57,311 bases of DNA from Rhizobiaceae bacterium. GTDB taxonomy: Bacteria; Pseudomonadota; Alphaproteobacteria; Rhizobiales; Rhizobiaceae. The position numbers were made by a program, and so were the translations under genes. Location of the stretch: contig JAHBYY010000022.1 in NCBI GenBank assembly GCA_019635715.1, positions 1 to 57,311 of the forward strand, in the 5' to 3' direction. The notes under the pieces were generated by a model. The model saw only the letters and a list, made by a program, of their open reading frames with translations, made no database searches and was not told where the DNA came from. Of the stretch, positions 1 to 57,311 are shown one piece after another. The stretch's first letter is position 1. Every line of letters starts with the position of its first letter.

Positions 1-330
1 ACCGGCCATCTGCATCTCGTAGTCGAGATCGGTGCCGTCGCGCAGGCCGCGGATCATGATCGACGCGCCGACCTGGCGGGCCGCGTCGATCACCAGCCGG
101 TCGAACGAGATCACCCGGATACGGTCCGCGGCGGCGCCGAACTCGGCGGCCGCGACTTTCCGGATCAGCTCGACCCGCGCCTCGAAGGAGAACAGCGGCG
201 CCTTGCCCGGATGGATGCCGATCGCCGCGTGGACGACGTCGGCGACCGTCAGCGCCGCCTTGAGCACGTCGAGATGACCGTTGGTCAACGGGTCGAACGA
301 TCCGGCATAGATGGCGACGCGCGTTGTCAT
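1..330 (-). CDS. coaD: Phosphopantetheine adenylyltransferase, N-terminal part
   Basis: The first 110 residues of CoaD, which transfers AMP from ATP to 4'-phosphopantetheine in the penultimate step of coenzyme A synthesis in the cytoplasm. The N-terminus carries the nucleotidyltransferase signature [10 protein letters not shown] at residues 10-19, whose NGH histidine binds the ATP phosphates, and the [13 protein letters not shown] block follows near residue 93. The family is about 160-165 residues, so roughly the last third lies outside the window. The ATG at 330 fits the family N-terminus. No operon partner is visible on the start side. Identification is secure. Confidence 0.95.
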
Positions 331-482
331 GGCCGGCGCTTCTAGCGGTTCGTCCGCCCAAAGGCAATTCGCGCTCCGGCGGCGCGCACCTTCGGCTTCA
401 CGAAGCCTTGACCATTCCGTCTAACCCGGACGCAACCAATTTCGACGTAGAAACGTTCAAACCGGCGAATAGGAGCTGCCCC

Positions 483-617
483 ATGATCTACATGCTTGCC
501 GCTGCCATGACCGTCGCCATGCTGATCGCCACCGTCTTCGGCCTTCGCGAGGAAGGCGAGCGCATCAGGGTCCACAAGCACATCGACCACCGCCGCCGCT
601 TCGGCCCGCGCATCTGA
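483..617 (+). CDS. Small single-span membrane protein, 44 aa
   Basis: A short gene read as MIYMLAAAMTVAMLIATVFG followed by a charged tail with EEGER, HKHID and RRR groups. The first 20 residues are a hydrophobic segment, so the product is probably an inner-membrane peptide with a basic cytoplasmic or periplasmic tail. An AGGAG at 471-475 lies seven bases before the ATG, which is the main reason to call it. A longer upstream reading frame exists but its extra residues look non-coding. It sits alone between divergent coaD and the convergent TPR-methyltransferase gene. I do not recognise a family and assign no function. Confidence 0.6.
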   Translation: MIYMLAAAMTVAMLIATVFGLREEGERIRVHKHIDHRRRFGPRI

Positions 618-626
618 CAGGCCGCT

Positions 627-1976
627 TCAGCCGGCGAGTCGCGCCGACACGACGAGGCCGATCACCGGCTCGGCATTCTCCATGCGCAACTGCGCCCTGC
701 TCAGATCGACCGTCTCGATGCCGGCGCCGGCCAGCGTGGTCCGCACATAGGCTTCGGAGTGGGCGTATCGTCCGTTCACGGCGAGCTTGAAGTCGGGCGC
801 ATCGTCTTCATCGAGCGCCTCGACGGTGAACACCAGGAGCCCGCCGGGCCTGAGCGCGCCGGCCGCGGCCGCGGCGAACCGGTCGAGCCGGCCGAAATAG
901 CACAGTGTGTCGGCCGAGACGATGACGTCATATTCCGCCGATTGCGCCGCCAGGAACTCGGTCAGTTCCGCCTGATAAAGGTCGTCGTAGATCGCCAGCC
1001 TGGCGGCCTTGTCGAGCATACCGGCCGACAGGTCCACGCCGATCAGCGATCGGGCGTGCTTCCTGAGGAATTTCGCACATTTGCCCGTGCCGCACCCGGC
1101 ATCGAGGATCGACAGGCCGGCCGCCTTGCCGACGACGAGGCGGAGCGCCGTGCCGACCAGCTCCGGCGCCCGGTAATCCAGGCTCTCCAGCTTCGAATCG
1201 AACGAGTTGGCGAATTTGTCGAACAGCTTGCTGACATAGACGTCGGAGGCCCGCTCCGGGACGTTCTCGCCGGTCATCGAGGCGCGCATGTGCTGCGCCT
1301 GGGCGTCGCCCGGATTGGCCTCGGCCCACTTCTTGACGAAATCGATGGCGAGGTCCTTCAGTCCGGCAAACCAGTAGGCCAGGGCGAGGAAATGTGCGGG
1401 AACCGCCTTGTCGGGCAGGTAGGCGGTCGCCTTCCAGAAATAGTCGATCGCCTCGCGCGGACGTCCGCCGTCGAGCAGCAGCGAGGCGAGATTCTGGTAG
1501 GCGACGCCGAATTCGGGATGGATCTCGATCGCCGTGCGCAGCAGGCGCTCGGCGAATTCCGGATTGCCGGCATGCTTCACGATCGAAGCCAGGTTGCAGT
1601 AGGGATCGGCCAGCTTCGGGTCGAGCTCTATGGCGCGGTCATAGGCATCGACGGCGGCGTCGATGTCGCCAAGTTCGACATAGGCATTGCCGAGGTTGTT
1701 GTAGAGAGCGGCATTGCCTGGCAGCCGCTCGATCGCCGACTTCAGGAATGTGGCGCTCGCCTCCGCGCCCTTCAGATGAAAGGTGGCGACGCCCAGCGAA
1801 TTCAGCGCCATCGCGTGGGTGGGCTCGACCTCCAGGACGGTTTCGAGGATGCCGATGGCGGCGCCGAGTTCCCGCTTGCGCAGAAGGCCGAGCGCAACCT
1901 CCACGGCCTGGTCCGGAGACACGGCACCCTCGGCATCAGGATCCGTTGCCGCCGCGCCGATCGTACCGTCCGCCAT
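627..1976 (-). CDS. TPR-repeat protein with C-terminal class I methyltransferase domain
   Basis: A 449-residue fusion. Residues about 25-230 are successive tetratricopeptide repeats, with typical pairs such as NNLGNAYVELGDIDAAVDAY and the following AIELDP. Residues about 245-449 form a SAM-dependent methyltransferase with motif I DAGCGTGKC, an acidic motif II (IGVDLS) and the GALRPGGLLVF post-I block. The same TPR-methyltransferase arrangement is widespread in alphaproteobacteria, but the acceptor is generally unknown; the TPR part probably docks a protein substrate. GGAGGACGGCC precedes the ATG. It is monocistronic here and its start faces the end of the transporter ATPase gene. Confidence 0.85.
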   Translation of the reverse strand: MADGTIGAAATDPDAEGAVSPDQAVEVALGLLRKRELGAAIGILETVLEVEPTHAMALNSLGVATFHLKGAEASATFLKSAIERLPGNAALYNNLGNAYVELGDIDAAVDAYDRAIELDPKLADPYCNLASIVKHAGNPEFAERLLRTAIEIHPEFGVAYQNLASLLLDGGRPREAIDYFWKATAYLPDKAVPAHFLALAYWFAGLKDLAIDFVKKWAEANPGDAQAQHMRASMTGENVPERASDVYVSKLFDKFANSFDSKLESLDYRAPELVGTALRLVVGKAAGLSILDAGCGTGKCAKFLRKHARSLIGVDLSAGMLDKAARLAIYDDLYQAELTEFLAAQSAEYDVIVSADTLCYFGRLDRFAAAAAGALRPGGLLVFTVEALDEDDAPDFKLAVNGRYAHSEAYVRTTLAGAGIETVDLSRAQLRMENAEPVIGLVVSARLAG

Positions 1977-2110
1977 GGCCGTCCTCCGAGCGTTCGGACG
2001 CCTGAGGCATCCGAACGCCGGAGACTAGCGGCACAGCTCAGCTCATTGCAAACGCCGATTTGAAGAAGGCGCGGCGGGACTATGGCCCGCGCGCCGGTCG
2101 CCAAGACTCA

Positions 2111-2143
2111 AGACGCCCGCCGGTGGAGGCTCGGCGGGCGTCT
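2111..2143 (-). terminator. GC-rich hairpin after the transporter ATPase gene
   Basis: An 11-bp perfect stem (AGACGCCCGCC at 2111-2121 with its complement at 2133-2143) and an 11-base loop lie about 35 bases beyond the stop of the ATPase gene at 2177. There is no clear T-tract, so it may be a weak intrinsic terminator or an RNA 3'-end stabiliser for the permease-crotonase-ATPase operon. Confidence 0.5.
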
Positions 2144-2176
2144 CAATCCCGAACTGAAGTCGCGCGCAGCCAGGGG

Positions 2177-3235
2177 TCAACTGATGCGGGCGCCCGTTTC
2201 ACCGTCGAACAGGTGAACGAGGTTCGGGTGGGGAGCTATGCGGATCGTCGATCCGGGGGTGGCGCTGAACCGGTCGCGGAAGACGCAACTGATCGTCTCG
2301 CCGCTGTCCGCCTCGACCATGACCTGGGTTTCGGAGCCGGTCGGCTCGACCAGGGAAACGCGGACCGGCAGGCCGTCGTCCGACATGCGGATATGTTCCG
2401 GGCGGATGCCGTAGGCGACGGGCCGGCCCTTGTCGCCGTGCCCCTGCACCGTGACGGGCAGCTTCAACCCCTTGTCGCTGACGAAGCCGCCCTCGCCGAT
2501 GCCGCCCGACAAGAGGTTCATCGCCGGCGAACCGATGAAGCCGGCGACGAACTGGTTGACCGGCCGGTCGTAAAGCTCCAGCGGCGTGCCGATCTGCTCG
2601 ACCACGCCCTTGTGCATCACCACGATGCGGTCCGCCATGGTCATGGCTTCAACCTGGTCGTGCGTCACATAGACCGTGGTCGTCCCCAGCCGCTGGTGCA
2701 GCGCCTTGATTTCGGTGCGCATCTGGACGCGCAGCTTGGCGTCGAGATTGGAAAGAGGCTCGTCGAACAGGAAGACCTGCGGATCGCGGACGATGGCGCG
2801 GCCCATGGCGACGCGCTGGCGCTGGCCGCCGGAAAGCTCGCGCGGATAGCGCGCCAGCAGCGCGTCGAGGTCGAGGATGCCGGCCGCGTCGGCGACGCGC
2901 CTGGCGATCTCGGCCTTCTGAACGCCTTTCATGACCAGCGAGAAGCCCATATTCTCGGCCACCGTCATGTGCGGGTAGAGCGCGTAGTTCTGGAACACCA
3001 TGGCGATGTCGCGGTTCTTCGGCGGAACGGCGTTGACCACCTTCTTGCCGATGGCGATCTGGCCGCCCGAGATGTTCTCGAGCCCGGCGATCATGCGCAG
3101 CAGCGTCGACTTTCCGCAGCCCGACGGGCCGACGAGGATCACGAACTCTCCATCGGCGATGTCGAACGTCACGCCGTGAATCACCTTGACCGCGCCGTAG
3201 GCCTTGCGGACGTTGCGGATCTCGACCTCAGCCAT
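2177..3235 (-). CDS. ABC transporter ATP-binding protein, UgpC/MalK type
   Basis: The 352-residue cytoplasmic ATPase that powers a CUT1-family carbohydrate importer. It shows Walker A GPSGCGKST at residues 36-44, Q-loop FQNYALYPHM, signature LSGGQRQRV, Walker B VFLFDEP and H-loop YVTHDQ, then a C-terminal TOBE-type domain of about 110 residues as in MalK/UgpC. Length fits the family. GGGAGAGAG precedes the ATG. It is the last gene of a minus-strand operon with two permeases and a crotonase. CUT1 ATPases can be shared between transporters, so the substrate cannot be read from this gene; the neighbours suggest a sugar or glycoside. Confidence 0.95.
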   Translation of the reverse strand: MAEVEIRNVRKAYGAVKVIHGVTFDIADGEFVILVGPSGCGKSTLLRMIAGLENISGGQIAIGKKVVNAVPPKNRDIAMVFQNYALYPHMTVAENMGFSLVMKGVQKAEIARRVADAAGILDLDALLARYPRELSGGQRQRVAMGRAIVRDPQVFLFDEPLSNLDAKLRVQMRTEIKALHQRLGTTTVYVTHDQVEAMTMADRIVVMHKGVVEQIGTPLELYDRPVNQFVAGFIGSPAMNLLSGGIGEGGFVSDKGLKLPVTVQGHGDKGRPVAYGIRPEHIRMSDDGLPVRVSLVEPTGSETQVMVEADSGETISCVFRDRFSATPGSTIRIAPHPNLVHLFDGETGARIS

Positions 3236-3265
3236 GAATCTCTCTCCCTTCGGTCCCGGATGGCG

Positions 3266-4057
3266 TCAGGACGCCGGTGCTGCCTTGCGCTGGCCGGCAT
3301 AGGCCATGATGCGGCTCTTGAGCCCCGGCCGGCTGGCCGAGGCGACGAGGGCGGCGAGATCCGCCGCGCCGTTCGAGGCACCGGCGGTCGCGGCTCTCAG
3401 CGCGCGAACCGTGTCGGCGGCATGCCTGCTGGCGGCAGCCGCATCCTCGGCGATCCGCGCTTCGATTTCATCCTCGCGAATGATCGCGGTGGCCAATCCG
3501 ATCGACACCGCCTCGGCGGCTCCGACGACGCGGCCGGACTGAAGGATGTCGCGCGCCGGGTCGCGCCCGATCCGGCCGGCCAGCCGACGACTGCCGAGGA
3601 CCAGGCCGAAGCCGGGACCGGGGAAGGAGAAGCGCGTCTCGGCAAGGCAATAGCGGCGATCGCAGGCGACGAAGAGATCGGCTCCGGCGCCGAATGTCCG
3701 ACCCTTCGCGACGGCCAGGGTCGGAACGGGCGAATCGTGGACCTCCTGAAGCAGCATCTCGATGCGCACGAAGCGCAGCAGCAGGTCGCCATCGCTCTGC
3801 GCCTCGAGATCGGAGAGGTCGAAGCCGGTGCACAGGTGCTTTCCCGCTCCAAGGAGCGCGATGAGACGTGCCTCCCCTGCCTGCGCGTCGGCAAGAGCCG
3901 CCGACAGGCCGTCGACCATCGCTGGCCCCAGCGCGTTGCCGACATCCGGCCGCGCCAGTTCCAGCAGCGCCGCCGGCCCGCCGCCGGCTTCGATCGTGCC
4001 GCGATTCACCGGCATGGGCGCGACCGGACGGCCCTGGCAGCGCGCGACGACATGCAC
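3266..4057 (-). CDS. Enoyl-CoA hydratase/isomerase family protein with altered catalytic residues
   Basis: A 263-residue crotonase-fold protein. Oxyanion-hole regions are visible at LCTGFDL (about residues 75-81) and FGAGADL (122-128). Aligning by eye with the classical GGGCEL...QFGQPE pattern, the two catalytic glutamates of true hydratases fall on D127 and G147, so simple hydration of enoyl-CoA is doubtful; isomerase, hydrolase or ring-cleaving activity is possible. The start is a GTG at 4057, ten bases after the permease stop; the next ATG is at 4015. Lying between a sugar permease and its ATPase is unusual and implies that the imported compound is metabolised as a CoA thioester. Confidence 0.8.
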   Translation of the reverse strand: MHVVARCQGRPVAPMPVNRGTIEAGGGPAALLELARPDVGNALGPAMVDGLSAALADAQAGEARLIALLGAGKHLCTGFDLSDLEAQSDGDLLLRFVRIEMLLQEVHDSPVPTLAVAKGRTFGAGADLFVACDRRYCLAETRFSFPGPGFGLVLGSRRLAGRIGRDPARDILQSGRVVGAAEAVSIGLATAIIREDEIEARIAEDAAAASRHAADTVRALRAATAGASNGAADLAALVASASRPGLKSRIMAYAGQRKAAPAS

Positions 4058-4067
4058 CGCACCGCCC

Positions 4068-4889
4068 TCATCCCTTCACCGCGCCCATCGACAGGCCGCG
4101 AACCAGATGGCGCTGCAGCAGCACCATGAAGATGACGATCGGCAGCGTGATGCCGATCGCGGCCGCCGCCGAGAGCGACCAATAGGTGATGTCCTCGGCG
4201 CCGTATTCGGAGATGCCCACCGGCAGCGTGCGGGTGTTCGGTCCCGACAGGACGAGCGCGAACAGGAACTCGTTGTAGGCGAGCAGCAGCGAGAACAGCG
4301 CCGCCACCCAGAGACCCGGCTTCACGATCGGCAGCGCCACGCGGTAGAAGGTCTGCCAGGCATTGCAGCCGTCGATGGCCGCTGCCTCATAGATCTCCTT
4401 CGGAACGTCGGCGAAGAAGCTGCGCATCAGCCAGATCGTGAAGGGCTGGTTGATCGCCACCATCGACAGGATCAGCGCCGGGAAGCTGTCGATCATGTCG
4501 AGGGTCTGCGCGATGACGAAGAAGGGCAGCGCCAGCAGGATATGCGGAAACATGCGCATGCCGAGGATGCCGAGGAGCAGGGGCCGGGACCCGGCTGCCG
4601 ACATGCGTGTGAGCTGGTAGGCCGCCATCGTCCCGAAGGACAGGGAGATGAGGACCGTGCTGACCGCGACGATCACACTGTTGCGCAGATAGGTAACGAA
4701 GCCTTGCTCGGTCCAGACCTGCCAATGGAATTCGAGCGTCGGCTCGAAATCCAGCGACAGCGTCGGCATGAACGCGTCGATCGGCTGCTTGATCGAGATC
4801 AGCGCCGCCCAGAGGATCGGCGACAGGCTGAGCAGCGTGTAGCCGGCGAGCAGCGCGATCAGGATGATCTGGTTGACCGGTCTGTTCAT
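4068..4889 (-). CDS. Carbohydrate ABC transporter permease, MalG-like
   Basis: A 273-residue inner-membrane permease. It has about six hydrophobic segments, the first at residues 7-30 (IILIALLAGYTLLSLSPILW), and the cytoplasmic EAA loop EAAAIDGCNAWQTFYRVALP that docks the ATPase. Size and motif match MalG-type CUT1 permeases. The ATG at 4889 is chosen because the upstream extension is non-coding in this frame and overlaps the preceding permease gene. The start lies two bases after that gene's stop, showing translational coupling. Partner of the 317-residue permease and the UgpC-type ATPase. Confidence 0.93.
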   Translation of the reverse strand: MNRPVNQIILIALLAGYTLLSLSPILWAALISIKQPIDAFMPTLSLDFEPTLEFHWQVWTEQGFVTYLRNSVIVAVSTVLISLSFGTMAAYQLTRMSAAGSRPLLLGILGMRMFPHILLALPFFVIAQTLDMIDSFPALILSMVAINQPFTIWLMRSFFADVPKEIYEAAAIDGCNAWQTFYRVALPIVKPGLWVAALFSLLLAYNEFLFALVLSGPNTRTLPVGISEYGAEDITYWSLSAAAAIGITLPIVIFMVLLQRHLVRGLSMGAVKG

Positions 4890-4891
4890 GG

Positions 4892-5845
4892 TCAGAACGC
4901 CCCCTTCTCGCGGCGGTAGACGATCCGGATGAGCACCAGCACGACGATCATCTCGATGAGCAGCGTCAGCACGCCGATCGCCGACGCGGTTCCGAAATCG
5001 AGCAGGCGGAAGCCCGTGACATAGGTGAACATGGTCAGCGTCTCCGTCGCGGTGCCGGGTCCGCCGGCGGTGATCACGAAGATCTGGTCGAAGAAGCGGA
5101 AGGAATCCATGATGCGGATCGCCAGCACGAAGAGGATCACCGGCCGGATGTTCGGCACCATGATGCGGATCAGCATGTTCCAGAGGCCGACCCCGTCGAT
5201 CTGGGCGGCCTCGATCTGGCTGCGGTCGACCGTGTTCAATCCCGCGAACAGCACCAGGATGAGGAAGGGCGTGTTCTGCCACATGTCGGCGAGGATGATC
5301 GTGATGCGCGCCCAGAACGCGCTGCCGAGGAAGTCGGGCCCGGTCAGGCCGAACGTGTGCAGCGTCACGTCGATCAGGCCCCAGTCGGGCACGAACACCC
5401 AGCGCAGGAAGAGACCCGAGACGACCGGCGTGATGATGTTCGGCATCATCAGGAAGACGTTGAAGACGCGCGCGCCCGCCCAGAGATTGTAGAGGCCGTA
5501 GGCGATCAGCAGGCCGACGCAGAACTCCAGGCCGACCGACACCACGACGATCATCACCGTGCGGCCGAGGGCGAACCAGAAGCGCCCATCCTGGAGCAGG
5601 CGCAGATAGTTCTCGACGCCGACGAAGCTCTTCTCGCCGCCGAGGAAATAGGTGTGGACGCTCAGATAGAAGGCGAAGCAGAGCGGCGCGATCATCACCA
5701 GAAGCAGGATGAGGCCGCTCGGCACCAGGAACAGCATCGAATCGTTCTGGAGCCGGGCGTCCTTGCCCTCCTCCATGTCTTCGGCAATGTCGACCACCGG
5801 CGCGTCGAGCGTCAGTGTCTTCTCCGACCTGCTTGGTGCGTTCAT
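4892..5845 (-). CDS. Carbohydrate ABC transporter permease, MalF-like
   Basis: A 317-residue inner-membrane permease, first gene of the operon. After a polar N-terminus of about 35 residues come six predicted membrane segments beginning with MLFLVPSGLILLLVMIAPL. The EAA loop reads IEAAQIDGVGLWNMLIRIMVP. It pairs with the MalG-like permease to form the channel of a CUT1 importer. Its promoter region carries the TTCTA-N5-TAGAA palindrome that also precedes the two binding-protein genes, which ties the two halves of the transporter together. The substrate is not evident from the sequence. Confidence 0.93.
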   Translation of the reverse strand: MNAPSRSEKTLTLDAPVVDIAEDMEEGKDARLQNDSMLFLVPSGLILLLVMIAPLCFAFYLSVHTYFLGGEKSFVGVENYLRLLQDGRFWFALGRTVMIVVVSVGLEFCVGLLIAYGLYNLWAGARVFNVFLMMPNIITPVVSGLFLRWVFVPDWGLIDVTLHTFGLTGPDFLGSAFWARITIILADMWQNTPFLILVLFAGLNTVDRSQIEAAQIDGVGLWNMLIRIMVPNIRPVILFVLAIRIMDSFRFFDQIFVITAGGPGTATETLTMFTYVTGFRLLDFGTASAIGVLTLLIEMIVVLVLIRIVYRREKGAF

Positions 5846-6298
5846 CCGGCTACCCAGTCTTCAGCGGAGCCGACCTCTCCGACAGGTCGCGGCCGTCCGC
5901 TCGACGCGGCCGGCTCTCCTCCCTCGGGTCAGTCAGTTCCTCACCTTTGGCTTTCTAATATTTAGAACGCCGTTATAAATATTGCTAAACGGTTTTCCGG
6001 CCGAGTCAATTCGACTCGTTGAGGAGCTGACGCGGCATTCGCCGCAGCGACCGCGGCCTTCGGATCAAGATATTGATATTATTTAATATTATAATCCCAT
6101 GCGACGATCGTCGTCGATCCTGCGCAGATGTTCGAATTGGCCATGTTGCCGGTCATTGGTCCAACGTGCCGCGCCTACACTTCCTCACAGCTTTCGGCGC
6201 AAGTCCCGGAGCGATGCCGCGTTGGGCCGCCGCGGCACTTCCCCTCCGCCGGCCAGGGAGGCTCGACAGCCGGCCGGTTCGAAAGAGGAATGACGAAG
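5846..6298. other. 453-bp divergent control region
   Basis: No gene is seen between the permease operon (leftward) and the Gfo/Idh gene (rightward). It contains the leftward promoter-operator at 5953-6009 and an AT-rich island at 6066-6096 that includes a TATAAT at 6090-6095, a possible -10 box for the rightward genes although no good -35 is correctly spaced. A long in-frame extension of the Gfo/Idh reading frame (from 6128) crosses this region but lacks family similarity. Confidence 0.6.
5953..6009 (-). promoter_or_regulatory. Promoter with palindromic operator before the permease operon
   Basis: Reading leftward: -35 TTGACT (6004-6009), 17-base spacer, -10 AGCAAT (5981-5986), then the palindrome TTCTAATATTTAGAA at 5953-5967, centred roughly 14 bases past the expected start of transcription. 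The same layout, including GGCGTTCTA at the same distance after the -10, recurs before the binding-protein genes. A repressor bound here would block transcription. Confidence 0.7.
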
Positions 6299-7408
6299 AT
6301 GAACAGCGCAACGAGCGGGCCGGTGCGGCTCGGCATGATCGGATGCGGCGCGATCTCGACCATCCACGGCGAAGCGATGCAGGCGAGCCGCGAGGTCGTC
6401 TTCGCTGCCTGCGCGGACAAGTCGGCGGAGGCGGCGCGGGCCTTCGCCGACCGCTTCGGCGCGACCGGCGTCCATGGCGACATGATCGCCATGGTGCGCG
6501 CCGAGAAGCTTGACGGCGTGGTGCTGGCGACCTGGCCGGCGCACCACCACCAGCACGTCTTCGCGCTGATCGACGCCGGCGTGCGCTTCATCCTCTGCGA
6601 GAAGTCGCTGACCACCAGCGGGCCCCTGGCGATGGAGATCCATGAAAAGGCGAGACAGGCCGGCGCCACCGTCATCGAAGGCTTCATGTTCCGCCACCAT
6701 CCGCTCTATCAGCAGTTGGACGCGCTGGTTCAGGGCGGAGAGATCGGCAAGGTCGACACGATCCGCGCCGGCTTCCAGGAACTCGACGAAGACGAGGTCG
6801 CGCCGGCCGGCGGCGGCGGCAAATGGCGCCAGCAGAAGGCCTCCGGCGGTGGCGTCGCCTATGACGGCACCTGCTATCCGCTGCATGCCTGCAACCATCT
6901 GGCGCGCAGCCTGCCGGCCAAGGTCTCGTTCGACGGCGAGATGAGCCGCTTCGGCACGCTGGTGCGCCTGCATGGCTGGGTCCGCTACGAGAACGGCATA
7001 ACGGCGCTGATCCACAGCAGCCTGCGGGCGGTGGTCTGCAAGGAAACGGAGGTGAACGGCGCGACCGGATCGCTCTACCTGCCGATTGCCTACGGTTTCA
7101 ACATCCCGGAGCGCGACGCGATCCGCAAGCGCACCGGAATCAACAACCTGTCGATGACGGATGTCACGCTGCCGCCGCCGCGACAGCCCGGCGGCCACGA
7201 GAACCGCCTCGCCCCGCGCAGACAGCTCGAAAGCTTTGCCGAAATGATCCGCGGGACATCGCCCTCCCGTGTTCCGCTGATTGAATCGGTGGCGAACGCC
7301 TTTACCATGGACGCGATCATCAAGAGCGCTGAGACAGGGCGCGTCGTCGATGTCGAGATGCCGTCGGCGGTGCGCGACGCCTGGCATGGACGAGCCTTGG
7401 CCGCGTAG
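6299..7408 (+). CDS. Gfo/Idh/MocA family NAD(P)-dependent oxidoreductase
   Basis: A 369-residue cytoplasmic dehydrogenase. An N-terminal Rossmann fold opens with LGMIGCGAIS at residues 11-20; the family EKP motif appears as EKS (in LCEKSLTTS), a conservative deviation at the cofactor edge. The C-terminal alpha/beta domain holds EGFMFRHHPLYQQL. Members oxidise or reduce hydroxyls of sugars, inositols and glycosides. The ATG at 6299 is preferred because AGAGGA at 6284-6289 is well spaced; an ATG at 6290 is too close. Followed after 24 bases by the rhodanese gene. In this island it probably oxidises the sugar part of the imported compound. Confidence 0.88.
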   Translation: MNSATSGPVRLGMIGCGAISTIHGEAMQASREVVFAACADKSAEAARAFADRFGATGVHGDMIAMVRAEKLDGVVLATWPAHHHQHVFALIDAGVRFILCEKSLTTSGPLAMEIHEKARQAGATVIEGFMFRHHPLYQQLDALVQGGEIGKVDTIRAGFQELDEDEVAPAGGGGKWRQQKASGGGVAYDGTCYPLHACNHLARSLPAKVSFDGEMSRFGTLVRLHGWVRYENGITALIHSSLRAVVCKETEVNGATGSLYLPIAYGFNIPERDAIRKRTGINNLSMTDVTLPPPRQPGGHENRLAPRRQLESFAEMIRGTSPSRVPLIESVANAFTMDAIIKSAETGRVVDVEMPSAVRDAWHGRALAA

Positions 7409-7432
7409 AGCGACAACGCGAGGGAGTTCGCC

Positions 7433-7834
7433 GTGAAGAAGGGCATCAAGGATCTTCTCGACGAGGCGCGGCGCGAGATCGTGACCCTGGGGACCGCGGA
7501 GGCGATCGCCCTGCACGGCGATCCAGACACCGTGTTCGTCGACCTGCGCGACCCGCGCGAGCTGGAGCGGGAGGGCACCATTCCCGGTGCCTTCCGCTGC
7601 ACGCGGGGAATGCTGGAATTCTGGATCGACCCGGAGAGCCCCTATCACAAGCCGGTCTTCGCCGAGCCGAAGACCTTCGTCTTCTACTGCGCGAGCGGCT
7701 GGCGCTCGGCGCTCGCGACCAAGACGGCGCAGGACATGGGGCTCGAGAAAGTGGCCCATATCGATGGCGGGTTCGGTGCCTGGCGGAAGGCCGGCGGACC
7801 GGCGGAGCCCTTCCCGCCCGCAAAAGGCGGCTGA
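7433..7834 (+). CDS. Single-domain rhodanese-like protein
   Basis: A 133-residue cytoplasmic protein with one rhodanese homology domain. The catalytic loop CASGWRS starts at C86 and has the full CxxxxR pattern, so sulfurtransferase chemistry is plausible. VFVDLRDPRELEREGTIPGA is the usual first motif. The start is GTG at 7433 with AGGGAG twelve bases upstream. It is co-directional with the Gfo/Idh gene and probably co-transcribed. Why a rhodanese belongs to a sugar-type catabolic island is unclear; it could handle a sulfur-containing substrate or protect from cyanide or sulfide released in catabolism. That is conjecture. Confidence 0.88.
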   Translation: MKKGIKDLLDEARREIVTLGTAEAIALHGDPDTVFVDLRDPRELEREGTIPGAFRCTRGMLEFWIDPESPYHKPVFAEPKTFVFYCASGWRSALATKTAQDMGLEKVAHIDGGFGAWRKAGGPAEPFPPAKGG

Positions 7835-7982
7835 TCGGCAGCGCCGGGCGCGACCTGACAGGCCGCACAAAAATCCGTCCCGCTCAGGCAACGCCGTCGT
7901 TTCGAACCGGCGCGAGCCGGGTCCGGAACGGGTATCCTCGATCCGATTTCCACAGCCTGTCGGCGGCGGCGACACCGAACGG

Positions 7983-9353
7983 TCAGGCCGGCTCCGGCCG
8001 TCGGATGACGCCTTGGCGCGCCCGGCGCGCGCCGCGCTCCAGTTCGCGCCGCAGCTCGCGGACATAGTCGGAGCAGCCAATATGGCGGGAATAGGCGTCC
8101 GAGGCGAAATGCACCGGACGGCCGCCGCCGGGCGCGCAGGCCTCGGCGATCTCGTCCGGCGGCGGAAGGCGGTAGCGCCCCGCCAGCAGCTCGCCGACGA
8201 AACGCGCCTGCTGTTCCGCCACGGGGATGACGGCGCACAGCGGCTGCATGAAGCCGATGAAGAACAGATTGTCGAATCGCGGATCGACGACCCGGTTCCA
8301 CAGCCGCAGATCCTTGTCGCCGGTCGGCATGAAGCCGTCGGCGAAGAACGGAAACACGATCGAATAGCCGGTCGCGTAGATGATCGCATCGACCTCGTTG
8401 CGGGAACCGTCCGAGAACACCACGGCCTTGCCGTCCAGCCGCTCGATACCCGGCTTTATGACGATGTCGCCCGATCCGATGCGGTTGTAGAGTTCCTGGC
8501 TGGTCGCTGCCCGGGTGAAATCGAGTTCCCGCTCCGGCGCCGGCAGTCCAAAATGCTCCGGCCGCCCGAGCGTCGCCTCGATGTCCCTGACCCGCCGGCG
8601 GGCCGACCACCTCTTCGGCCACAGCCGCCTTCGCAGCGGCACGGGTTTCGACGGATGTTCGATATTGTGGTCGGCAGGCCGGCCACCTCCGAAGAAGCGC
8701 GGTACGACCCAGTATCCGCGGCGCATCGACAGATAGAGCGTGTGGTTCTGCTCCTTGCGTCCGAGTTCGCAGGCGATGTCGAGCGCCGAGTTGCCGAAGC
8801 CGACGACCAGGATCGATTTTTCGCGCAGATCATGCGGATCGGCCGGGTCGATATAGTCATGGGCGTGCATCTCGATCCCGTCGAACGTGCCGGGATAGCG
8901 CGGCGACGGCCAGCGCGGAAACCAGTGGCGGCCGGTGGCGACGCACAGATAGGCATATTCGCGGGTCTCGCCGCTCTGCAGCGTCACCAGCCAGGTGCCG
9001 TCGTCGCGCCGCTGCGCCCGCTCGACGCCGCATTTGAAGCGGATGCGGTCGCGAAAGCCGAAATGATCGACATACTGCTCGCAATAGACCGCGATCTGCT
9101 CGTGGAAGGGATAGTCCGGATAGTCCGAAGGCATCGGAAAGTCCGAAAACTCCATCTTGCTACGCGACGTGTTCATGTGCAGCGATCGATAGATCGAAGA
9201 CATGCCGTTGCTGTTCTTGAAGACCCAGTTGCCGCCGACGCGATCGGAGGTCTCGAAACAGTCGTAGTCGATGCCGGCCTCGCTCAGCGCCTTGCAGGCG
9301 GCGATCCCGGACGAGCCGGCTCCGATCACACACGTCCGTCCATGCCTGCGCAC
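7983..9353 (-). CDS. Flavin-containing monooxygenase (FMO/Baeyer-Villiger type)
   Basis: A 456-residue class B flavoprotein monooxygenase. It shows the FAD-binding GAGSSG near the N-terminus, the FMO fingerprint FDGIEMHAHDY near residue 160, a second Rossmann motif GFGNSALD for NADPH near 190, and IYATGY near 320. Such enzymes insert one oxygen atom into N-, S- or carbonyl-containing substrates. The GTG at 9353 lies eight bases after GGAG; a TTG three bases upstream is the alternative. It is the last gene of the leftward SnoaL-SDR-FMO series and converges on the rhodanese gene. Confidence 0.88.
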   Translation of the reverse strand: MRRHGRTCVIGAGSSGIAACKALSEAGIDYDCFETSDRVGGNWVFKNSNGMSSIYRSLHMNTSRSKMEFSDFPMPSDYPDYPFHEQIAVYCEQYVDHFGFRDRIRFKCGVERAQRRDDGTWLVTLQSGETREYAYLCVATGRHWFPRWPSPRYPGTFDGIEMHAHDYIDPADPHDLREKSILVVGFGNSALDIACELGRKEQNHTLYLSMRRGYWVVPRFFGGGRPADHNIEHPSKPVPLRRRLWPKRWSARRRVRDIEATLGRPEHFGLPAPERELDFTRAATSQELYNRIGSGDIVIKPGIERLDGKAVVFSDGSRNEVDAIIYATGYSIVFPFFADGFMPTGDKDLRLWNRVVDPRFDNLFFIGFMQPLCAVIPVAEQQARFVGELLAGRYRLPPPDEIAEACAPGGGRPVHFASDAYSRHIGCSDYVRELRRELERGARRARQGVIRRPEPA

Positions 9354-9432
9354 CAATACCGCTCCAACAGAGTTTCGATCGAAAGGGGGATTGAGCGGCG
9401 CGCCGCGCGCTGGGCCGGCGCGCCGTTCGCGA

Positions 9433-10194
9433 TCACATGGCGGTGAAGCCGCCGTCGATCATGAGCTCGGTGCCGGTGATGTAGCTGGCTTCATCCGAGG
9501 CGAGGAAGAGGACGCCGTAGGCGATCTCGTCCACCGTGCCGATGCGGCCCATCGGAACCCACTTCAGCTTCTCGGCGAAGGCGATTTCGGACGGGTCGAC
9601 GACCTCGTTGTTGCGCTGGATCATGCGCGGCATGAAGCCCGGATGCACCGAGTTCACGCGGATGTTGTTCTTGGCGTAGAGAACCGCGGCCTGCTTGGTA
9701 TAGTTCCAGACAGCGCTCTTGGAGGCACCGTAGACCGGGTTGCCGCCCTCGGCGATGAAGGAGGCGATCGAAGCGATGTTGACGATGGCGCCGCCGCCGG
9801 CCTTGATCATCTCCTTCACCGCCAGCTTGGTGCCGATGAAGACGCTGGTCATGTTGACGTCCATGACATGGTGCCAGTCCTCGACACTCTCCGGGTCGTA
9901 GAGGCGGGCGCCGATCCCGGCGTTGTTGACCAGTATGGTCAGCTTGCCGAAGGCCTCGACCGTCTCGGCGATGACGCGCTTCCAGTCGTCTTCGCTGGTG
10001 ACATCGCCCTGCACGAAGATGACTTCGCCGCCGGCATCCCTGATGCGCTCGACAACCGGAGCCGCGAGATCCTCGCGCACGTCCATGATGCAGACCTTGG
10101 CGCCCTCGCGCGCCAGCATCGCGGCTTCCGCCGCGCCCATTCCGTTGGCGCCGCCACTGACGATCGCGACCTTACCTGCAACTCTTCCTGGCAT
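9433..10194 (-). CDS. SDR family dehydrogenase
   Basis: A 253-residue classical short-chain dehydrogenase. The cofactor motif SGGANGMG lies at residues 13-20, NNAG around residue 88, and the catalytic SIASFIAEGG...YGASK tetrad around 140-160. The C-terminus ends in the common GTELMIDGGF. It oxidises a hydroxyl or reduces a ketone; D33-type acidic residue in MDVRED after beta-2 favours NAD(H). The ATG at 10194 is taken because the longer frame upstream is non-coding. It lies between the SnoaL-repeat gene and the FMO gene, likely in the same transcript. Confidence 0.9.
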   Translation of the reverse strand: MPGRVAGKVAIVSGGANGMGAAEAAMLAREGAKVCIMDVREDLAAPVVERIRDAGGEVIFVQGDVTSEDDWKRVIAETVEAFGKLTILVNNAGIGARLYDPESVEDWHHVMDVNMTSVFIGTKLAVKEMIKAGGGAIVNIASIASFIAEGGNPVYGASKSAVWNYTKQAAVLYAKNNIRVNSVHPGFMPRMIQRNNEVVDPSEIAFAEKLKWVPMGRIGTVDEIAYGVLFLASDEASYITGTELMIDGGFTAM

Positions 10195-10271
10195 GTCCCG
10201 ACTACTCCCGGCCTTCGCTTTGCTCGAGGACGGCCGACGATCCCCCGATCGGCCGTCCCGATTGGTGGAAT

Positions 10272-11699
10272 TCAGTGATAGGCACTGTGGGCGCGGATGT
10301 AGCGGAACGTGTCGAACTTCCACTGGCCGTCGTAACGGCGCGCATGCATCACATACATGCCGCTCGCCATCGTCACGTCGCCGCCGCCCTCCGGCGTGCG
10401 GCGCGTCATCGAGTAGCATTTGACGAAGGCCGAGTTGCCGTCGAGCCCCATCTCGACGTCGAAATTGTAGACGTGGTGCTGCGAGTGAGGGACTTTCGAC
10501 CGGTTGGTCCCGATCATTGCCAGCGTGGCGTCGCGGCCGAGATTGTAGACGTCGCCGCCCATATGGAACGAGCTGTCGAGATCGGGATGGAAGACGTCGA
10601 GCATCGTCTCGAAGTCGTTGAGATCGTAGCACCAGGTGTAGCGCGACATCAGGGCGACGAGCTCCTCCTCGTCGCGCAGCGGCTCGCGCTCGCCCTCCAG
10701 CGACCAGACCTTCTTCGGCAGGCCGCGAACGCCGGCTTCATCGGCGCGGTCCCTGGTGATCTTCTCGTCCCGGTCCCACAACGGAACGTAGGCCAGGTCG
10801 GCAACCTTCCAGCCGTCCCCGCCCCGCACCGCCTCGACGGTCAGGACGCCGCCGCGATGGCCCGCCTTGTCGCCCTCGCCCGCCACGTTCATGTAGGCAT
10901 AGGCGCCGAAGATGGCGCGGTCGCCCGACACGGAGGTCTTCATGTTGCTGAGGAAGGTCGAGCGCCACCTGCCCCGATCGGGCGAGCAGAACCAGTCGGC
11001 GATCGCCTTGGCGCCGGCCAGCCGCGTCGCGCCGAAACTGGCCCTGGCATCGCCGGCCAGCGACGCCTCGACGTCCTTCGCGACGCCGGCATCGGCGGCC
11101 CGCACCAGACCGACGACGAGGTCCTCGACCTGCCGGCTGTTCGACAGGAATGCGCGGTCGCCCGGCTTGGAGGCCCCGCCCCAGGTCGCGTCGGCCGGGC
11201 CCTTCATCACCGGCAGGTAGATCATCGGCCCGGCCGAGGGGATCATCTGCGTATTGCCTTCGAGCAGGATCGCCTCCCAGCGGAACCTGTACATCTTCCA
11301 GCCCTGCGGCGTGCGGCGGAAGGAATTGCGGTAGTAGCCGGTGCCCCAGTAGTAGTCGCCGCCGGGCGCGCCGGGACGGACCCGCACGTTGATGAGATAG
11401 GATGTGAATTCGGCGGTGTCGCCGTCGACGGTCACATAGGGCGACACCAGAACATGCCGGCGCACCGGCGTGCGCGGCGTGCGGTTCTGGAACTCCTTGA
11501 CCAGATTGTCGGCACCCTCGTAGTGGCCCATGTTGCTGGCATCGAAGACGACGTCGTCGGCGAAGACGCTGCGCAGCGTCTTCCAGTCGCTCATGTCGAG
11601 CGACCAGACGTAACGGATCATCACCTGCTTGACGTCGAACACGTCCTGCTCGGTCTGGCTGAGCCTTACGGGCTCTCCGGTCTTCACCGCCTGGTTCAT
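10272..11699 (-). CDS. Triple SnoaL/NTF2-like domain protein A
   Basis: A 475-residue protein that reads as three NTF2/SnoaL-like repeats. Repeat 1 (about 20-160) has VMIRYVWSLDMSDWKTLRS, a RRH motif and VDGDTAEFTSYL. Repeat 2 (about 190-325) is weaker but keeps the GDRAIFGAYAY and GWKVADL pattern. Repeat 3 (about 345-475) has LMSRYTWCYDLNDFETM and SQHHVYNF. SnoaL folds include dehydratases, cyclases and isomerases that work on hydrophobic substrates, with Tyr/Asp/His catalysts; repeats 1 and 3 keep such residues. GAGGAAGAAG precedes the ATG. A paralogue lies at 18069-19508. The function is unknown. Confidence 0.75.
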   Translation of the reverse strand: MNQAVKTGEPVRLSQTEQDVFDVKQVMIRYVWSLDMSDWKTLRSVFADDVVFDASNMGHYEGADNLVKEFQNRTPRTPVRRHVLVSPYVTVDGDTAEFTSYLINVRVRPGAPGGDYYWGTGYYRNSFRRTPQGWKMYRFRWEAILLEGNTQMIPSAGPMIYLPVMKGPADATWGGASKPGDRAFLSNSRQVEDLVVGLVRAADAGVAKDVEASLAGDARASFGATRLAGAKAIADWFCSPDRGRWRSTFLSNMKTSVSGDRAIFGAYAYMNVAGEGDKAGHRGGVLTVEAVRGGDGWKVADLAYVPLWDRDEKITRDRADEAGVRGLPKKVWSLEGEREPLRDEEELVALMSRYTWCYDLNDFETMLDVFHPDLDSSFHMGGDVYNLGRDATLAMIGTNRSKVPHSQHHVYNFDVEMGLDGNSAFVKCYSMTRRTPEGGGDVTMASGMYVMHARRYDGQWKFDTFRYIRAHSAYH

Positions 11700-12007
11700 A
11701 AAGCTTCTTCCTCTCGATGCCGGCCATCGGCCGCTGTCCGGCCGTCCGGCAGATTCCCGACTTCAGGCCCGGCTGGACATCTCATCGGCAGCCGGTCGCG
11801 CCTCAATGCTTCGCGATAGCGGCAGACTGTGCCCCGCCGCCCGGCCGCACCATCGCAAAAATGGCCAGAATGGCGTTTCCAGAGACCTCGGACTGGGATC
11901 CAAATCACTGAAAACAATAGGGAAGACGCGCCCCGCGGCACGTCCTCCCGTCGTTGCGGCGCGCCGGCAGGTCGCCTGCCGGCCGGGCCTGGTCGTCGGC
12001 TGGCGTT
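11700..12007. other. 308-bp intergenic region before SnoaL gene A
   Basis: No gene is seen. The region contains the palindromic motif at 11861-11875 shared with the paralogous SnoaL gene, implying that SnoaL gene A starts its own transcript rather than depending only on read-through from the binding-protein genes. No convincing -35/-10 pair was found by eye. Confidence 0.5.
11861..11875 (-). promoter_or_regulatory. Candidate operator before SnoaL gene A
   Basis: On the minus strand the sequence is CGCCATTCTGGCCAT, which differs by one base from CGCCATTTTGGCCAT before the paralogous gene at 18069. The core is the palindrome GCCA-N3-TGGC. It lies about 160 bases upstream of the ATG at 11699. 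The regulator is unknown. Confidence 0.55.
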
Positions 12008-13270
12008 TCAGCTCTTGTAAAAGCCGTTCGAGGTCAGCAGCGCGCGCGTTTCCCTGGCGGCCTCGTTCATGGCTTCGCCGGCCTTCATTTCATCGGTGAG
12101 GACCTGAGCGAAGCGACGCGTCACGATCTCCACGACCGGGTAGAAATACGGCATGCTGGGATAGGACTTGCCCACCTTCGCGGCACCGGCGGCGGCGACG
12201 AGATACGGATACTGCGCCGTCAGCGCCTCGTCGTTGAGCACGGAGGCGCGGGTCGGCACATTGTTGGCGATGTTGCCGCGCATTGCCTCCTCGCGCATCG
12301 ACTCCAGCATGACGCGGAACAGAAGATCGGGATCCTTGGTGCTGAACTTGGGGATCGAGTAGCCGGAAACGGTGAAGCGCTGGCCGCCGCCGCCCGGCAC
12401 GGCGAAACCGAACTTGCCGACAAAGCGCGACTTGGCGGGATTGTCCATCGAACTCGCCCGCGTCGCCCACATGTTCCCCATGGTGGAGAAGCCCTGCTGC
12501 AGGGCAAGCGCGCCCTCTTCGCTGCCCGCCGTCGCGTAGCCCCGTTGAGCGAACCTGGTCAGATCCTTCATGAACTCGACGGCGGCAATTCCCTTTTCCG
12601 AATTGAAGGCCGGCTGCCAGTCGGCATCGAACCAGCCATCGCCGACCGTATTGAGGAAATAGGTCATGGCGCTGGCGCCCTGGTCGCCCACCTTGAAGGT
12701 CAGCACCACCCCGCCCTTGCCGGCGGCGACCAGCGCCTCGGCGTTGTCGCGCAACTGCTGCGCCGACTGCGCCGGTGTCAGCCCGGTCTCCTCGAAGACA
12801 TCCTTCCTGTAGAACTGCAGATGCGAGTTGAACTCGTTCGGGACCTGGTAGAGGTGGCCATCGCTGGACGAAGCCCGCAGAAGGGCCTCATCGATGTCGC
12901 CGAGACCGTATTCGTCCTTGTATTTCTCCCACAGGTCGTCGAGCGGCCGAAGCCAGTCGTTCCTCGCATAGTTGATCAGGTTGGTGTCGTTGCAGGCGAT
13001 GATGTCGAGGTTGGCCGAACCGGAGGCGAGGTTGATGTTGACCAACTCGTTCTGCTTGTCCGACGGCACAAGCTGAACGTTGACGTCGACGCCCGGGGTC
13101 TTCTTCATCGCCTCCGCATAGTACTCGGATGCCGGGTAGCGAATGATCAGCGCCTGGACGGCATCCGCGGCATTCACCGTCCGCGAGCCGAGGCCGATGG
13201 CCGGCATGGCCAGTCCGCCCGCCGCGATGCCCTGCAACAGGGTGCGGCGATTGAGTGTGGTGTTGCGCAT
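12008..13270 (-). CDS. ABC transporter substrate-binding protein 1 (CUT1 type, Tat-exported)
   Basis: A 420-residue periplasmic binding protein of the family 1 extracellular solute-binding type. The N-terminus has a twin-arginine motif (NRRTLLQG) followed by a hydrophobic stretch and a probable cleavage after VNAA, so it is probably exported folded by Tat. GGAGGACAAT precedes the ATG at 13270, and the longer frame upstream is not coding. It is closely similar along its whole length to the next binding protein (shared YRYPASEYYAE-type N-terminus, NINLAS and LLTSNGFYKS C-terminus), showing a tandem duplication. It probably feeds the MalFG-like permeases at 4068-5845. Confidence 0.9.
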   Translation of the reverse strand: MRNTTLNRRTLLQGIAAGGLAMPAIGLGSRTVNAADAVQALIIRYPASEYYAEAMKKTPGVDVNVQLVPSDKQNELVNINLASGSANLDIIACNDTNLINYARNDWLRPLDDLWEKYKDEYGLGDIDEALLRASSSDGHLYQVPNEFNSHLQFYRKDVFEETGLTPAQSAQQLRDNAEALVAAGKGGVVLTFKVGDQGASAMTYFLNTVGDGWFDADWQPAFNSEKGIAAVEFMKDLTRFAQRGYATAGSEEGALALQQGFSTMGNMWATRASSMDNPAKSRFVGKFGFAVPGGGGQRFTVSGYSIPKFSTKDPDLLFRVMLESMREEAMRGNIANNVPTRASVLNDEALTAQYPYLVAAAGAAKVGKSYPSMPYFYPVVEIVTRRFAQVLTDEMKAGEAMNEAARETRALLTSNGFYKS

Positions 13271-13394
13271 ATTGTCCTCCCAGATCTGATGCGTCTTCGA
13301 CTGCGAATTGCGCGGGCCCGGCCCCTCCGGCCGGACCCGTGGCGTCATCGGGTGAACATCGTCCTCCGTCTCGCCCGCTGACTTGGCACCAGCC

Positions 13395-14660
13395 TCAGCT
13401 CTTGTAGAAGCCGTTCGAGGTGAGCAGGTCGCGAACCTCCTGCGCCGCGGCATCCATAGCCGCCTGCGCCTCGCTCTCGCCCTGAAGCACCTGGCTGACG
13501 CGCCGCGAAACGATTTCGCCGACCGAGAAGAAATAGGGCATGTGCGGCATGTTCTTGCCGGCCTTCGCCGCCCCGGCCGCCGCGACCAGATACGGAAACT
13601 CGTTGACCAGTTCCTGGTCGGCCAGCAGCGACAGGCGCGTCGGCACGTTGTTCTTGGTGTTGCCGCGCATGCTCTCCTTCTTGGCGGCCTCCATGATCGC
13701 CCGGAACATGACGTCCGGATCCTGCTTGCTGAAGGCCGAGATGGCGAAACCGGTCAGGCTGATGCGCTGGTTGCCGGCCGCGGCGACGGCGGTGCCGATC
13801 TTGCCGACGAAACGCGACTTCTTCGGATCGTCCATGGAACCGGCGCGGGTGAGATAGTGATTGCCCATCGCCGAGAAGCCCTGCTGCAGGGCGAGCGCCG
13901 CCTCGTCGCTGCCCGAGGTCGCGAAACCACGCTGCGCATAGGCGCTCATTTCCTTCATGAACTTGATGGCATCGATGCCCTTCGGCGAATTGAACGTCGG
14001 CTGCCACTCGGCATCGAACCATCCGTCGCCGATGTTGTTGAGGTAGTAGTGCGTCTCGGTGAACAGCGGATCGCCGATGCGGCCGAGCATGATGGTGCCG
14101 GAACGCTTGTCGGTCTGCAGGGCGGCGGCGTTGCTCTTGTACTCCTCCAGCGTCGTCGCCGGCTTCAGGCCCATCTCCTCGAAGATGTCCTTGCGATAGA
14201 ACTGGATCAGGCTGTTGAACTCGGTCGGCACCACATAGATGTTGCCGTCCGCCGAAAGGCCCTCGACGATCTTGGGGTCGATGTCGTCGAGCTCGTATTC
14301 GGCCCGGTACTTGTCCCACAGGTCGTTGAGCGGCCGCAGCCACTTGTTCTGCACGTAGCTCGCCAGCAGCGCGTCCGTCGCCATGAAGATGTCGAGGTTG
14401 GACGAGTTGGACGCGAGATTGATGTTGACCAGCTCCATCACCTTGTCGGACGGCATCAACTGGACGTTGATCTCGCTGCCGGGCACGCCCGCCTTCAGCC
14501 GCTCCGCGTAATATTCGGACGCCGGATAGCGGTAGCCGATCATCTGGATCGGATCGGCGGCGTTGACCGTCCTCGACCCGAGGCCGATGGCCGGCGCCGC
14601 GAGGCCGGTGGCGGCCAGCGCTTTCAGCAGTGCGCGGCGATCGAGTGTTGCAGCAGTCAT
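13395..14660 (-). CDS. ABC transporter substrate-binding protein 2 (CUT1 type, Tat-exported)
   Basis: A 421-residue paralogue of the downstream binding protein, first in its operon. The signal peptide has DRRALLKALAATGL and a likely cleavage near VNAA-D. The ATG at 14660 follows GGAGGAAACG; an in-frame ATG 27 bases upstream would add an acidic stretch before the signal and is unlikely. It keeps features of carbohydrate-binding proteins (FYRKDIFEEMGLKPATTLEEY). Having two receptors for one permease pair suggests two related ligands, or one ligand over different concentration ranges. Transcription starts at the operator-bearing promoter at 14747-14803. Confidence 0.9.
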   Translation of the reverse strand: MTAATLDRRALLKALAATGLAAPAIGLGSRTVNAADPIQMIGYRYPASEYYAERLKAGVPGSEINVQLMPSDKVMELVNINLASNSSNLDIFMATDALLASYVQNKWLRPLNDLWDKYRAEYELDDIDPKIVEGLSADGNIYVVPTEFNSLIQFYRKDIFEEMGLKPATTLEEYKSNAAALQTDKRSGTIMLGRIGDPLFTETHYYLNNIGDGWFDAEWQPTFNSPKGIDAIKFMKEMSAYAQRGFATSGSDEAALALQQGFSAMGNHYLTRAGSMDDPKKSRFVGKIGTAVAAAGNQRISLTGFAISAFSKQDPDVMFRAIMEAAKKESMRGNTKNNVPTRLSLLADQELVNEFPYLVAAAGAAKAGKNMPHMPYFFSVGEIVSRRVSQVLQGESEAQAAMDAAAQEVRDLLTSNGFYKS

Positions 14661-14746
14661 CGTTTCCTCCTCCAAGACGTCGTTCATCGTGAATCCGACC
14701 GGCGAGTTGCCAACGCCCCGCGTTCAGGCCAGTCGACGGCCTCTTG

Positions 14747-14803
14747 TTCTATATTTTAGAACGCCATACTGTATATTGTAAACTTGCAGGGCAACATCGT
14801 CAA
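14747..14803 (-). promoter_or_regulatory. Strong promoter with palindromic operator before the binding-protein genes
   Basis: Leftward -35 TTGACG (14798-14803), 17-base spacer and -10 TACAAT (14775-14780) form a near-consensus housekeeping promoter. The palindrome TTCTATATTTTAGAA occupies 14747-14761, about +7 to +21, a typical repressor position. The arrangement matches the permease operon promoter base for base in spacing. Confidence 0.78.
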
Positions 14804-14944
14804 TTGCACCGCTCCGTCGCCGCGCCCCGCGGGCGGCCGAATGTCGGCCCCGGCGCGAAGTTCTTTGTCCATTGCGGACAGGTTGGTCGTTGAAACGCGC
14901 AGCAGGCGGTCTCCACGTGCCCCCGCAGAGACGGAGGACAGGGG

Positions 14945-15703
14945 ATGGCCATGGCATTCTCGCTTGCCGGCAGGCGCGCGCTGGTGACCGGCGCCTCGGG
15001 CGGACTGGGCCAGGCAATGGCGCTGGCGCTCGCGCGTGCCGGCGCCGAGATCGTCTGCGCCGGCCGATCCGACATGGGCGCGACGATCCGGCAGGTGGAG
15101 CAGATGGGGGGAACGGCCTTCGCGCTGCAGTGCGATCTCTCCCGGCCGCAGGCGCCGGAACGGATGATCGCCTCGGCATGGGAGACCGACCGGCCTCTCG
15201 ACATCCTCGTCAACAATGCCGGGACGCTGACGCGCTCGGACGCCACAGACGTCACCGAGGCCGAATGGGACACCGTCATGGAGCTCAACGCCCGGCAGGT
15301 TTTCTTTACGGCACAAGCATTTGGACGCCGCGTCCTGGCCGCGGGCCGGCGCGCCAAGATCATCAACGTGGGATCGATCATGTCGATGCGCGGCGGCCAT
15401 CGCATCGCGCCCTACGCCGCATCCAAACATGCCGTCGCGGGGATCACGCGCCACCTCGCCTGCGAATGGGCATCCCGCGGCATCAACGTCAATGCCATCG
15501 CGCCGGGCTTCTTCGACACCGAGATGAACGGCGCCATGAAGGCCGACCGCGCCCGGTATGAGGCCTCCCTGGCGCGGATTCCCGCCGGCACCTGGGCCGA
15601 GCCGTCGGCCATCGGCGGCGCGGCGGTGTTCCTAGCCAGCGCGGCTTCGGATTACGTCCACGGCATCCTGCTGCCCGTCGATGGCGGCTGGCTGGCGCGC
15701 TAG
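14945..15703 (+). CDS. SDR family dehydrogenase, KduD/gluconate-dehydrogenase-like
   Basis: A 252-residue short-chain dehydrogenase with TGASGGLG at residues 15-22, NNAG near 92, and the catalytic S...YAASK set near 140-160; the C-terminus is GILLPVDGGW. The pattern INVGSIMSMRGG and NVNAIAPGFFDTEMN is like sugar-acid dehydrogenases such as KduD. The GTGGGC-type purine stretch before the start is weak (GGGG at 14941-14944). It is transcribed away from the binding-protein genes, and 186 bases before the CoA-transferase gene, which has its own promoter. The substrate is not known. Confidence 0.88.
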   Translation: MAMAFSLAGRRALVTGASGGLGQAMALALARAGAEIVCAGRSDMGATIRQVEQMGGTAFALQCDLSRPQAPERMIASAWETDRPLDILVNNAGTLTRSDATDVTEAEWDTVMELNARQVFFTAQAFGRRVLAAGRRAKIINVGSIMSMRGGHRIAPYAASKHAVAGITRHLACEWASRGINVNAIAPGFFDTEMNGAMKADRARYEASLARIPAGTWAEPSAIGGAAVFLASAASDYVHGILLPVDGGWLAR

Positions 15704-15756
15704 CCGCGCGCCCGCACCGGTCCGGCCGCCGATCTGCCGATCCGAGGATTGGCGGC

Positions 15757-15819
15757 TTGACCGGGCGGCAGTTGGCACGCATAAATAATATATAGGAAAG
15801 TGTTCCATTTTTTAGAACA
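15757..15819 (+). promoter_or_regulatory. Promoter with palindromic operator before the CoA-transferase gene
   Basis: Rightward -35 TTGACC (15757-15762) and -10 CATAAA (15780-15785) with a 17-base spacer are followed by TGTTCCATTTTTTAGAACA at 15801-15819. Its inner 15 bases (15803-15817) are the third copy of the TTCYA-N5-TAGAA operator of this island, again just downstream of the -10. Confidence 0.65.
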
Positions 15820-15889
15820 AGCTTTCTGATAGCACCTGCCCGCGCTGTTCCGGGCTGCGACGACACAGGGAATTGGAAAGCGAAAGAAC

Positions 15890-17050
15890 ATGACGAACGC
15901 CAGCCTTCCCCTTGCGGGAATCCGCGTCATCGAGTTCTGCCAGGTGGCCGCCGGGCCGTTCTGCGGCATGCTGCTGGCCGACATGGGCGCCGACGTCATC
16001 AAGGTGGAACATCCCGCCGGCGGCGATTCGATGCGCGCCTGGCCGCCATTGACCGACGGCTTCAGCGAGAATTTCGCCTCGCTCAACCGCAACAAGCGGT
16101 CCGTCGCGCTGGATCTGAAGGATCCTGCGCAGCGTCAGGCCGCCCACGGCCTCTGCCGGACGGCGGATGTCGTCATCGAGAACAATCGCCCCGGTGCGAT
16201 GGACCGGAACGGGCTCGGCTACCAGCAGATCAGCGGCATAAATCCCCGCATCGTCTACTGTTCGATCTCCGGCTTCGGCCAGGAGGGTCCCCGCGCCCAG
16301 GAAGGTGGCTTCGACGTGACGATCCAGGCGGTGGCCGGAGTGATGAGCGTGACCGGCGAACCCGACGGCGCTCCGGTGAAGTGCGGCGTGCCGATCAGCG
16401 ATTTTTCGACCGGCCTCTACGCCGCCTTCTCCATCGTCGCGGCGCTGCGCGACGTCGAGCGCCACGGCCGGGGCCGAAACATCGACATCTCGCTGATGGG
16501 CGCGACGCTGGCGGTCGCCGCATTGCAGACGTCGGAGTATTTCGGCACGGGCCGCTCGCCGCGAAAGCTGGGTTCGGCCCATCCGCGCAACGCGCCCTAC
16601 CAGGCCTTCCGCGCCTCCGACGGCCATTTCGTCATGGCGGCCGGCAACGACAGGCTGTGGGCGAGCGTCTGCGATGTGATGGGGCGTGGCGATCTGCTGG
16701 CCGATGCGCGTTTCGGTTCGACATCGGACCGGGCCAGGAATCAGAACGAGCTGCGCGGCCTGCTCGAATCGAGCTTCGCGACGCGCACCGCCGGCGAATG
16801 GCTGGAAGCCTTCCGTGCCGCCGGCGTTCCCTGCGCGCCGATCAACACCTATGCCGACGCGCTGGCCGACCCGCAGGTCGCCGCCATGGGCTGGGTCCAG
16901 GAGATCACCCTGCCCTCCGGCGCGATCGCGCAAACCTTCGGCAATCCCGTCCGCCTGGACGGCGCGACGCTTGCGGTCAGGCGCAATCCGCCCGGCCTCG
17001 GCGAGCATAATGACGAGATCCTCGGCGGCATGCGGGGCGCCGCGTCGTGA
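15890..17050 (+). CDS. CaiB/BaiF-type (family III) CoA-transferase
   Basis: A 386-residue cytoplasmic enzyme that moves CoA between carboxylic acids. It opens with LPLAGIRVIEFCQVAAGPFCGMLLADMGADVIKVE, the usual family start, followed by LNRNKRSVALDLK. The Asp in RNIDISLMGA near residue 199 probably corresponds to the catalytic aspartate that forms the acyl anhydride. Length is close to the family norm of about 400. It is first in a transcript that continues 94 bases later with the IclR gene. It suggests that the imported substrate, or a product of its oxidation, is a carboxylate activated as a CoA ester. Confidence 0.92.
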   Translation: MTNASLPLAGIRVIEFCQVAAGPFCGMLLADMGADVIKVEHPAGGDSMRAWPPLTDGFSENFASLNRNKRSVALDLKDPAQRQAAHGLCRTADVVIENNRPGAMDRNGLGYQQISGINPRIVYCSISGFGQEGPRAQEGGFDVTIQAVAGVMSVTGEPDGAPVKCGVPISDFSTGLYAAFSIVAALRDVERHGRGRNIDISLMGATLAVAALQTSEYFGTGRSPRKLGSAHPRNAPYQAFRASDGHFVMAAGNDRLWASVCDVMGRGDLLADARFGSTSDRARNQNELRGLLESSFATRTAGEWLEAFRAAGVPCAPINTYADALADPQVAAMGWVQEITLPSGAIAQTFGNPVRLDGATLAVRRNPPGLGEHNDEILGGMRGAAS

Positions 17051-17144
17051 CCGTCGCGGCGCGCATCGGCGTGGCCGTCGGTTGCCCGCACCCGTGTTTT
17101 TTGCGAGATTGCCGCCCCCACCTCCAGCCTCTGATGATGCCCGA

Positions 17145-17891
17145 ATGGACAAGACGCTTCTGAAGGGCCTGGCGATGATCGAGGCCCTCGCCAACAGCCG
17201 CAACCCGCGTGGCGTGTCGGACCTCGCCGAGGAAATGGACCTCACCAAGAGCAACGTCCATCGGGTGCTGAAGACGCTCGAATCGGCCGGCTATGTCGCG
17301 CAACTGCCGGCCACCGGACGCTACAAGCTGTCGCTCAAGCTCTGGGAGCTGGGATCGAAGCTCATCTCCCGCCTCGAGCTGAAGCGCGAGGCGCTGGACG
17401 TGATGGAACGCCTGTCGGATTCGAGCCGCGAGACCGTGCACCTCTCCATCCTCGACGGCGCCGAGGTGATCTACATCGACAAGATCGACAGTCCGGAGCC
17501 GATCCGCGCCTATTCGACGATCGGCGGCCGCGCGCCGGCCTATGCGGTGGCGACCGGCAAGGCGCTGCTCGCCTTCCGCCAGCCCGATCCCGTCGGCCAG
17601 TTGGAGATCGTCCCGTTCACGCCGAACACCGTGCGCAACGCCAAGGAACTGTCGACCGAACTCGGCCGCATCCGCGCCCAGGGCTACGCCATCAACACCG
17701 GCGAGTGGCGCGACGGCGTCTCGGGCGTGGCCGCGCCGATCTACGGTCCGGACGGGGTGGTCGAGGCGGCGATCGGCATTTCCGGCCCGACGATCCGCTT
17801 CAAGCCGAAACGCGTGAAGCTCCTGGTCGAGGAAGTGGTCGCGGCGGCGGCGACCATATCGTCGCGCCTCGGGCATCGCGCCTCGCTCTGA
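17145..17891 (+). CDS. IclR family transcriptional regulator
   Basis: A 248-residue DNA-binding regulator. Residues about 1-70 form the winged helix (GVSDLAEEMDLTKSNVHRVLKTLESAGYV), and the rest is the IclR effector domain ending in APIYGPDGVVEAAIGISGP. The ATG at 17145 gives the standard short N-terminus before the helix. It is the only regulator in the 2-19.5 kb island and is the natural candidate to bind the three TTCYA-N5-TAGAA palindromes, since IclR proteins bind 13-15-bp palindromes over promoters. It is followed by a strong hairpin at 17898-17922. The effector is unknown. Confidence 0.93.
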   Translation: MDKTLLKGLAMIEALANSRNPRGVSDLAEEMDLTKSNVHRVLKTLESAGYVAQLPATGRYKLSLKLWELGSKLISRLELKREALDVMERLSDSSRETVHLSILDGAEVIYIDKIDSPEPIRAYSTIGGRAPAYAVATGKALLAFRQPDPVGQLEIVPFTPNTVRNAKELSTELGRIRAQGYAINTGEWRDGVSGVAAPIYGPDGVVEAAIGISGPTIRFKPKRVKLLVEEVVAAAATISSRLGHRASL

Positions 17892-17897
17892 CGTCAG

Positions 17898-17922
17898 GGC
17901 AATCGCCGTTCAGGCGATTGCC
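17898..17922 (+). terminator. Hairpin terminator after the IclR gene
   Basis: GGCAATCGCC, loop GTTCA, then GGCGATTGCC: a 10-bp perfect stem with a five-base loop beginning seven bases after the stop codon. There is no T-run behind it, so termination efficiency is uncertain. Confidence 0.6.
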
Positions 17923-17948
17923 GCGGCTCCGACGGCCGGAAAGCCTCG

Positions 17949-17971
17949 CTTATCGCCATTTTGGCCATAAG
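17949..17971 (+). promoter_or_regulatory. Candidate operator before SnoaL gene B
   Basis: A 23-bp inverted repeat with 10-base arms CTTATCGCCA and TGGCCATAAG (nine of ten pairs match) around TTT, about 98 bases upstream of the ATG at 18069. Its inner 15 bases match, with one difference, the motif before SnoaL gene A at 11861-11875. Confidence 0.6.
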
Positions 17972-18068
17972 CGCCATAGGTCGCCACCCCCCTGGCTGAC
18001 ATCGTGCCGACAGGAGCGGACGGCCCGCCGATGAGCGGCGCGGCCGTCGCGGCAAAGGGAATTTTGCG

Positions 18069-19508
18069 ATGAACGAAGCGGTCATCCCCGGCGCGGGCGA
18101 CCTGATCCTGTCCGGCCCGGCGGCGGACGTCGAGGCGGTCAAGGAGGTGATGAAGCGCTACGCATGGTCGCTCGACATGTGCGACTGGGAGCGGCTGGAA
18201 ACCTGCTTCGCACCGGACATCCTGTTCGAGACCAGCGACATGGGCCGCCACGAAGGCGCCAGGGCGCTGATCGCGCAGTTCCAGACGCGCACCGTGCGCG
18301 TGCCGGTGCGCCGCCATTCGATCGCCACGCCCTATGTCCGCGTCGAGGGCGATCGCGCCGAGTTCACCGCCTATATCCTGAACACCCGCTACCGCCCGCG
18401 CGCGCCGGGCGGCGAGTTCTTCATGGCGGGCGGCTACTACCGCAACAGCTTCAAGCGCACCGCCGACGGCTGGAAGATCACCAACCTTCGCTTCGAGGGA
18501 CTTTTCGTCGAAGGCAACACCCGCATGAACCCGGCCGCGGCTCCGGCGCCCTACTATCCGGTGATGAAGGGCCTGGCCGATGCGGGCTGGGGCGGCGCCA
18601 CCGTGCCCGCCGTCCCCGGCGCCTCGAACATCGCGCAAGTGCGCGACCTCGTCTTCGGCATGGCGCGCGCCGCCGACGCGCGGTCGACCGGCGATGTCGA
18701 GGCGGCGTTCACGCCCGAGGCGGCGGGCGATGTCGCCGGCAGCGGCGAGGTCAAGGGTGCCGCCGCGCTGGCCGCTGCACTCTGCCCGCCGGGCGGACCG
18801 GCCTGGACGATGCATTTCCTCACCAATGACAAGATCAGCGTCGTCGGCGACACGGCGGATTTCGGCGTCTACGTCTATCGCATCACTCCCGGGGCGCAGG
18901 GCGAGGCCAACACCCACGCAGGGGGCGTGATGGTCGGCACCGCGAGGCGGACCGAGGCCGGCTGGCGCATCGCCGAATGCCGCACCCACATCCTGTGGAC
19001 CCGCGGCGTGCCGCTCTACGAGGATCCTCTGGTCAGGCGGCAGGACATCGCCGCGGCGGCGAAAAAGCTCTGGGCCAACGAGGACCGCCGCGAGCGCGGG
19101 ACGGTGCAGGAGGAGATCCTCGCGCTGCACTGGAAATACACCTGGTCGTTCGACCTCAACGATCCGGCACAGAACACGCAGGTCTTCGCCGACGACGTCG
19201 AGGTGTCGATCACGCTCGACCAGATCGTCCGGCATTTCGGCCGCCACGACTGGATCACCGCCAACCTGGCCGGCCGCAACCGGCAGATGGTGACGCTGCA
19301 CTACGTCACCAACCCGATCGTCACCCATATGTACAATCCGGACCTCGCCGAGATCCGCACCTATGTGATGACGCGCCGCACGGCGCCCGGCGATCCCGGC
19401 CCGGTGATGATCGCCGGCGGCCACTATCGGGCGGTCGCCCAGCGGATCGACGGCCAGTGGAAATACGTGATCTTCCAGTTCGTCCGCTCGCACGGCGCGT
19501 TCGAATAG
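18069..19508 (+). CDS. Triple SnoaL/NTF2-like domain protein B
   Basis: A 479-residue paralogue of the protein at 10272-11699 with the same three-repeat plan. Repeat 1 has VMKRYAWSLDMCDWERLET, PVRRHSIATPYVRVEGDRAEF and YYRNSFKRTADGWKI; repeat 2 (about 185-320) has HFLTNDKISVVGDTADFGVYVY; repeat 3 (about 345-479) has LHWKYTWSFDLNDPAQN and ends WKYVIFQFVRSHGAFE. The two proteins differ in the centre of repeats 2 and 3, which suggests different substrates or a heteromer. It is monocistronic, preceded by the palindrome it shares with gene A. Probably a cytoplasmic dehydratase, isomerase or binding protein; no function assigned. Confidence 0.75.
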   Translation: MNEAVIPGAGDLILSGPAADVEAVKEVMKRYAWSLDMCDWERLETCFAPDILFETSDMGRHEGARALIAQFQTRTVRVPVRRHSIATPYVRVEGDRAEFTAYILNTRYRPRAPGGEFFMAGGYYRNSFKRTADGWKITNLRFEGLFVEGNTRMNPAAAPAPYYPVMKGLADAGWGGATVPAVPGASNIAQVRDLVFGMARAADARSTGDVEAAFTPEAAGDVAGSGEVKGAAALAAALCPPGGPAWTMHFLTNDKISVVGDTADFGVYVYRITPGAQGEANTHAGGVMVGTARRTEAGWRIAECRTHILWTRGVPLYEDPLVRRQDIAAAAKKLWANEDRRERGTVQEEILALHWKYTWSFDLNDPAQNTQVFADDVEVSITLDQIVRHFGRHDWITANLAGRNRQMVTLHYVTNPIVTHMYNPDLAEIRTYVMTRRTAPGDPGPVMIAGGHYRAVAQRIDGQWKYVIFQFVRSHGAFE

Positions 19509-19850
19509 GGCGGCCTTCTGCCAACGCCGCCGGGCGGCATAGCCGAGGGGAAGAGTCGTTTGAGGCGACCCCTGACAGGGCGAGCCACCGGTCTCGCCCT
19601 GTCAGGGGTCGGGGTACGCAGCCGCCGACCTGCCAGCCCGCCGCCATATGCGATTGCCCCAACGCAAACACCGGGAGAAGGCGCATTGCCAGAGCCAGAA
19701 CCGGGCTCGCGGTCAAACGAAGACTTCGAAAGGGTGTCGAACACTTCGCCGTCCAAGCACAGGCGAGCTTTCGCGACGGCCGGATCTGTTGACAAAAGGG
19801 GGCGCGCGCGGAAACTCGCGGCACGGGCGATCGTTCGGGGGCACGCGTCG
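19509..19850. other. 342-bp boundary between the catabolic island and the polysaccharide locus
   Basis: No convincing gene. It contains the long perfect hairpin at 19566-19611 and otherwise unremarkable sequence up to the rfbC start. The small frames that cross it lack ribosome-binding sites and recognisable products. Confidence 0.5.
19566..19611. terminator. 19-bp perfect inverted repeat
   Basis: CGACCCCTGACAGGGCGAG at 19566-19584 pairs perfectly with 19593-19611 around the eight-base loop CCACCGGT. It starts 58 bases after the SnoaL gene B stop. A stem this long may be a bidirectional terminator or a dispersed palindromic unit; no T-tract follows on either strand. Confidence 0.6.
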
Positions 19851-20420
19851 ATGAGCGCAGACATACCGCCGGGGCATCCGGTGCGGCTGATCGAAACGCG
19901 CCGTTTCGAGGATCCGCGCGGCTGGTTCTTCGAGAGCTACAACAAGGCGCGCTGGCGGGAGGCCGGCGTCGACGTCGATTTCGTCCAGGACAACCATTCC
20001 TATTCACGGTGGAAGGGCACGCTGCGCGGCATCCACTATCAGGTGGAGCCCTTCGCCCAGGCAAAGCTCATCCATTGCACCCGCGGCGCCATCCGCGATT
20101 TCGCGATCGACCTGCGACCCGGAACCCCGAGCTTCGGCACCCATGTTTCCGCCGTTCTCAGCGCCGAAAACCGCCGGCAGATCTACATACCCGTCGGTTT
20201 CGGGCACGCCTTCGTCACCCTGGAGGACGAGACCGAGGTCGAATACAAGGCGTCCGCCTATTACAGCCCTGCCCACGAGGCCGGGATACGCTGGGACGAT
20301 CCGCAGATCGCCATTCCGTGGGAGTTGCCGTCCGGCGCGCCCCGTCTTTCAGAGCGGGACGCCAAGCTCCCCTATCTCGCCGAGGTCCGGCACCAGCTCC
20401 GCTTTGCCGTCGAGACCTGA
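19851..20420 (+). CDS. rfbC: dTDP-4-dehydrorhamnose 3,5-epimerase
   Basis: A 189-residue cupin enzyme that epimerises C3 and C5 of dTDP-4-dehydro-6-deoxy-D-glucose. The catalytic histidine lies in GTLRGIHYQ (H62), followed by the RDFAIDLR aspartate motif and the substrate-binding YIPVGFGHAFVTLEDETEVEYK. Length is typical (about 180-190). The ATG at 19851 gives the correct N-terminus, while the open frame extends upstream without similarity. It begins the dTDP-L-rhamnose gene set, but 452 bases of repeat-bearing DNA separate it from rfbB, so it may be transcribed separately. Confidence 0.95.
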   Translation: MSADIPPGHPVRLIETRRFEDPRGWFFESYNKARWREAGVDVDFVQDNHSYSRWKGTLRGIHYQVEPFAQAKLIHCTRGAIRDFAIDLRPGTPSFGTHVSAVLSAENRRQIYIPVGFGHAFVTLEDETEVEYKASAYYSPAHEAGIRWDDPQIAIPWELPSGAPRLSERDAKLPYLAEVRHQLRFAVET

Positions 20421-20510
20421 CCCCGGCAGACCAGACGCGGAAGAGATGCCGGAATCGCCATCATACCGAAGGTCCTGAGCTTTGACCGTCGGAGGTGCGG
20501 ACCGGGTCAG

Positions 20511-20566
20511 GCATGGATTCTCGGGTCGCGCCCTTCGCTCCGCTCGGGCTTGCCCGAGAATGACGA
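20511..20566 (+). repeat. Palindromic intergenic repeat, copy 1
   Basis: Begins GCATGGATTCTCGGGTCGCG and ends with TGCCCGAGAATGACGAA. Its two ends are themselves partly complementary (TTCTCGGG with CCCGAGAA), so it folds into a hairpin. Sequence of this type is common between genes in Rhizobiales. Confidence 0.7.
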
Positions 20567-20632
20567 ATGCAACGGGGCGAGGTCGCAACTCTCGGACGTT
20601 TGCCGTTTGCGGCTTGCGGCAGCCCATTTCAA

Positions 20633-20688
20633 TTCGTCATCCACGGGCAAGCACGCGCGAAGCGGGTGCGCGACCCGAGGATCCATGC
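20633..20688 (-). repeat. Palindromic intergenic repeat, copy 2 (inverted)
   Basis: The reverse complement resembles copy 1 over its full length, with identical ends (TTCGTCAT and GATCCATGC-type) and a divergent middle. Together the two copies could form one large cruciform or RNA hairpin within the rfb transcript. Confidence 0.7.
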
Positions 20689-20872
20689 CGGAACCTCTCC
20701 GCGCCAACAACGATCAATCATTCGGGCCGTTGGCATCACCTCAAGAATAGATGCTCCACGCGGCTCGTTCTTCTTGCGGACCGGTTCGGATAATGTTGCG
20801 ATGGCATGAAGGACGCGGTCGTGGCCGGCGCTCCTGCGACCTGGCCGGCAAACGGCCGAAAGGGTTTTGGGA

Positions 20873-21921
<1,049 letters not shown>

Positions 21922-21925
<4 letters not shown>

Positions 21926-22811
21926 ACACGGCCCCGATCCTCGTTGCCGGCGGCCGTGGGCAGATCGGCGGTGCGCTCGCTGCACTCGACTGGCCGGCGC
22001 ATCTGCGCGTTCAGGCGGTCGGCAGGGAGGAGCTCGACATCGCCGACGCCGGCAGCGTGGCGGCATGCCTGGCACGCACACGGCCGGCGGCCGTGATCAA
22101 TGCCGCCGCCTACACGGCGGTGGACCGGGCCGAAACCGACATCGAGGCATGCCATCGCGCCAATGCGACCGGGCCGGCCGTGCTCGCTGCGGCGACGCGC
22201 CGGCTCGGCATTCCGCTGCTCCATCTCTCCACCGACTACGTGTTCGACGGCGCCAAGGCCTCACCCTATTCGGAGGATGACCGCACGGCGCCGCTGAACG
22301 TCTACGGCGCCTCCAAGCTCGCGGGCGAATCCGCCGTCGTGACGGCCAATCCGCGGTCGATCGTCCTGCGCACCGCCTGGGTGATCAGCGCCGGTCCGCG
22401 CAACTTCCTGGACACGATGCTCAGGCTGGCGGCCGGGCGCCGCCCGATCCGGGTCGTCGCCGACCAGCATGGAAGCCCCACGGGCGCCGTGGATGTCGCC
22501 TGGGCGATCCGGGCGATCGTGCCAAAACTGCTGGTGGATCCCGACGCTCCGGCCGGCATCTATCATTTCGTCAATGCCGGCGAGGCGACATGGTACGACC
22601 TCGCCTGCGAGATCATGGCCTCGGCGCGCCGCCATGGACTTGCGCATGCCGAGATCGAGCCCATCGACACCAGCGCCTATCCGACCGCCGCGCGCCGCCC
22701 GGCGAACGCGCGCCTCTCGACGCGCAAGCTGCAACGGGATTTCGGCATCGTCCCGCGAGACTGGAAGGAAGCGGTCGCGGCGATCATGGACCAGAGAGCG
22801 GAGACGCGCAG

Positions 22812-22815
<4 letters not shown>
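21922..22815 (+). CDS. rfbD: dTDP-4-dehydrorhamnose reductase
   Basis: A 297-residue extended SDR catalysing the final NADPH-dependent reduction to dTDP-L-rhamnose. Motifs include GGRGQIGG at the N-terminus, [22 protein letters not shown], and catalytic [10 protein letters not shown]. Length matches the family (about 290-300). The ATG at 21922 overlaps the rfbB stop; the rfbD stop in turn overlaps the rfbA start by four bases. All three therefore form a tightly coupled operon. Confidence 0.96.
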
Positions 22816-23675
<860 letters not shown>

Positions 23676-23696
23676 CCGCCGGGCCGCGCCGCGGCG

Positions 23697-25922
23697 TCAG
23701 TAGGCGTGCGACATGAAGGCGCCGCTGAGTACGGTCATCGCGACGATCTTGAGATCGAGCCATATCGACCACTGGTCGATGTAGAGGTTGTCGTACTTCA
23801 CGCGGTCGCCCATCATGCGGCAGGCCTCCTCCAGCTCCTCCGGCGTGCCGCGCAGCCCGTGCAGTTGCGACAGGCCGGTAATGCCGGGGCGGACGCGGTA
23901 GCGATGGTCCCATTCGGGGATGAGCCGGTCGAAGGCGTTGCCCTTGAAGTGGAAGCCGATCGGCAGCGGCCTCGGTCCCACCACCGACATCTCGCCGTTC
24001 ACGACGTTGATCAGTTGCGGAAGCTCGTCCAGCGAGGTGCGGCGCAGGAACGAGCCGATCCGGGTGATGCGGCTGTCGCCCTTCTCGGTCAGGCGGTCGC
24101 CGCGCACGTCGCTCTGGCCGAAATGCATCGACCGGAACTTCAGCATCATGAAGGGCACCTGATTGCGGCCCAGCCTCGGCTGGCCGAAGAACACCGGCCC
24201 GCCATCCTCCAGCTTGATCGCCGCGGCGATGATCGCCATCGGAACGGCGAGAAGGAGCAGGGCGAACAGCGCGAACAGCAGGTCGAAGCCGCGCTTCAGG
24301 CCTTCGCGGGCCCGGCTCCTCAGAGGCGCGCGCAGTTGCACGACGCTCCTCCCGCCGCTCGCGCCGGACTGTGCGTGCCAGATCGGGATGTCGAACATCG
24401 ACAGGTCGTGGACCAGATCCAGCACGTCGTTGCTGTGGCTTCGCGTCACCAGCAGGATGTGATCGACGCTGCGTGCCCGGATGGCATCGGAGAGGCGGGC
24501 CCTCACCTCGGCGGCATCGTCGCCTCCCATCGGAAAGATCGCCGAGACGACCTGAAGGCCGATCGGCAATTCAGGCGCCCGGATGCCGGGGTCGGCGGCG
24601 CCGCGGTCGACGACGAGGCCGATGCGGGCGCCCTCCGAGGAAACCAGCCGCGCAAACAGCAGGGCGGCGGCGCCGTTCAGCGGGACGGCGGCAAAGGCAA
24701 GGAGGAACAGGAAGATCTCGTGGATCCTCTCGGTGACGTCGCTGAAGGCGAGAACGAAGAAGGTCACCGGGAAGCAGGCCAGAATGCTCGATTCCACGAC
24801 ACCGACCACTCTGCCGCGCGAATCTCCGAGACGCGTCGGATCGAACTCCTGCAGCATGAACTGCCCGATCAGCACGAGGAGCAGGTAGAGGGTCGCGACG
24901 CCCCACGCCGGCTCGTCCATCTCCCCCGCGGCCCAGCCCGCCAGGGCCAGCCCCGTCCAGACCAGCCATGCCGCCAGCATGGTCGCCCCGCTGATCGCCA
25001 GCATGAACATCAGTTGGGCCAGAGGGTGCATCGATGACGGCGACATGGCGACGGCGAGCGGGCTGGCGCCATTGCCGCCGGCCTTGAGCAGCTCCTGCCG
25101 CGTCCGGGCGGCGGCCTGATCCGGCACCTGCGGCTTCATCAGAAAGCCCTTGGACTTCCACAGATATCGCGCAAGGCTGTTGATGTGATACCGGCGGTGG
25201 CTGCTGCCCGCGGATTCGGAGCTGGTCCGCTGGTGGTGGTGCAGGAACTGAAGGTCGGGGAAGACGTGGGTGGACAGGCCCGCCTTGCGCAGGCGGAAGC
25301 AGAGGTCGACATCCTCGTAATACATGAAATAGCCTTCGTCGAAGCCGCCGAACGCGTCGAAGACCGCCTTGCGGATCAGCATGAAGGACCCGTAGACCCA
25401 GTCGACCCGCAGCGGCGCATCGATCGTCACGTCCTCGAGCAGGCTGCGCCTGTAGAAGCCGGGGCGCCTTTGCCAGTGGTCCGCGCCAAACCCTCTCAGC
25501 AGCGGAATCCACATCGAAGGAAACGAGCGGAAATTCCGCTGGTCCGAAAGGTCCTGGTTGAGCAGACGCGCCGCGACCACGCCGCGCGCGATGTCGGCTT
25601 CGAGGAAGCGCACGGCGTCGGCGACCTGGCCGGAATGATATTTGGTATCCGGATTGAGGATGAGCAGGACCCTGCCGGCCGCCGATCGGGCGGCCTTGTT
25701 GATGTTGGCGCCGAAACCGAGGCGCACCTCGTTGGCGATCACCGTCATGCCGGGACGAGCCCCGCCGATACGCTGCAGAAAGTCGGGTTCGGCGAGGTTG
25801 TCGATCACCACGATCTCGGCGGCGAGGCCCGCCAGGCCGTCGTCCAGATTCGACAGGCAATCGCGGATCAGGTCGGCATGCCCATGGCTGACGATGAGCA
25901 CCGAGAGATCGACGGCACTCAT
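23697..25922 (-). CDS. Fusion of GT2 glycosyltransferase and polyprenyl-phosphate sugar phosphotransferase
   Basis: A 741-residue two-enzyme protein. Residues 1 to about 290 form a GT2 rhamnosyltransferase-like domain (VLIVSHGHADLIRDCLSNL, NPDT, YYEDVDLCFRLRKAG). Residues about 300-480 contain four membrane segments and are followed by a nucleotide-binding-like linker. The last 200 residues are an ExoY/WbaP-type phosphotransferase: membrane segment FDLLFALFALLLLAVPMAIIA, then FGQPRLGRN, MLKFRSM, RITRIGSFLRRTSLDELPQL and SVVGPRPLP. The second part should load the first sugar-phosphate on undecaprenyl phosphate, the first should add a sugar. The ATG overlaps the preceding stop. There is no stop or frame break at the junction. 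Confidence 0.88.
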   Translation of the reverse strand: MSAVDLSVLIVSHGHADLIRDCLSNLDDGLAGLAAEIVVIDNLAEPDFLQRIGGARPGMTVIANEVRLGFGANINKAARSAAGRVLLILNPDTKYHSGQVADAVRFLEADIARGVVAARLLNQDLSDQRNFRSFPSMWIPLLRGFGADHWQRRPGFYRRSLLEDVTIDAPLRVDWVYGSFMLIRKAVFDAFGGFDEGYFMYYEDVDLCFRLRKAGLSTHVFPDLQFLHHHQRTSSESAGSSHRRYHINSLARYLWKSKGFLMKPQVPDQAAARTRQELLKAGGNGASPLAVAMSPSSMHPLAQLMFMLAISGATMLAAWLVWTGLALAGWAAGEMDEPAWGVATLYLLLVLIGQFMLQEFDPTRLGDSRGRVVGVVESSILACFPVTFFVLAFSDVTERIHEIFLFLLAFAAVPLNGAAALLFARLVSSEGARIGLVVDRGAADPGIRAPELPIGLQVVSAIFPMGGDDAAEVRARLSDAIRARSVDHILLVTRSHSNDVLDLVHDLSMFDIPIWHAQSGASGGRSVVQLRAPLRSRAREGLKRGFDLLFALFALLLLAVPMAIIAAAIKLEDGGPVFFGQPRLGRNQVPFMMLKFRSMHFGQSDVRGDRLTEKGDSRITRIGSFLRRTSLDELPQLINVVNGEMSVVGPRPLPIGFHFKGNAFDRLIPEWDHRYRVRPGITGLSQLHGLRGTPEELEEACRMMGDRVKYDNLYIDQWSIWLDLKIVAMTVLSGAFMSHAY

Positions 25923-27157
25923 GTCAGACGCTCCCGGACAATCTCGACCTTCTGGGCGACCCGCCGCGACCAGTCGTGCGGCCGCATCGCCTCGCTGCGC
26001 GCCTGCGGGGTCGTTGCGGTGTCGGCGAGCTGACGCTCGCAGGCGGCGATGAACTCCGCGGCGGTGTCGGCGATCGCCACGTGGCGCGGAAACCGGCGAG
26101 CAACCGGCACGTCGCGGCCGACGACCGGCAGCCCGGCCGCGAGATATTCGTAGCACTTCAACGCGTCGCCGGCCCGCGTGATGTCGTTCAGCGGAAAGGG
26201 CAGCAGCCCGACATCCATGCCCTTCATGAAGCGCGGGAGATCGGCGTAGGGCTGCGGCCCGAGCACATGGATGTTCGCCACGTCGCGAAACACCGAGTGG
26301 TCGAAGCCGAACCAGACATATCCGACCAGCGCGATCGACCACCGGGGACGCAGCCTGGCCATCTCCGTCAGCAGCGGCACGTCGATCTTCCAGGGATCGA
26401 GACCGCCGACATAGCCGAGCACCGGCCCGTCGAGCCTGCCGATCGCCGGGGGCACCTCGGTCGAGGGATCCAGAGCCCTTGCGAAGAAACCGACATCGGC
26501 GGCGCAGTTGACCTCGAAAGTGCGCGGATTGTGGACCCGACGCGGCGCGCAAAGCTCTTCCGTGACCGCGAAGACCAGATCGGCGCCCTTGCACGACTCG
26601 GCATCGAGCCGCCTCACGGTGCCGCGCTGCCCGTCGCTGCGCGCCAGCGCCGCATCGTCGTCTCCGCATTCGTAGATGCGCAACTCGGCAGGCAGCGCAG
26701 CCGCAAGCGAGGCGGCATTGTAGAGAAAGCTCCAGACGCAGCTTCGACGGAAGCCGAGCCTGCGCATCTGCCTGGCGATCCACGGAGCGAGCAGCCGTCC
26801 GCTGACGCGCGCCGCGAGCGGCGTGCGCGACTGGCCCGGCAGGGCCGCCGGAAAGGGACGGTAGGCCCAGATGTTCGGGGCGACCGCGCGCAGTCCCCAC
26901 AGGCTGCCGATGCCGCGGCTTTGCGTGCGCGCCATGCGAACGGCCGACCAGACCGATTCGAAGGGCTCGACGACGAGAATGCGATGTCCGCGCTCGGCCA
27001 GGCCGAGCAGCGTGTATTCCGGATTGGATTTGACGACGCCCCAGTTGGAGGCGGCGATGCAGACGATGTCGAGCAGCGTGCCATCGGCCGCCCGAATGCC
27101 GCGCACGCCTTCCAGGCCGGGTCCCGGATCGGTCGAAGCATTGAAATGGGCGGTCAA
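25919..27157 (-). CDS. Glycosyltransferase, GT-B fold
   Basis: A 412-residue cytoplasmic glycosyltransferase of the GT-B type. The N-terminal half begins DIVCIAASNWGVVKSNPEYTLLGLAERGHRI in a Rossmann-like pattern; the C-terminal half has LGYVGGLDPWKIDVPLL, FMKGMDVGLLPFPLND and KCYEYLAAGLPVVG, a nucleotide-sugar-binding region of GT4/GT1-like enzymes. No in-frame ATG is available: I take the TTG at 27157, which overlaps the methyltransferase stop (TTGA); a GTG at 27106 is the alternative. Coupled to both neighbours in the operon. Sugar specificity cannot be read. Confidence 0.82.
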   Translation of the reverse strand: MTAHFNASTDPGPGLEGVRGIRAADGTLLDIVCIAASNWGVVKSNPEYTLLGLAERGHRILVVEPFESVWSAVRMARTQSRGIGSLWGLRAVAPNIWAYRPFPAALPGQSRTPLAARVSGRLLAPWIARQMRRLGFRRSCVWSFLYNAASLAAALPAELRIYECGDDDAALARSDGQRGTVRRLDAESCKGADLVFAVTEELCAPRRVHNPRTFEVNCAADVGFFARALDPSTEVPPAIGRLDGPVLGYVGGLDPWKIDVPLLTEMARLRPRWSIALVGYVWFGFDHSVFRDVANIHVLGPQPYADLPRFMKGMDVGLLPFPLNDITRAGDALKCYEYLAAGLPVVGRDVPVARRFPRHVAIADTAAEFIAACERQLADTATTPQARSEAMRPHDWSRRVAQKVEIVRERLT

Positions 27158-27957
27158 CGTGCGGCGTCCCCGCGTTGCATGGTGACGATGCCGTAATAGC
27201 TCAGGGGACCGCTGCCGGGGACGGCACCGAGCGCTCGATCCAGGGCCCGCAGCACAGGCCGGCCGACCGCTGTGTTCAGGGCCGGCAGGTAGCCGCCCAT
27301 CCTGAAGAACACGACGCGCGGGAACCCGGTTTCCATCCGCCCCGGGAAGGCGGCGCGCAGCCGGGCAAGCCGGGCCCGGTCGAGCGGATACTCGTCCTCG
27401 CTGGACGCCTTCTCGATATTGCCGCGTCCGGGCAGCGTCGCACGTGCCAGCATCAGCAGCGGATTCAGCCCCAGGGTCTCGATGAAGGCCGCCCGGCCGC
27501 CCGGCCTCAGGACCCTGCCGATCTCCGCGGCGGCGCGCTCCAGGTCGAGATGATGAAGCACGAAGCAGCCGCACACCGCGTCGAAGCTGGCATCCTCGAA
27601 GTCGAGCGCCTGGCAGTCCATCACGCTGAACGTAGCGAGTTTGCCGGTTCCGGACAGTTCGGCGCGCCGCCTGCAATAGTCGATCGACAGCGGCGAGATG
27701 TCGATGCCCTGCACGACGGCGCCGCGGTGCGCCAGAGCCGTCGACAGAAAGCCCTGGCCGCAGCCGAGGTCGAGGATCTTCATGCCCGGCCGAAGCCGCA
27801 GGTGGGCCATCAGGCACTGCACGAAGACGTCGAGGTCGAGCAGCTTGAACCACGGGACCGACGGATCGCAAAGGTCGTCCGGACCCACGGCCGATACGGT
27901 GTCGCCCCGTGCGACCACCTGGTCCCAGAACTCCGCCTCGCGCGCCAGGCTCGCCAT
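27154..27957 (-). CDS. Class I SAM-dependent methyltransferase
   Basis: A 267-residue UbiE/COQ5-like methyltransferase. Motif I is ILDLGCGQGFLSTALAHRG near residues 60-78, followed by GIDISPLSI, the CGCFVLHHLDL motif and VLRPGGRAAF. It has no membrane segment. GAACGAGG precedes the ATG. In a polysaccharide operon it most likely O-methylates a sugar, possibly capping chain growth, though a small-molecule role is possible. Confidence 0.87.
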   Translation of the reverse strand: MASLAREAEFWDQVVARGDTVSAVGPDDLCDPSVPWFKLLDLDVFVQCLMAHLRLRPGMKILDLGCGQGFLSTALAHRGAVVQGIDISPLSIDYCRRRAELSGTGKLATFSVMDCQALDFEDASFDAVCGCFVLHHLDLERAAAEIGRVLRPGGRAAFIETLGLNPLLMLARATLPGRGNIEKASSEDEYPLDRARLARLRAAFPGRMETGFPRVVFFRMGGYLPALNTAVGRPVLRALDRALGAVPGSGPLSYYGIVTMQRGDAAR

Positions 27958-28000
27958 CAGCCTCGTTCCTCTCGCATCCCGCCCGACGATCGCCGCATCA

Positions 28001-29074
28001 TCAATGACCGCTGGCCGCCAGCACGTCGTTCAGGCTGCCCTCCGCTTCGCCGATCGACAGCATCTCGTCCTTGCTGGCGGCGAGGTACCAGAGGCGAAGC
28101 CGGTCTCCGTCCAGCACCGCCGCGGGCGCCAGCACCTGATGCTCGTCGGGGGCGCCCTTCTTCCCGGGCCTGACGATCGGCTGCGAGCCGAAATCCCATG
28201 GGCCGTCCGGCGACGGTCCGGTCGCCACGCCGATCGCCCGCGCCTCCCCGTCGAGACCGGTATAGAACAGCAGGTATTGCCCCCGCTTGACCTTCACCAG
28301 ATAGGGCTCGGCAATGCCGTCCCTGCGCCAGTCGTCGAACTGGCCGGGCCGCGCGACCGGGTCCGCCGCCTTCTTCCAGGCGATCCCGTCGGCAGAGGTC
28401 GCCGAGAGCAGATAAACGCCGCCCTGCCCGATCTTCGAGAAATCCGTGTAGGAATGCCCGACATAGGCCATGTGATAGGCGCCGCCGTCGTAGATCACGG
28501 TGGCGCTGTAGATCGCGTCATTGTCGTACCAGCCCTTCGTCGGCGTCATCACCGGGTCGGTCGAGACGCGTTCGAAGGTCTGGCCATCCGCCGAGGTCGC
28601 CACCCACAGGGCCGCGGGAAAGCCGCGATAGGGCTCGCCGGCGTCGCGATAGCCCGAGAAGAACAGCGTCCACTTGCCGTCGCGCCGCACGATGGAGGCG
28701 GATTCGGCGTTCTCGTCCCAGTCGCCGCTGCGGCCCTGCATCACGAGACCCCTGATGCCGTCGGTCTCGCCGCGCGTCTCCCAATTGCGCCCGTCCGGGG
28801 AGGTCGCGCGCGCGATCACGGTCCGGCCCTTGCCGGTATCGAGATCGGTATAGAACAGATCGAAGCGACCGCCCTCGCTCAAGACGCTCGGGTCGGAGGC
28901 GATGACTGTCCCCCTGTAAAACCATCCTGTCTTGGTCAGTCCACCGAACTGTTCGCCGGCGGATACTTCGCTCATAAAGAGCGGCTCGCTGCCCTCGAAC
29001 GCCGATATCACCACAACTGCGGCAAAGGCGGCTGCGAAAACAGCACCGATCCAGACAACGATCCGTTTCAACAT
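28001..29074 (-). CDS. Membrane-anchored beta-propeller glycoside hydrolase-like protein
   Basis: A 357-residue protein with an N-terminal hydrophobic anchor (IVVWIGAVFAAAFAAVVVIS) and then repeated beta-sheet blades characterised by DPSVLSEGGRFDLFYTD, ASIVRRDGKWTLFFSGY, GIAEPYLVKVKRGQYLLFYTG and DGDRLRLWYLA. This is the five-bladed propeller pattern of GH32/43/62/68/130-type enzymes; acidic residues in each blade (for example DNDAIYSA and AEPYL) could be catalytic. It is probably periplasmic. First gene of the leftward operon; ATG at 29074. It may trim or modify the polymer during export. Confidence 0.7.
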   Translation of the reverse strand: MLKRIVVWIGAVFAAAFAAVVVISAFEGSEPLFMSEVSAGEQFGGLTKTGWFYRGTVIASDPSVLSEGGRFDLFYTDLDTGKGRTVIARATSPDGRNWETRGETDGIRGLVMQGRSGDWDENAESASIVRRDGKWTLFFSGYRDAGEPYRGFPAALWVATSADGQTFERVSTDPVMTPTKGWYDNDAIYSATVIYDGGAYHMAYVGHSYTDFSKIGQGGVYLLSATSADGIAWKKAADPVARPGQFDDWRRDGIAEPYLVKVKRGQYLLFYTGLDGEARAIGVATGPSPDGPWDFGSQPIVRPGKKGAPDEHQVLAPAAVLDGDRLRLWYLAASKDEMLSIGEAEGSLNDVLAASGH

Positions 29075-29252
29075 CAAAACCCCGGCCGGTTCCGATGATC
29101 ACATGGCCATCAGTCTCGCTTGTTTTCGAGCCAACACCTTTTCTCTCATCGCGGCAATAGCCATCGAAAGCAATCTGGCCAAATGGCCGGCATTTATCAT
29201 ATCGTTCCTTCGCCTTCGGCGTCGACGCCGGACGCGATACGCGAGGGATGCT

Positions 29253-30065
29253 TTGACAGCGCCAGATGCCAGCGAGTTTCCGGTCGTCATCCTCTGCGGC
29301 GGCGAAGGCACCCGCTTCGGCCAGGCGACCCAGAACATGCCGAAACCGCTGCTGGAAATCGGACCCGAACCGATGCTCGTCCACATCATGCGGATCTATG
29401 CCCGCCAGGGCTTCAAGCGCTTCATCCTGTGCCTCGGCTACCGCGGGGCGATGATCAAGGACTACTTCCTGCAGCGCGACATCCGCGAAAGCGACATGCG
29501 GCTCGACCTGGGGCGCGGCACCCAGACCTTCCTGGGCGGCGCCGACCGCCTCGACTGGGACATCACCTTCGCCGAGACCGGCGGCAAGAGCCAGACCGGC
29601 GCCCGCGTGCATCGCGTCTCCTCCTATATCGATACGCCCGCCTTCTTCCTGACCTATGGCGACGGCCTCGCCGACATCGATCTCGCCGCGTTGGTGCGCT
29701 TCCACCAGGCGCACCAACGCATCGGCACGGTGACCGGCGTGCGGGCGCGATCGCAGTTCGGCGAGATGAAGCTCGACGGCGATACCGTTCGCGCCTTCAT
29801 CGAGAAGCCGCAGGTGTCGGCGATGATCAATGGCGGCTTCTTCCTGCTGCAGCGCGAGTTCCTCGACTACGTGAGCGGCGATCCGAACTGCATCCTCGAG
29901 CGGGAGCCGCTGCAGAGCCTCGCGGCGGCCGGCGAGCTGAAAGTCTACGAGCATGGCGGCTTCTGGCAGTGCATGGATACGTTCAAGGATTTCCGCGCCC
30001 TGAACGAGCTGTTCGACCAGGGTGACGCACCCTGGATACGCGGCCTTCCGGATGCCGCCACGTGA
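29253..30065 (+). CDS. rfbF: Glucose-1-phosphate cytidylyltransferase
   Basis: A 270-residue nucleotidyltransferase producing CDP-glucose. Motifs are VVILCGGEGTRFGQATQNMPKPLLEIG at the N-terminus, LTYGDGLADID, VHRVSSYIDTPAFFLTYGDG and the C-terminal GGFWQCMDTFKDFRALNELF, all characteristic of RfbF. No ATG is suitably placed; the TTG at 29253 follows GCGAGGGA by four bases and gives the normal N-terminus. The stop overlaps the next GTG start. First committed step of a CDP-6-deoxysugar route with RfbG two genes downstream. Confidence 0.92.
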   Translation: MTAPDASEFPVVILCGGEGTRFGQATQNMPKPLLEIGPEPMLVHIMRIYARQGFKRFILCLGYRGAMIKDYFLQRDIRESDMRLDLGRGTQTFLGGADRLDWDITFAETGGKSQTGARVHRVSSYIDTPAFFLTYGDGLADIDLAALVRFHQAHQRIGTVTGVRARSQFGEMKLDGDTVRAFIEKPQVSAMINGGFFLLQREFLDYVSGDPNCILEREPLQSLAAAGELKVYEHGGFWQCMDTFKDFRALNELFDQGDAPWIRGLPDAAT

Positions 30066-31000
30066 GCGTGCTGGTCACCGGCGCCGCCGGTTTCATCGGC
30101 TGCTGGCTGACCCGCGCCCTGGCAGCCGACGGCATGGAGGTCATCGCGCAGATGCGCCGCGAGCCGTCCAGCCTGTTCCGTGAACTCTCGCTGGACCGGC
30201 ATCCGCGTATCGAGATCGTCGGCGATGCGGATATCGCGGCGGTCGTCCGCGACCGCCGGCCGGCCGCGATCTATCACCTCGCCGGGATGAGCCAGATCGG
30301 CGAGGCGCTGCGCAAGCCGCATCTCGCCTTCGAGGCCAATGCGAGGGCGACATGGCTTCTGCTGGAAGCGCTGCGCGATCTCGCGCCGCCCGCCCCGACG
30401 ATCCTCGCATCGACCGACAGCATCTACGGCGAGACGGGGGGGCGGGCCGCGTCGGAGGAACATCCGACGCAGGCCCTCGGGCCTTACGAGGCGTCGAAGC
30501 TGATGGCCGACATCGCGGCGCGGAGCTACGCCGCGCAGTTCGGGCTGCCGATCGTCGTGGCGCGTCTCGGCAACGTCTACGGGCCGGGCGACGAAAATGC
30601 GGCGCGCCTGGTGCCGAGCCTTCTGCGGGCCGTCCGGTCGGGCCGGGCGCCGCAACTGCGCGGCGGCGGCCGCGCCGTGCGCAGCCTCCTCCATGTCGTG
30701 GATTGCGTCGCGGCCCTTCGCCTGCTGGCCGCCAATGCGGACAGGCAAGGCGTTCGCGGCGAAGCCTTCAATGTCTCGGGGGAGCCGGCAATGGCCATCT
30801 CCGGCATCGCGCGGCTGGTCCTCGACGCGGCCGGACTGGAGAACGTCCAGCCCGACATCTCCGACGACGCGCCCGGCGAAACCTCGGTGAAGGTCTCGAG
30901 CTCCGAAAAGCTCGTGCGCCGGCTCGGGTGGAGGCCGACCATCCCCTTGCTGGAAGGCGTCGAAGCGATCGTCGCAAAAATCCGTCCGGAGCCGACATGA
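30062..31000 (+). CDS. NAD(P)-dependent epimerase/reductase of the extended SDR family
   Basis: A 312-residue SDR. It has TGAAGFIG near residue 6, YHLAGMSQIGEALRKPHLAFEANARATWLLLEALRD split by the usual alpha helix, the catalytic STDSIYG and GPYEASK, and RLGNVYGPGD. The pattern is closest to GDP-6-deoxy-lyxo-hexulose reductases (Rmd-like) and epimerases. Placed between rfbF and rfbG with overlapping start and stop codons on both sides, it probably reduces or epimerises CDP-4-dehydro-6-deoxyglucose to give a final CDP-6-deoxyhexose. GTG start at 30062. Confidence 0.85.
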   Translation: MSVLVTGAAGFIGCWLTRALAADGMEVIAQMRREPSSLFRELSLDRHPRIEIVGDADIAAVVRDRRPAAIYHLAGMSQIGEALRKPHLAFEANARATWLLLEALRDLAPPAPTILASTDSIYGETGGRAASEEHPTQALGPYEASKLMADIAARSYAAQFGLPIVVARLGNVYGPGDENAARLVPSLLRAVRSGRAPQLRGGGRAVRSLLHVVDCVAALRLLAANADRQGVRGEAFNVSGEPAMAISGIARLVLDAAGLENVQPDISDDAPGETSVKVSSSEKLVRRLGWRPTIPLLEGVEAIVAKIRPEPT

Positions 31001-32106
31001 CGGGGACCATCGACAGCCTGTTTCGCGGCCGGTCGGTGTTCGTCACCGGCCACACCGGCTTCAAGGGCTCCTGGCTCTCGCTTTGGCTGGGCGAACTCGG
31101 CGCGCGGGTTCACGGATACAGCGACGGCATCCCGACCCGGCCGAGTGCGTTCGAAATGCTCGGCATCGCCCAATCGCTCGCCGGCGACGCGCGCGGCGAC
31201 ATCGCCGATCCCGGCGCCGTGGCGGCCGCCGTCGCCAGGGCGTCGCCGTCGGTGATCTTCCATCTCGCCGCGCAGCCGATCGTCCGGGAAGGTTTCCGCA
31301 GCCCCTACGCCACCTTCGCGGCGAACGTGATGGGCACCGTCGCCGTCCTCGAGGCAGCCCGGCAGACCGCCTCGGTCGAAGCCGTCGTCGTGGTGACCAG
31401 CGACAAGGTCTACGACAACACCGGCTCGCCATGGGGCTTCCGGGAGACAGACCCGCTCGGCGGCCACGAGCCCTACGGCGCCAGCAAGGCGGCCGCCGAG
31501 ATCGTGGCGATGGCCTATCGCTCGGCCGGCTTCCACGCCGCCGCGCGGTCGCCCAACCGGCCGGCGATCGCCACGGCGCGCGCCGGGAATGTCATCGGCG
31601 GCGGCGACTGGGCGGCCGACCGGCTCATCCCGGACCTGGTGCGCGCCATCGCCGAGGGCCGCGACCAGCCGATCCGGCAGCCGCGCTCGACCCGACCATG
31701 GCAGCACGTCCTGGAGCCGCTGGGAGGCTATCTGTGCCTGGCCGCAGCACTGCTCGACGCCGCGCGGCCTCCGCCCGCCGCCGTCAACTTCGGCCCCAGC
31801 GATCCCGTCGTGCCGGACGTGGAAACCATCGCCACGGCGTTCCTCGACATACTGAAGCCGCCGCGGACCAGGCTGCTGATCGACGAGGCGGGAGCCGCCG
31901 GCGAGGCTCGCACGCTGCACGTCGATTCCAGCCTGGCGCTCGGGGCGCTGTCCTGGCGTTCATGCTGGAGCGTTGCGCAGGCGGTGGCGGAGACCGCGAA
32001 CTGGTATCGCGCCTATCTCGAGGGCGGCAACGACCTGCGTGGCCTGGCGATCGAACAACTCGCCGCCTATCGCCGGGCGAGCCCCGTCACATCGCTAAAG
32101 CCCTGA
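30997..32106 (+). CDS. rfbG: CDP-glucose 4,6-dehydratase
   Basis: A 369-residue extended SDR. The N-terminal VFVTGHTGFKGSWLSLWLGELGA is a family hallmark, as are LAAQPIVREGFRSPYATFAANVMGT (in two blocks), VTSDKVYDN, EPYGASKAAAE and the CDP-binding STRPWQHVLEPLGGYL. It converts CDP-glucose to CDP-4-dehydro-6-deoxyglucose. The ATG overlaps the upstream stop. With rfbF and the SDR it completes a three-gene cassette of CDP-6-deoxysugar synthesis. No ddhC-type dideoxy enzymes are near, so the product is a 6-deoxy rather than a 3,6-dideoxy sugar. Confidence 0.93.
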   Translation: MTGTIDSLFRGRSVFVTGHTGFKGSWLSLWLGELGARVHGYSDGIPTRPSAFEMLGIAQSLAGDARGDIADPGAVAAAVARASPSVIFHLAAQPIVREGFRSPYATFAANVMGTVAVLEAARQTASVEAVVVVTSDKVYDNTGSPWGFRETDPLGGHEPYGASKAAAEIVAMAYRSAGFHAAARSPNRPAIATARAGNVIGGGDWAADRLIPDLVRAIAEGRDQPIRQPRSTRPWQHVLEPLGGYLCLAAALLDAARPPPAAVNFGPSDPVVPDVETIATAFLDILKPPRTRLLIDEAGAAGEARTLHVDSSLALGALSWRSCWSVAQAVAETANWYRAYLEGGNDLRGLAIEQLAAYRRASPVTSLKP

Positions 32107-32119
32107 TTGCGCACCCGCC

Positions 32120-32746
32120 TCAGGCTGCCGTGCTGAACCAGCCCCGACGCGCGCCGTTGCGCAACACCGCGACGGGATAGGCGCCGGCGTCCGACAGGTC
32201 GTTGAGACTTGCCGTGAAATGGTCCATTCGCGTCACGTCCGAGCGGGTCACCAGAACGACATCGGGAACGGCGGCGAGCAGCAGGCCCGTGTCGCCGGAT
32301 CCGGTCAGGCCGCGTCCATCGACGAGCACCAGCCCATATTTCGCCAGCGCGGCCTCGATCAGGCCGGCGACGGCTCCCGATGCGACGAGCTCCGACATCG
32401 GCGTCGGTGCCGTACCCACCGGAAGCACATCGATGCCGTCGGCCAGAGCAGCGACCAGACCGTGGACGCCGGACGGATCGTGCTTGAGGTCCCGCAGGCC
32501 GCTCCTGCCGGCCGCGCCGGCCAGCCGCGTGAGTTCCGGCCGCGCAAAATTTGCGTCGACCAGCAGGCATTTCTCCAGCTCCCTCCGCGCGGCGGCGCGC
32601 GCCAGGGCGATGGCGATCGTCGTGGCGCCTTCCCCGCCGGCGCAGCCCGTCACCAGCAGCGTGCGTGTTTCGGTGTTGCGGCGGATGTCCGCCAGCAGCC
32701 GCGCCGCCTCGTCGTGCAGCAGGGTCGAACGGTCGAGCGGGGTCAT
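32120..32746 (-). CDS. BY-kinase/CpsD-like ATPase with degenerate Walker A
   Basis: A 208-residue protein related to the cytoplasmic kinase domain of CpsD/Wzc/ExoP. The Walker A site reads TGCAGGEGATT (about residues 33-43), with alanine in place of the phosphate-binding lysine. Walker A' is LLVDANFARP and Walker B LVLVDGRG. There is no C-terminal tyrosine cluster; the end is GWFSTAA. Kinase activity is therefore doubtful and it may be a regulatory relic that binds the Wzz-like partner. The ATG overlaps the Wzz gene stop by four bases. Confidence 0.8.
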   Translation of the reverse strand: MTPLDRSTLLHDEAARLLADIRRNTETRTLLVTGCAGGEGATTIAIALARAAARRELEKCLLVDANFARPELTRLAGAAGRSGLRDLKHDPSGVHGLVAALADGIDVLPVGTAPTPMSELVASGAVAGLIEAALAKYGLVLVDGRGLTGSGDTGLLLAAVPDVVLVTRSDVTRMDHFTASLNDLSDAGAYPVAVLRNGARRGWFSTAA

Positions 32747-34380
32747 CGGCGGTCTCCCCGGCTGGCCACGGCGCGGACGATGGTGGCGCCGCCGACATGC
32801 TGCAGGATATCGCGGTTGTTGCGGATGCGCGGACGCAGCGCATCGAGCAGCAGAATGACGCTGCACGCCGCGACGACGGACAGCGCGAGCGCCAGCAGCA
32901 GCAGGCGGACGGTGCGCGGCGATGCCGGCATCACGCCTGCCTCCGGGGCGGCGATGACCGCAACGTTGGAGATCTGCGCGGCGGCGATCTGCTCGGCAAT
33001 ACGCGCCTCGTCGCTGCCCTGCTGGAACCTCTGCCGCGTCAGGCGCAGCCGCTCGACATCGCGCGCCTTGCGGGTCAACGCCAGCGAAGCCTCCTCGAGC
33101 GACTTCAACTCGCCTTCCACCGCGGCGACATCGCGCCGCAGGCCGTCCATCCTGGCCGTCGTGGCGGCAAGCAGCATGTCGGCCTCGCCGCGGTCTTTCG
33201 CCAGGGCGCCGCGCAGCGGATTGGCCTGGGTGACGTCCTCGCCGGCCATCCGCGCCGGCTGACCCGACAGATAGACGTCGAGGTCCCTGATCTGTTCGGA
33301 AAGCCCTTCGACCAGCGGCGACCGGCTGCCGGCGCGCCGGCTTTCGGCCTGAACCTGCAGCTTCAGGTCGTACTGCTTGAGTTCCAGAGCCTCGCGCAGC
33401 GTGTTGGGCTGCTGCGAGGTCGACGAGGCGATCCATTCCGGCTGGGCCGCCATCTGCCGGTCGATTTCGGCGATGCGGGTCCGGGTGACGCTCAAGGTCG
33501 AGACAGCCTCCCGCAGCTCGCGAAGCAGCGCCTCGCGCCGCTGCACCGCCAGGCCGCGCTGATCCTCGACCGACCAGGCGGCGAGACGCTGCCTGTCGGC
33601 GCTGTAGCTGTCCTCCGCCTCGGCGAGGGAGCGGTCGATGCGCTCCAGCTCGCCGGAGAAGAACGTCGAGATCTGCGAATCCGTATAGATACTCTCGCGC
33701 TTGGCGAGATAGGCGCCGATGAAGCGCCGCAGCACCTCCTCGCCGAGGCGCGGATCGGGATAGGCCAGCTTGAGCTCGATCACGTCGGAGCGGGAGACAT
33801 GCTCGACCGAAAGATAGAGCTGCAGGGCGGCGATGACGCGATCCAGCCTGCTCAGCTCCGGCAGGATGCCCAGGCTGACCAGCACCGCCCTCGCCTGCTC
33901 CTTGACGAGCGTCACCGAGTGCTTGAGCAGCCTCTTCGCCCGCTGGAAGAAGGTGACCGCCTCGTCCTCGCCGTAGAAGAAGTCCTCGCCGAGATCCTCC
34001 ACGACCCTGCGCAGGATCTGCGGATCCTTCATGATCTGGACTTCGGCGGTGATGTCCTCCAGCCGTTTCGAGATCGGGATGACCTGCTGGGAGCTTTGCG
34101 TGGACACCGTCGGAGGCGCCGAAAGTTCGTTGCCGAAGCGAACCATCAACTGCGCGCCCACCTCGTAGGTCGGATCGGTGAACATCAGATAGCCGATGGT
34201 CGCGGCCACGGCGACGATCGGGGCGGCGGCGATCCAGCGCCAGCCATGGGCGAGCGCGCTCAGCAGCCGCAGCAGGTCCGGCGGGCTCCAGACGATCTTC
34301 GGGATGGCCGCTTCCGCCGGCGACCGTGGCCGCGGCTTCATCTCCGTCGTCCTGTCGGCTTCCGGGCTGTGAAAATTCAT
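32743..34380 (-). CDS. Wzz/GumC/ExoP-like chain-length determinant, without kinase domain
   Basis: A 545-residue inner-membrane protein. A first membrane segment lies at about residues 45-65 (GWRWIAAAPIVAVAATIGYLMF), then a Wzz domain, a long periplasmic coiled-coil region (about 240-470, rich in RRE, ELR and KSLEEA heptads), and a second membrane segment near 495-515. It controls polysaccharide chain length and connects synthesis with the export channel. The kinase part found in ExoP is encoded separately downstream. Starts and stops overlap on both sides. Confidence 0.88.
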   Translation of the reverse strand: MNFHSPEADRTTEMKPRPRSPAEAAIPKIVWSPPDLLRLLSALAHGWRWIAAAPIVAVAATIGYLMFTDPTYEVGAQLMVRFGNELSAPPTVSTQSSQQVIPISKRLEDITAEVQIMKDPQILRRVVEDLGEDFFYGEDEAVTFFQRAKRLLKHSVTLVKEQARAVLVSLGILPELSRLDRVIAALQLYLSVEHVSRSDVIELKLAYPDPRLGEEVLRRFIGAYLAKRESIYTDSQISTFFSGELERIDRSLAEAEDSYSADRQRLAAWSVEDQRGLAVQRREALLRELREAVSTLSVTRTRIAEIDRQMAAQPEWIASSTSQQPNTLREALELKQYDLKLQVQAESRRAGSRSPLVEGLSEQIRDLDVYLSGQPARMAGEDVTQANPLRGALAKDRGEADMLLAATTARMDGLRRDVAAVEGELKSLEEASLALTRKARDVERLRLTRQRFQQGSDEARIAEQIAAAQISNVAVIAAPEAGVMPASPRTVRLLLLALALSVVAACSVILLLDALRPRIRNNRDILQHVGGATIVRAVASRGDRR

Positions 34381-35660
34381 CGCGCCGCCGCCTCCGTCCC
34401 CGCCAGGTCGGGGCAGCCGCTTCGCGTGCGGCCGACCATCAGCAGGTCGCCGGGCTTCAGAGGGGTAAGCAGGTCCGCGCCGAAGACCTGGGGGGTGGCC
34501 GCGGCATCCTCTCTCAGGATCGTGTATCGGCAAGGTTCGCTGGAGCCCGCCGTCTCCAGCGGCGACGCCCCGGCCGCCTCCAGCGACCGCGATATCGCTT
34601 CGATCGCCGTCCTGGCGTCCAGGATCTCGAACTGGACGCCGGCAAATTCCGCGAGCAGCTCCAGCCGAAGCTGCAGGTCGAGCGCCGTGCCCTCCTCGGC
34701 GAGCACGACCTGCCGGGTTCTGGCCTGGGCGAGCGAGGCGGCCGATTGGCCGACCCGGCCCTCTATGTCGGCATAGTCGCGCCGCAGCTCCGAAATCCGG
34801 TTCGCCGTTATGGCGCCTTTGGCAAACATCGGCTCCAGCCGGTCCAGATCGATGCGAACAAGCTCAAGCTGCACCCGCAGCGACTTCGACACGGCCTGCT
34901 GGGCGGTGATGTCCTCGCTGTTGATGCGGCTGGACGCGTCGACGCGCCGCATCGAAAGCGCGCGGTTCTCGATGCGCGCCGCAAGCGTTCGCTTCTCGGT
35001 GTCGACAAGCGCAGAGGCATCCCCCGGCCCGATGAGCTCGCCGATCTCGGCCGGCGGCTCGCCGAACGGGGTCGCACCCATCTCGGCACGGAGCCGCGTC
35101 TCCTTGACCAGCGCGCGGGCCAGACGGCCCTTGGCACCGACGAGCCGCTCCTTCTCCTGGTTGATCTGCAGCTCGATCGACAGGTCCTCGTTGGATCGCC
35201 GGCCCTGTCCGCCGGCGAGCGCCAGCGCATGGGCGACGCGCATGCCGACCTTGTACGGCACGTCGCCCGGCTTCGAGACGTTGCCGCCGACGACCACCGG
35301 ACGGTAGGAATCGATCGTCAGCGCGACGGACACATCGGCAAGGCCGAGCCGGCGTTCGATGAGGCCCCGCACCTCGGCTCGCGCCTGGTCGAGGTCGTGC
35401 AGGCCCGAAACCGTGCCGAGCCCGGGAATGACCAGCACACCGCCGGGCGCGATCTCATAGACATCGGAGAGCTCGGGCTGGCCGACGATCTTGAGCTTGA
35501 GGCGGTCGCCTTCGCCGATGGCGACGGGATCGCGCACCTGCGCCGCAAGCATTCCGCCGCCGAAGCAGAGCATGATCCCGAGAGCACATGCGAGAAGACG
35601 CAACACGGCGTTCAAGACGTCCCCTTCGAGCCTGCGCCATTGCTGGCTCGGCAGCAACAT
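34377..35660 (-). CDS. Outer-membrane polysaccharide export protein, ExoF/Wza-like
   Basis: A 427-residue export protein. After a signal sequence (LRLLACALGIMLCFGGGMLAAQ) comes the PES domain (VAIGEGDRLKLKIVGQPELS), a SLBB-like domain (RPVVVGGNVSKPGDVPY) and a long coiled-coil (about 190-350), ending with another SLBB-like strand (LKPGDLLMVGRT). This plan matches rhizobial ExoF rather than enterobacterial Wza. The ATG at 35660 adds 15 residues before the signal; a TTG at 35615 with AAGGGG upstream would give a normal signal peptide and is a real alternative. First gene of export operon. Confidence 0.85.
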   Translation of the reverse strand: MLLPSQQWRRLEGDVLNAVLRLLACALGIMLCFGGGMLAAQVRDPVAIGEGDRLKLKIVGQPELSDVYEIAPGGVLVIPGLGTVSGLHDLDQARAEVRGLIERRLGLADVSVALTIDSYRPVVVGGNVSKPGDVPYKVGMRVAHALALAGGQGRRSNEDLSIELQINQEKERLVGAKGRLARALVKETRLRAEMGATPFGEPPAEIGELIGPGDASALVDTEKRTLAARIENRALSMRRVDASSRINSEDITAQQAVSKSLRVQLELVRIDLDRLEPMFAKGAITANRISELRRDYADIEGRVGQSAASLAQARTRQVVLAEEGTALDLQLRLELLAEFAGVQFEILDARTAIEAISRSLEAAGASPLETAGSSEPCRYTILREDAAATPQVFGADLLTPLKPGDLLMVGRTRSGCPDLAGTEAAAR

Positions 35661-35697
35661 TCAGGCGCTCTGCTACCGTCACCCAACTCTTGTCCGG

Positions 35698-35727
35698 ATT
35701 ATCATCTGGGTCAAGACATTGGTGCAA
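35698..35727 (-). promoter_or_regulatory. Possible promoter of the export operon
   Basis: Leftward TTGCAC (35722-35727) and GATAAT (35698-35703) with an 18-base spacer, ending 38 bases before the ATG at 35660. The -10 matches consensus in five of six positions; the -35 is moderate. A GGCGGCGGCAA...TTGCCGCCGCC hairpin (35791-35801 with 35825-35835) lies upstream. Confidence 0.4.
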
Positions 35728-35921
35728 CGCAGCAATAGCCGGATCGCATTTCATCGACGTTAAACTTAACTTCGGGGCAAGTCGACGAGAGGCGGCGGCA
35801 AGAGCTCAGGTGCAAGCCGGCGAATTGCCGCCGCCGCCGCACGTGACGAAAACATGATGGAGCATGCCAAAACTCTTGATCGCGGCGCACAATCGTTGGA
35901 ACACTGCGCGGCAATTCTTCA

Positions 35922-37439
35922 TTGGGGCAACGCTTGAACGCCCGACCCTATGTGATCGCCCTTGGGACGCGCTGGGCAGGCTTCGTCGGTCTAGCGGCAG
36001 GCGCCGCCGCGATCCTGGCCGCCGGTCCGCTCAAGGGGCTGATGGCGCTCATCGGCCTCGTCGTGGTGGTGGTCAGCGTCGCCGACCCGATGATCGGCCT
36101 GGTCGGCGTGATGTTCGCCAACACCTCGCTGCAGGTGATCGGCAGTTCCCACATCATCGGCCTGCCCGCCAGCCTGTCGAAGATCTACGGCGCCATAGCG
36201 CTCGCGGCAGTCGTCGCGCACGTCCTCTTCGCCGGCTGGAGGCCCACCTCCTCGCCAATCTACAGACCGATCCTGCTGTTCGTCATCCTGGTCGTCGCCT
36301 GGGACCTTGTGGTGCAGTACCCGGAGACCGAATTCCTCGAAGGGACGGGGCGGCTGCTGCTGACGATCCTGCTGACGGCGCTCGTCGCGACGATCGCCGG
36401 CCAGTCGCAGAGACGTCTCGACCTGGCGGTCCTGGCGCTGTCGGCCGCCATGGCGCTGACCGGCATCATCGGCTTGATGGAGCATTTCCTGCCGTCTCTC
36501 GCCATCGAATCGGACGATCCGCGCCTGGCGCTCGGAACCCTCGGCGGCGTCATCGACAGCGAGTCGCTCGACGGCGTCATCATCAAGCGCATCTCGGGAG
36601 GCATCGGCGACGCCAACTGGCTTTCCTATTCGATCGCGATGTCGCTGCCGCTCCTGCTCTACGCCTGGCATCGATGGACCGGTTTCTGGATGCGCAGCCT
36701 GCTTGCGGCATTCGGCGCGCTGCAGATGATCGCACTGACGCTCAGCTACACCCGAACCGGCTTCCTCGGTCTCGGCGTCGCGGTCGTCTACCTGCTGCTG
36801 CGCGGCGTCCTGCCGCTGCGGCCGATGCTCGCCGCCGCGGTGGCGGCGATGGTCGGGCTGCTCATCTACCTGCCGCCCGGCTTCGTCGACCGCATGTTCT
36901 CGCAGCGCTATCTGAGCGAGGGCAGCACGCCGCTTCGCGCCCTGTTCGTTCGCCAGGCGACCGAGATCTGGTTGACGAACCCGCTTTTCGGACACGGCTA
37001 CAAGGGCTTCGGCTTCCAGTTCCACGACGCCATGCGCGAGAAGCTGCCCGACGACATCCGGCTTCATGCCTGGGCGGAGGACATGGAGCAGGCGGTCCTC
37101 GAAGGGCGCGAACTGATCTCCAACATCGGCGCCCACAATCTCGAACTGGAAATTCTGGTCGAATACGGGCTGGTCGGCTTCGTGCTGTTCGCGGCAATTT
37201 TCGTGGCGTCGTTCCGCGAATTGTGGCGCACCGAGAAGACCGGACCGCCGCATCTGCAGCTCTTGGCCATCACCATCGAGGCAGGACTGATCGCCTTCCT
37301 CGTCTGCAGCCTGTTCGGGCACACCAAATACCTCAAATTCCTCTGGCTGCTGTTCGGGCTGGTGATGGCGGCGCGGCGCGTGTCGTCGGCCGGCGACAGC
37401 GGGGTCAGGACACTTCTCGAAAGCCGCGGGCGCGAATGA
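35922..37439 (+). CDS. O-antigen polymerase/ligase family membrane protein (Wzy-like)
   Basis: A 505-residue inner-membrane protein with about ten to twelve hydrophobic segments and a large periplasmic loop (around residues 320-400) carrying FGHGYKGFGFQFHD and GAHNLELEILVEYGLVG, the Wzy_C signature in which the histidine of AHN is typical. It polymerises lipid-linked repeat units. Only TTG starts are available (35922, or 35934 with GGGG upstream). The stop overlaps the next ATG. Distinguishing polymerase from ligase by sequence alone is not possible, but the Wzx/Wzz context favours polymerase. Confidence 0.85.
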   Translation: MGQRLNARPYVIALGTRWAGFVGLAAGAAAILAAGPLKGLMALIGLVVVVVSVADPMIGLVGVMFANTSLQVIGSSHIIGLPASLSKIYGAIALAAVVAHVLFAGWRPTSSPIYRPILLFVILVVAWDLVVQYPETEFLEGTGRLLLTILLTALVATIAGQSQRRLDLAVLALSAAMALTGIIGLMEHFLPSLAIESDDPRLALGTLGGVIDSESLDGVIIKRISGGIGDANWLSYSIAMSLPLLLYAWHRWTGFWMRSLLAAFGALQMIALTLSYTRTGFLGLGVAVVYLLLRGVLPLRPMLAAAVAAMVGLLIYLPPGFVDRMFSQRYLSEGSTPLRALFVRQATEIWLTNPLFGHGYKGFGFQFHDAMREKLPDDIRLHAWAEDMEQAVLEGRELISNIGAHNLELEILVEYGLVGFVLFAAIFVASFRELWRTEKTGPPHLQLLAITIEAGLIAFLVCSLFGHTKYLKFLWLLFGLVMAARRVSSAGDSGVRTLLESRGRE

Positions 37440-38617
37440 CGCCCGGCAGCTCCGCTCGCCATGTCCTCTATGTGCAGCCCAATTCCGAAATCGGCGGCTC
37501 GGACATCGCACTGGCGCGCACCATCGAGGCCATGCGCACCATCGGCCAGCGGAGCTCCGTCGTGCTGCCGGCCGACGGGCCGCTGGTGGCGCGGCTGCGG
37601 GCGGCCGGGGCCGAGGTCCACTTTCTGCCGATGCGGCAGCTCCGCACCCTGCCCTCGCCCGGCTACCAGCTCGGCTACGCCTTGCGCTTCCTTCCGACCG
37701 TCTGGCGGCTGGCAGGGCTGATGCGGCGGGTCGAACCCGACATCGTCCATTCCAACTCGCTGTTCTGCCTCTACGGAGCCTTTGCGGCAAAACTCGCCGG
37801 CGTCCGGCACGTCTGGCACGTGAGGGAAATGGCACCTTCCCTGCCGCTGCTGACCCGAACTTACGCCGCGATGGTCCGGGCGCTGTCGCACGTCATCCTC
37901 GCCATGTCGGATGCCTGCGTCGACGCGCTGTATGCGCGATGGCCGAAAACCACGATCGTCATGCCCGACGCGCTCGACGCGGAGGATTTTCGCAGCGCGC
38001 TCCACCCCGGGCGCCTGCGCTCCGATCTCGGCATCGCCGCCGACACGCCGATCGTCGGCTTTGCGGCGCGGCTCGATCCCTGGAAGGGATGCCACGTCTT
38101 CCTGGAGGCCTGCGCCCGCGTCGCCCGCACCCAACGCGACGTCGTCTTCGTGGTCAGCGGCGGTCCGCCGCAAGGGCTGGAGCGCTACGCCGAACAGTTG
38201 AAGACGCAGGCTGCCGCTCTCGGCCTTGCCGACCGCCTGCGCTTCCTCGGCTGGCGCTATCGCATGCAGGACATGGCCGACGTGATGGATGGCTTCGACA
38301 TCTTCTGCCACACCTCGATCCAGCCGGAGCCGTTCGGGCTGGTGCTGCTCGAAGCGATGGCGGTGGGGACGCCGGTCCTGTCGGTCGCCGCCGGCGGTCC
38401 GCTCGCCATCATCGAGGACGGCGTCTCCGGCCGGCTGCTTGCGCCGGGCGACCCTGCCGCGCTGGCCGGTGCGATCACGGCCCTGCTCGACGATCCCGAT
38501 GCCGCGGCGCGCATGGGGGACGCCGGCCGCCGGCGTCAGGAGCTGGAGTTTTCCGTGCCGCGCTTCATCGCGCGCCTTTCGGCGGTCTACGATCGCGCCC
38601 TCGACGAAGCTCGATAG
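37436..38617 (+). CDS. GT4 family glycosyltransferase
   Basis: A 393-residue cytoplasmic GT-B glycosyltransferase. N-terminal SEIGGSDIALARTI is the acceptor-side glycine loop, VHSNS and HVWHVREM follow, and the C-terminal donor site has GFAARLDPWKGCHVFLEA, PEPFGLVLLEAMAVGTPVLS with the conserved EX7E glutamates. The ATG overlaps the Wzy stop. Its 3' end overlaps by 53 bases the 3' end of the convergent glycosyltransferase gene. It probably adds an interior sugar of the repeat unit. Confidence 0.92.
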   Translation: MTPGSSARHVLYVQPNSEIGGSDIALARTIEAMRTIGQRSSVVLPADGPLVARLRAAGAEVHFLPMRQLRTLPSPGYQLGYALRFLPTVWRLAGLMRRVEPDIVHSNSLFCLYGAFAAKLAGVRHVWHVREMAPSLPLLTRTYAAMVRALSHVILAMSDACVDALYARWPKTTIVMPDALDAEDFRSALHPGRLRSDLGIAADTPIVGFAARLDPWKGCHVFLEACARVARTQRDVVFVVSGGPPQGLERYAEQLKTQAAALGLADRLRFLGWRYRMQDMADVMDGFDIFCHTSIQPEPFGLVLLEAMAVGTPVLSVAAGGPLAIIEDGVSGRLLAPGDPAALAGAITALLDDPDAAARMGDAGRRRQELEFSVPRFIARLSAVYDRALDEAR

Positions 38618-39704
38618 TCCTGCGCGCGCAGTCGGTCATCGCGGCGGCAAGGGCGGCTGTCGTGTGATGCGTCTCGTAGCGCTGCCGCGCGGCTTCGCCC
38701 ATCCGCCGGCGCAGGTCCCCGTCCGCCAGCAGCGAGGCGATCGCCGCGCGCAGCGCCACAACGTCGTCGACCGGGACGACCCGCCCCGAAACGCCGTCGC
38801 TGATGACCACCGGCATGTCGCCGGCCGAGCTGACGACCAGCGCCTTGCCCTGCGCCATGCCTTCGAGGCAGGTGAGCGGCAGGCTTTCCTTGCGCGACGG
38901 CACGACGACGATGTCGCTGGCACCGACCCAATCCGCGGGTGTCGAGACCAGGCCGGTGAAGGTCACGCGCCCGGCGATGCCCGCATCGGCCGCCCGACGG
39001 CGCAGCTCGTCGGATGTTTCGCCGACCCCGACGATCACCGCATGCCATCGGGCATCATGTGCCAGACCCGCCAGCGCATCGATGAACAGGTCCTGCCCCT
39101 TGCCGCGATGCAGCCGGCCGAGCACGGTGGCGACGACCTTGTCCGGCGGCAGGCCGAGCTCCGCACGCGAGGCGCGTCCGGGCCGCGACGACACGGCGTT
39201 CCAGGCGACCGACGTCGAACGCGCGCCGGCATCGCGGACTTCGCGCAAGGTCGCGTTGGAACCGACGAGCACGTGATCGGCAAACCTCACCAGATTGCGA
39301 TCGACGGCTTCGTAGAGCCTGTGGATGCCGGAGTGGGTCGGTCCGAGCCAGCCGTGGATGTGGCAAAGCCAGGGCGTGCCGCTGAACGGCCGGACCAGCG
39401 CCGCGAGCAGGTTGGCGCGCATGTCGTGGGTGTGGATGAGGTCGATCCGCTCGCGCCGCAGCAGGCGCGCCAGCCGCAGCGCCGCCAGCGGTGCCGCCGC
39501 CACCCCAGACCATGCGAGGCGCCGCAGGGCAACCGCTCCGTCCGCCGTCAGCCGCCGTTCCAGGTCGGGGTCCGGCTCTGCGCACACCACAACCATCAGC
39601 GGATCGACCGAGGGATCGCCGGCGAGCTCGGGCATGACGCTGCCCAGCATCGATTCGATGCCGCCGATCGCGCCGTAGCGGCTCTTGAGATGCGCGACCC
39701 TCAA
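38565..39704 (-). CDS. GT4 family glycosyltransferase, convergent copy
   Basis: A 379-residue GT-B glycosyltransferase. N-terminal SRYGAIGGIESML, then LIHTHDMRANLLAAL and ICHIHGW-like block, and the donor-binding VLGRLHRGKGQDLFIDAL and SRKESLPLTCLEGMAQGKALV. The start is a TTG at 39704 overlapping the flippase stop (TTGA), as the longer frame would overlap that gene. Although it belongs to the same family as the gene it converges on, the two differ clearly in sequence and are not a recent duplication. Confidence 0.9.
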   Translation of the reverse strand: MRVAHLKSRYGAIGGIESMLGSVMPELAGDPSVDPLMVVVCAEPDPDLERRLTADGAVALRRLAWSGVAAAPLAALRLARLLRRERIDLIHTHDMRANLLAALVRPFSGTPWLCHIHGWLGPTHSGIHRLYEAVDRNLVRFADHVLVGSNATLREVRDAGARSTSVAWNAVSSRPGRASRAELGLPPDKVVATVLGRLHRGKGQDLFIDALAGLAHDARWHAVIVGVGETSDELRRRAADAGIAGRVTFTGLVSTPADWVGASDIVVVPSRKESLPLTCLEGMAQGKALVVSSAGDMPVVISDGVSGRVVPVDDVVALRAAIASLLADGDLRRRMGEAARQRYETHHTTAALAAAMTDCARRTIELRRGRDRRPPKGAR

Positions 39705-40987
39705 CCCGCGGCGATCCTCACATCCGCCCGGGCCGGCCGCAGCGCATGCAGGGCCACGCCGCACAGCACAAGGCCGGTCGTCACGCGCATGACGAGAACG
39801 GAAATCGCCGCTCCGACCGCGCCGTGCTCAGGGATCAGGATCGACCCGGCGAGCAGCACCAGCACGCCCTGCAGAGCGCAGACGAGCAGCGTGGCGCGCG
39901 GCTGCGTCATGACGACGAACGAAAGCGCCACCGGCACCACCGCCACCCAGAACATGGCGGCGACGAACAACAGCCGCAGCACCAACCCGGAGTCGCGATA
40001 GGCCGGGCCGATCGTCAGTCCGATCAGAGGTTCGGCAAACAGCAGCACGACGACGGTGGCCGCGGCGGCGAGCGGGACCGTCAGCTTGCAGACCCCGACC
40101 CACAGATCGAGCAGCTTCCCCTTCGCCGCCAGGTCGGCGACGCGCGGTTGCAGGACCACCATGGCCAGCCCGACGACCATCTCGGGGACCAGAAGCAGCG
40201 GCATCAGCGCGCCATAGAGGCCGCTCTGCTCCGGGCCGCGCATGCCGCTCAGCAGCAGAAGGTCGAGCCGTTCGACGACCGCGCTCAGCATCAGCGCGGG
40301 CGCGACCCAGCGGACATAGTCTAAGGTCTTGCGCGTGGCGGCGGGCGACCAGACCCAGACGCGCCGCCGCCCGCGGTCCGACAGCGCATAGGCCGAGACG
40401 GCCGCGACCGACACCGAAGCCGCGTAGGCCATCAGGAAGGCCGACGCCGTCAGCCTGTCCGCCAGCAGCAGGCCGCCGACCGACGCCACGCGCAGGATCT
40501 GCAGCAGGCCTTCGAGCCGGAGCAGGCTGCCGAACCTTTCCCGCGACTGATAGTCGGCGAGGTAGCCGCGGTAGACGAACTCCATGGCGGCGGCGACGCC
40601 GGCAAGCAGGATCGGCGTCGACCAGCTTGCGTCGTGAAGAAGGCGATCGGCCACCGGCTTGGCCAGCAGGAGTGCGCCGGCCAGGACCACCGCCGCGAGC
40701 AGCAGCCGGATCTGCTGCGCCGCCCGCCAGGCGGCGAGCGCCTCGTCCGGATCGTCGTGCAGGGCCGGCGCGACCCGGCGCACCACATCGAGGTCGAGCG
40801 GATCGCCGAGGGCGGTCGTCACCATCTTGATGGTCGCCAGCGCCACCGCAAGGATGCCGGCCTGCGCCAGGCCGTCCGGCAACTGGCCGAGATGGCGATA
40901 GGCGGCGGTGATCGCCACGAACCACAGCGCCAGATAGACGATGCGCACCGCCGTGACGATCAGGGTGCGGCCGAGAAGCGCGCTCAT
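39701..40987 (-). CDS. Polysaccharide flippase, Wzx-like (MOP superfamily)
   Basis: A 428-residue hydrophobic protein with about twelve predicted membrane segments and short positively charged loops (for example YRGYLADYQSRERFG and DRGRRRVW). It fits Wzx-type exporters that flip undecaprenyl-linked oligosaccharide to the periplasm. No strict motif is available, so identification rests on topology, length and location between glycosyltransferase genes. The ATG overlaps the upstream stop by four bases and its own stop overlaps the next start. Confidence 0.83.
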   Translation of the reverse strand: MSALLGRTLIVTAVRIVYLALWFVAITAAYRHLGQLPDGLAQAGILAVALATIKMVTTALGDPLDLDVVRRVAPALHDDPDEALAAWRAAQQIRLLLAAVVLAGALLLAKPVADRLLHDASWSTPILLAGVAAAMEFVYRGYLADYQSRERFGSLLRLEGLLQILRVASVGGLLLADRLTASAFLMAYAASVSVAAVSAYALSDRGRRRVWVWSPAATRKTLDYVRWVAPALMLSAVVERLDLLLLSGMRGPEQSGLYGALMPLLLVPEMVVGLAMVVLQPRVADLAAKGKLLDLWVGVCKLTVPLAAAATVVVLLFAEPLIGLTIGPAYRDSGLVLRLLFVAAMFWVAVVPVALSFVVMTQPRATLLVCALQGVLVLLAGSILIPEHGAVGAAISVLVMRVTTGLVLCGVALHALRPARADVRIAAG

Positions 40988-41973
40988 GGCCCGACCGGTT
41001 CCGCGAACTGCGCGACGGCGGCGCGGCGCCTGCGGGCGCGCAACTGCCGGATGATGGCAGGCGGCATCATGGCGGCGGCGAAGCGCAGCCAGGCGGCCGG
41101 CCTGCGCAGCACCCTGGGTTCGGAGCGCACCACCTGCATCGCTTTGGCGATGGTCCGGCCAAGGCCGGCGCCGAGCCGCGTCATGTGCAGCGTATCGAAG
41201 GCCTGGCAGGCGACGGCGGAGCGGGCCTCGCCCTTGCGATGCCCGAACGCCCTCGCCTCCGGCCAGCCGAACGCCTCGTCCAGACCCGAAAGATGGTCGT
41301 CGAACATCTTTCCGTCCGCATAGAGCTCGAAGGACAGGCTGCTTTCGCGCACGCGGTATCGGACGAGCGGCTCGTCGATGAAGAGCACGTCGCCGGCGAG
41401 GCAGAGCTTCAGGAACAGCCAGGTGTCGGAGATCATCCCCCAGCGCTCGTCCATCGCGCCGAGCAGCTTGACCGGCTGCGTGCGGGAAAACACCGTGGAA
41501 TAGCAGAAACCTTCCGTGAAGGTCCGCACGAAGGCGTCCTGGCTGTCGGAGCGGGTCGGCCAGCGCGCCTCCATGCGGCCGATCGGCGTGCCGTCATCGT
41601 TGATCCAGACGGCGCGTCCATGCACCATCGCGGCCGAGCGGTCGCGGTCGAGCAGCGCCGCCGCGGTCGCGACGAAGCGCGGATCGAGCACATCGTCTGA
41701 TCCGAGCTGCATGAAATAGTCGCCGCGCGCCGCCCGTATGCCGCGCGTCATGTTGCCGGCAAAGCCGACATTCTCGCCGCAGCGCACATAGGACAGCCGC
41801 GGATCGTCATATCGCGCCATCACCGATGCGGTGTCGTCGGTGGAGGCGTTGTCGAACACCAGCACTTCGATGTCGGTCTCGGTCTGGGCCAGCGCGCTGT
41901 CGACCGCCTCCGCCAGCCAGCGGGCCGAATTGTAGGTAGGGATGACAATCGAGACGCGCGGCGTATTGTTCAT
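40984..41973 (-). CDS. GT2 family glycosyltransferase
   Basis: A 329-residue enzyme with a GT-A domain: VSIVIPTYNSARWLAEAVDSAL at the N-terminus, the nucleotide-binding FDNASTDDT, and the metal-binding GSDDVLDP near residue 95. The rest includes WINDDGTPIG and EGFCYSTVFSR, and a basic C-terminus that may touch the membrane. ATG at 41973 is preceded by GGAGGATCCGC. First gene of the leftward GT2-flippase-GT4 operon, divergent from the deacetylase gene. Confidence 0.92.
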   Translation of the reverse strand: MNNTPRVSIVIPTYNSARWLAEAVDSALAQTETDIEVLVFDNASTDDTASVMARYDDPRLSYVRCGENVGFAGNMTRGIRAARGDYFMQLGSDDVLDPRFVATAAALLDRDRSAAMVHGRAVWINDDGTPIGRMEARWPTRSDSQDAFVRTFTEGFCYSTVFSRTQPVKLLGAMDERWGMISDTWLFLKLCLAGDVLFIDEPLVRYRVRESSLSFELYADGKMFDDHLSGLDEAFGWPEARAFGHRKGEARSAVACQAFDTLHMTRLGAGLGRTIAKAMQVVRSEPRVLRRPAAWLRFAAAMMPPAIIRQLRARRRRAAVAQFAEPVGP

Positions 41974-42068
41974 GCGGATCCTCCGCGCGGCGCGCGACGG
42001 CGATCGGCCGCGACGATCCCGGCAGGCGCCTTCGCGCCTCGCCTGCCAAGCAAGGATGTGCCTGACGC

Positions 42069-43058
42069 ATGACGATGGCAAGGCTGGTCAAGGCACTCGA
42101 TCTGGCGCTGGCCCGCATGCCGGCGATCAGTCGGGGACCTGACTTGGTCATCCTCGGCTTCCACAGCGTCCTCGACGGCATGGACGACCTGCGCGGCCAG
42201 ACCCTCGACCCGTTTCAGCCCCTCACCCTGGCAGACCTGGAAACGACGGTCTCGCTGCTTCGCGCGCGCGGCTTCGGCTTCGTCAACGGCCGGCATGTCG
42301 ATCGTCCGGAGACGGTCCGGCGCGCCGCATGGCTGACCTTCGATGACGGCTATGCCAACAATCTCAAGGCCGTCCCGCTGCTCGAACGGCTGCGGGTCCC
42401 GTTCACGGTCTTCGTCTCGACGGGATATGTCGAGAGCGGCGAGGCCTATTGGTGGGACGTGCTGCATCGCGAAAGCCGGCGGCGCAATGTCCCGGCCGGC
42501 GAGGCCGTGCGCCGCCGCGAGGCGCTGAAGCAGCTTGAGCCGGCCGCGATCCGCGGCGAACTCGTCGCGGCGTTCGGCGAGGCGTCGCTGCGTCCCGAGG
42601 GCGAGCTGGATCGGCCGATGACGCCCGCCGAGACCGTCGCACTCTCGCGTCATCCGCTCGCGGAAATCGGCAACCATACCCATTCGCACGCGATCCTGCC
42701 GGTGGTCGCTCCGGCGGCGCGGCGCGAGGAGATCACGCGCTGCCAGTCCTATCTGGCGCGCCTGACCGGCGCGCCGCCGATTTCGATCGCCTATCCGAAC
42801 GGCGGGTTCGATCCGGAAAGCGTGGCGGCCTGCGCGTCCGCCGGCCTGCGCAACGGCGTCACCTGCCTGCCGGGTCGCATCGCGCCCTGGCCGGTCGACG
42901 ACGCGCAGAGCCGCTTGACCCTGGCGCGGTCCGTCACCTTGCAGCATGGCCGCATCGAGCGCGAACTGAACCTTTCGATCTCGCCGCTTCGGATCGCATC
43001 GCTTCTCGCCGAGCGCGACCGGATCCGCTGCCTCAGGCCACCCGCGCATCGTCGGTGA
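42069..43058 (+). CDS. Polysaccharide deacetylase (CE4) family protein
   Basis: A 329-residue NodB-homology protein. The catalytic motif 1 is LTFDDGYANN (about residue 90) and motif 2 is HTHSH (about 205), giving the metal-binding D-H-H set. AYPNGGFDP corresponds to motif 3. No signal peptide is obvious, so it may act in the cytoplasm on a lipid-linked intermediate. It is monocistronic and its final 26 bases overlap the convergent SDR gene. It would remove an acetyl group from an amino sugar or O-acetyl group of the polymer. Confidence 0.88.
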   Translation: MTMARLVKALDLALARMPAISRGPDLVILGFHSVLDGMDDLRGQTLDPFQPLTLADLETTVSLLRARGFGFVNGRHVDRPETVRRAAWLTFDDGYANNLKAVPLLERLRVPFTVFVSTGYVESGEAYWWDVLHRESRRRNVPAGEAVRRREALKQLEPAAIRGELVAAFGEASLRPEGELDRPMTPAETVALSRHPLAEIGNHTHSHAILPVVAPAARREEITRCQSYLARLTGAPPISIAYPNGGFDPESVAACASAGLRNGVTCLPGRIAPWPVDDAQSRLTLARSVTLQHGRIERELNLSISPLRIASLLAERDRIRCLRPPAHRR

Positions 43059-44127
43059 GCCTGGCGACCTGCCGCGACGGGGACACGTAACCGTCCAGCT
43101 CGCTCTCTGGACGGGCGAGGATCCGCTGGTCGTCGCCGAGCCAGAGAATGGGCTTGCCGGCCGAGCGCGGCGGCTCGTCGAAATACAGATCGGTGTTTGC
43201 CCGATACCAATCGACGATCGCCGCAAGCTCGTTTTCGAGCAGCCGCGTCGGGCGCCAGCCGAGGGCCGTGATCTTCTCGCCGACGACCCCGTAGCGGCTG
43301 TCGTTGTGGGGGCGGTCCGGCCCGAAGCCGGCGAGATGGTCGCGCGATATTCCGATCACCCCGGCCACCAGGTCGACCACTTCCACAACCGAATATTCGC
43401 GCAGGGCCGGAATGTTGTAGATCCTGCCGCGTTCGCCGCGCGAGATCAGCGTCGTCACGGCCGAACAGAAATCGTCGACATGCAGGAAGGCGCGGCGCGC
43501 CGAACCGTCGCCGTGGATCTGGAACTTCCTGCCGCGCAGCGCGTCGCAGATCAGCTTGGGGATCAGCTTCTCCGGATACTGGCGCGTGCCGAAGATGTTG
43601 TTGGCGCGCGAAACCAGGGTCGGCAGGCCGTAGGATTTGGCGTAGCAGTGGACGAACATCTCGGCGCTGGCCTTCGACGCCGCATAGGGGTTGGTCGGAT
43701 TGAGCGCGTCCTCGTCGGTGAACAGGCGGTCGGCGGATCCGCCGTAGACCTCGTCGGTGCTGACGTGGAAGAACAGGCCGACGCCGTTGTCGATGGCCGC
43801 CTGCAGCATCGTGACGGTGCCGGTGACGTTGCTGTCGATGAACGGCGCGGCGTTGCGGTAGGAGTTGTCGACATGCGACTCGGCCGCGGCATGGACGACC
43901 AGGTCCACGCCCTTCAAGGCGCCGCGCATCAGCGCCGCGTCGCAGATGCACCCTTCGACGAGACGAACCTGGCCCGACCGGAGCACGCCGGTCAGATATG
44001 CAAGTCGGGAGGCGTAGCCGATCTTGTCGACCACGATGATCTCAGAATTGGGATATTGTTCGCAAAAATGTTCCGTCAGGTGCGAAGCAACAAATCCTGC
44101 TCCGCCGGTAATGCAGATGCGATTCAT
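43033..44127 (-). CDS. NAD-dependent epimerase/dehydratase, RmlB-like
   Basis: A 364-residue extended SDR resembling dTDP-glucose 4,6-dehydratase. Motifs are ITGGAGFVASHL, HAAAESHVDNSYRNAAPFIDSNV, the STDEVYGG active-site segment, NPYAASKASAEM and GDGSARRAFLHVDD. The C-terminal 35 residues after the normal end (RSAGKPILWLGDDQ onward) are an addition. GGAG lies ten bases before the ATG. Alone in its operon after a 394-bp AT-rich upstream region; substrate nucleotide uncertain. Confidence 0.85.
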   Translation of the reverse strand: MNRICITGGAGFVASHLTEHFCEQYPNSEIIVVDKIGYASRLAYLTGVLRSGQVRLVEGCICDAALMRGALKGVDLVVHAAAESHVDNSYRNAAPFIDSNVTGTVTMLQAAIDNGVGLFFHVSTDEVYGGSADRLFTDEDALNPTNPYAASKASAEMFVHCYAKSYGLPTLVSRANNIFGTRQYPEKLIPKLICDALRGRKFQIHGDGSARRAFLHVDDFCSAVTTLISRGERGRIYNIPALREYSVVEVVDLVAGVIGISRDHLAGFGPDRPHNDSRYGVVGEKITALGWRPTRLLENELAAIVDWYRANTDLYFDEPPRSAGKPILWLGDDQRILARPESELDGYVSPSRQVARLTDDARVA

Positions 44128-44521
44128 AACACTCAACTCCAAAAGCCAGGCCTGGTTCACTTTCGCAAAGTAGCTTCAGTCAGAATTCCTGCCGCCCCAG
44201 ACTTCCGGTCTCTTGAAATTTATTCACACGCAGCGACGGTACATTGCCCCTTCCCCGCCATTGGCGCCGGACGAGCGCCGCCAAGACGAGTTGTCCTTGT
44301 GTCAACCCCTTTGAGAAAGTTAACAAAAAATTAATACACCGAACCGCGCCGTCGATCAATCTGACAGATCTCAAAAATCAGAACGGTTGTATCCGATTGC
44401 GGGAAATTTTCTTGACTTAACTCAGAGTTGCAGGATTGCATCCGTGCGCGCATGCACGCGCCACGCCAATCGAGGCTCGTCCGGCCCGCCGCCGGCCTTT
44501 GAGATGTCCATTCCGGCCATT
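44128..44521. other. 394-bp AT-rich intergenic region
   Basis: No gene is seen. Base composition drops clearly around 44215-44420 (runs such as TTAACAAAAAATTAATA), unlike the flanking genes. A leftward TTGACA lies at 44300-44305 but no good -10 follows at normal spacing. Probably holds the promoter of the RmlB-like gene. A 64-codon frame on the minus strand has no ribosome-binding site. Confidence 0.5.
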
Positions 44522-45235
44522 TCAGGAGGCTGGCAGAAAGGTCCCGGGATCGCGCTCGAACTCGATCTGCGCGCGTTCGTACTCGCCCAGGTTGCCGATA
44601 TCGATCCAGACGAACTTCTCGCGATAGCCCATGACGCGGCGCCGGGCCGCGATCAGCTTGAGAACGAGCGAAGGCGCATCGAGATACACGCCCGGCTCGA
44701 TCAGCCGCAGCACCGCCGGCGAGTAAACATAGACGCCCATCGAGGCCGAATATGTCTTCGTCGGCTTCTCGTCATAGCCGACGATGCGGTTGTCGCCGTC
44801 GACGTCGAGCACGCCGAGCTGGATCTGCACAGCCGTCTCGACGACGCCGACCGTCAGATCCGCATCGCTCGACAGGTGGCGCCGCATCATGTCCGAAAAG
44901 CTCACCGTCGACAGGATGTCGCCGTTCATCACCAGGAACGGCTCGTCCAGCCCGGAGATCGTGCCGATGGCGCCGGCCGTGCCGAGCGGCTCGTGTTCGA
45001 TATGATAGCGGATCTTCAGCCGGCGCGAGATCGGCGACTGCTCGAGATAGGTCTGGATCAGCGCTCCGAGATAGCCGATGGCGATCACCACCTCGGTGAC
45101 GCCATGGTGGACGAGTTGCCGGAGGATGATCTCGAGCACCGGAAGTTCGCCGATCGGCATCAGCGGCTTGGGCAGGATCGAGGTGTAGGGACGGAGCCGG
45201 GTGCCCTTGCCTCCGGCAAGTATCACAGCTTTCAT
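44522..45235 (-). CDS. Sugar-1-phosphate nucleotidyltransferase
   Basis: A 237-residue nucleotidyltransferase: MKAVILAGGKGTRLRPYT, PKPLMPIGELPVLEIILRQL, MNGDILST for the metal site and WIDIGNLGEYERA near the end. It is short compared with RfbA and resembles the sugar-1-phosphate guanylyl/uridylyltransferases that precede LegB-type dehydratase genes. It is separated from the dehydratase gene by the palindromic element at 45248-45515, which may disrupt co-transcription. Probably supplies an NDP-sugar to that dehydratase. Confidence 0.9.
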   Translation of the reverse strand: MKAVILAGGKGTRLRPYTSILPKPLMPIGELPVLEIILRQLVHHGVTEVVIAIGYLGALIQTYLEQSPISRRLKIRYHIEHEPLGTAGAIGTISGLDEPFLVMNGDILSTVSFSDMMRRHLSSDADLTVGVVETAVQIQLGVLDVDGDNRIVGYDEKPTKTYSASMGVYVYSPAVLRLIEPGVYLDAPSLVLKLIAARRRVMGYREKFVWIDIGNLGEYERAQIEFERDPGTFLPAS

Positions 45236-45247
45236 GGGATCCTCCCG

Positions 45248-45515
45248 CTAGAGGCTGTTATGATCTCTGGATTGGATTTGACGTGAGCGAATTCGGCCGA
45301 GAAGCAGGAGCGCGAGGACGCAAACCTTTCGGTTTGCTACGAGGCGCGACGCCCTCATTGGCCGAATTCGCCACGCCCGCCGGGTGGCGTGAAAACCGCC
45401 CGGCTGCAGTGGCGCTTCGCTTGCCGACACGGAAAGTATCGGCTGCGCTCGCTTCGCGCATCCCGGCAGTTTTGACGCCATCAAATCTCAATCCGGAGTT
45501 CATAACAGCCTCTAG
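45248..45515. mobile_element. MITE-like palindromic element between operon genes
   Basis: About 260 bp bounded by CTAG on both sides and by terminal inverted repeats starting AGGCTGTTATGA (45252 onward and its complement ending at 45511), which remain alignable for about 30 bases. Inside lie a second inverted repeat GCGAATTCGGCC (45287-45298 with 45360-45371) and a hairpin GCAAACC-TTTC-GGTTTGC (45320-45337). There is no transposase gene. CTAG duplication and end sequence suggest mobilisation by an IS5-type element. Short frames inside are not real genes. Confidence 0.72.
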
Positions 45516-45518
45516 GTT

Positions 45519-46508
45519 TCAGATCTGATAGCCTTCCGTGAAGAAGGCGATGTTGCCGCGCACCCAGGCGGCCGTCCGCTCGATCCCCTCTTCCAGGGAC
45601 ACTTTCGGCTTCCACCCCAGCGTCCTTGCGGCGCGCGAAGGATCGGCGATGAGGCGCATCACCTCGCTCTTGCCGGGGCGCATCCGCCCCGGATCGGACA
45701 CGATCTCCGGCGTCTTGCCGAGCACACGGCAGATCGTCTCGCACAGTTGCCCGATGCTGATCTCCACGCCGGTGCCGAGCTGCAGGACGGAGCCCACCGC
45801 CTCGGGAACCCGGGCGATCCGCATGGCCCCGTCGACGGTGTCGCCGACATAGACCAGGTCGCGCGTCGGCGAGAGCGAGCCGAGACGGATCGTGTCGGAG
45901 CGCAGCGCCTGGGAGATGATCGTCGGGATGATCGCCCTCGCCGGCTGGCGGGGCCCGTAGGTGTTGAACGGCCGGCAGATCGCCACGGGCGTCCCGAAGG
46001 CGCGGAAATAGCTGAGCGCCAACTGGTCCGCACCGATCTTGCTGGCCGAATAGGGCGACTGCCCCTGCAGCGGGTGGTCCTCGTCGATGGGCACCTTCAG
46101 CGCCGTGCCGTAAACCTCGCTGGTCGAGAAGACGACGAGCTTCGAGACCGCATGGCGGCGGCAGGCTTCGAGCACGTTCAGCGTGCCGTTGACGTTGGTC
46201 TGCACGACGTCGACGGGGTGGACGTAGGAATAGGGGATGCCGATATGCGCAGCGAGATGAAAGACGACGTCGTTGCCCTCCACGGCCGCGTCGACGGCGG
46301 AGGGATCCTTGAGATCGCCCATGATGAAGCGGATCGACCCGCGCAGCGCCGGATCCATGAAGTCGACGGCTCCGCCAATGCCGCGCGATGCGTAGCGCGT
46401 GAAGACGGTGACGCTGGCGCCCGCCGCGACCAGCGCTTCGCTCAGATGGCTTCCGATGAAGCCGGCGCCGCCGGTCACCAGGACGCGACTGCCGTTCCAG
46501 AGGGTCAT
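45519..46508 (-). CDS. LegB-like NAD-dependent NDP-sugar 4,6-dehydratase
   Basis: A 329-residue extended SDR. TGGAGFIGSHLSEAL at the N-terminus, STSEVYGTALKVPIDEDHPLQ around the active site, QSPYSASKIGADQLALSYF and RPFNTYGPRQPARAIIPTII are strikingly like LegB-type GlcNAc-nucleotide 4,6-dehydratases of legionaminic acid pathways. No aminotransferase or NeuB-like genes are in the window, so it probably serves another 6-deoxy amino or neutral sugar. The ATG overlaps the stop of the upstream SDR gene; downstream is the MITE-like element. Confidence 0.85.
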   Translation of the reverse strand: MTLWNGSRVLVTGGAGFIGSHLSEALVAAGASVTVFTRYASRGIGGAVDFMDPALRGSIRFIMGDLKDPSAVDAAVEGNDVVFHLAAHIGIPYSYVHPVDVVQTNVNGTLNVLEACRRHAVSKLVVFSTSEVYGTALKVPIDEDHPLQGQSPYSASKIGADQLALSYFRAFGTPVAICRPFNTYGPRQPARAIIPTIISQALRSDTIRLGSLSPTRDLVYVGDTVDGAMRIARVPEAVGSVLQLGTGVEISIGQLCETICRVLGKTPEIVSDPGRMRPGKSEVMRLIADPSRAARTLGWKPKVSLEEGIERTAAWVRGNIAFFTEGYQI

Positions 46509-47473
46509 TGTCCCGCCTTTCGCCCCGGTCGACGCGCAAGCCGGTCCCGCAGCTCCTCGACCATCCGCGCCACCGCGTCCTCGATCGCGATGGCCGGCCG
46601 CCAGCCCGTGTGCGCCTCGATCAGGCCGATGTCGGCATAGCTCACCGACACCGTCTGCGCGCCGGAGCGGGGCGGCCGCGGCTGCCATCGCAATCCACCT
46701 TCCAGCGATCCCGAGACGATTTCAAGAACCCGGCCGATGGTCGTCGGGCGGCCGCTGCCGATGTTGTAGCTCGCCAGCCGCCGCCCGCGCAGCGCGATCG
46801 CCTCCACCGCCGCCGCCGCGTCGCTTATGTCGAGGAAATCGCGCTGCGCCCGGACGTCGCCCACGGCGATCACCTGGCCGGGATTGCGCAGCGCCGCGTT
46901 TGCGAAGGTCGCCGGAACCAGATGCTCGGACTGGTCGGCGCCGATGAGGTTGAACGGCACGGCCGCCACGACATCCAGCCCGTGTTTCCGCGCGGCTGCC
47001 AAGGCGGCGATCAGGGCCGCCGCCTTCGACGCGCCGTAGCAGCCGACCGGCTGCAGCGGATCGTCCTCGCGCGTGCCGCGGCCGGCGGGCGTCGCCGCGC
47101 CATATTGCGCCGCCGAGCCGATCACCACCAGGCGCGCGCCGGGTGCGGCCTGCCGGGTCGCCTCGACGACCCGCGTCGTCAGGCCGAGATTTGCGTCGAA
47201 AAGCGACCAATCGTCTTCCTCCGCGCCTCCCGGCACGCGGCCCGCCGCATGGATGACGGCGTCAGGCCGGAAGGCCGCCATCGTTTCCGCGAGCTGCGCG
47301 CGATCCGAAAAGTCGACGCCGGCCGCCGGGACGCCGTCAGCGCACGGCTGCCGCGATGCGCTGCGATACAGCGCCAGCACCTCGCTGCCGCCATCCGCGA
47401 AACGCCGGGCAACGGCACGACCGACAAATCCGGTCGCTCCCGTCACCACGACCCTTCGAAGCGGGGAACTCAT
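46505..47473 (-). CDS. NAD-dependent epimerase/reductase, extended SDR
   Basis: A 322-residue SDR with VVVTGATGFVGRAVARRF, VIHAAGRVPGGAEEDDW, IGSAAQYGAAT and the YGASKAAAL catalytic pair. The RDFLDISDAAAAVEAI and YNIGSGRPTTIGRVLE region resembles reductases that act after a 4,6-dehydratase. First gene of the module SDR-LegB-nucleotidyltransferase. It probably reduces the 4-keto intermediate of the LegB-like enzyme. Its 5' end faces the divergent amide operon with 256 bp between start codons. Confidence 0.85.
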   Translation of the reverse strand: MSSPLRRVVVTGATGFVGRAVARRFADGGSEVLALYRSASRQPCADGVPAAGVDFSDRAQLAETMAAFRPDAVIHAAGRVPGGAEEDDWSLFDANLGLTTRVVEATRQAAPGARLVVIGSAAQYGAATPAGRGTREDDPLQPVGCYGASKAAALIAALAAARKHGLDVVAAVPFNLIGADQSEHLVPATFANAALRNPGQVIAVGDVRAQRDFLDISDAAAAVEAIALRGRRLASYNIGSGRPTTIGRVLEIVSGSLEGGLRWQPRPPRSGAQTVSVSYADIGLIEAHTGWRPAIAIEDAVARMVEELRDRLARRPGRKAGQ

Positions 47474-47604
47474 GCCTGCAACGCAAAACTCGGCGAAAGA
47501 CGTTCAGATGTGGCGTTTCGGATGGTCGCGCGAACGCCGGTCATTTGCAAGCGCCGCGCATGCCCATGTTCCGGGCACCTTTCGCACCTGCACAAAGATC
47601 CGAC

Positions 47605-47634
47605 TTGACCGGATTTTCGATGCGGCTCTATGAT
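47605..47634 (+). promoter_or_regulatory. Promoter of the amide/peptide operon
   Basis: TTGACC (47605-47610), 18-base spacer and TATGAT (47629-47634), a near-consensus housekeeping promoter. Expected transcription start is near 47641, leaving a leader of about 90 bases before the chosen amiC start. Confidence 0.7.
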
Positions 47635-47666
47635 CTGCCCATATCGGCCTCGCCGACCGGCATTCG

Positions 47667-47706
47667 CGCCCCGCTCACCGCGTCACACACGCGATGAAGT
47701 GGGGCG
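47667..47706 (+). promoter_or_regulatory. Candidate leader hairpin / antitermination site
   Basis: Nested stems in the leader: CGCCCC (47667-47672) with GGGGCG (47701-47706), enclosing CGCGT-CACAC-ACGCG (47679-47693). The outer stem is followed by a moderately T-rich stretch (TTTGCGTTTC). In Pseudomonas AmiR prevents termination in the amidase leader; this structure is a possible counterpart, but the T-run is weak. Confidence 0.35.
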
Positions 47707-47729
47707 TTTGCGTTTCTGGAGCCCTGGTT

Positions 47730-48830
47730 TTGCGAAAGCAGATCGATATCGGCGTTCTTTTTTCCGAGCGGGCGGACTACGACCTTCTCTCGCTCGCCTC
47801 CCGCGCCGGCGCGCTGAGCGGCATCGAGGAGATCAACGCCGACCCGCGCCGCCCGATCCGCTTCAACGCCATCCTGCGCGATCCCGGCGGGCGGGCCGAA
47901 AGCTACGGCCTGCTCGGCGACGAGATCCTCAGGAGGAGCCGGGCGCGGCACATCATCGGCTGCACCACCTCGTCGAGCCGCAAGGAGACTATCCCGGTGC
48001 TCGAGCGCCACGGCGGCATGTTGTGGTACGCCGCGCCCTATGAAGGCTTCGAGGCGAGCGACAAGGTCGCCTATCTGCACTCCTGCCCGAACCAGCACAT
48101 CGTGCCGCTGCTGCACTATGTGTTTCCGCGCTGGGGAACCGACGCCTTCCTGCTCGGGTCCAACTACGTCTGGGGCTGGGAGGTCAACCGCGTCGCCCGC
48201 GACATGGTCGGCGACTGGAACGGCCGGGTGCTGGCCGAACGCTATCTGCCGATCGGCGACCCGGACGTGGCCAGGCTGATCGCCGAGATCCGGGCCACCC
48301 GCCCGTCCTTCATCCTCAACAACCTGATCGGGCGCTCCTCCTACGAGTTCCTGAGGGCCTATGCGGAGCTTGGCCGGGAAGACCCGGCATTCCTTCCCGA
48401 GCGCTGCCCGGTGCTGAGCTGCGACCTGATGGAGCCGGAACTCGCGGCCCTCGGCGGCCTCGCCGAGGGACATCTCGTGGTCGGCCCCTATTTCGCCCGA
48501 ACCGACCGACAGGGGCCGCGCTGCTCCATGGAGGCGGCCGCGCACGCCGCCGTGCTGATCCTCGCCGACCTGATCGAACGGGCCGGCACGGACGACCCCG
48601 CGGTGGTCTCCACGCTGCTCGGCACGCCGCTGTTTTCCACGCCGCTCGGGCCGATCCGCATCGATCCGCGCACCCAGCACGCCCATCTGCCGGTGCTGAT
48701 CGGCCGTATCTCCGGCGACCGCTTCGAGGTCGTCTGGAAAAGCGAGGGGGCTCTGCCGCCCGATCCCTACCTCTCCCGCTACGACCCCCGCACCGCGGCG
48801 ATGCCGCCGGTGCTCAAGGTGGTGTCATGA
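47730..48830 (+). CDS. amiC: AmiC-like amide-sensing periplasmic-fold regulator
   Basis: A 366-residue cytoplasmic protein with the two-lobed periplasmic-binding fold. It follows the Pseudomonas AmiC pattern: IGVLFSE at the start, RDPGGRAESYGLLGDEI, GCTTSSSRKETIPVLERH, WYAAPYEGFE and the PDPYLSRYDP tail. AmiC binds short amides and releases AmiR. I choose TTG 47730 because GGAG lies eight bases upstream and it matches the AmiC N-terminus; an in-frame ATG at 47694 has no ribosome-binding site and adds 12 residues. The stop overlaps amiR. Confidence 0.88.
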   Translation: MRKQIDIGVLFSERADYDLLSLASRAGALSGIEEINADPRRPIRFNAILRDPGGRAESYGLLGDEILRRSRARHIIGCTTSSSRKETIPVLERHGGMLWYAAPYEGFEASDKVAYLHSCPNQHIVPLLHYVFPRWGTDAFLLGSNYVWGWEVNRVARDMVGDWNGRVLAERYLPIGDPDVARLIAEIRATRPSFILNNLIGRSSYEFLRAYAELGREDPAFLPERCPVLSCDLMEPELAALGGLAEGHLVVGPYFARTDRQGPRCSMEAAAHAAVLILADLIERAGTDDPAVVSTLLGTPLFSTPLGPIRIDPRTQHAHLPVLIGRISGDRFEVVWKSEGALPPDPYLSRYDPRTAAMPPVLKVVS

Positions 48831-49432
48831 GACGAGCCCGCCCGAAGATCCCCCATCTCGGCGGTGCGCGCGCCCTGGTGCTTCACCGCGCCCATGCCGA
48901 CGCGACCGCCCTGCTGCGCCAGTTGACGGCGATCGGCCTGAACGCCGAGGCGCTGTGGCCTGACCTGCCGGCCGACGCCGCGCTGGCGGATTTCCTGTTC
49001 TTCGACGTCGACATGGCCTGCGATGCGCAGATGCCCTGGGAACCCGGCGAAGCGCCCATGCCGCTGATCGCATTGATCGGTACGGAAGCGCCGGGGCGCA
49101 TCGAATGGGCGCTCAAGCATCGCGCCGACGCCCATCTCGTCAGGCCGATCGGCAATGCCGGCATCTACAGCGCGATGCTGATCGCGCAGCAGAGGTTCGA
49201 GGAACGCCGCGAGCTTTCCCGCGAGATCGCATCGCTGCGCAACCAGGTGTCGGAGCGGCGGACCATCGTCCAGGCGGTGATCAAGCTCACCGAGCGCGGG
49301 CAGACCGAGGCGGAGGCATTCGCGCTGCTGCGCAGGCTGGCGATGGACGCCCAGAGCACCATGGAGGCGGAAGCGGCGCGGCTGCTGCAGGATATCGCGG
49401 GAGGCGTGGTTGAGCGATCCCGCCGCCTTTGA
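48827..49432 (+). CDS. amiR: AmiR-like ANTAR-domain antiterminator
   Basis: A 201-residue regulator. Residues 1 to about 125 form a degenerate receiver-like domain (AlVLHRAHADATALLRQL, then FFDVDM, IALIGTEAPGR) without a full phosphorylation site. A coiled-coil (FEERRELSREIASLRNQVSERR) leads to the C-terminal ANTAR three-helix domain (IVQAVIKLTERGQTEAEAFALLRRLAMD), which binds RNA hairpins. The ATG overlaps the amiC stop by four bases and the last 23 bases overlap the next gene. It probably antiterminates transcription of this operon when AmiC is bound to an amide. Confidence 0.87.
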   Translation: MRRARPKIPHLGGARALVLHRAHADATALLRQLTAIGLNAEALWPDLPADAALADFLFFDVDMACDAQMPWEPGEAPMPLIALIGTEAPGRIEWALKHRADAHLVRPIGNAGIYSAMLIAQQRFEERRELSREIASLRNQVSERRTIVQAVIKLTERGQTEAEAFALLRRLAMDAQSTMEAEAARLLQDIAGGVVERSRRL

Positions 49433-50312
49433 CATGGCGATGCAGGCGGCCCAGCCGCCGGTCGAGCCGGGGGCGTGGCGCCGGCTGCTGCGCAGGCCGC
49501 TGGCGGTGCTGGGTCTCGCCATGATCGCGCTCGTGGTCGGCGGCGCGATCTTCGCGCCCTGGCTGACGCCCTACGATCCGAGCGAACAGTTCTTCGACGG
49601 ACTGTCGATCGAGGGCGCGCCGCTGGGGCCGTCCGCCCAATACTGGCTGGGCACCGACCTGCTCGGCCGCGACCTGTTCACCCGCATCCTCTACGGCGCG
49701 CGCACCTCGCTGGTGATCGGCATCGCCGCCAACGGCGTCGCCTTGCTCATCGGCACGGCGGTGGGCGTCGTCGCCGGCTATTTCGGCGGGTTCCTGGGCT
49801 CGGCGCTGATGCGCTTCACCGACCTGATGATGGCCTTCCCTGCCCTGCTGCTCGCCATCTGCCTGGCCGCCATCCTCAGCCCCAGCCTGTGGATCGTCGC
49901 CATGGTCATCGCCTTCGTCTACTGGGTGCAGATCGCCCGGGTGGTCTACACCGAGACGCGGGCGCTGGCCGAGCGCGATTTCATCGCGGCGGAGCGCTCG
50001 CTCGGCGCGGGGCCGACGCGCATCCTCGTCAGGCACATCCTGCCGCATCTGGTCTCGACCATCATCGTGTGGGGGACGCTCGGCATCTCCACGACCGTGC
50101 TTCTCGAGGCGACGCTCTCCTATCTCGGCGTCGGCGTGCAGCCGCCGATGCCGTCCTGGGGCAACATCATCTTCGAGAACCAGACCTATTTCCAGGCGGC
50201 GCCCTGGCTGGTCTTCTTCCCGGGTGCTGCCATCCTGGCGCTGGCGCTGGCCTTCAATCTGGTCGGCGACGCGCTGCGCGACGTCCTCGACCCGACCGAG
50301 CGGGGACGCTGA
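49410..50312 (+). CDS. Peptide/nickel ABC transporter permease, DppC-like
   Basis: A 300-residue inner-membrane permease with a polar N-terminus, a first segment PLAVLGLAMIALVVGGAIFAP and five more. The N-terminal OppC domain and YWLGTDLLGRDLFTRILYGART are characteristic, as is the EAA loop ERDFIAAERSLGAGPTRILVRHILP. The TTG at 49410 follows GGGAGG by six bases; an ATG at 49434 has no such site. It overlaps amiR and is followed by dppB with a one-base overlap. Gene order C before B is reversed from the usual dpp operons. Confidence 0.92.
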   Translation: MSDPAAFDMAMQAAQPPVEPGAWRRLLRRPLAVLGLAMIALVVGGAIFAPWLTPYDPSEQFFDGLSIEGAPLGPSAQYWLGTDLLGRDLFTRILYGARTSLVIGIAANGVALLIGTAVGVVAGYFGGFLGSALMRFTDLMMAFPALLLAICLAAILSPSLWIVAMVIAFVYWVQIARVVYTETRALAERDFIAAERSLGAGPTRILVRHILPHLVSTIIVWGTLGISTTVLLEATLSYLGVGVQPPMPSWGNIIFENQTYFQAAPWLVFFPGAAILALALAFNLVGDALRDVLDPTERGR

Positions 50313-51232
50313 TGGCGACCTACCTGGCGCGGCGGGTGGTGCAGGCGGCGCTGATCCTGCTCGGCGTCTCGATCATCACCTTCGCGCTGCTCTACCTGCT
50401 GCCGGCGGACCCGGTGCGCCAGATCGCCGGGCGTTCGGCGACGCCGGCGACGGTGGACAACATCCGCCGCCAGCTCGGCCTCGACCAGCCCTTCTTCGTG
50501 CAGTACTGGCGCTACCTGACCAACCTGCTGCAGGGCGATCTCGGACGCTCCTACCTGCAGCGCAGCCAGGTTTCGGAGCTGATCGCCTCGCGGCTGCCGG
50601 CGACGCTGATCCTGATGGCGGCCGGCATCGCCTGCGAGCTGGCGCTCGGCTTGACCATGGGGCTGATCGCCGCTGTGCGGCGCGGCACCGCGCTCGACCA
50701 GTCGCTGATGCTGGCCTCCTTCGTCGGCGTCTCGGCGCCCCAGTTCGTCGTCGGCCTCATGCTGCTCTACGTCTTCGGCGTGCAACTGGGCTGGCTGCCG
50801 ATCTCCGGCTACGGCACGCCGGCGCATGTGGTCCTGCCGGCGCTGACCCTCGGCATCCTCGGCGCCGGCTGGTATTCGCGGATGATGCGCTCGTCGATGA
50901 TCGACGTGCTGCGCCAGGACTACATCCGCACCGCGCACGCCAAGGGGCTGACACGGACGATCGTGCTGGTCAGGCACGCGCTGCCCAACGCCATCCTGCC
51001 GATCGTCGCGATGATCGGCATCGACATCGGCATCTTCATGGGCGGCGTGGTGGTGGTCGAAAGCGTGTTCGGCTGGCCCGGCATCGGCCAGTTGACCTGG
51101 CAGGCGATCCAGCGCGTCGACATCCCGATCATCATGGGCGTCACGCTGGTCTCGGCCTTCGCCATCGTGCTCGGAAACCTGATCGCCGACCTCGCCGCCC
51201 CGTTCATCGACCCGCGCATAAGGCTTCGCTGA
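50312..51232 (+). CDS. Peptide/nickel ABC transporter permease, DppB-like
   Basis: A 306-residue inner-membrane permease. It begins MATYLARRVVQAALILLGVS, a typical DppB start, followed by IRRQLGLDQPFFVQYWRYL, LQGDLGRSY, and the EAA loop DYIRTAHAKGLTRTIVLVRHALPNAILP. Six membrane segments are evident, and the family C-terminus ADLAAPFIDPRIRLR is present. It forms the translocation pore with the DppC-like permease. The 37-base gap to the binding-protein gene contains GAGAGGACA as ribosome-binding site. Confidence 0.94.
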   Translation: MATYLARRVVQAALILLGVSIITFALLYLLPADPVRQIAGRSATPATVDNIRRQLGLDQPFFVQYWRYLTNLLQGDLGRSYLQRSQVSELIASRLPATLILMAAGIACELALGLTMGLIAAVRRGTALDQSLMLASFVGVSAPQFVVGLMLLYVFGVQLGWLPISGYGTPAHVVLPALTLGILGAGWYSRMMRSSMIDVLRQDYIRTAHAKGLTRTIVLVRHALPNAILPIVAMIGIDIGIFMGGVVVVESVFGWPGIGQLTWQAIQRVDIPIIMGVTLVSAFAIVLGNLIADLAAPFIDPRIRLR

Positions 51233-51269
51233 AGACTGCAACCATAAGACCAACAGAGAGGACACTCGC

Positions 51270-52892
51270 ATGAAATCCATACTCAGAACCACCGTCTCGG
51301 CCGGCGCCCTGGCGCTCGCCCTCTGCGCGGCGCCCGCCCTGGCACAGGACGCCAAGCCCGGCGGATCGATCGTCATCACCTACAAGGACGACGTCGCCAC
51401 GCTCGATCCGGCGATCGGCTACGACTGGCAGAACTGGTCGATGATCAAGAGCCTGTTCGACGGACTGATGGACTATGAGCCGGGCACGACGACCCTGCGT
51501 CCCGACCTCGCCGAAAGCTACGAGATCTCGCCCGACGGCAAGGTCTTCACCTTCAAGCTGCGGTCCGGCGTGAAATTCGCCAACGGCCGCGAGATGACTT
51601 CGGACGACGTCAAATATTCGCTCGACCGTGTCACCAATCCCGAAACCCAGAGCCCCGGCGCCGGCTTCTTCGGCTCCATCGCCGGCTATGACGACGTCGC
51701 CTCCGGCGCGTCCAAATCGCTCGCCGGCGTGACCACGCCCGACCCGCTGACGGTGAGGATCGAACTGTCGCGCCCCGACGCGACCTTTCTGCATGTGATG
51801 GGCCTGAACTTCGCCCACATCGTCCCGAAGGAGGAGGTCGAGAAATACGGCGCCGACTTCGGCAAGCACCCGGTCGGCACCGGCGCCTACAGCCTCGCCG
51901 AATGGACCACCGGCCAGCGCCTCGTCTTCCAGAAGAACCCGGACTATTGGCGCGCCGGCGTGCCCTATCTCGACACCATCACCTTCGAGATCGGCCAGGA
52001 GCCGATCGTCGCGCTGCTGCGGCTGCAGAAGGGCGAGGTCGACATTCCCGGCGACGGCATCCCGCCGGCGAAATTCACCGAGGTCATGGCCGATCCGGAG
52101 CAGAAGGCGCGCGTCGTCGAGGGCGGCCAGTTGCACACCGGCTACATCACCATGAACGTCAAGGTCGCGCCGTTCGACGACGTCAAGGTGCGCCAGGCGG
52201 TCAACATGGCGATCAACAAGGAGCGCATCGTCCAGATCATAAACGGCCGGGCGGTGCCTGCCAACCAGCCGCTGCCGCCGTCGATGCCCGGCTACATCAA
52301 GGACTTCACCGGCTACGGTTTCGATCCCGAAGGGGCCAAGAAGCTGCTTGCCGAGGCCGGCCATCCGGACGGATTCGACACGGAACTGTTCGTCATGAAT
52401 ACCGATCCGCAGCCGCGCATCGCCCAGGCGATCCAGCAGGACCTCGCGGCGGTCGGCATCAAGGCGTCGCTGCAGAGCCTGGCGCAGGCCAACGTCATCG
52501 AGGCCGGCGGAACCGAGAACGGCGCGGCGATGATCTGGTCCGGCGGCATGGGCTGGATCGCCGACTTCCCCGATCCGTCCAATTTCTACGGGCCGATCCT
52601 CGGCTGCGCCGGCGCGGTGCCGGGCGGCTGGAACTGGTCGTGGTACTGCAACGAGGACCTCGACAAGCGGGCCGCCGAGGCGGACGCCATCGTCGACCCG
52701 GCCAAGGCGGAGGAGCGCTACAAGGCCTGGGGCGCGATCTATGCCGACATCATGAAGGACGCACCCTGGGTGCCGGTGTTCAACGAGCAGCGCTTCACCA
52801 TGAAGTCGCCGCGCATGGCCGGCGCCGACAATCTGTTCGTCGACCCGGTCCACATTCCGATCAACTACGACTACGTCTCGGTGAATGACTAG
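51270..52892 (+). CDS. Peptide ABC transporter substrate-binding protein, DppA/OppA-like
   Basis: A 540-residue periplasmic protein of solute-binding family 5. A Sec signal peptide (LRTTVSAGALALALCAAPALA) is followed by QDAKPGGSIVITYKDDVATLDPAIG, DLAESYEISPDGKVFTFKLR and GVKFANGREMTSDDVKYSLDRV, all family 5 hallmarks. It binds peptides, opines, amino-acid derivatives or nickel chelates; the amide regulator and amidase around it suggest an amide- or peptide-like ligand. Last gene before the amidase gene, 11 bases apart. Confidence 0.94.
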   Translation: MKSILRTTVSAGALALALCAAPALAQDAKPGGSIVITYKDDVATLDPAIGYDWQNWSMIKSLFDGLMDYEPGTTTLRPDLAESYEISPDGKVFTFKLRSGVKFANGREMTSDDVKYSLDRVTNPETQSPGAGFFGSIAGYDDVASGASKSLAGVTTPDPLTVRIELSRPDATFLHVMGLNFAHIVPKEEVEKYGADFGKHPVGTGAYSLAEWTTGQRLVFQKNPDYWRAGVPYLDTITFEIGQEPIVALLRLQKGEVDIPGDGIPPAKFTEVMADPEQKARVVEGGQLHTGYITMNVKVAPFDDVKVRQAVNMAINKERIVQIINGRAVPANQPLPPSMPGYIKDFTGYGFDPEGAKKLLAEAGHPDGFDTELFVMNTDPQPRIAQAIQQDLAAVGIKASLQSLAQANVIEAGGTENGAAMIWSGGMGWIADFPDPSNFYGPILGCAGAVPGGWNWSWYCNEDLDKRAAEADAIVDPAKAEERYKAWGAIYADIMKDAPWVPVFNEQRFTMKSPRMAGADNLFVDPVHIPINYDYVSVND

Positions 52893-52903
52893 GAAGATCG
52901 GGA

Positions 52904-53848
52904 ATGTGCGGCAACTGCGACTACACGATCCACGGCCGTCAATTCCACTACGGCTGGAACAACGCCAACCCGCCGGTCAGCCAAGTGGCGCCCGGTGCGA
53001 CGATCTTCTTCGAGTGCAACGATTCCTCCGGCGGTCAATTGACCGCCGGCTCCACCGTGGCGGATGTGCCGAATCTCGACTTCGGCAAGATCAATCCGGT
53101 CACCGGCCCGATCTTCGTCGAAGGCGCAGAGCCCGGCGACGCGCTGAAGGTGACGATCGGGGAGTTCAAGCCGTCCGGCTTCGGCTGGACGGCCAACATC
53201 CCCGGTTTCGGCCTGCTCGCCGACCAGTTCACCGAGCCGGCCCTGCAGCTCTGGTCCTACGACCCGGCGTCGATGCAGCCCGCCGCCTACGGCAGGCACG
53301 GCCGGGTGCCGCTCAAGCCCTTCGCCGGCACGATCGGCTGCGCTCCGGCCGAGCCCGGCCAGCATTCGATCGTGCCGCCGCGGCGCGTCGGCGGCAATCT
53401 CGACATTCGCGACCTGTCGAGCGGAACGGTGCTCTACCTGCCGGTCGAAGTGGCGGGCGCCCTGTTCTCGGTGGGCGACACGCATGCCGCGCAGGGCGAC
53501 GGCGAGGTCTGCGGCACGGCGATCGAAAGCCCGATGAACGTCGTTCTCACCCTCGACCTGGTCAAGGATGCGCGACTGAAGACGCCGCGCTTCACCACGC
53601 CCGGTCCGGTGGCGCGCCACCTCGACGCCAAGGGCTATGAGGTGACGACAGGCATCGGTCCCGACCTGATGGAGGCGTCTCGAGCCGCGGTCGCCGACAT
53701 GGTCGACATGCTGGCCTCGCGCTACAATCTCGATCCGGTCGATGCCTACATGCTGGTCTCGACCTGCGGCGACCTGCGCATCTCGGAGATCGTCGACATG
53801 CCGAACTGGGTGGTCTCGTTCTACTTCCCGCGCGTCGTGTTTGAATGA
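52904..53848 (+). CDS. Acetamidase/formamidase family protein
   Basis: A 314-residue FmdA/AmdA-family amidase that hydrolyses short amides to ammonia and acid. Features are GATIFFECNDSSGGQLT near the N-terminus, DALKVTIGEFKP, the metal-site region VGDTHAAQGDGEVCGTAIE and the C-terminal YMLVSTCGDLRISEIVDMPNW. Unrelated to the AmiE nitrilase-type amidase controlled by AmiC/AmiR in Pseudomonas. It starts 11 bases after the binding protein and so should be coexpressed with the transporter. Cytoplasmic; the released ammonia would be a nitrogen source. Confidence 0.93.
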   Translation: MCGNCDYTIHGRQFHYGWNNANPPVSQVAPGATIFFECNDSSGGQLTAGSTVADVPNLDFGKINPVTGPIFVEGAEPGDALKVTIGEFKPSGFGWTANIPGFGLLADQFTEPALQLWSYDPASMQPAAYGRHGRVPLKPFAGTIGCAPAEPGQHSIVPPRRVGGNLDIRDLSSGTVLYLPVEVAGALFSVGDTHAAQGDGEVCGTAIESPMNVVLTLDLVKDARLKTPRFTTPGPVARHLDAKGYEVTTGIGPDLMEASRAAVADMVDMLASRYNLDPVDAYMLVSTCGDLRISEIVDMPNWVVSFYFPRVVFE

Positions 53849-53909
53849 GCTGGCGGGTGAGAAAGAGCTGCACCTTGTGAGGATCCTTGCTCGTCAGCCT
53901 TCCGCTTTA

Positions 53910-54064
53910 CCCCCCTCTGGCCTGCCGGCCATCTCCCCCTCAAGGGGGGAGATTAGCTGCTTCACAACCTCTGCGACGTGCTGTCCGGTAGAATTTCGAC
54001 ACGGCAAAGGCGGCTGGCTGATCTCCCCCCTTGAGGGGGAGATGGCCGGCAGGCCAGAGGGGGG
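53910..54064. repeat. 44-bp perfect inverted repeat flanking a 67-bp spacer
   Basis: The arm at 53910-53953 (starting CCCCCCTCTGGCCTGCCGG) is exactly complementary to 54021-54064. Each arm has internal symmetry (CCCCCTCAAGGGGGG and GGCCTGCCGGCC). It lies between the amidase gene and the ATPase gene and would form a very stable RNA hairpin. Similar CTCCCCCTCAAGGGG elements are dispersed in rhizobial genomes. Confidence 0.8.
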
Positions 54065-54103
54065 TGCAGCGCGCCTAGCTGTTGAAGCTTTGGAGATTGC
54101 TCC

Positions 54104-55924
54104 ATGATCGTCGCACGAGAGGCCGGCTCCCCCAATATGAGTAAGGAGCTGCAAGCCCCCATCCTCTCGGTCTCCGGACTGACCGTCACCGCCGGCAGCG
54201 GCGCGGCGACCCGCGAGCTGGTCTCTGACCTGTCCTTCGATCTGATGCCGGGCGAGACTCTGGCGATAGCGGGGGAGTCCGGATCGGGCAAGTCGATGAC
54301 CTCGCTGGCCATCATGGGCCTGCTGCCGAAGCCCGGCGTGCGCCGCGGGGCCGGCTCGATCCGCCTTGCCGGCGGTTCCGCGCAACCTGTCGACATCGCC
54401 GCTTTGCCCGAGGCCGATCTGCGCCGTATCCGCGGCGACCGCATCGCCATGATCTTCCAGGAGCCGATGACCTCGCTCAACCCGGTGCTGAGCATCGGCC
54501 GGCAGTTGATGGAGGTTTCACAGGCACATGCACGCGTCTCATCGCGCGAGGCGCGAAGGCTTGCCCTGGATGCGCTCGACCTGGTCCGCATTCCGGACGC
54601 CCGCCGCCGGCTGGACCAGCATCCGCACGAACTCTCGGGCGGCCAGCGCCAGCGCGTCATGATCGCCATGGCGCTGCTGCTGCGGCCCGACGTGCTGATC
54701 GCCGACGAGCCGACCACGGCGCTCGACGTCACCGTGCAGGCCCAGGTGCTCGGTCTGCTGCGCGACCTGCAGACGGAGCTCGGCACGGCCATCCTGCTGA
54801 TCACCCACGATATGGGAGTCGTGGCCGAGATGGCCGAGCGCGTGCTTGTCATGCGCGACGGCCGCAAGGTCGAGGCGGCCGCCACGGCCGAACTCTTCAC
54901 GGCCGCGACCAGCGACTACGCCCGGGCGCTGCTCGCCGCCGTGCCGCGCATCGGCTCCGGTGCGAACCGCATCGGGACGCGCGGCATCGAGGCCGCCACC
55001 CCGGCCGTCGAGGTGAAAAACCTCGTCGTGCGCTTTCCGCTGACCGGCGGGCTCCTCGGCCGCCCCGTCGCCAACGTCCACGCCGTCGACGGCGTCTCCT
55101 TCACGATCGCGCCGGGCGAGACGCTTTCGCTGGTCGGCGAGTCGGGCTGCGGCAAGTCGACCACCGCCAAGGCGCTCGCCGGGCTGACCCCATACATGGG
55201 CGACATCCTGGTCGGCGGACGCGACATCGGCGGTCTTGCGAGGGCGCAGGCGCAGGCGATGCGCCGCGAGGTGCAGATGGTCTTCCAGGACCCCTACGCA
55301 TCTCTCGACCCGCGGATGACGATCGGCGAGGCGATCCGGGAGCCGCTGGACATTCACCGGATCGGCAGCCGGTCGGAGCGCAGCGACCGCGTCGAAGACT
55401 TGGCGAAACGTGTCGGCCTGCCGCCCGACAGCCTGAAGCGGTATCCGCACCAGTTTTCCGGCGGCCAGCGCCAGCGCATCTCGATCGCCCGGGCGCTGGC
55501 CCTCAAGCCGCGGGTGATCCTCTGCGACGAAAGCGTCTCGGCGCTCGACGTCTCCATCCAGGCCCGCGTGCTCGACCTGTTGAAGGAACTGCAGGCCGAA
55601 AGCGGCGTCGCCTACCTGTTCATCAGCCACGACATGGCGGTGGTGGAGAACATCTCCAACCGCGTCGCGGTGATGTATGCCGGGCGGATCGTCGAGACCG
55701 GCTCGCGCGACCAGGTGTTCTCGGCCCCCGCCCATCCCTACACGCGCCGGCTGATCGACGCGGTGCCGGTCCCCGATCCGGCGCGGCGGCGGGCATCCTT
55801 TCCCAGGCTGGACGGCGACGTGCCCTCCGCCACCAGGCCGATCGGCTATAAGGCTCCGGCAGTCCGTTGGCGGCAGGTCGCCGACGGCCATTGGGTCGCC
55901 GGGCCGGCATCGCCGACCGGTTAA
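54104..55924 (+). CDS. Fused dipeptide ABC transporter ATPase, DppD-DppF type
   Basis: A 606-residue protein with two complete ABC domains. Half 1 has Walker A GESGSGKSM, signature LSGGQRQRV, Walker B VLIADEP; half 2 (from about residue 310) has GESGCGKSTT, FSGGQRQRI and VILCDES followed by ALDVSIQARVLDL. Both are of the OppD/OppF kind with their C-terminal extensions (HPYTRRLIDAVPVPDP). It energises the DppB/DppC permeases. GGAG before ATG 54104 supports that start; ATG 54137 is an alternative. It lies 255 bases from the amidase gene, separated by the long inverted repeat. Confidence 0.94.
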   Translation: MIVAREAGSPNMSKELQAPILSVSGLTVTAGSGAATRELVSDLSFDLMPGETLAIAGESGSGKSMTSLAIMGLLPKPGVRRGAGSIRLAGGSAQPVDIAALPEADLRRIRGDRIAMIFQEPMTSLNPVLSIGRQLMEVSQAHARVSSREARRLALDALDLVRIPDARRRLDQHPHELSGGQRQRVMIAMALLLRPDVLIADEPTTALDVTVQAQVLGLLRDLQTELGTAILLITHDMGVVAEMAERVLVMRDGRKVEAAATAELFTAATSDYARALLAAVPRIGSGANRIGTRGIEAATPAVEVKNLVVRFPLTGGLLGRPVANVHAVDGVSFTIAPGETLSLVGESGCGKSTTAKALAGLTPYMGDILVGGRDIGGLARAQAQAMRREVQMVFQDPYASLDPRMTIGEAIREPLDIHRIGSRSERSDRVEDLAKRVGLPPDSLKRYPHQFSGGQRQRISIARALALKPRVILCDESVSALDVSIQARVLDLLKELQAESGVAYLFISHDMAVVENISNRVAVMYAGRIVETGSRDQVFSAPAHPYTRRLIDAVPVPDPARRRASFPRLDGDVPSATRPIGYKAPAVRWRQVADGHWVAGPASPTG

Positions 55925-55979
55925 GCTTGCGAGGATTGTAACAGGCCTCGCGGATCGCTATTGACATCGCGGTCGTCGC

Positions 55980-56705
55980 CTATGTGGGGCTGCTCGCCCT
56001 CGCCTGAGACGGATCCTCGCTGTCGGCAAAGACCGCCGGATTGCCGTGCGAGAAGGATTCCAGTTCCACCATCACCGAATCGAGGTGGGCCCGCAGCGCC
56101 GAGCGGGCGCCGATCGGATCGCCGGCCTCGATCGCGGCCATGATCGCGACATGCTCCGAAAAGCTGAGCACATGGCGGCGCGGCGTGATCAGCAGGCGGC
56201 GGGCCCTGTCGAGGGCGAGCCGCGCGCCTTCGACGATCGCCCGCACGCGCGGATAGCCGACCCCGGAGACGATGATGTCGTGGAATTCCAGGTCGAGACG
56301 GTGGAACCCCGGCCGGTCGTCGGCGTCGAGCGCGGCCTGCTGATAGCGCATGCTGCGGCGGAGTTCGTCCAGCAGCCGCTCGTCGCCGCGCGCCGCATGG
56401 TGGGCGGCCGCCTCGCTCTCCAGCGCGCAGCGCAGGAACATGTTCTCGCGCGCGTCGGCCAGCCTGATGCGGGAGACCATCGAGCCGCTCTGCGGGCGGA
56501 TGTCGACCAGGCCCTCGGCCTTCAGCCGGTTGAGGGCTTCCGAGACCGGGAAACGGGAGACGCCGAAGCGGCGCGTCAGCTCGGCCTTGTCGAGCGTCGC
56601 CCCCGGCTGGAACTCGAGGCTGACGATCGCCTCCCGCAGCGCTTCGACGATGCGGTCCGTCGCGCCCTGGAGGGTGTTGCGCGCCGACGCCGGGACGCCA
56701 CTCAT
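55980..56705 (-). CDS. GntR family transcriptional regulator, FCD domain
   Basis: A 241-residue regulator. The winged helix spans about residues 15-85 (IVEALREAIVSLEFQPGATLDKAELTRRFGVSRFPVSEALNRLKAEGLV) and the all-helical FCD domain about 90-225, with D/H residues (FHRLDLEFHDII, SFSEHVAIMAAI, RAHLDSV) suited to bind a metal and an organic-acid ligand. It is divergent from the sugar-binding protein gene and likely controls it through the palindrome at 56730-56741. The stop lies 55 bases from the transporter ATPase stop. Confidence 0.92.
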   Translation of the reverse strand: MSGVPASARNTLQGATDRIVEALREAIVSLEFQPGATLDKAELTRRFGVSRFPVSEALNRLKAEGLVDIRPQSGSMVSRIRLADARENMFLRCALESEAAAHHAARGDERLLDELRRSMRYQQAALDADDRPGFHRLDLEFHDIIVSGVGYPRVRAIVEGARLALDRARRLLITPRRHVLSFSEHVAIMAAIEAGDPIGARSALRAHLDSVMVELESFSHGNPAVFADSEDPSQARASSPT

Positions 56706-56729
56706 GTCGCTTCTCCCGTTGCTTTCATG

Positions 56730-56741
56730 CTAACATGTCAG
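56730..56741. promoter_or_regulatory. Candidate GntR operator
   Basis: CTAACATGTCAG is a 12-bp palindrome with one mismatched pair, 24 bases upstream of the gntR ATG and between it and the divergent binding-protein gene. FCD-type GntR proteins commonly bind short palindromes of this size near their own start. Confidence 0.45.
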
Positions 56742-56963
56742 TACGCTCCGGAACGGAACGGGGCAACAGGCGAACTTCGATGACGCGGCCAGCGTCGCGC
56801 GGATCGGATTTGCCCCGCCTGCGCTGCCTGCCGGCAGACGAGCTTGAGCGCATCGCGGGTTTCAGGACGGAGGAGGTCCGGCCTGAAACCTTACCCGGCT
56901 CGCCCGCACAGGGCGGGCTGTTCGAAAAGGGAGCGGCCCGAGGGGGCCAACGGGAGGAAAAGA

Positions 56964-57311
56964 ATGACGACGATGAAGACCGGGCTTGCAGCCCTCGCGA
57001 TCGTGCTCGCCTCGAGCGCGGCCTATGCCGACACGTCGGACAAGCGCATCGCGCTCTCCAACAACTACGCCGGAAATTCCTGGCGCCAGGCGATGCTGAA
57101 GAGCTGGGACAAGGTCACCAAGCAGGCCGTCGCCGACAAGGTCGTGGCCGCTGCCGACCCGTTCACCACCGCCGAGAACCAGGTGACGGAGCAGGCGGCC
57201 CAGATCCAGAACATGATTCTGGAAGGCTACAACGCCATCGTCATCAACTCCGCCTCGCCCGACGCGCTCAACGGCGCCGTCAAGGAAGCCTGCGACGCGG
57301 GCATCACCGTC
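56964..57311 (+). CDS. Sugar ABC transporter substrate-binding protein, RbsB-like, N-terminal part
   Basis: The first 116 residues of a periplasmic binding protein of the type 1 (ribose/CUT2) group, truncated by the window end. A Sec signal peptide (KTGLAALAIVLASSAAYA) is followed by RIALSNNYAGNSWRQAMLKSW, the typical first strand and helix, and QAAQIQNMILEGYNAIVINSASPDALNGAV, the second conserved block. GGGAGGAAAAGA precedes the ATG. Presumably followed outside the window by ATPase and permease genes; likely controlled by the divergent GntR protein. Confidence 0.88.
   Translation, partial: MTTMKTGLAALAIVLASSAAYADTSDKRIALSNNYAGNSWRQAMLKSWDKVTKQAVADKVVAAADPFTTAENQVTEQAAQIQNMILEGYNAIVINSASPDALNGAVKEACDAGITV

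Follow-up and report, generated by a model that had tools for sequence, protein, structure and literature searches.

We report a catabolic gene cluster of 15 genes at positions 2177-19508 of a 57,311-nucleotide contig from a Rhizobiaceae bacterium (JAHBYY010000022.1; hereafter the window). The 15 genes are read as one unit, and their assignment to a single regulon is supported at the sequence level, because three palindromes are restricted to the cluster within the assembly and a corresponding set of orthologues occurs in a second genome. No description of the cluster was found in the open literature. For the broader proposal, namely a single catabolic regulon induced by its substrate and governed by the IclR protein that it encodes, together with the whole pathway outlined below, our confidence is evenly balanced.

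Gene content and conservation of the cluster

Every domain named within 2177-19508 scores above its Pfam gathering threshold, and the gene inventory of the preliminary description was recovered in full: an importer ATPase (ABC_tran, OB_MalK and TOBE_2), two BPD_transp_1 permeases, two SBP_bac_1 receptors, GFO_IDH_MocA, rhodanese, FMO-like, CoA_transf_3 and ECH_1 proteins, two SDRs, an IclR_C regulator and two proteins with three SnoaL_4 stretches apiece. One correction concerns the crotonase gene, which belongs to the importer operon, where it separates the permease B and MalK genes. Likely starts lie internal to the mechanical ORFs for permease B (~4889), Gfo (~6290), SDR1 (10194), SBP1 (13270) and IclR (~17145). 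The contig looks native rather than contaminant, since its 47.9-55.8 kb region shares 72-79% DNA identity with two genomes of the same genus. Genes 3' of the cluster, from rmlC at 19560 onward, are part of a dTDP-sugar/exopolysaccharide locus.

The importer operon runs on the reverse strand from permease A (4892..5845), its first gene, through permease B (4068..4889) and the crotonase gene (3266..4057) to a MalK/UgpC-type ATPase (2177..3235) above the NCBIfam UgpC cut-off. Also on the reverse strand are the receptors SBP1 (12008..13270), with a twin-arginine-like leader, and SBP2 (13395..14687), 58-59% identical to SBP1. An SBP_bac_1 receptor, two BPD_transp_1 permeases and an ATPase with a MalK OB/TOBE domain define a CUT1 ABC importer, and the receptor relatives of known structure include trehalose/maltose, sorbitol, beta-glucoside and sulfoquinovose binding proteins. 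Import is thus predicted to be of the sugar type, as had been proposed, in keeping with the sugars bound by these relatives. The CUT1 sugar importers of Rhizobiales share the same SBP_bac_1 receptors, two permeases and UgpC-type ATPase, whereas the present cluster has two paralogous receptors and a crotonase within its permease-ATPase operon.

In Rhizobiales bacterium AFS000508, nine putative orthologues, a term applied here on identity and position, lie within 11 kb (contig C56, 0.4-11.3 kb) at 51-78% identity: MalK (69%), crotonase (51%, same position), permease B (78%), permease A (69%, and up to 71%), Gfo (58%), FMO (68%, adjoining SnoaL1), SnoaL1 (54%, with a further relative at 56%), IclR (64.5%) and CoA-transferase (74%). 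The orders permA-permB-crotonase-MalK and CoA-transferase-IclR are kept, the regulator again standing directly 3' of the CoA-transferase. Contig C109 carries SDR1 (70%), SBP1 (60%) and SnoaL2 (59%), bringing the genes with a putative orthologue to 12 of the 15. The nine clustered putative orthologues support a conserved gene set; as for rare co-occurrence, named beforehand as a possible objection, the genes do stand together in the one other genome found, and the set is rare overall. The rhodanese and SDR2 may be accessory, since the 120 kb of AFS000508 that were read contain no counterpart of the former, and the best match of the latter is 53% and lies on another contig, C143. A second receptor of the SBP1/SBP2 type is likewise absent from the AFS000508 loci read.

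Relatives of permease A at E<=1e-70 occur in 3 of 198 family genomes, with only the window's own gene above 55%; the AFS000508 protein is 71% identical, versus at most 55% for the other family-genome relatives. Triple-SnoaL proteins are rare, the window's own genome being their sole carrier among 199 family, 397 order, 385 class and 398 phylum genomes (overlapping draws). All three triple-SnoaL genes of AFS000508 have genes of sugar-type ABC systems nearby. One lies near the C56 importer, the SnoaL2 orthologue adjoins an SBP_bac_1 gene, and the third is 74 bp away from another CUT1 importer. AP_endonuc_2 is found beside cluster genes there, SnoaL2 starting 25 bp after such a gene, with a 63% identical copy 1.8 kb from the CoA-transferase.

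A palindrome shared by three promoter gaps

The palindrome GTTCTAWAWWTTAGAAC has, at up to two mismatches, three sites in the 4.57-Mb assembly, which is 85% complete; each falls in a promoter gap of the cluster, while the reversed palindrome used as a control has none in the same assembly. The sites lie between permease A and Gfo (5952..5968), between SBP2 and SDR2 (14746..14762, no mismatch) and 5' of the CoA-transferase (15802..15818, two mismatches). Allowing three mismatches, the window holds six matches (the three places on both strands) against 0.17 expected. The single regulon suggested earlier is upheld by this confinement of the sites to the cluster. We regard the palindromes as candidate operators to which the IclR protein (17145..17891, forward; IclR_C, 1.4e-46) would bind. 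No copy was found in the gaps 5' of SnoaL1, FMO and SnoaL2, where other inverted repeats are present, so these genes may be transcribed by read-through or be controlled in some other way. At the AFS000508 cluster promoters the window palindrome was not found, the one three-mismatch site lying outside the cluster (0.91 expected); a different element, chosen after the fact, is borne by those promoters.

Enzymes and proposed pathway

SnoaL1 (10272..11699, reverse; 2.2e-53) and SnoaL2 (18069..19508, forward; 2.4e-58) each comprise three SnoaL_4 domains. In domains 1 and 3, Tyr, Asp and His residues are retained at positions that align with the bile-acid dehydratase BaiE, while domain 2 is degenerate; Y31/D36/H83 and Y357/D362/H411 are invariant in five of five triple-SnoaL proteins, and we assume for them the roles of these residues in BaiE-type SnoaL dehydratases. 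The predicted structure of SnoaL2 (pLDDT 80.8, pTM 0.86) matches, in Foldseek, the scytalone-dehydratase-like protein 3ef8, BaiE, LinA and LdpA. The good matches are single-domain proteins (TM about 0.25 of the query and up to 0.78 of the target), and multi-domain hits (Lsd19, MonB, an iota-carbonic anhydrase) give poor superpositions, with TM no higher than 0.22 of the query and rmsd 15-33. Measured against the BaiE type, domains 1 and 3 thus carry the Tyr/Asp/His set in a SnoaL_4 fold, and the chain, with its three domains, departs from a single-domain homotrimer. BaiE itself is reported to be a crystallographic trimer (PMC13101464). We read the triple-SnoaL proteins as putative covalent pseudo-trimers of a dehydratase or lyase.

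Gfo (6290..7408, forward; GFO_IDH_MocA) has sugar 3-ketoreductases as its nearest solved proteins; among NCBIfam models it comes nearest to inositol 2-dehydrogenase, far under the cut-off. It is followed by a single-domain rhodanese with a CASGWR loop (7433..7834, forward; 4.6e-17). SDR1 (9433..10194, reverse) belongs to adh_short_C2 and the KduD-like SDR2 (14945..15703, forward) matches TIGR01832 at 4.1e-98, slightly under its cut-off. The window cluster was found to encode neither a glycosidase nor a GMC oxidase nor an AP_endonuc_2 protein, and the claim of a glycosylated substrate consequently lacks support there.

Class B FMOs are marked by two GxGxx[GA] motifs and FxGxxxHxxx[YF]. The FMO (7983..9356, reverse) has an FMO-like profile (4.4e-71), two dinucleotide-binding motifs of this form and, in both the window and AFS000508, FxGxxxHxxxY only. 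The fingerprint of type I Baeyer-Villiger monooxygenases is FxGxxxHxxxW; the motif does not place the FMO in that class, and the idea of ring opening by the FMO finds no support.

The CoA-transferase (15890..17050, forward) matches PF02515 over its full length (3.4e-134, residues 8-374), which places it in family III (CaiB/BaiF), and has at residue 168 a PISDFSTG loop, presumably the position of the catalytic Asp. In the crotonase (ECH_1, 3.7e-25), the positions that we take to be those of the two catalytic Glu read Asp and Gly in both the window and AFS000508; an ordinary crotonase elsewhere in the same genome keeps both Glu, and a classical enoyl-CoA hydratase step finds no support. Two members of the subfamily that pairs with a CoA-transferase show the same Asp/Gly pattern. 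This crotonase subfamily accompanies a similar CoA-transferase in all five plasmid loci examined, out of 15 matching records (adjacent in two, one gene apart in three), in line with the CoA chemistry anticipated by the preliminary description. The hosts are Paraburkholderia graminis PHS1, Bradyrhizobium sp. Ash2021, Cupriavidus necator, Polaromonas and B. guangxiense, with identities of 56-66% for the CoA-transferase (63-74% in pieces, Polaromonas) and 43-46% for the crotonase (39-56% in pieces, Polaromonas). The neighbours differ from those of the cluster, with a Rieske oxygenase in P. graminis and Ash2021 and a cupin annotated as cysteine dioxygenase in Polaromonas and B. guangxiense, and these loci gave no match to SnoaL, Gfo or FMO.

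In the proposed pathway, whose step order, individual reactions and substrate we infer, the CUT1 importer and its two receptors would bring in a compound that is sugar-like, polyhydroxylated or glycosylated, and Gfo would oxidize one of its ring hydroxyls to a ketone, acidifying the adjacent C-H. The two pseudo-trimers, each with two Tyr/Asp/His sites and a worn-out middle domain, could then eliminate the beta substituent (water or aglycone). Redox steps by the FMO and SDRs would lead to a free carboxylic acid, which the CoA-transferase would activate from a donor, e.g. succinyl-CoA, for processing of the CoA ester by the glutamate-less crotonase. Going further, the triple-SnoaL proteins might represent a new metal-free class of eliminases for 3-keto sugars or keto-cyclitols, in which a natural, covalently joined trimer, with two of its sites working and one domain spent, replaces or follows the Mn TIM-barrel eliminases, within a pathway taking a sugar-like ring to CoA esters via the FMO and the crotonase; we consider this extension rather unlikely.

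Related systems, alternative readings and significance

The bai operon of bile-acid 7-dehydroxylation comprises BaiE, BaiF and BaiA. The cluster resembles it in having a putative SnoaL-fold dehydratase with alignable Tyr/Asp/His positions, a family III CoA-transferase and an SDR, but differs in its import, Gfo, FMO and regulator, and BaiE is single-domain and trimer-forming. Two other related systems are the Agrobacterium operon for 3-keto-glycoside oxidation-elimination (GlycDH, AtOGE, AtHYD and Gfo; PMC10628242) and the levoglucosan operon (PMC7676230), which share with the cluster a Gfo/Idh oxidoreductase, a proposed oxidation followed by beta-elimination, and Rhizobiales hosts. Unlike the Agrobacterium operon, the window cluster lacks both a GMC oxidase and a TIM-barrel Mn eliminase and has instead SnoaL proteins, FMO, CoA-transferase and crotonase. 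A 3-keto-glycoside beta-elimination operon, combining a C3 oxidase (GMC or Gfo) with a TIM-barrel eliminase, was therefore rejected, Gfo being present and the TIM barrel absent. A GMC/AP_endonuc_2/Gfo set with a paralogous importer exists elsewhere in the same genome.

Degradation of a steroid, bile acid or terpenoid (or a glycoside) would cast the SnoaL proteins as BaiE, the CoA-transferase as BaiF, the SDRs as hydroxysteroid dehydrogenases and the FMO as an enzyme of the Baeyer-Villiger type. SnoaL1/2 have few sequence relatives of solved structure, and BaiE is one of them; SteC, a SnoaL/NTF2 dehydratase of steroid degradation, resembles BaiE (PMC13101464). We nevertheless judge this unlikely, given the sugar-type importer and receptors, the proximity of Gfo to sugar ketoreductases among solved proteins, the KduD-like SDR2 and the absence from the 15 genes of a ring-cleavage dioxygenase or thiolase. 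Quite unlikely in our estimation is a sulfur-containing sugar as substrate, either a thioglycoside or a sulfonated sugar, whose sulfur the FMO oxygenates, with the rhodanese taking sulfane sulfur and sulfite being exported. Neither sulfonate monooxygenase nor desulfinase is among the 15 genes, and no rhodanese was found in the AFS000508 loci read, against which stand the rhodanese immediately 3' of Gfo, the TauE/SafE gene adjoining SBP1 in AFS000508 and the "cysteine dioxygenase" genes that separate the CoA-transferase from the crotonase in Polaromonas and B. guangxiense; SmoF sulfoquinovose-binding proteins do occur among the receptor relatives, as one of many and not the closest.

Three strand switches (gaps of 148, 257 and 444 bp) and the division of the AFS000508 genes between two contigs could suggest adjoining, unrelated operons that share no pathway. 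This we hold to be very unlikely: the palindromes, unique in the assembly and linking three promoter gaps, and the nine orthologues found together already speak strongly against it. A high-affinity importer, an IclR regulator and a CoA-transferase are the usual composition of substrate catabolism, and this combination, together with the lack of synthase and export genes in the set of 15, makes a biosynthetic or detoxifying role most improbable, even though polyketide and secondary pathways often use SnoaL and FMO enzymes (compare the Lsd19 and MonB folds).

Read as a catabolic regulon, the cluster offers a bounded, testable orphan pathway, with one regulator, three candidate operators confined to it within the assembly and two receptors. 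Its CoA-transferase/crotonase module is apparently common to several orphan pathways, and the fused SnoaL protein, judged from its sequence, may be a natural example of a trimeric enzyme fixed in one chain, with one site lost.

Gene content, setting and distribution of the cluster

The cluster at 2177-19508 spans 17.3 kb and comprises 15 genes arranged with three strand switches: MalK, crotonase and the permeases permB and permA on the minus strand, Gfo/Idh and rhodanese on the plus strand, FMO, SDR1, SnoaL1 and the receptors SBP1 and SBP2 on the minus strand, and finally SDR2, CoA-transferase, IclR and SnoaL2 on the plus strand. All gene identifications made for this stretch in the preliminary description were borne out. 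A methyltransferase fused to TPR repeats lies to the left (627-1976), and dTDP-sugar and exopolysaccharide genes follow from 19560 onward.

The window is an entire contig of an assembly of 4.57 Mb in 151 contigs (85% complete). At its right end (47.9-55.8 kb) it aligns with two genomes of the same genus at 72-79% DNA identity, and the contig therefore looks native to the genome as judged from these alignments. This largely syntenic part (47694-55924) encodes a Peripla_BP_5 receptor, oligopeptide-type ABC proteins and an acetamidase/formamidase-like protein. One sequence in this part, about 158 bp long (53909-54068), is a dispersed repeat that resembles a family-wide palindromic intergenic element and has dozens of matches, some on both strands, in the congeners and a family member (74-82%). 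In the 60 kb of each congener beyond the part matching window position 47.9 kb, on the side expected for the left part of the window, we found no cluster gene at orthologue level; protein matches were limited to SDR and ATPase genes (32-39%), and DNA matches to the dispersed repeat and a single piece at the edge.

Triple-SnoaL proteins were found in no other genome of four overlapping draws (1 of 199 family, 397 order, 385 class and 398 phylum genomes), in which only the best candidates per genome were scored (eight in the family draw, four in the others), so that single misses are possible. With a threshold of E≤1e-70, permA had matches in 3 of 198 family genomes, the two besides its own at 47-50% identity. 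The plasmid collection yielded neither triple-SnoaL matches covering 80% of the query nor SBP2 matches at 1e-30; FMO relatives reached at most 45% among the 25 matches listed out of 29 records, the two neighbourhoods examined being unrelated to the cluster, and permA relatives at most 38% among the 8 listed out of 27. This rare and patchy distribution suggests that the gene set has moved horizontally.

When the species-genome collection (84,980 species) was scanned with an alignment of the SnoaL core region, one relative was retrieved, on contig UBJO01000021.1 of Rhizobiales bacterium AFS000508 (hereafter G932); an earlier scan with a two-sequence alignment, based on N-terminal peptides, had given zero matches. 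G932 encodes three triple-SnoaL proteins, of which the scan caught one; it is thus insensitive and the figure of one species is a lower bound. The co-occurrence by which the preliminary description proposed to recognize a regulon is indeed seen there, in a set that is rare overall: 12 of the 15 cluster genes have putative orthologues, as judged by identity and position only, and nine of these, including SnoaL1, FMO and CoA-transferase, form one cluster at 0.4-11.3 kb of contig C56 (MalK 69%, crotonase 51%, permB 78%, permA 69%, Gfo 58%, FMO 68%, SnoaL1 54%, IclR 64.5% and CoA-transferase 74%). Conserved features are the permA-permB-crotonase-MalK order, the divergent orientation of Gfo, the proximity of FMO and SnoaL1, and IclR following the CoA-transferase. 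Relatives of SnoaL2 (59%), SBP1 (60%) and SDR1 (70%) are found on contig C109 together with a second SnoaL1-like protein (56%), and the best match of SDR2 (53%) is on yet another contig. Neither rhodanese nor a second receptor of the SBP1/SBP2 type was found in the 120 kb examined. The third triple-SnoaL gene of G932 adjoins a different CUT1 importer (locus L051, 9824-15557); at that importer, the match to MalK falls in two reading frames.

Candidate operators

A 17-bp palindrome occurs at three places in the cluster, namely between permA and Gfo (5952-5968), between SBP2 and SDR2 (14746-14762) and upstream of the CoA-transferase gene (15802-15818), with the IclR gene starting about 90 bp after the latter gene. 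With up to three mismatches, the window contains six matches on two strands, all at these three places, versus 0.17 expected. The pattern was drawn from its own three sites, and its absence elsewhere in the 4.57 Mb of the assembly is the independent result: with up to two mismatches, exactly these three places were found, and the reversed control gave none. The gaps upstream of SnoaL1, FMO and SnoaL2 contain no copy of this palindrome. We infer that IclR binds these palindromes, and the gene set is probably self-regulated.

The palindrome is absent from the cluster promoters of G932; locus L051 has zero matches, and two matches with three mismatches at locus L039 are at chance level. A separate element, TTGAACAATTTGAAC, occurs in G932 at four sites with up to two mismatches in 120 kb, versus 0.10 expected from 40 simulations, three of the four being at cluster promoters, a count that is not independent because the element was defined from those promoter sites. 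With up to three mismatches, it lies before permA/Gfo (L045, 4216-4264), SnoaL1 (L045, 8915) and the AP_endonuc_2-SnoaL2 pair (L050, 11475), on two contigs; no copy was evident upstream of the genes for the CoA-transferase, SBP1 or the third SnoaL protein. TTGAACAATTTGAAC may be the operator of G932.

Triple-SnoaL proteins and the CoA-transferase/crotonase pair

SnoaL1 and SnoaL2 each contain three SnoaL_4 stretches. Foldseek searches with the AlphaFold model of SnoaL2 (pLDDT 80.8, pTM 0.86) gave as top matches by E-value the two-domain epoxide hydrolases Lsd19/MonB, with poor whole-chain superposition (rmsd 15-17), and as single-domain matches a putative scytalone dehydratase (3ef8), BaiE, LinA and LdpA. 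A profile of the five SnoaL proteins had the uncharacterised protein 3b8l as its top match. Further matches were BaiE (4l8o; 2.7e-6), to which domain 1 aligned best, and a scytalone-dehydratase-like protein (1.6e-6), to which domain 3 did. Y31, D36 and H83 of domain 1 and Y357, D362 and H411 of domain 3 are invariant in all five proteins and align with the Tyr, Asp and His of BaiE. In none of the five does the middle domain retain the Tyr, and only the two SnoaL2-type proteins have a His near that strand. BaiE is trimeric in crystals (PMC13101464). On these grounds, both proteins are read as covalent pseudo-trimers with two predicted working sites; the fused protein is a new variant.

Where an ordinary crotonase encoded elsewhere in this genome keeps the two catalytic Glu, the crotonase of the cluster carries Asp and Gly. 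Its best solved relative is 3isa, followed by EchA6, a relative not known to have hydratase activity. A similar CoA-transferase (56-66% identical to that of the window; 63-74% in pieces in Polaromonas) was found near this crotonase type in all five plasmid loci examined, out of 15 matching records. It directly precedes the crotonase in Paraburkholderia graminis and Cupriavidus necator (an unannotated record in which genes were located by tblastn), and one gene intervenes in Bradyrhizobium sp. Ash2021, Polaromonas and B. guangxiense. Other neighbours differ among loci and include a Rieske oxygenase or a cupin dioxygenase; Rieske or 'cysteine dioxygenase' partners accompany the CoA-transferase/glutamate-less crotonase module in four of the five. 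This pairing has the marks of a portable module, and it suggests that the two genes belong together in the cluster as well, where the crotonase gene stands in the importer operon and that of the CoA-transferase has a different promoter.

Substrate and proposed pathway

Receptor relatives of known structure include binding proteins for trehalose/maltose, sorbitol, beta-glucoside and sulfoquinovose. The nearest solved protein to Gfo is a sugar 3-ketoreductase, and its nearest NCBIfam model is inositol 2-dehydrogenase, far below cut-off. The cluster itself has no AP_endonuc_2-type TIM-barrel gene; in G932, one such gene precedes SnoaL2 by 25 bp and another (63% identity) lies 1.8 kb beyond the CoA-transferase. 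Taken together, these relatives and neighbours point to a polyhydroxylated ring or a glycoside.

The nearest importers outside the regulon point to no common substrate: they adjoin an arabinofuranosidase-type gene in one genome (G016), an alpha/beta-hydrolase gene in another (G127) and, in the genome of the window, a GMC/UPF0261/AP_endonuc_2 set. A paralogous importer (55-64%) at C24:14000-33900 of the own genome is accompanied by Gfo, AP_endonuc_2, GMC oxidoreductase, cupin, UPF0261, PEP-hydrolase-like and FAD-oxidase/Fe-S genes; this second orphan sugar-type cluster is nearer than that of the window to the known 3-keto-glycoside operons with a GMC oxidase and a TIM-barrel eliminase. At three more MalK paralogue loci of this genome, permeases are only about 30% identical. 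Prediction of the SBP1 ligand from its AlphaFold model was dropped, a pLDDT of 72 being too loose, and calystegine catabolism was considered, for which a search of open-licence papers yielded nothing.

The substrate would be imported by the CUT1-type importer, and a ring hydroxyl would be oxidised by Gfo, followed by beta-elimination by SnoaL1/2, redox adjustment by the SDRs and FMO, CoA transfer and conversion by the crotonase. The import and CoA-transfer steps are well founded on family membership, and the putative elimination step rests on the retained residues. The FMO lacks the type I Baeyer-Villiger motif, and FMOs oxygenate nitrogen and sulfur too, so its step in this scheme is tentative. 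An organosulfur compound is kept as a rival to the polyhydroxylated ring or glycoside, as is a steroid or terpenoid. A TauE/SafE sulfite-exporter-like gene adjoins the SBP1 relative in G932 (L050, 17381-18148), a hint of sulfur chemistry.

Searches of open-licence papers gave no description of the gene set. The cluster is a real, conserved orphan catabolic gene set, whose individual parts are of known kinds and whose combination is a new variant.
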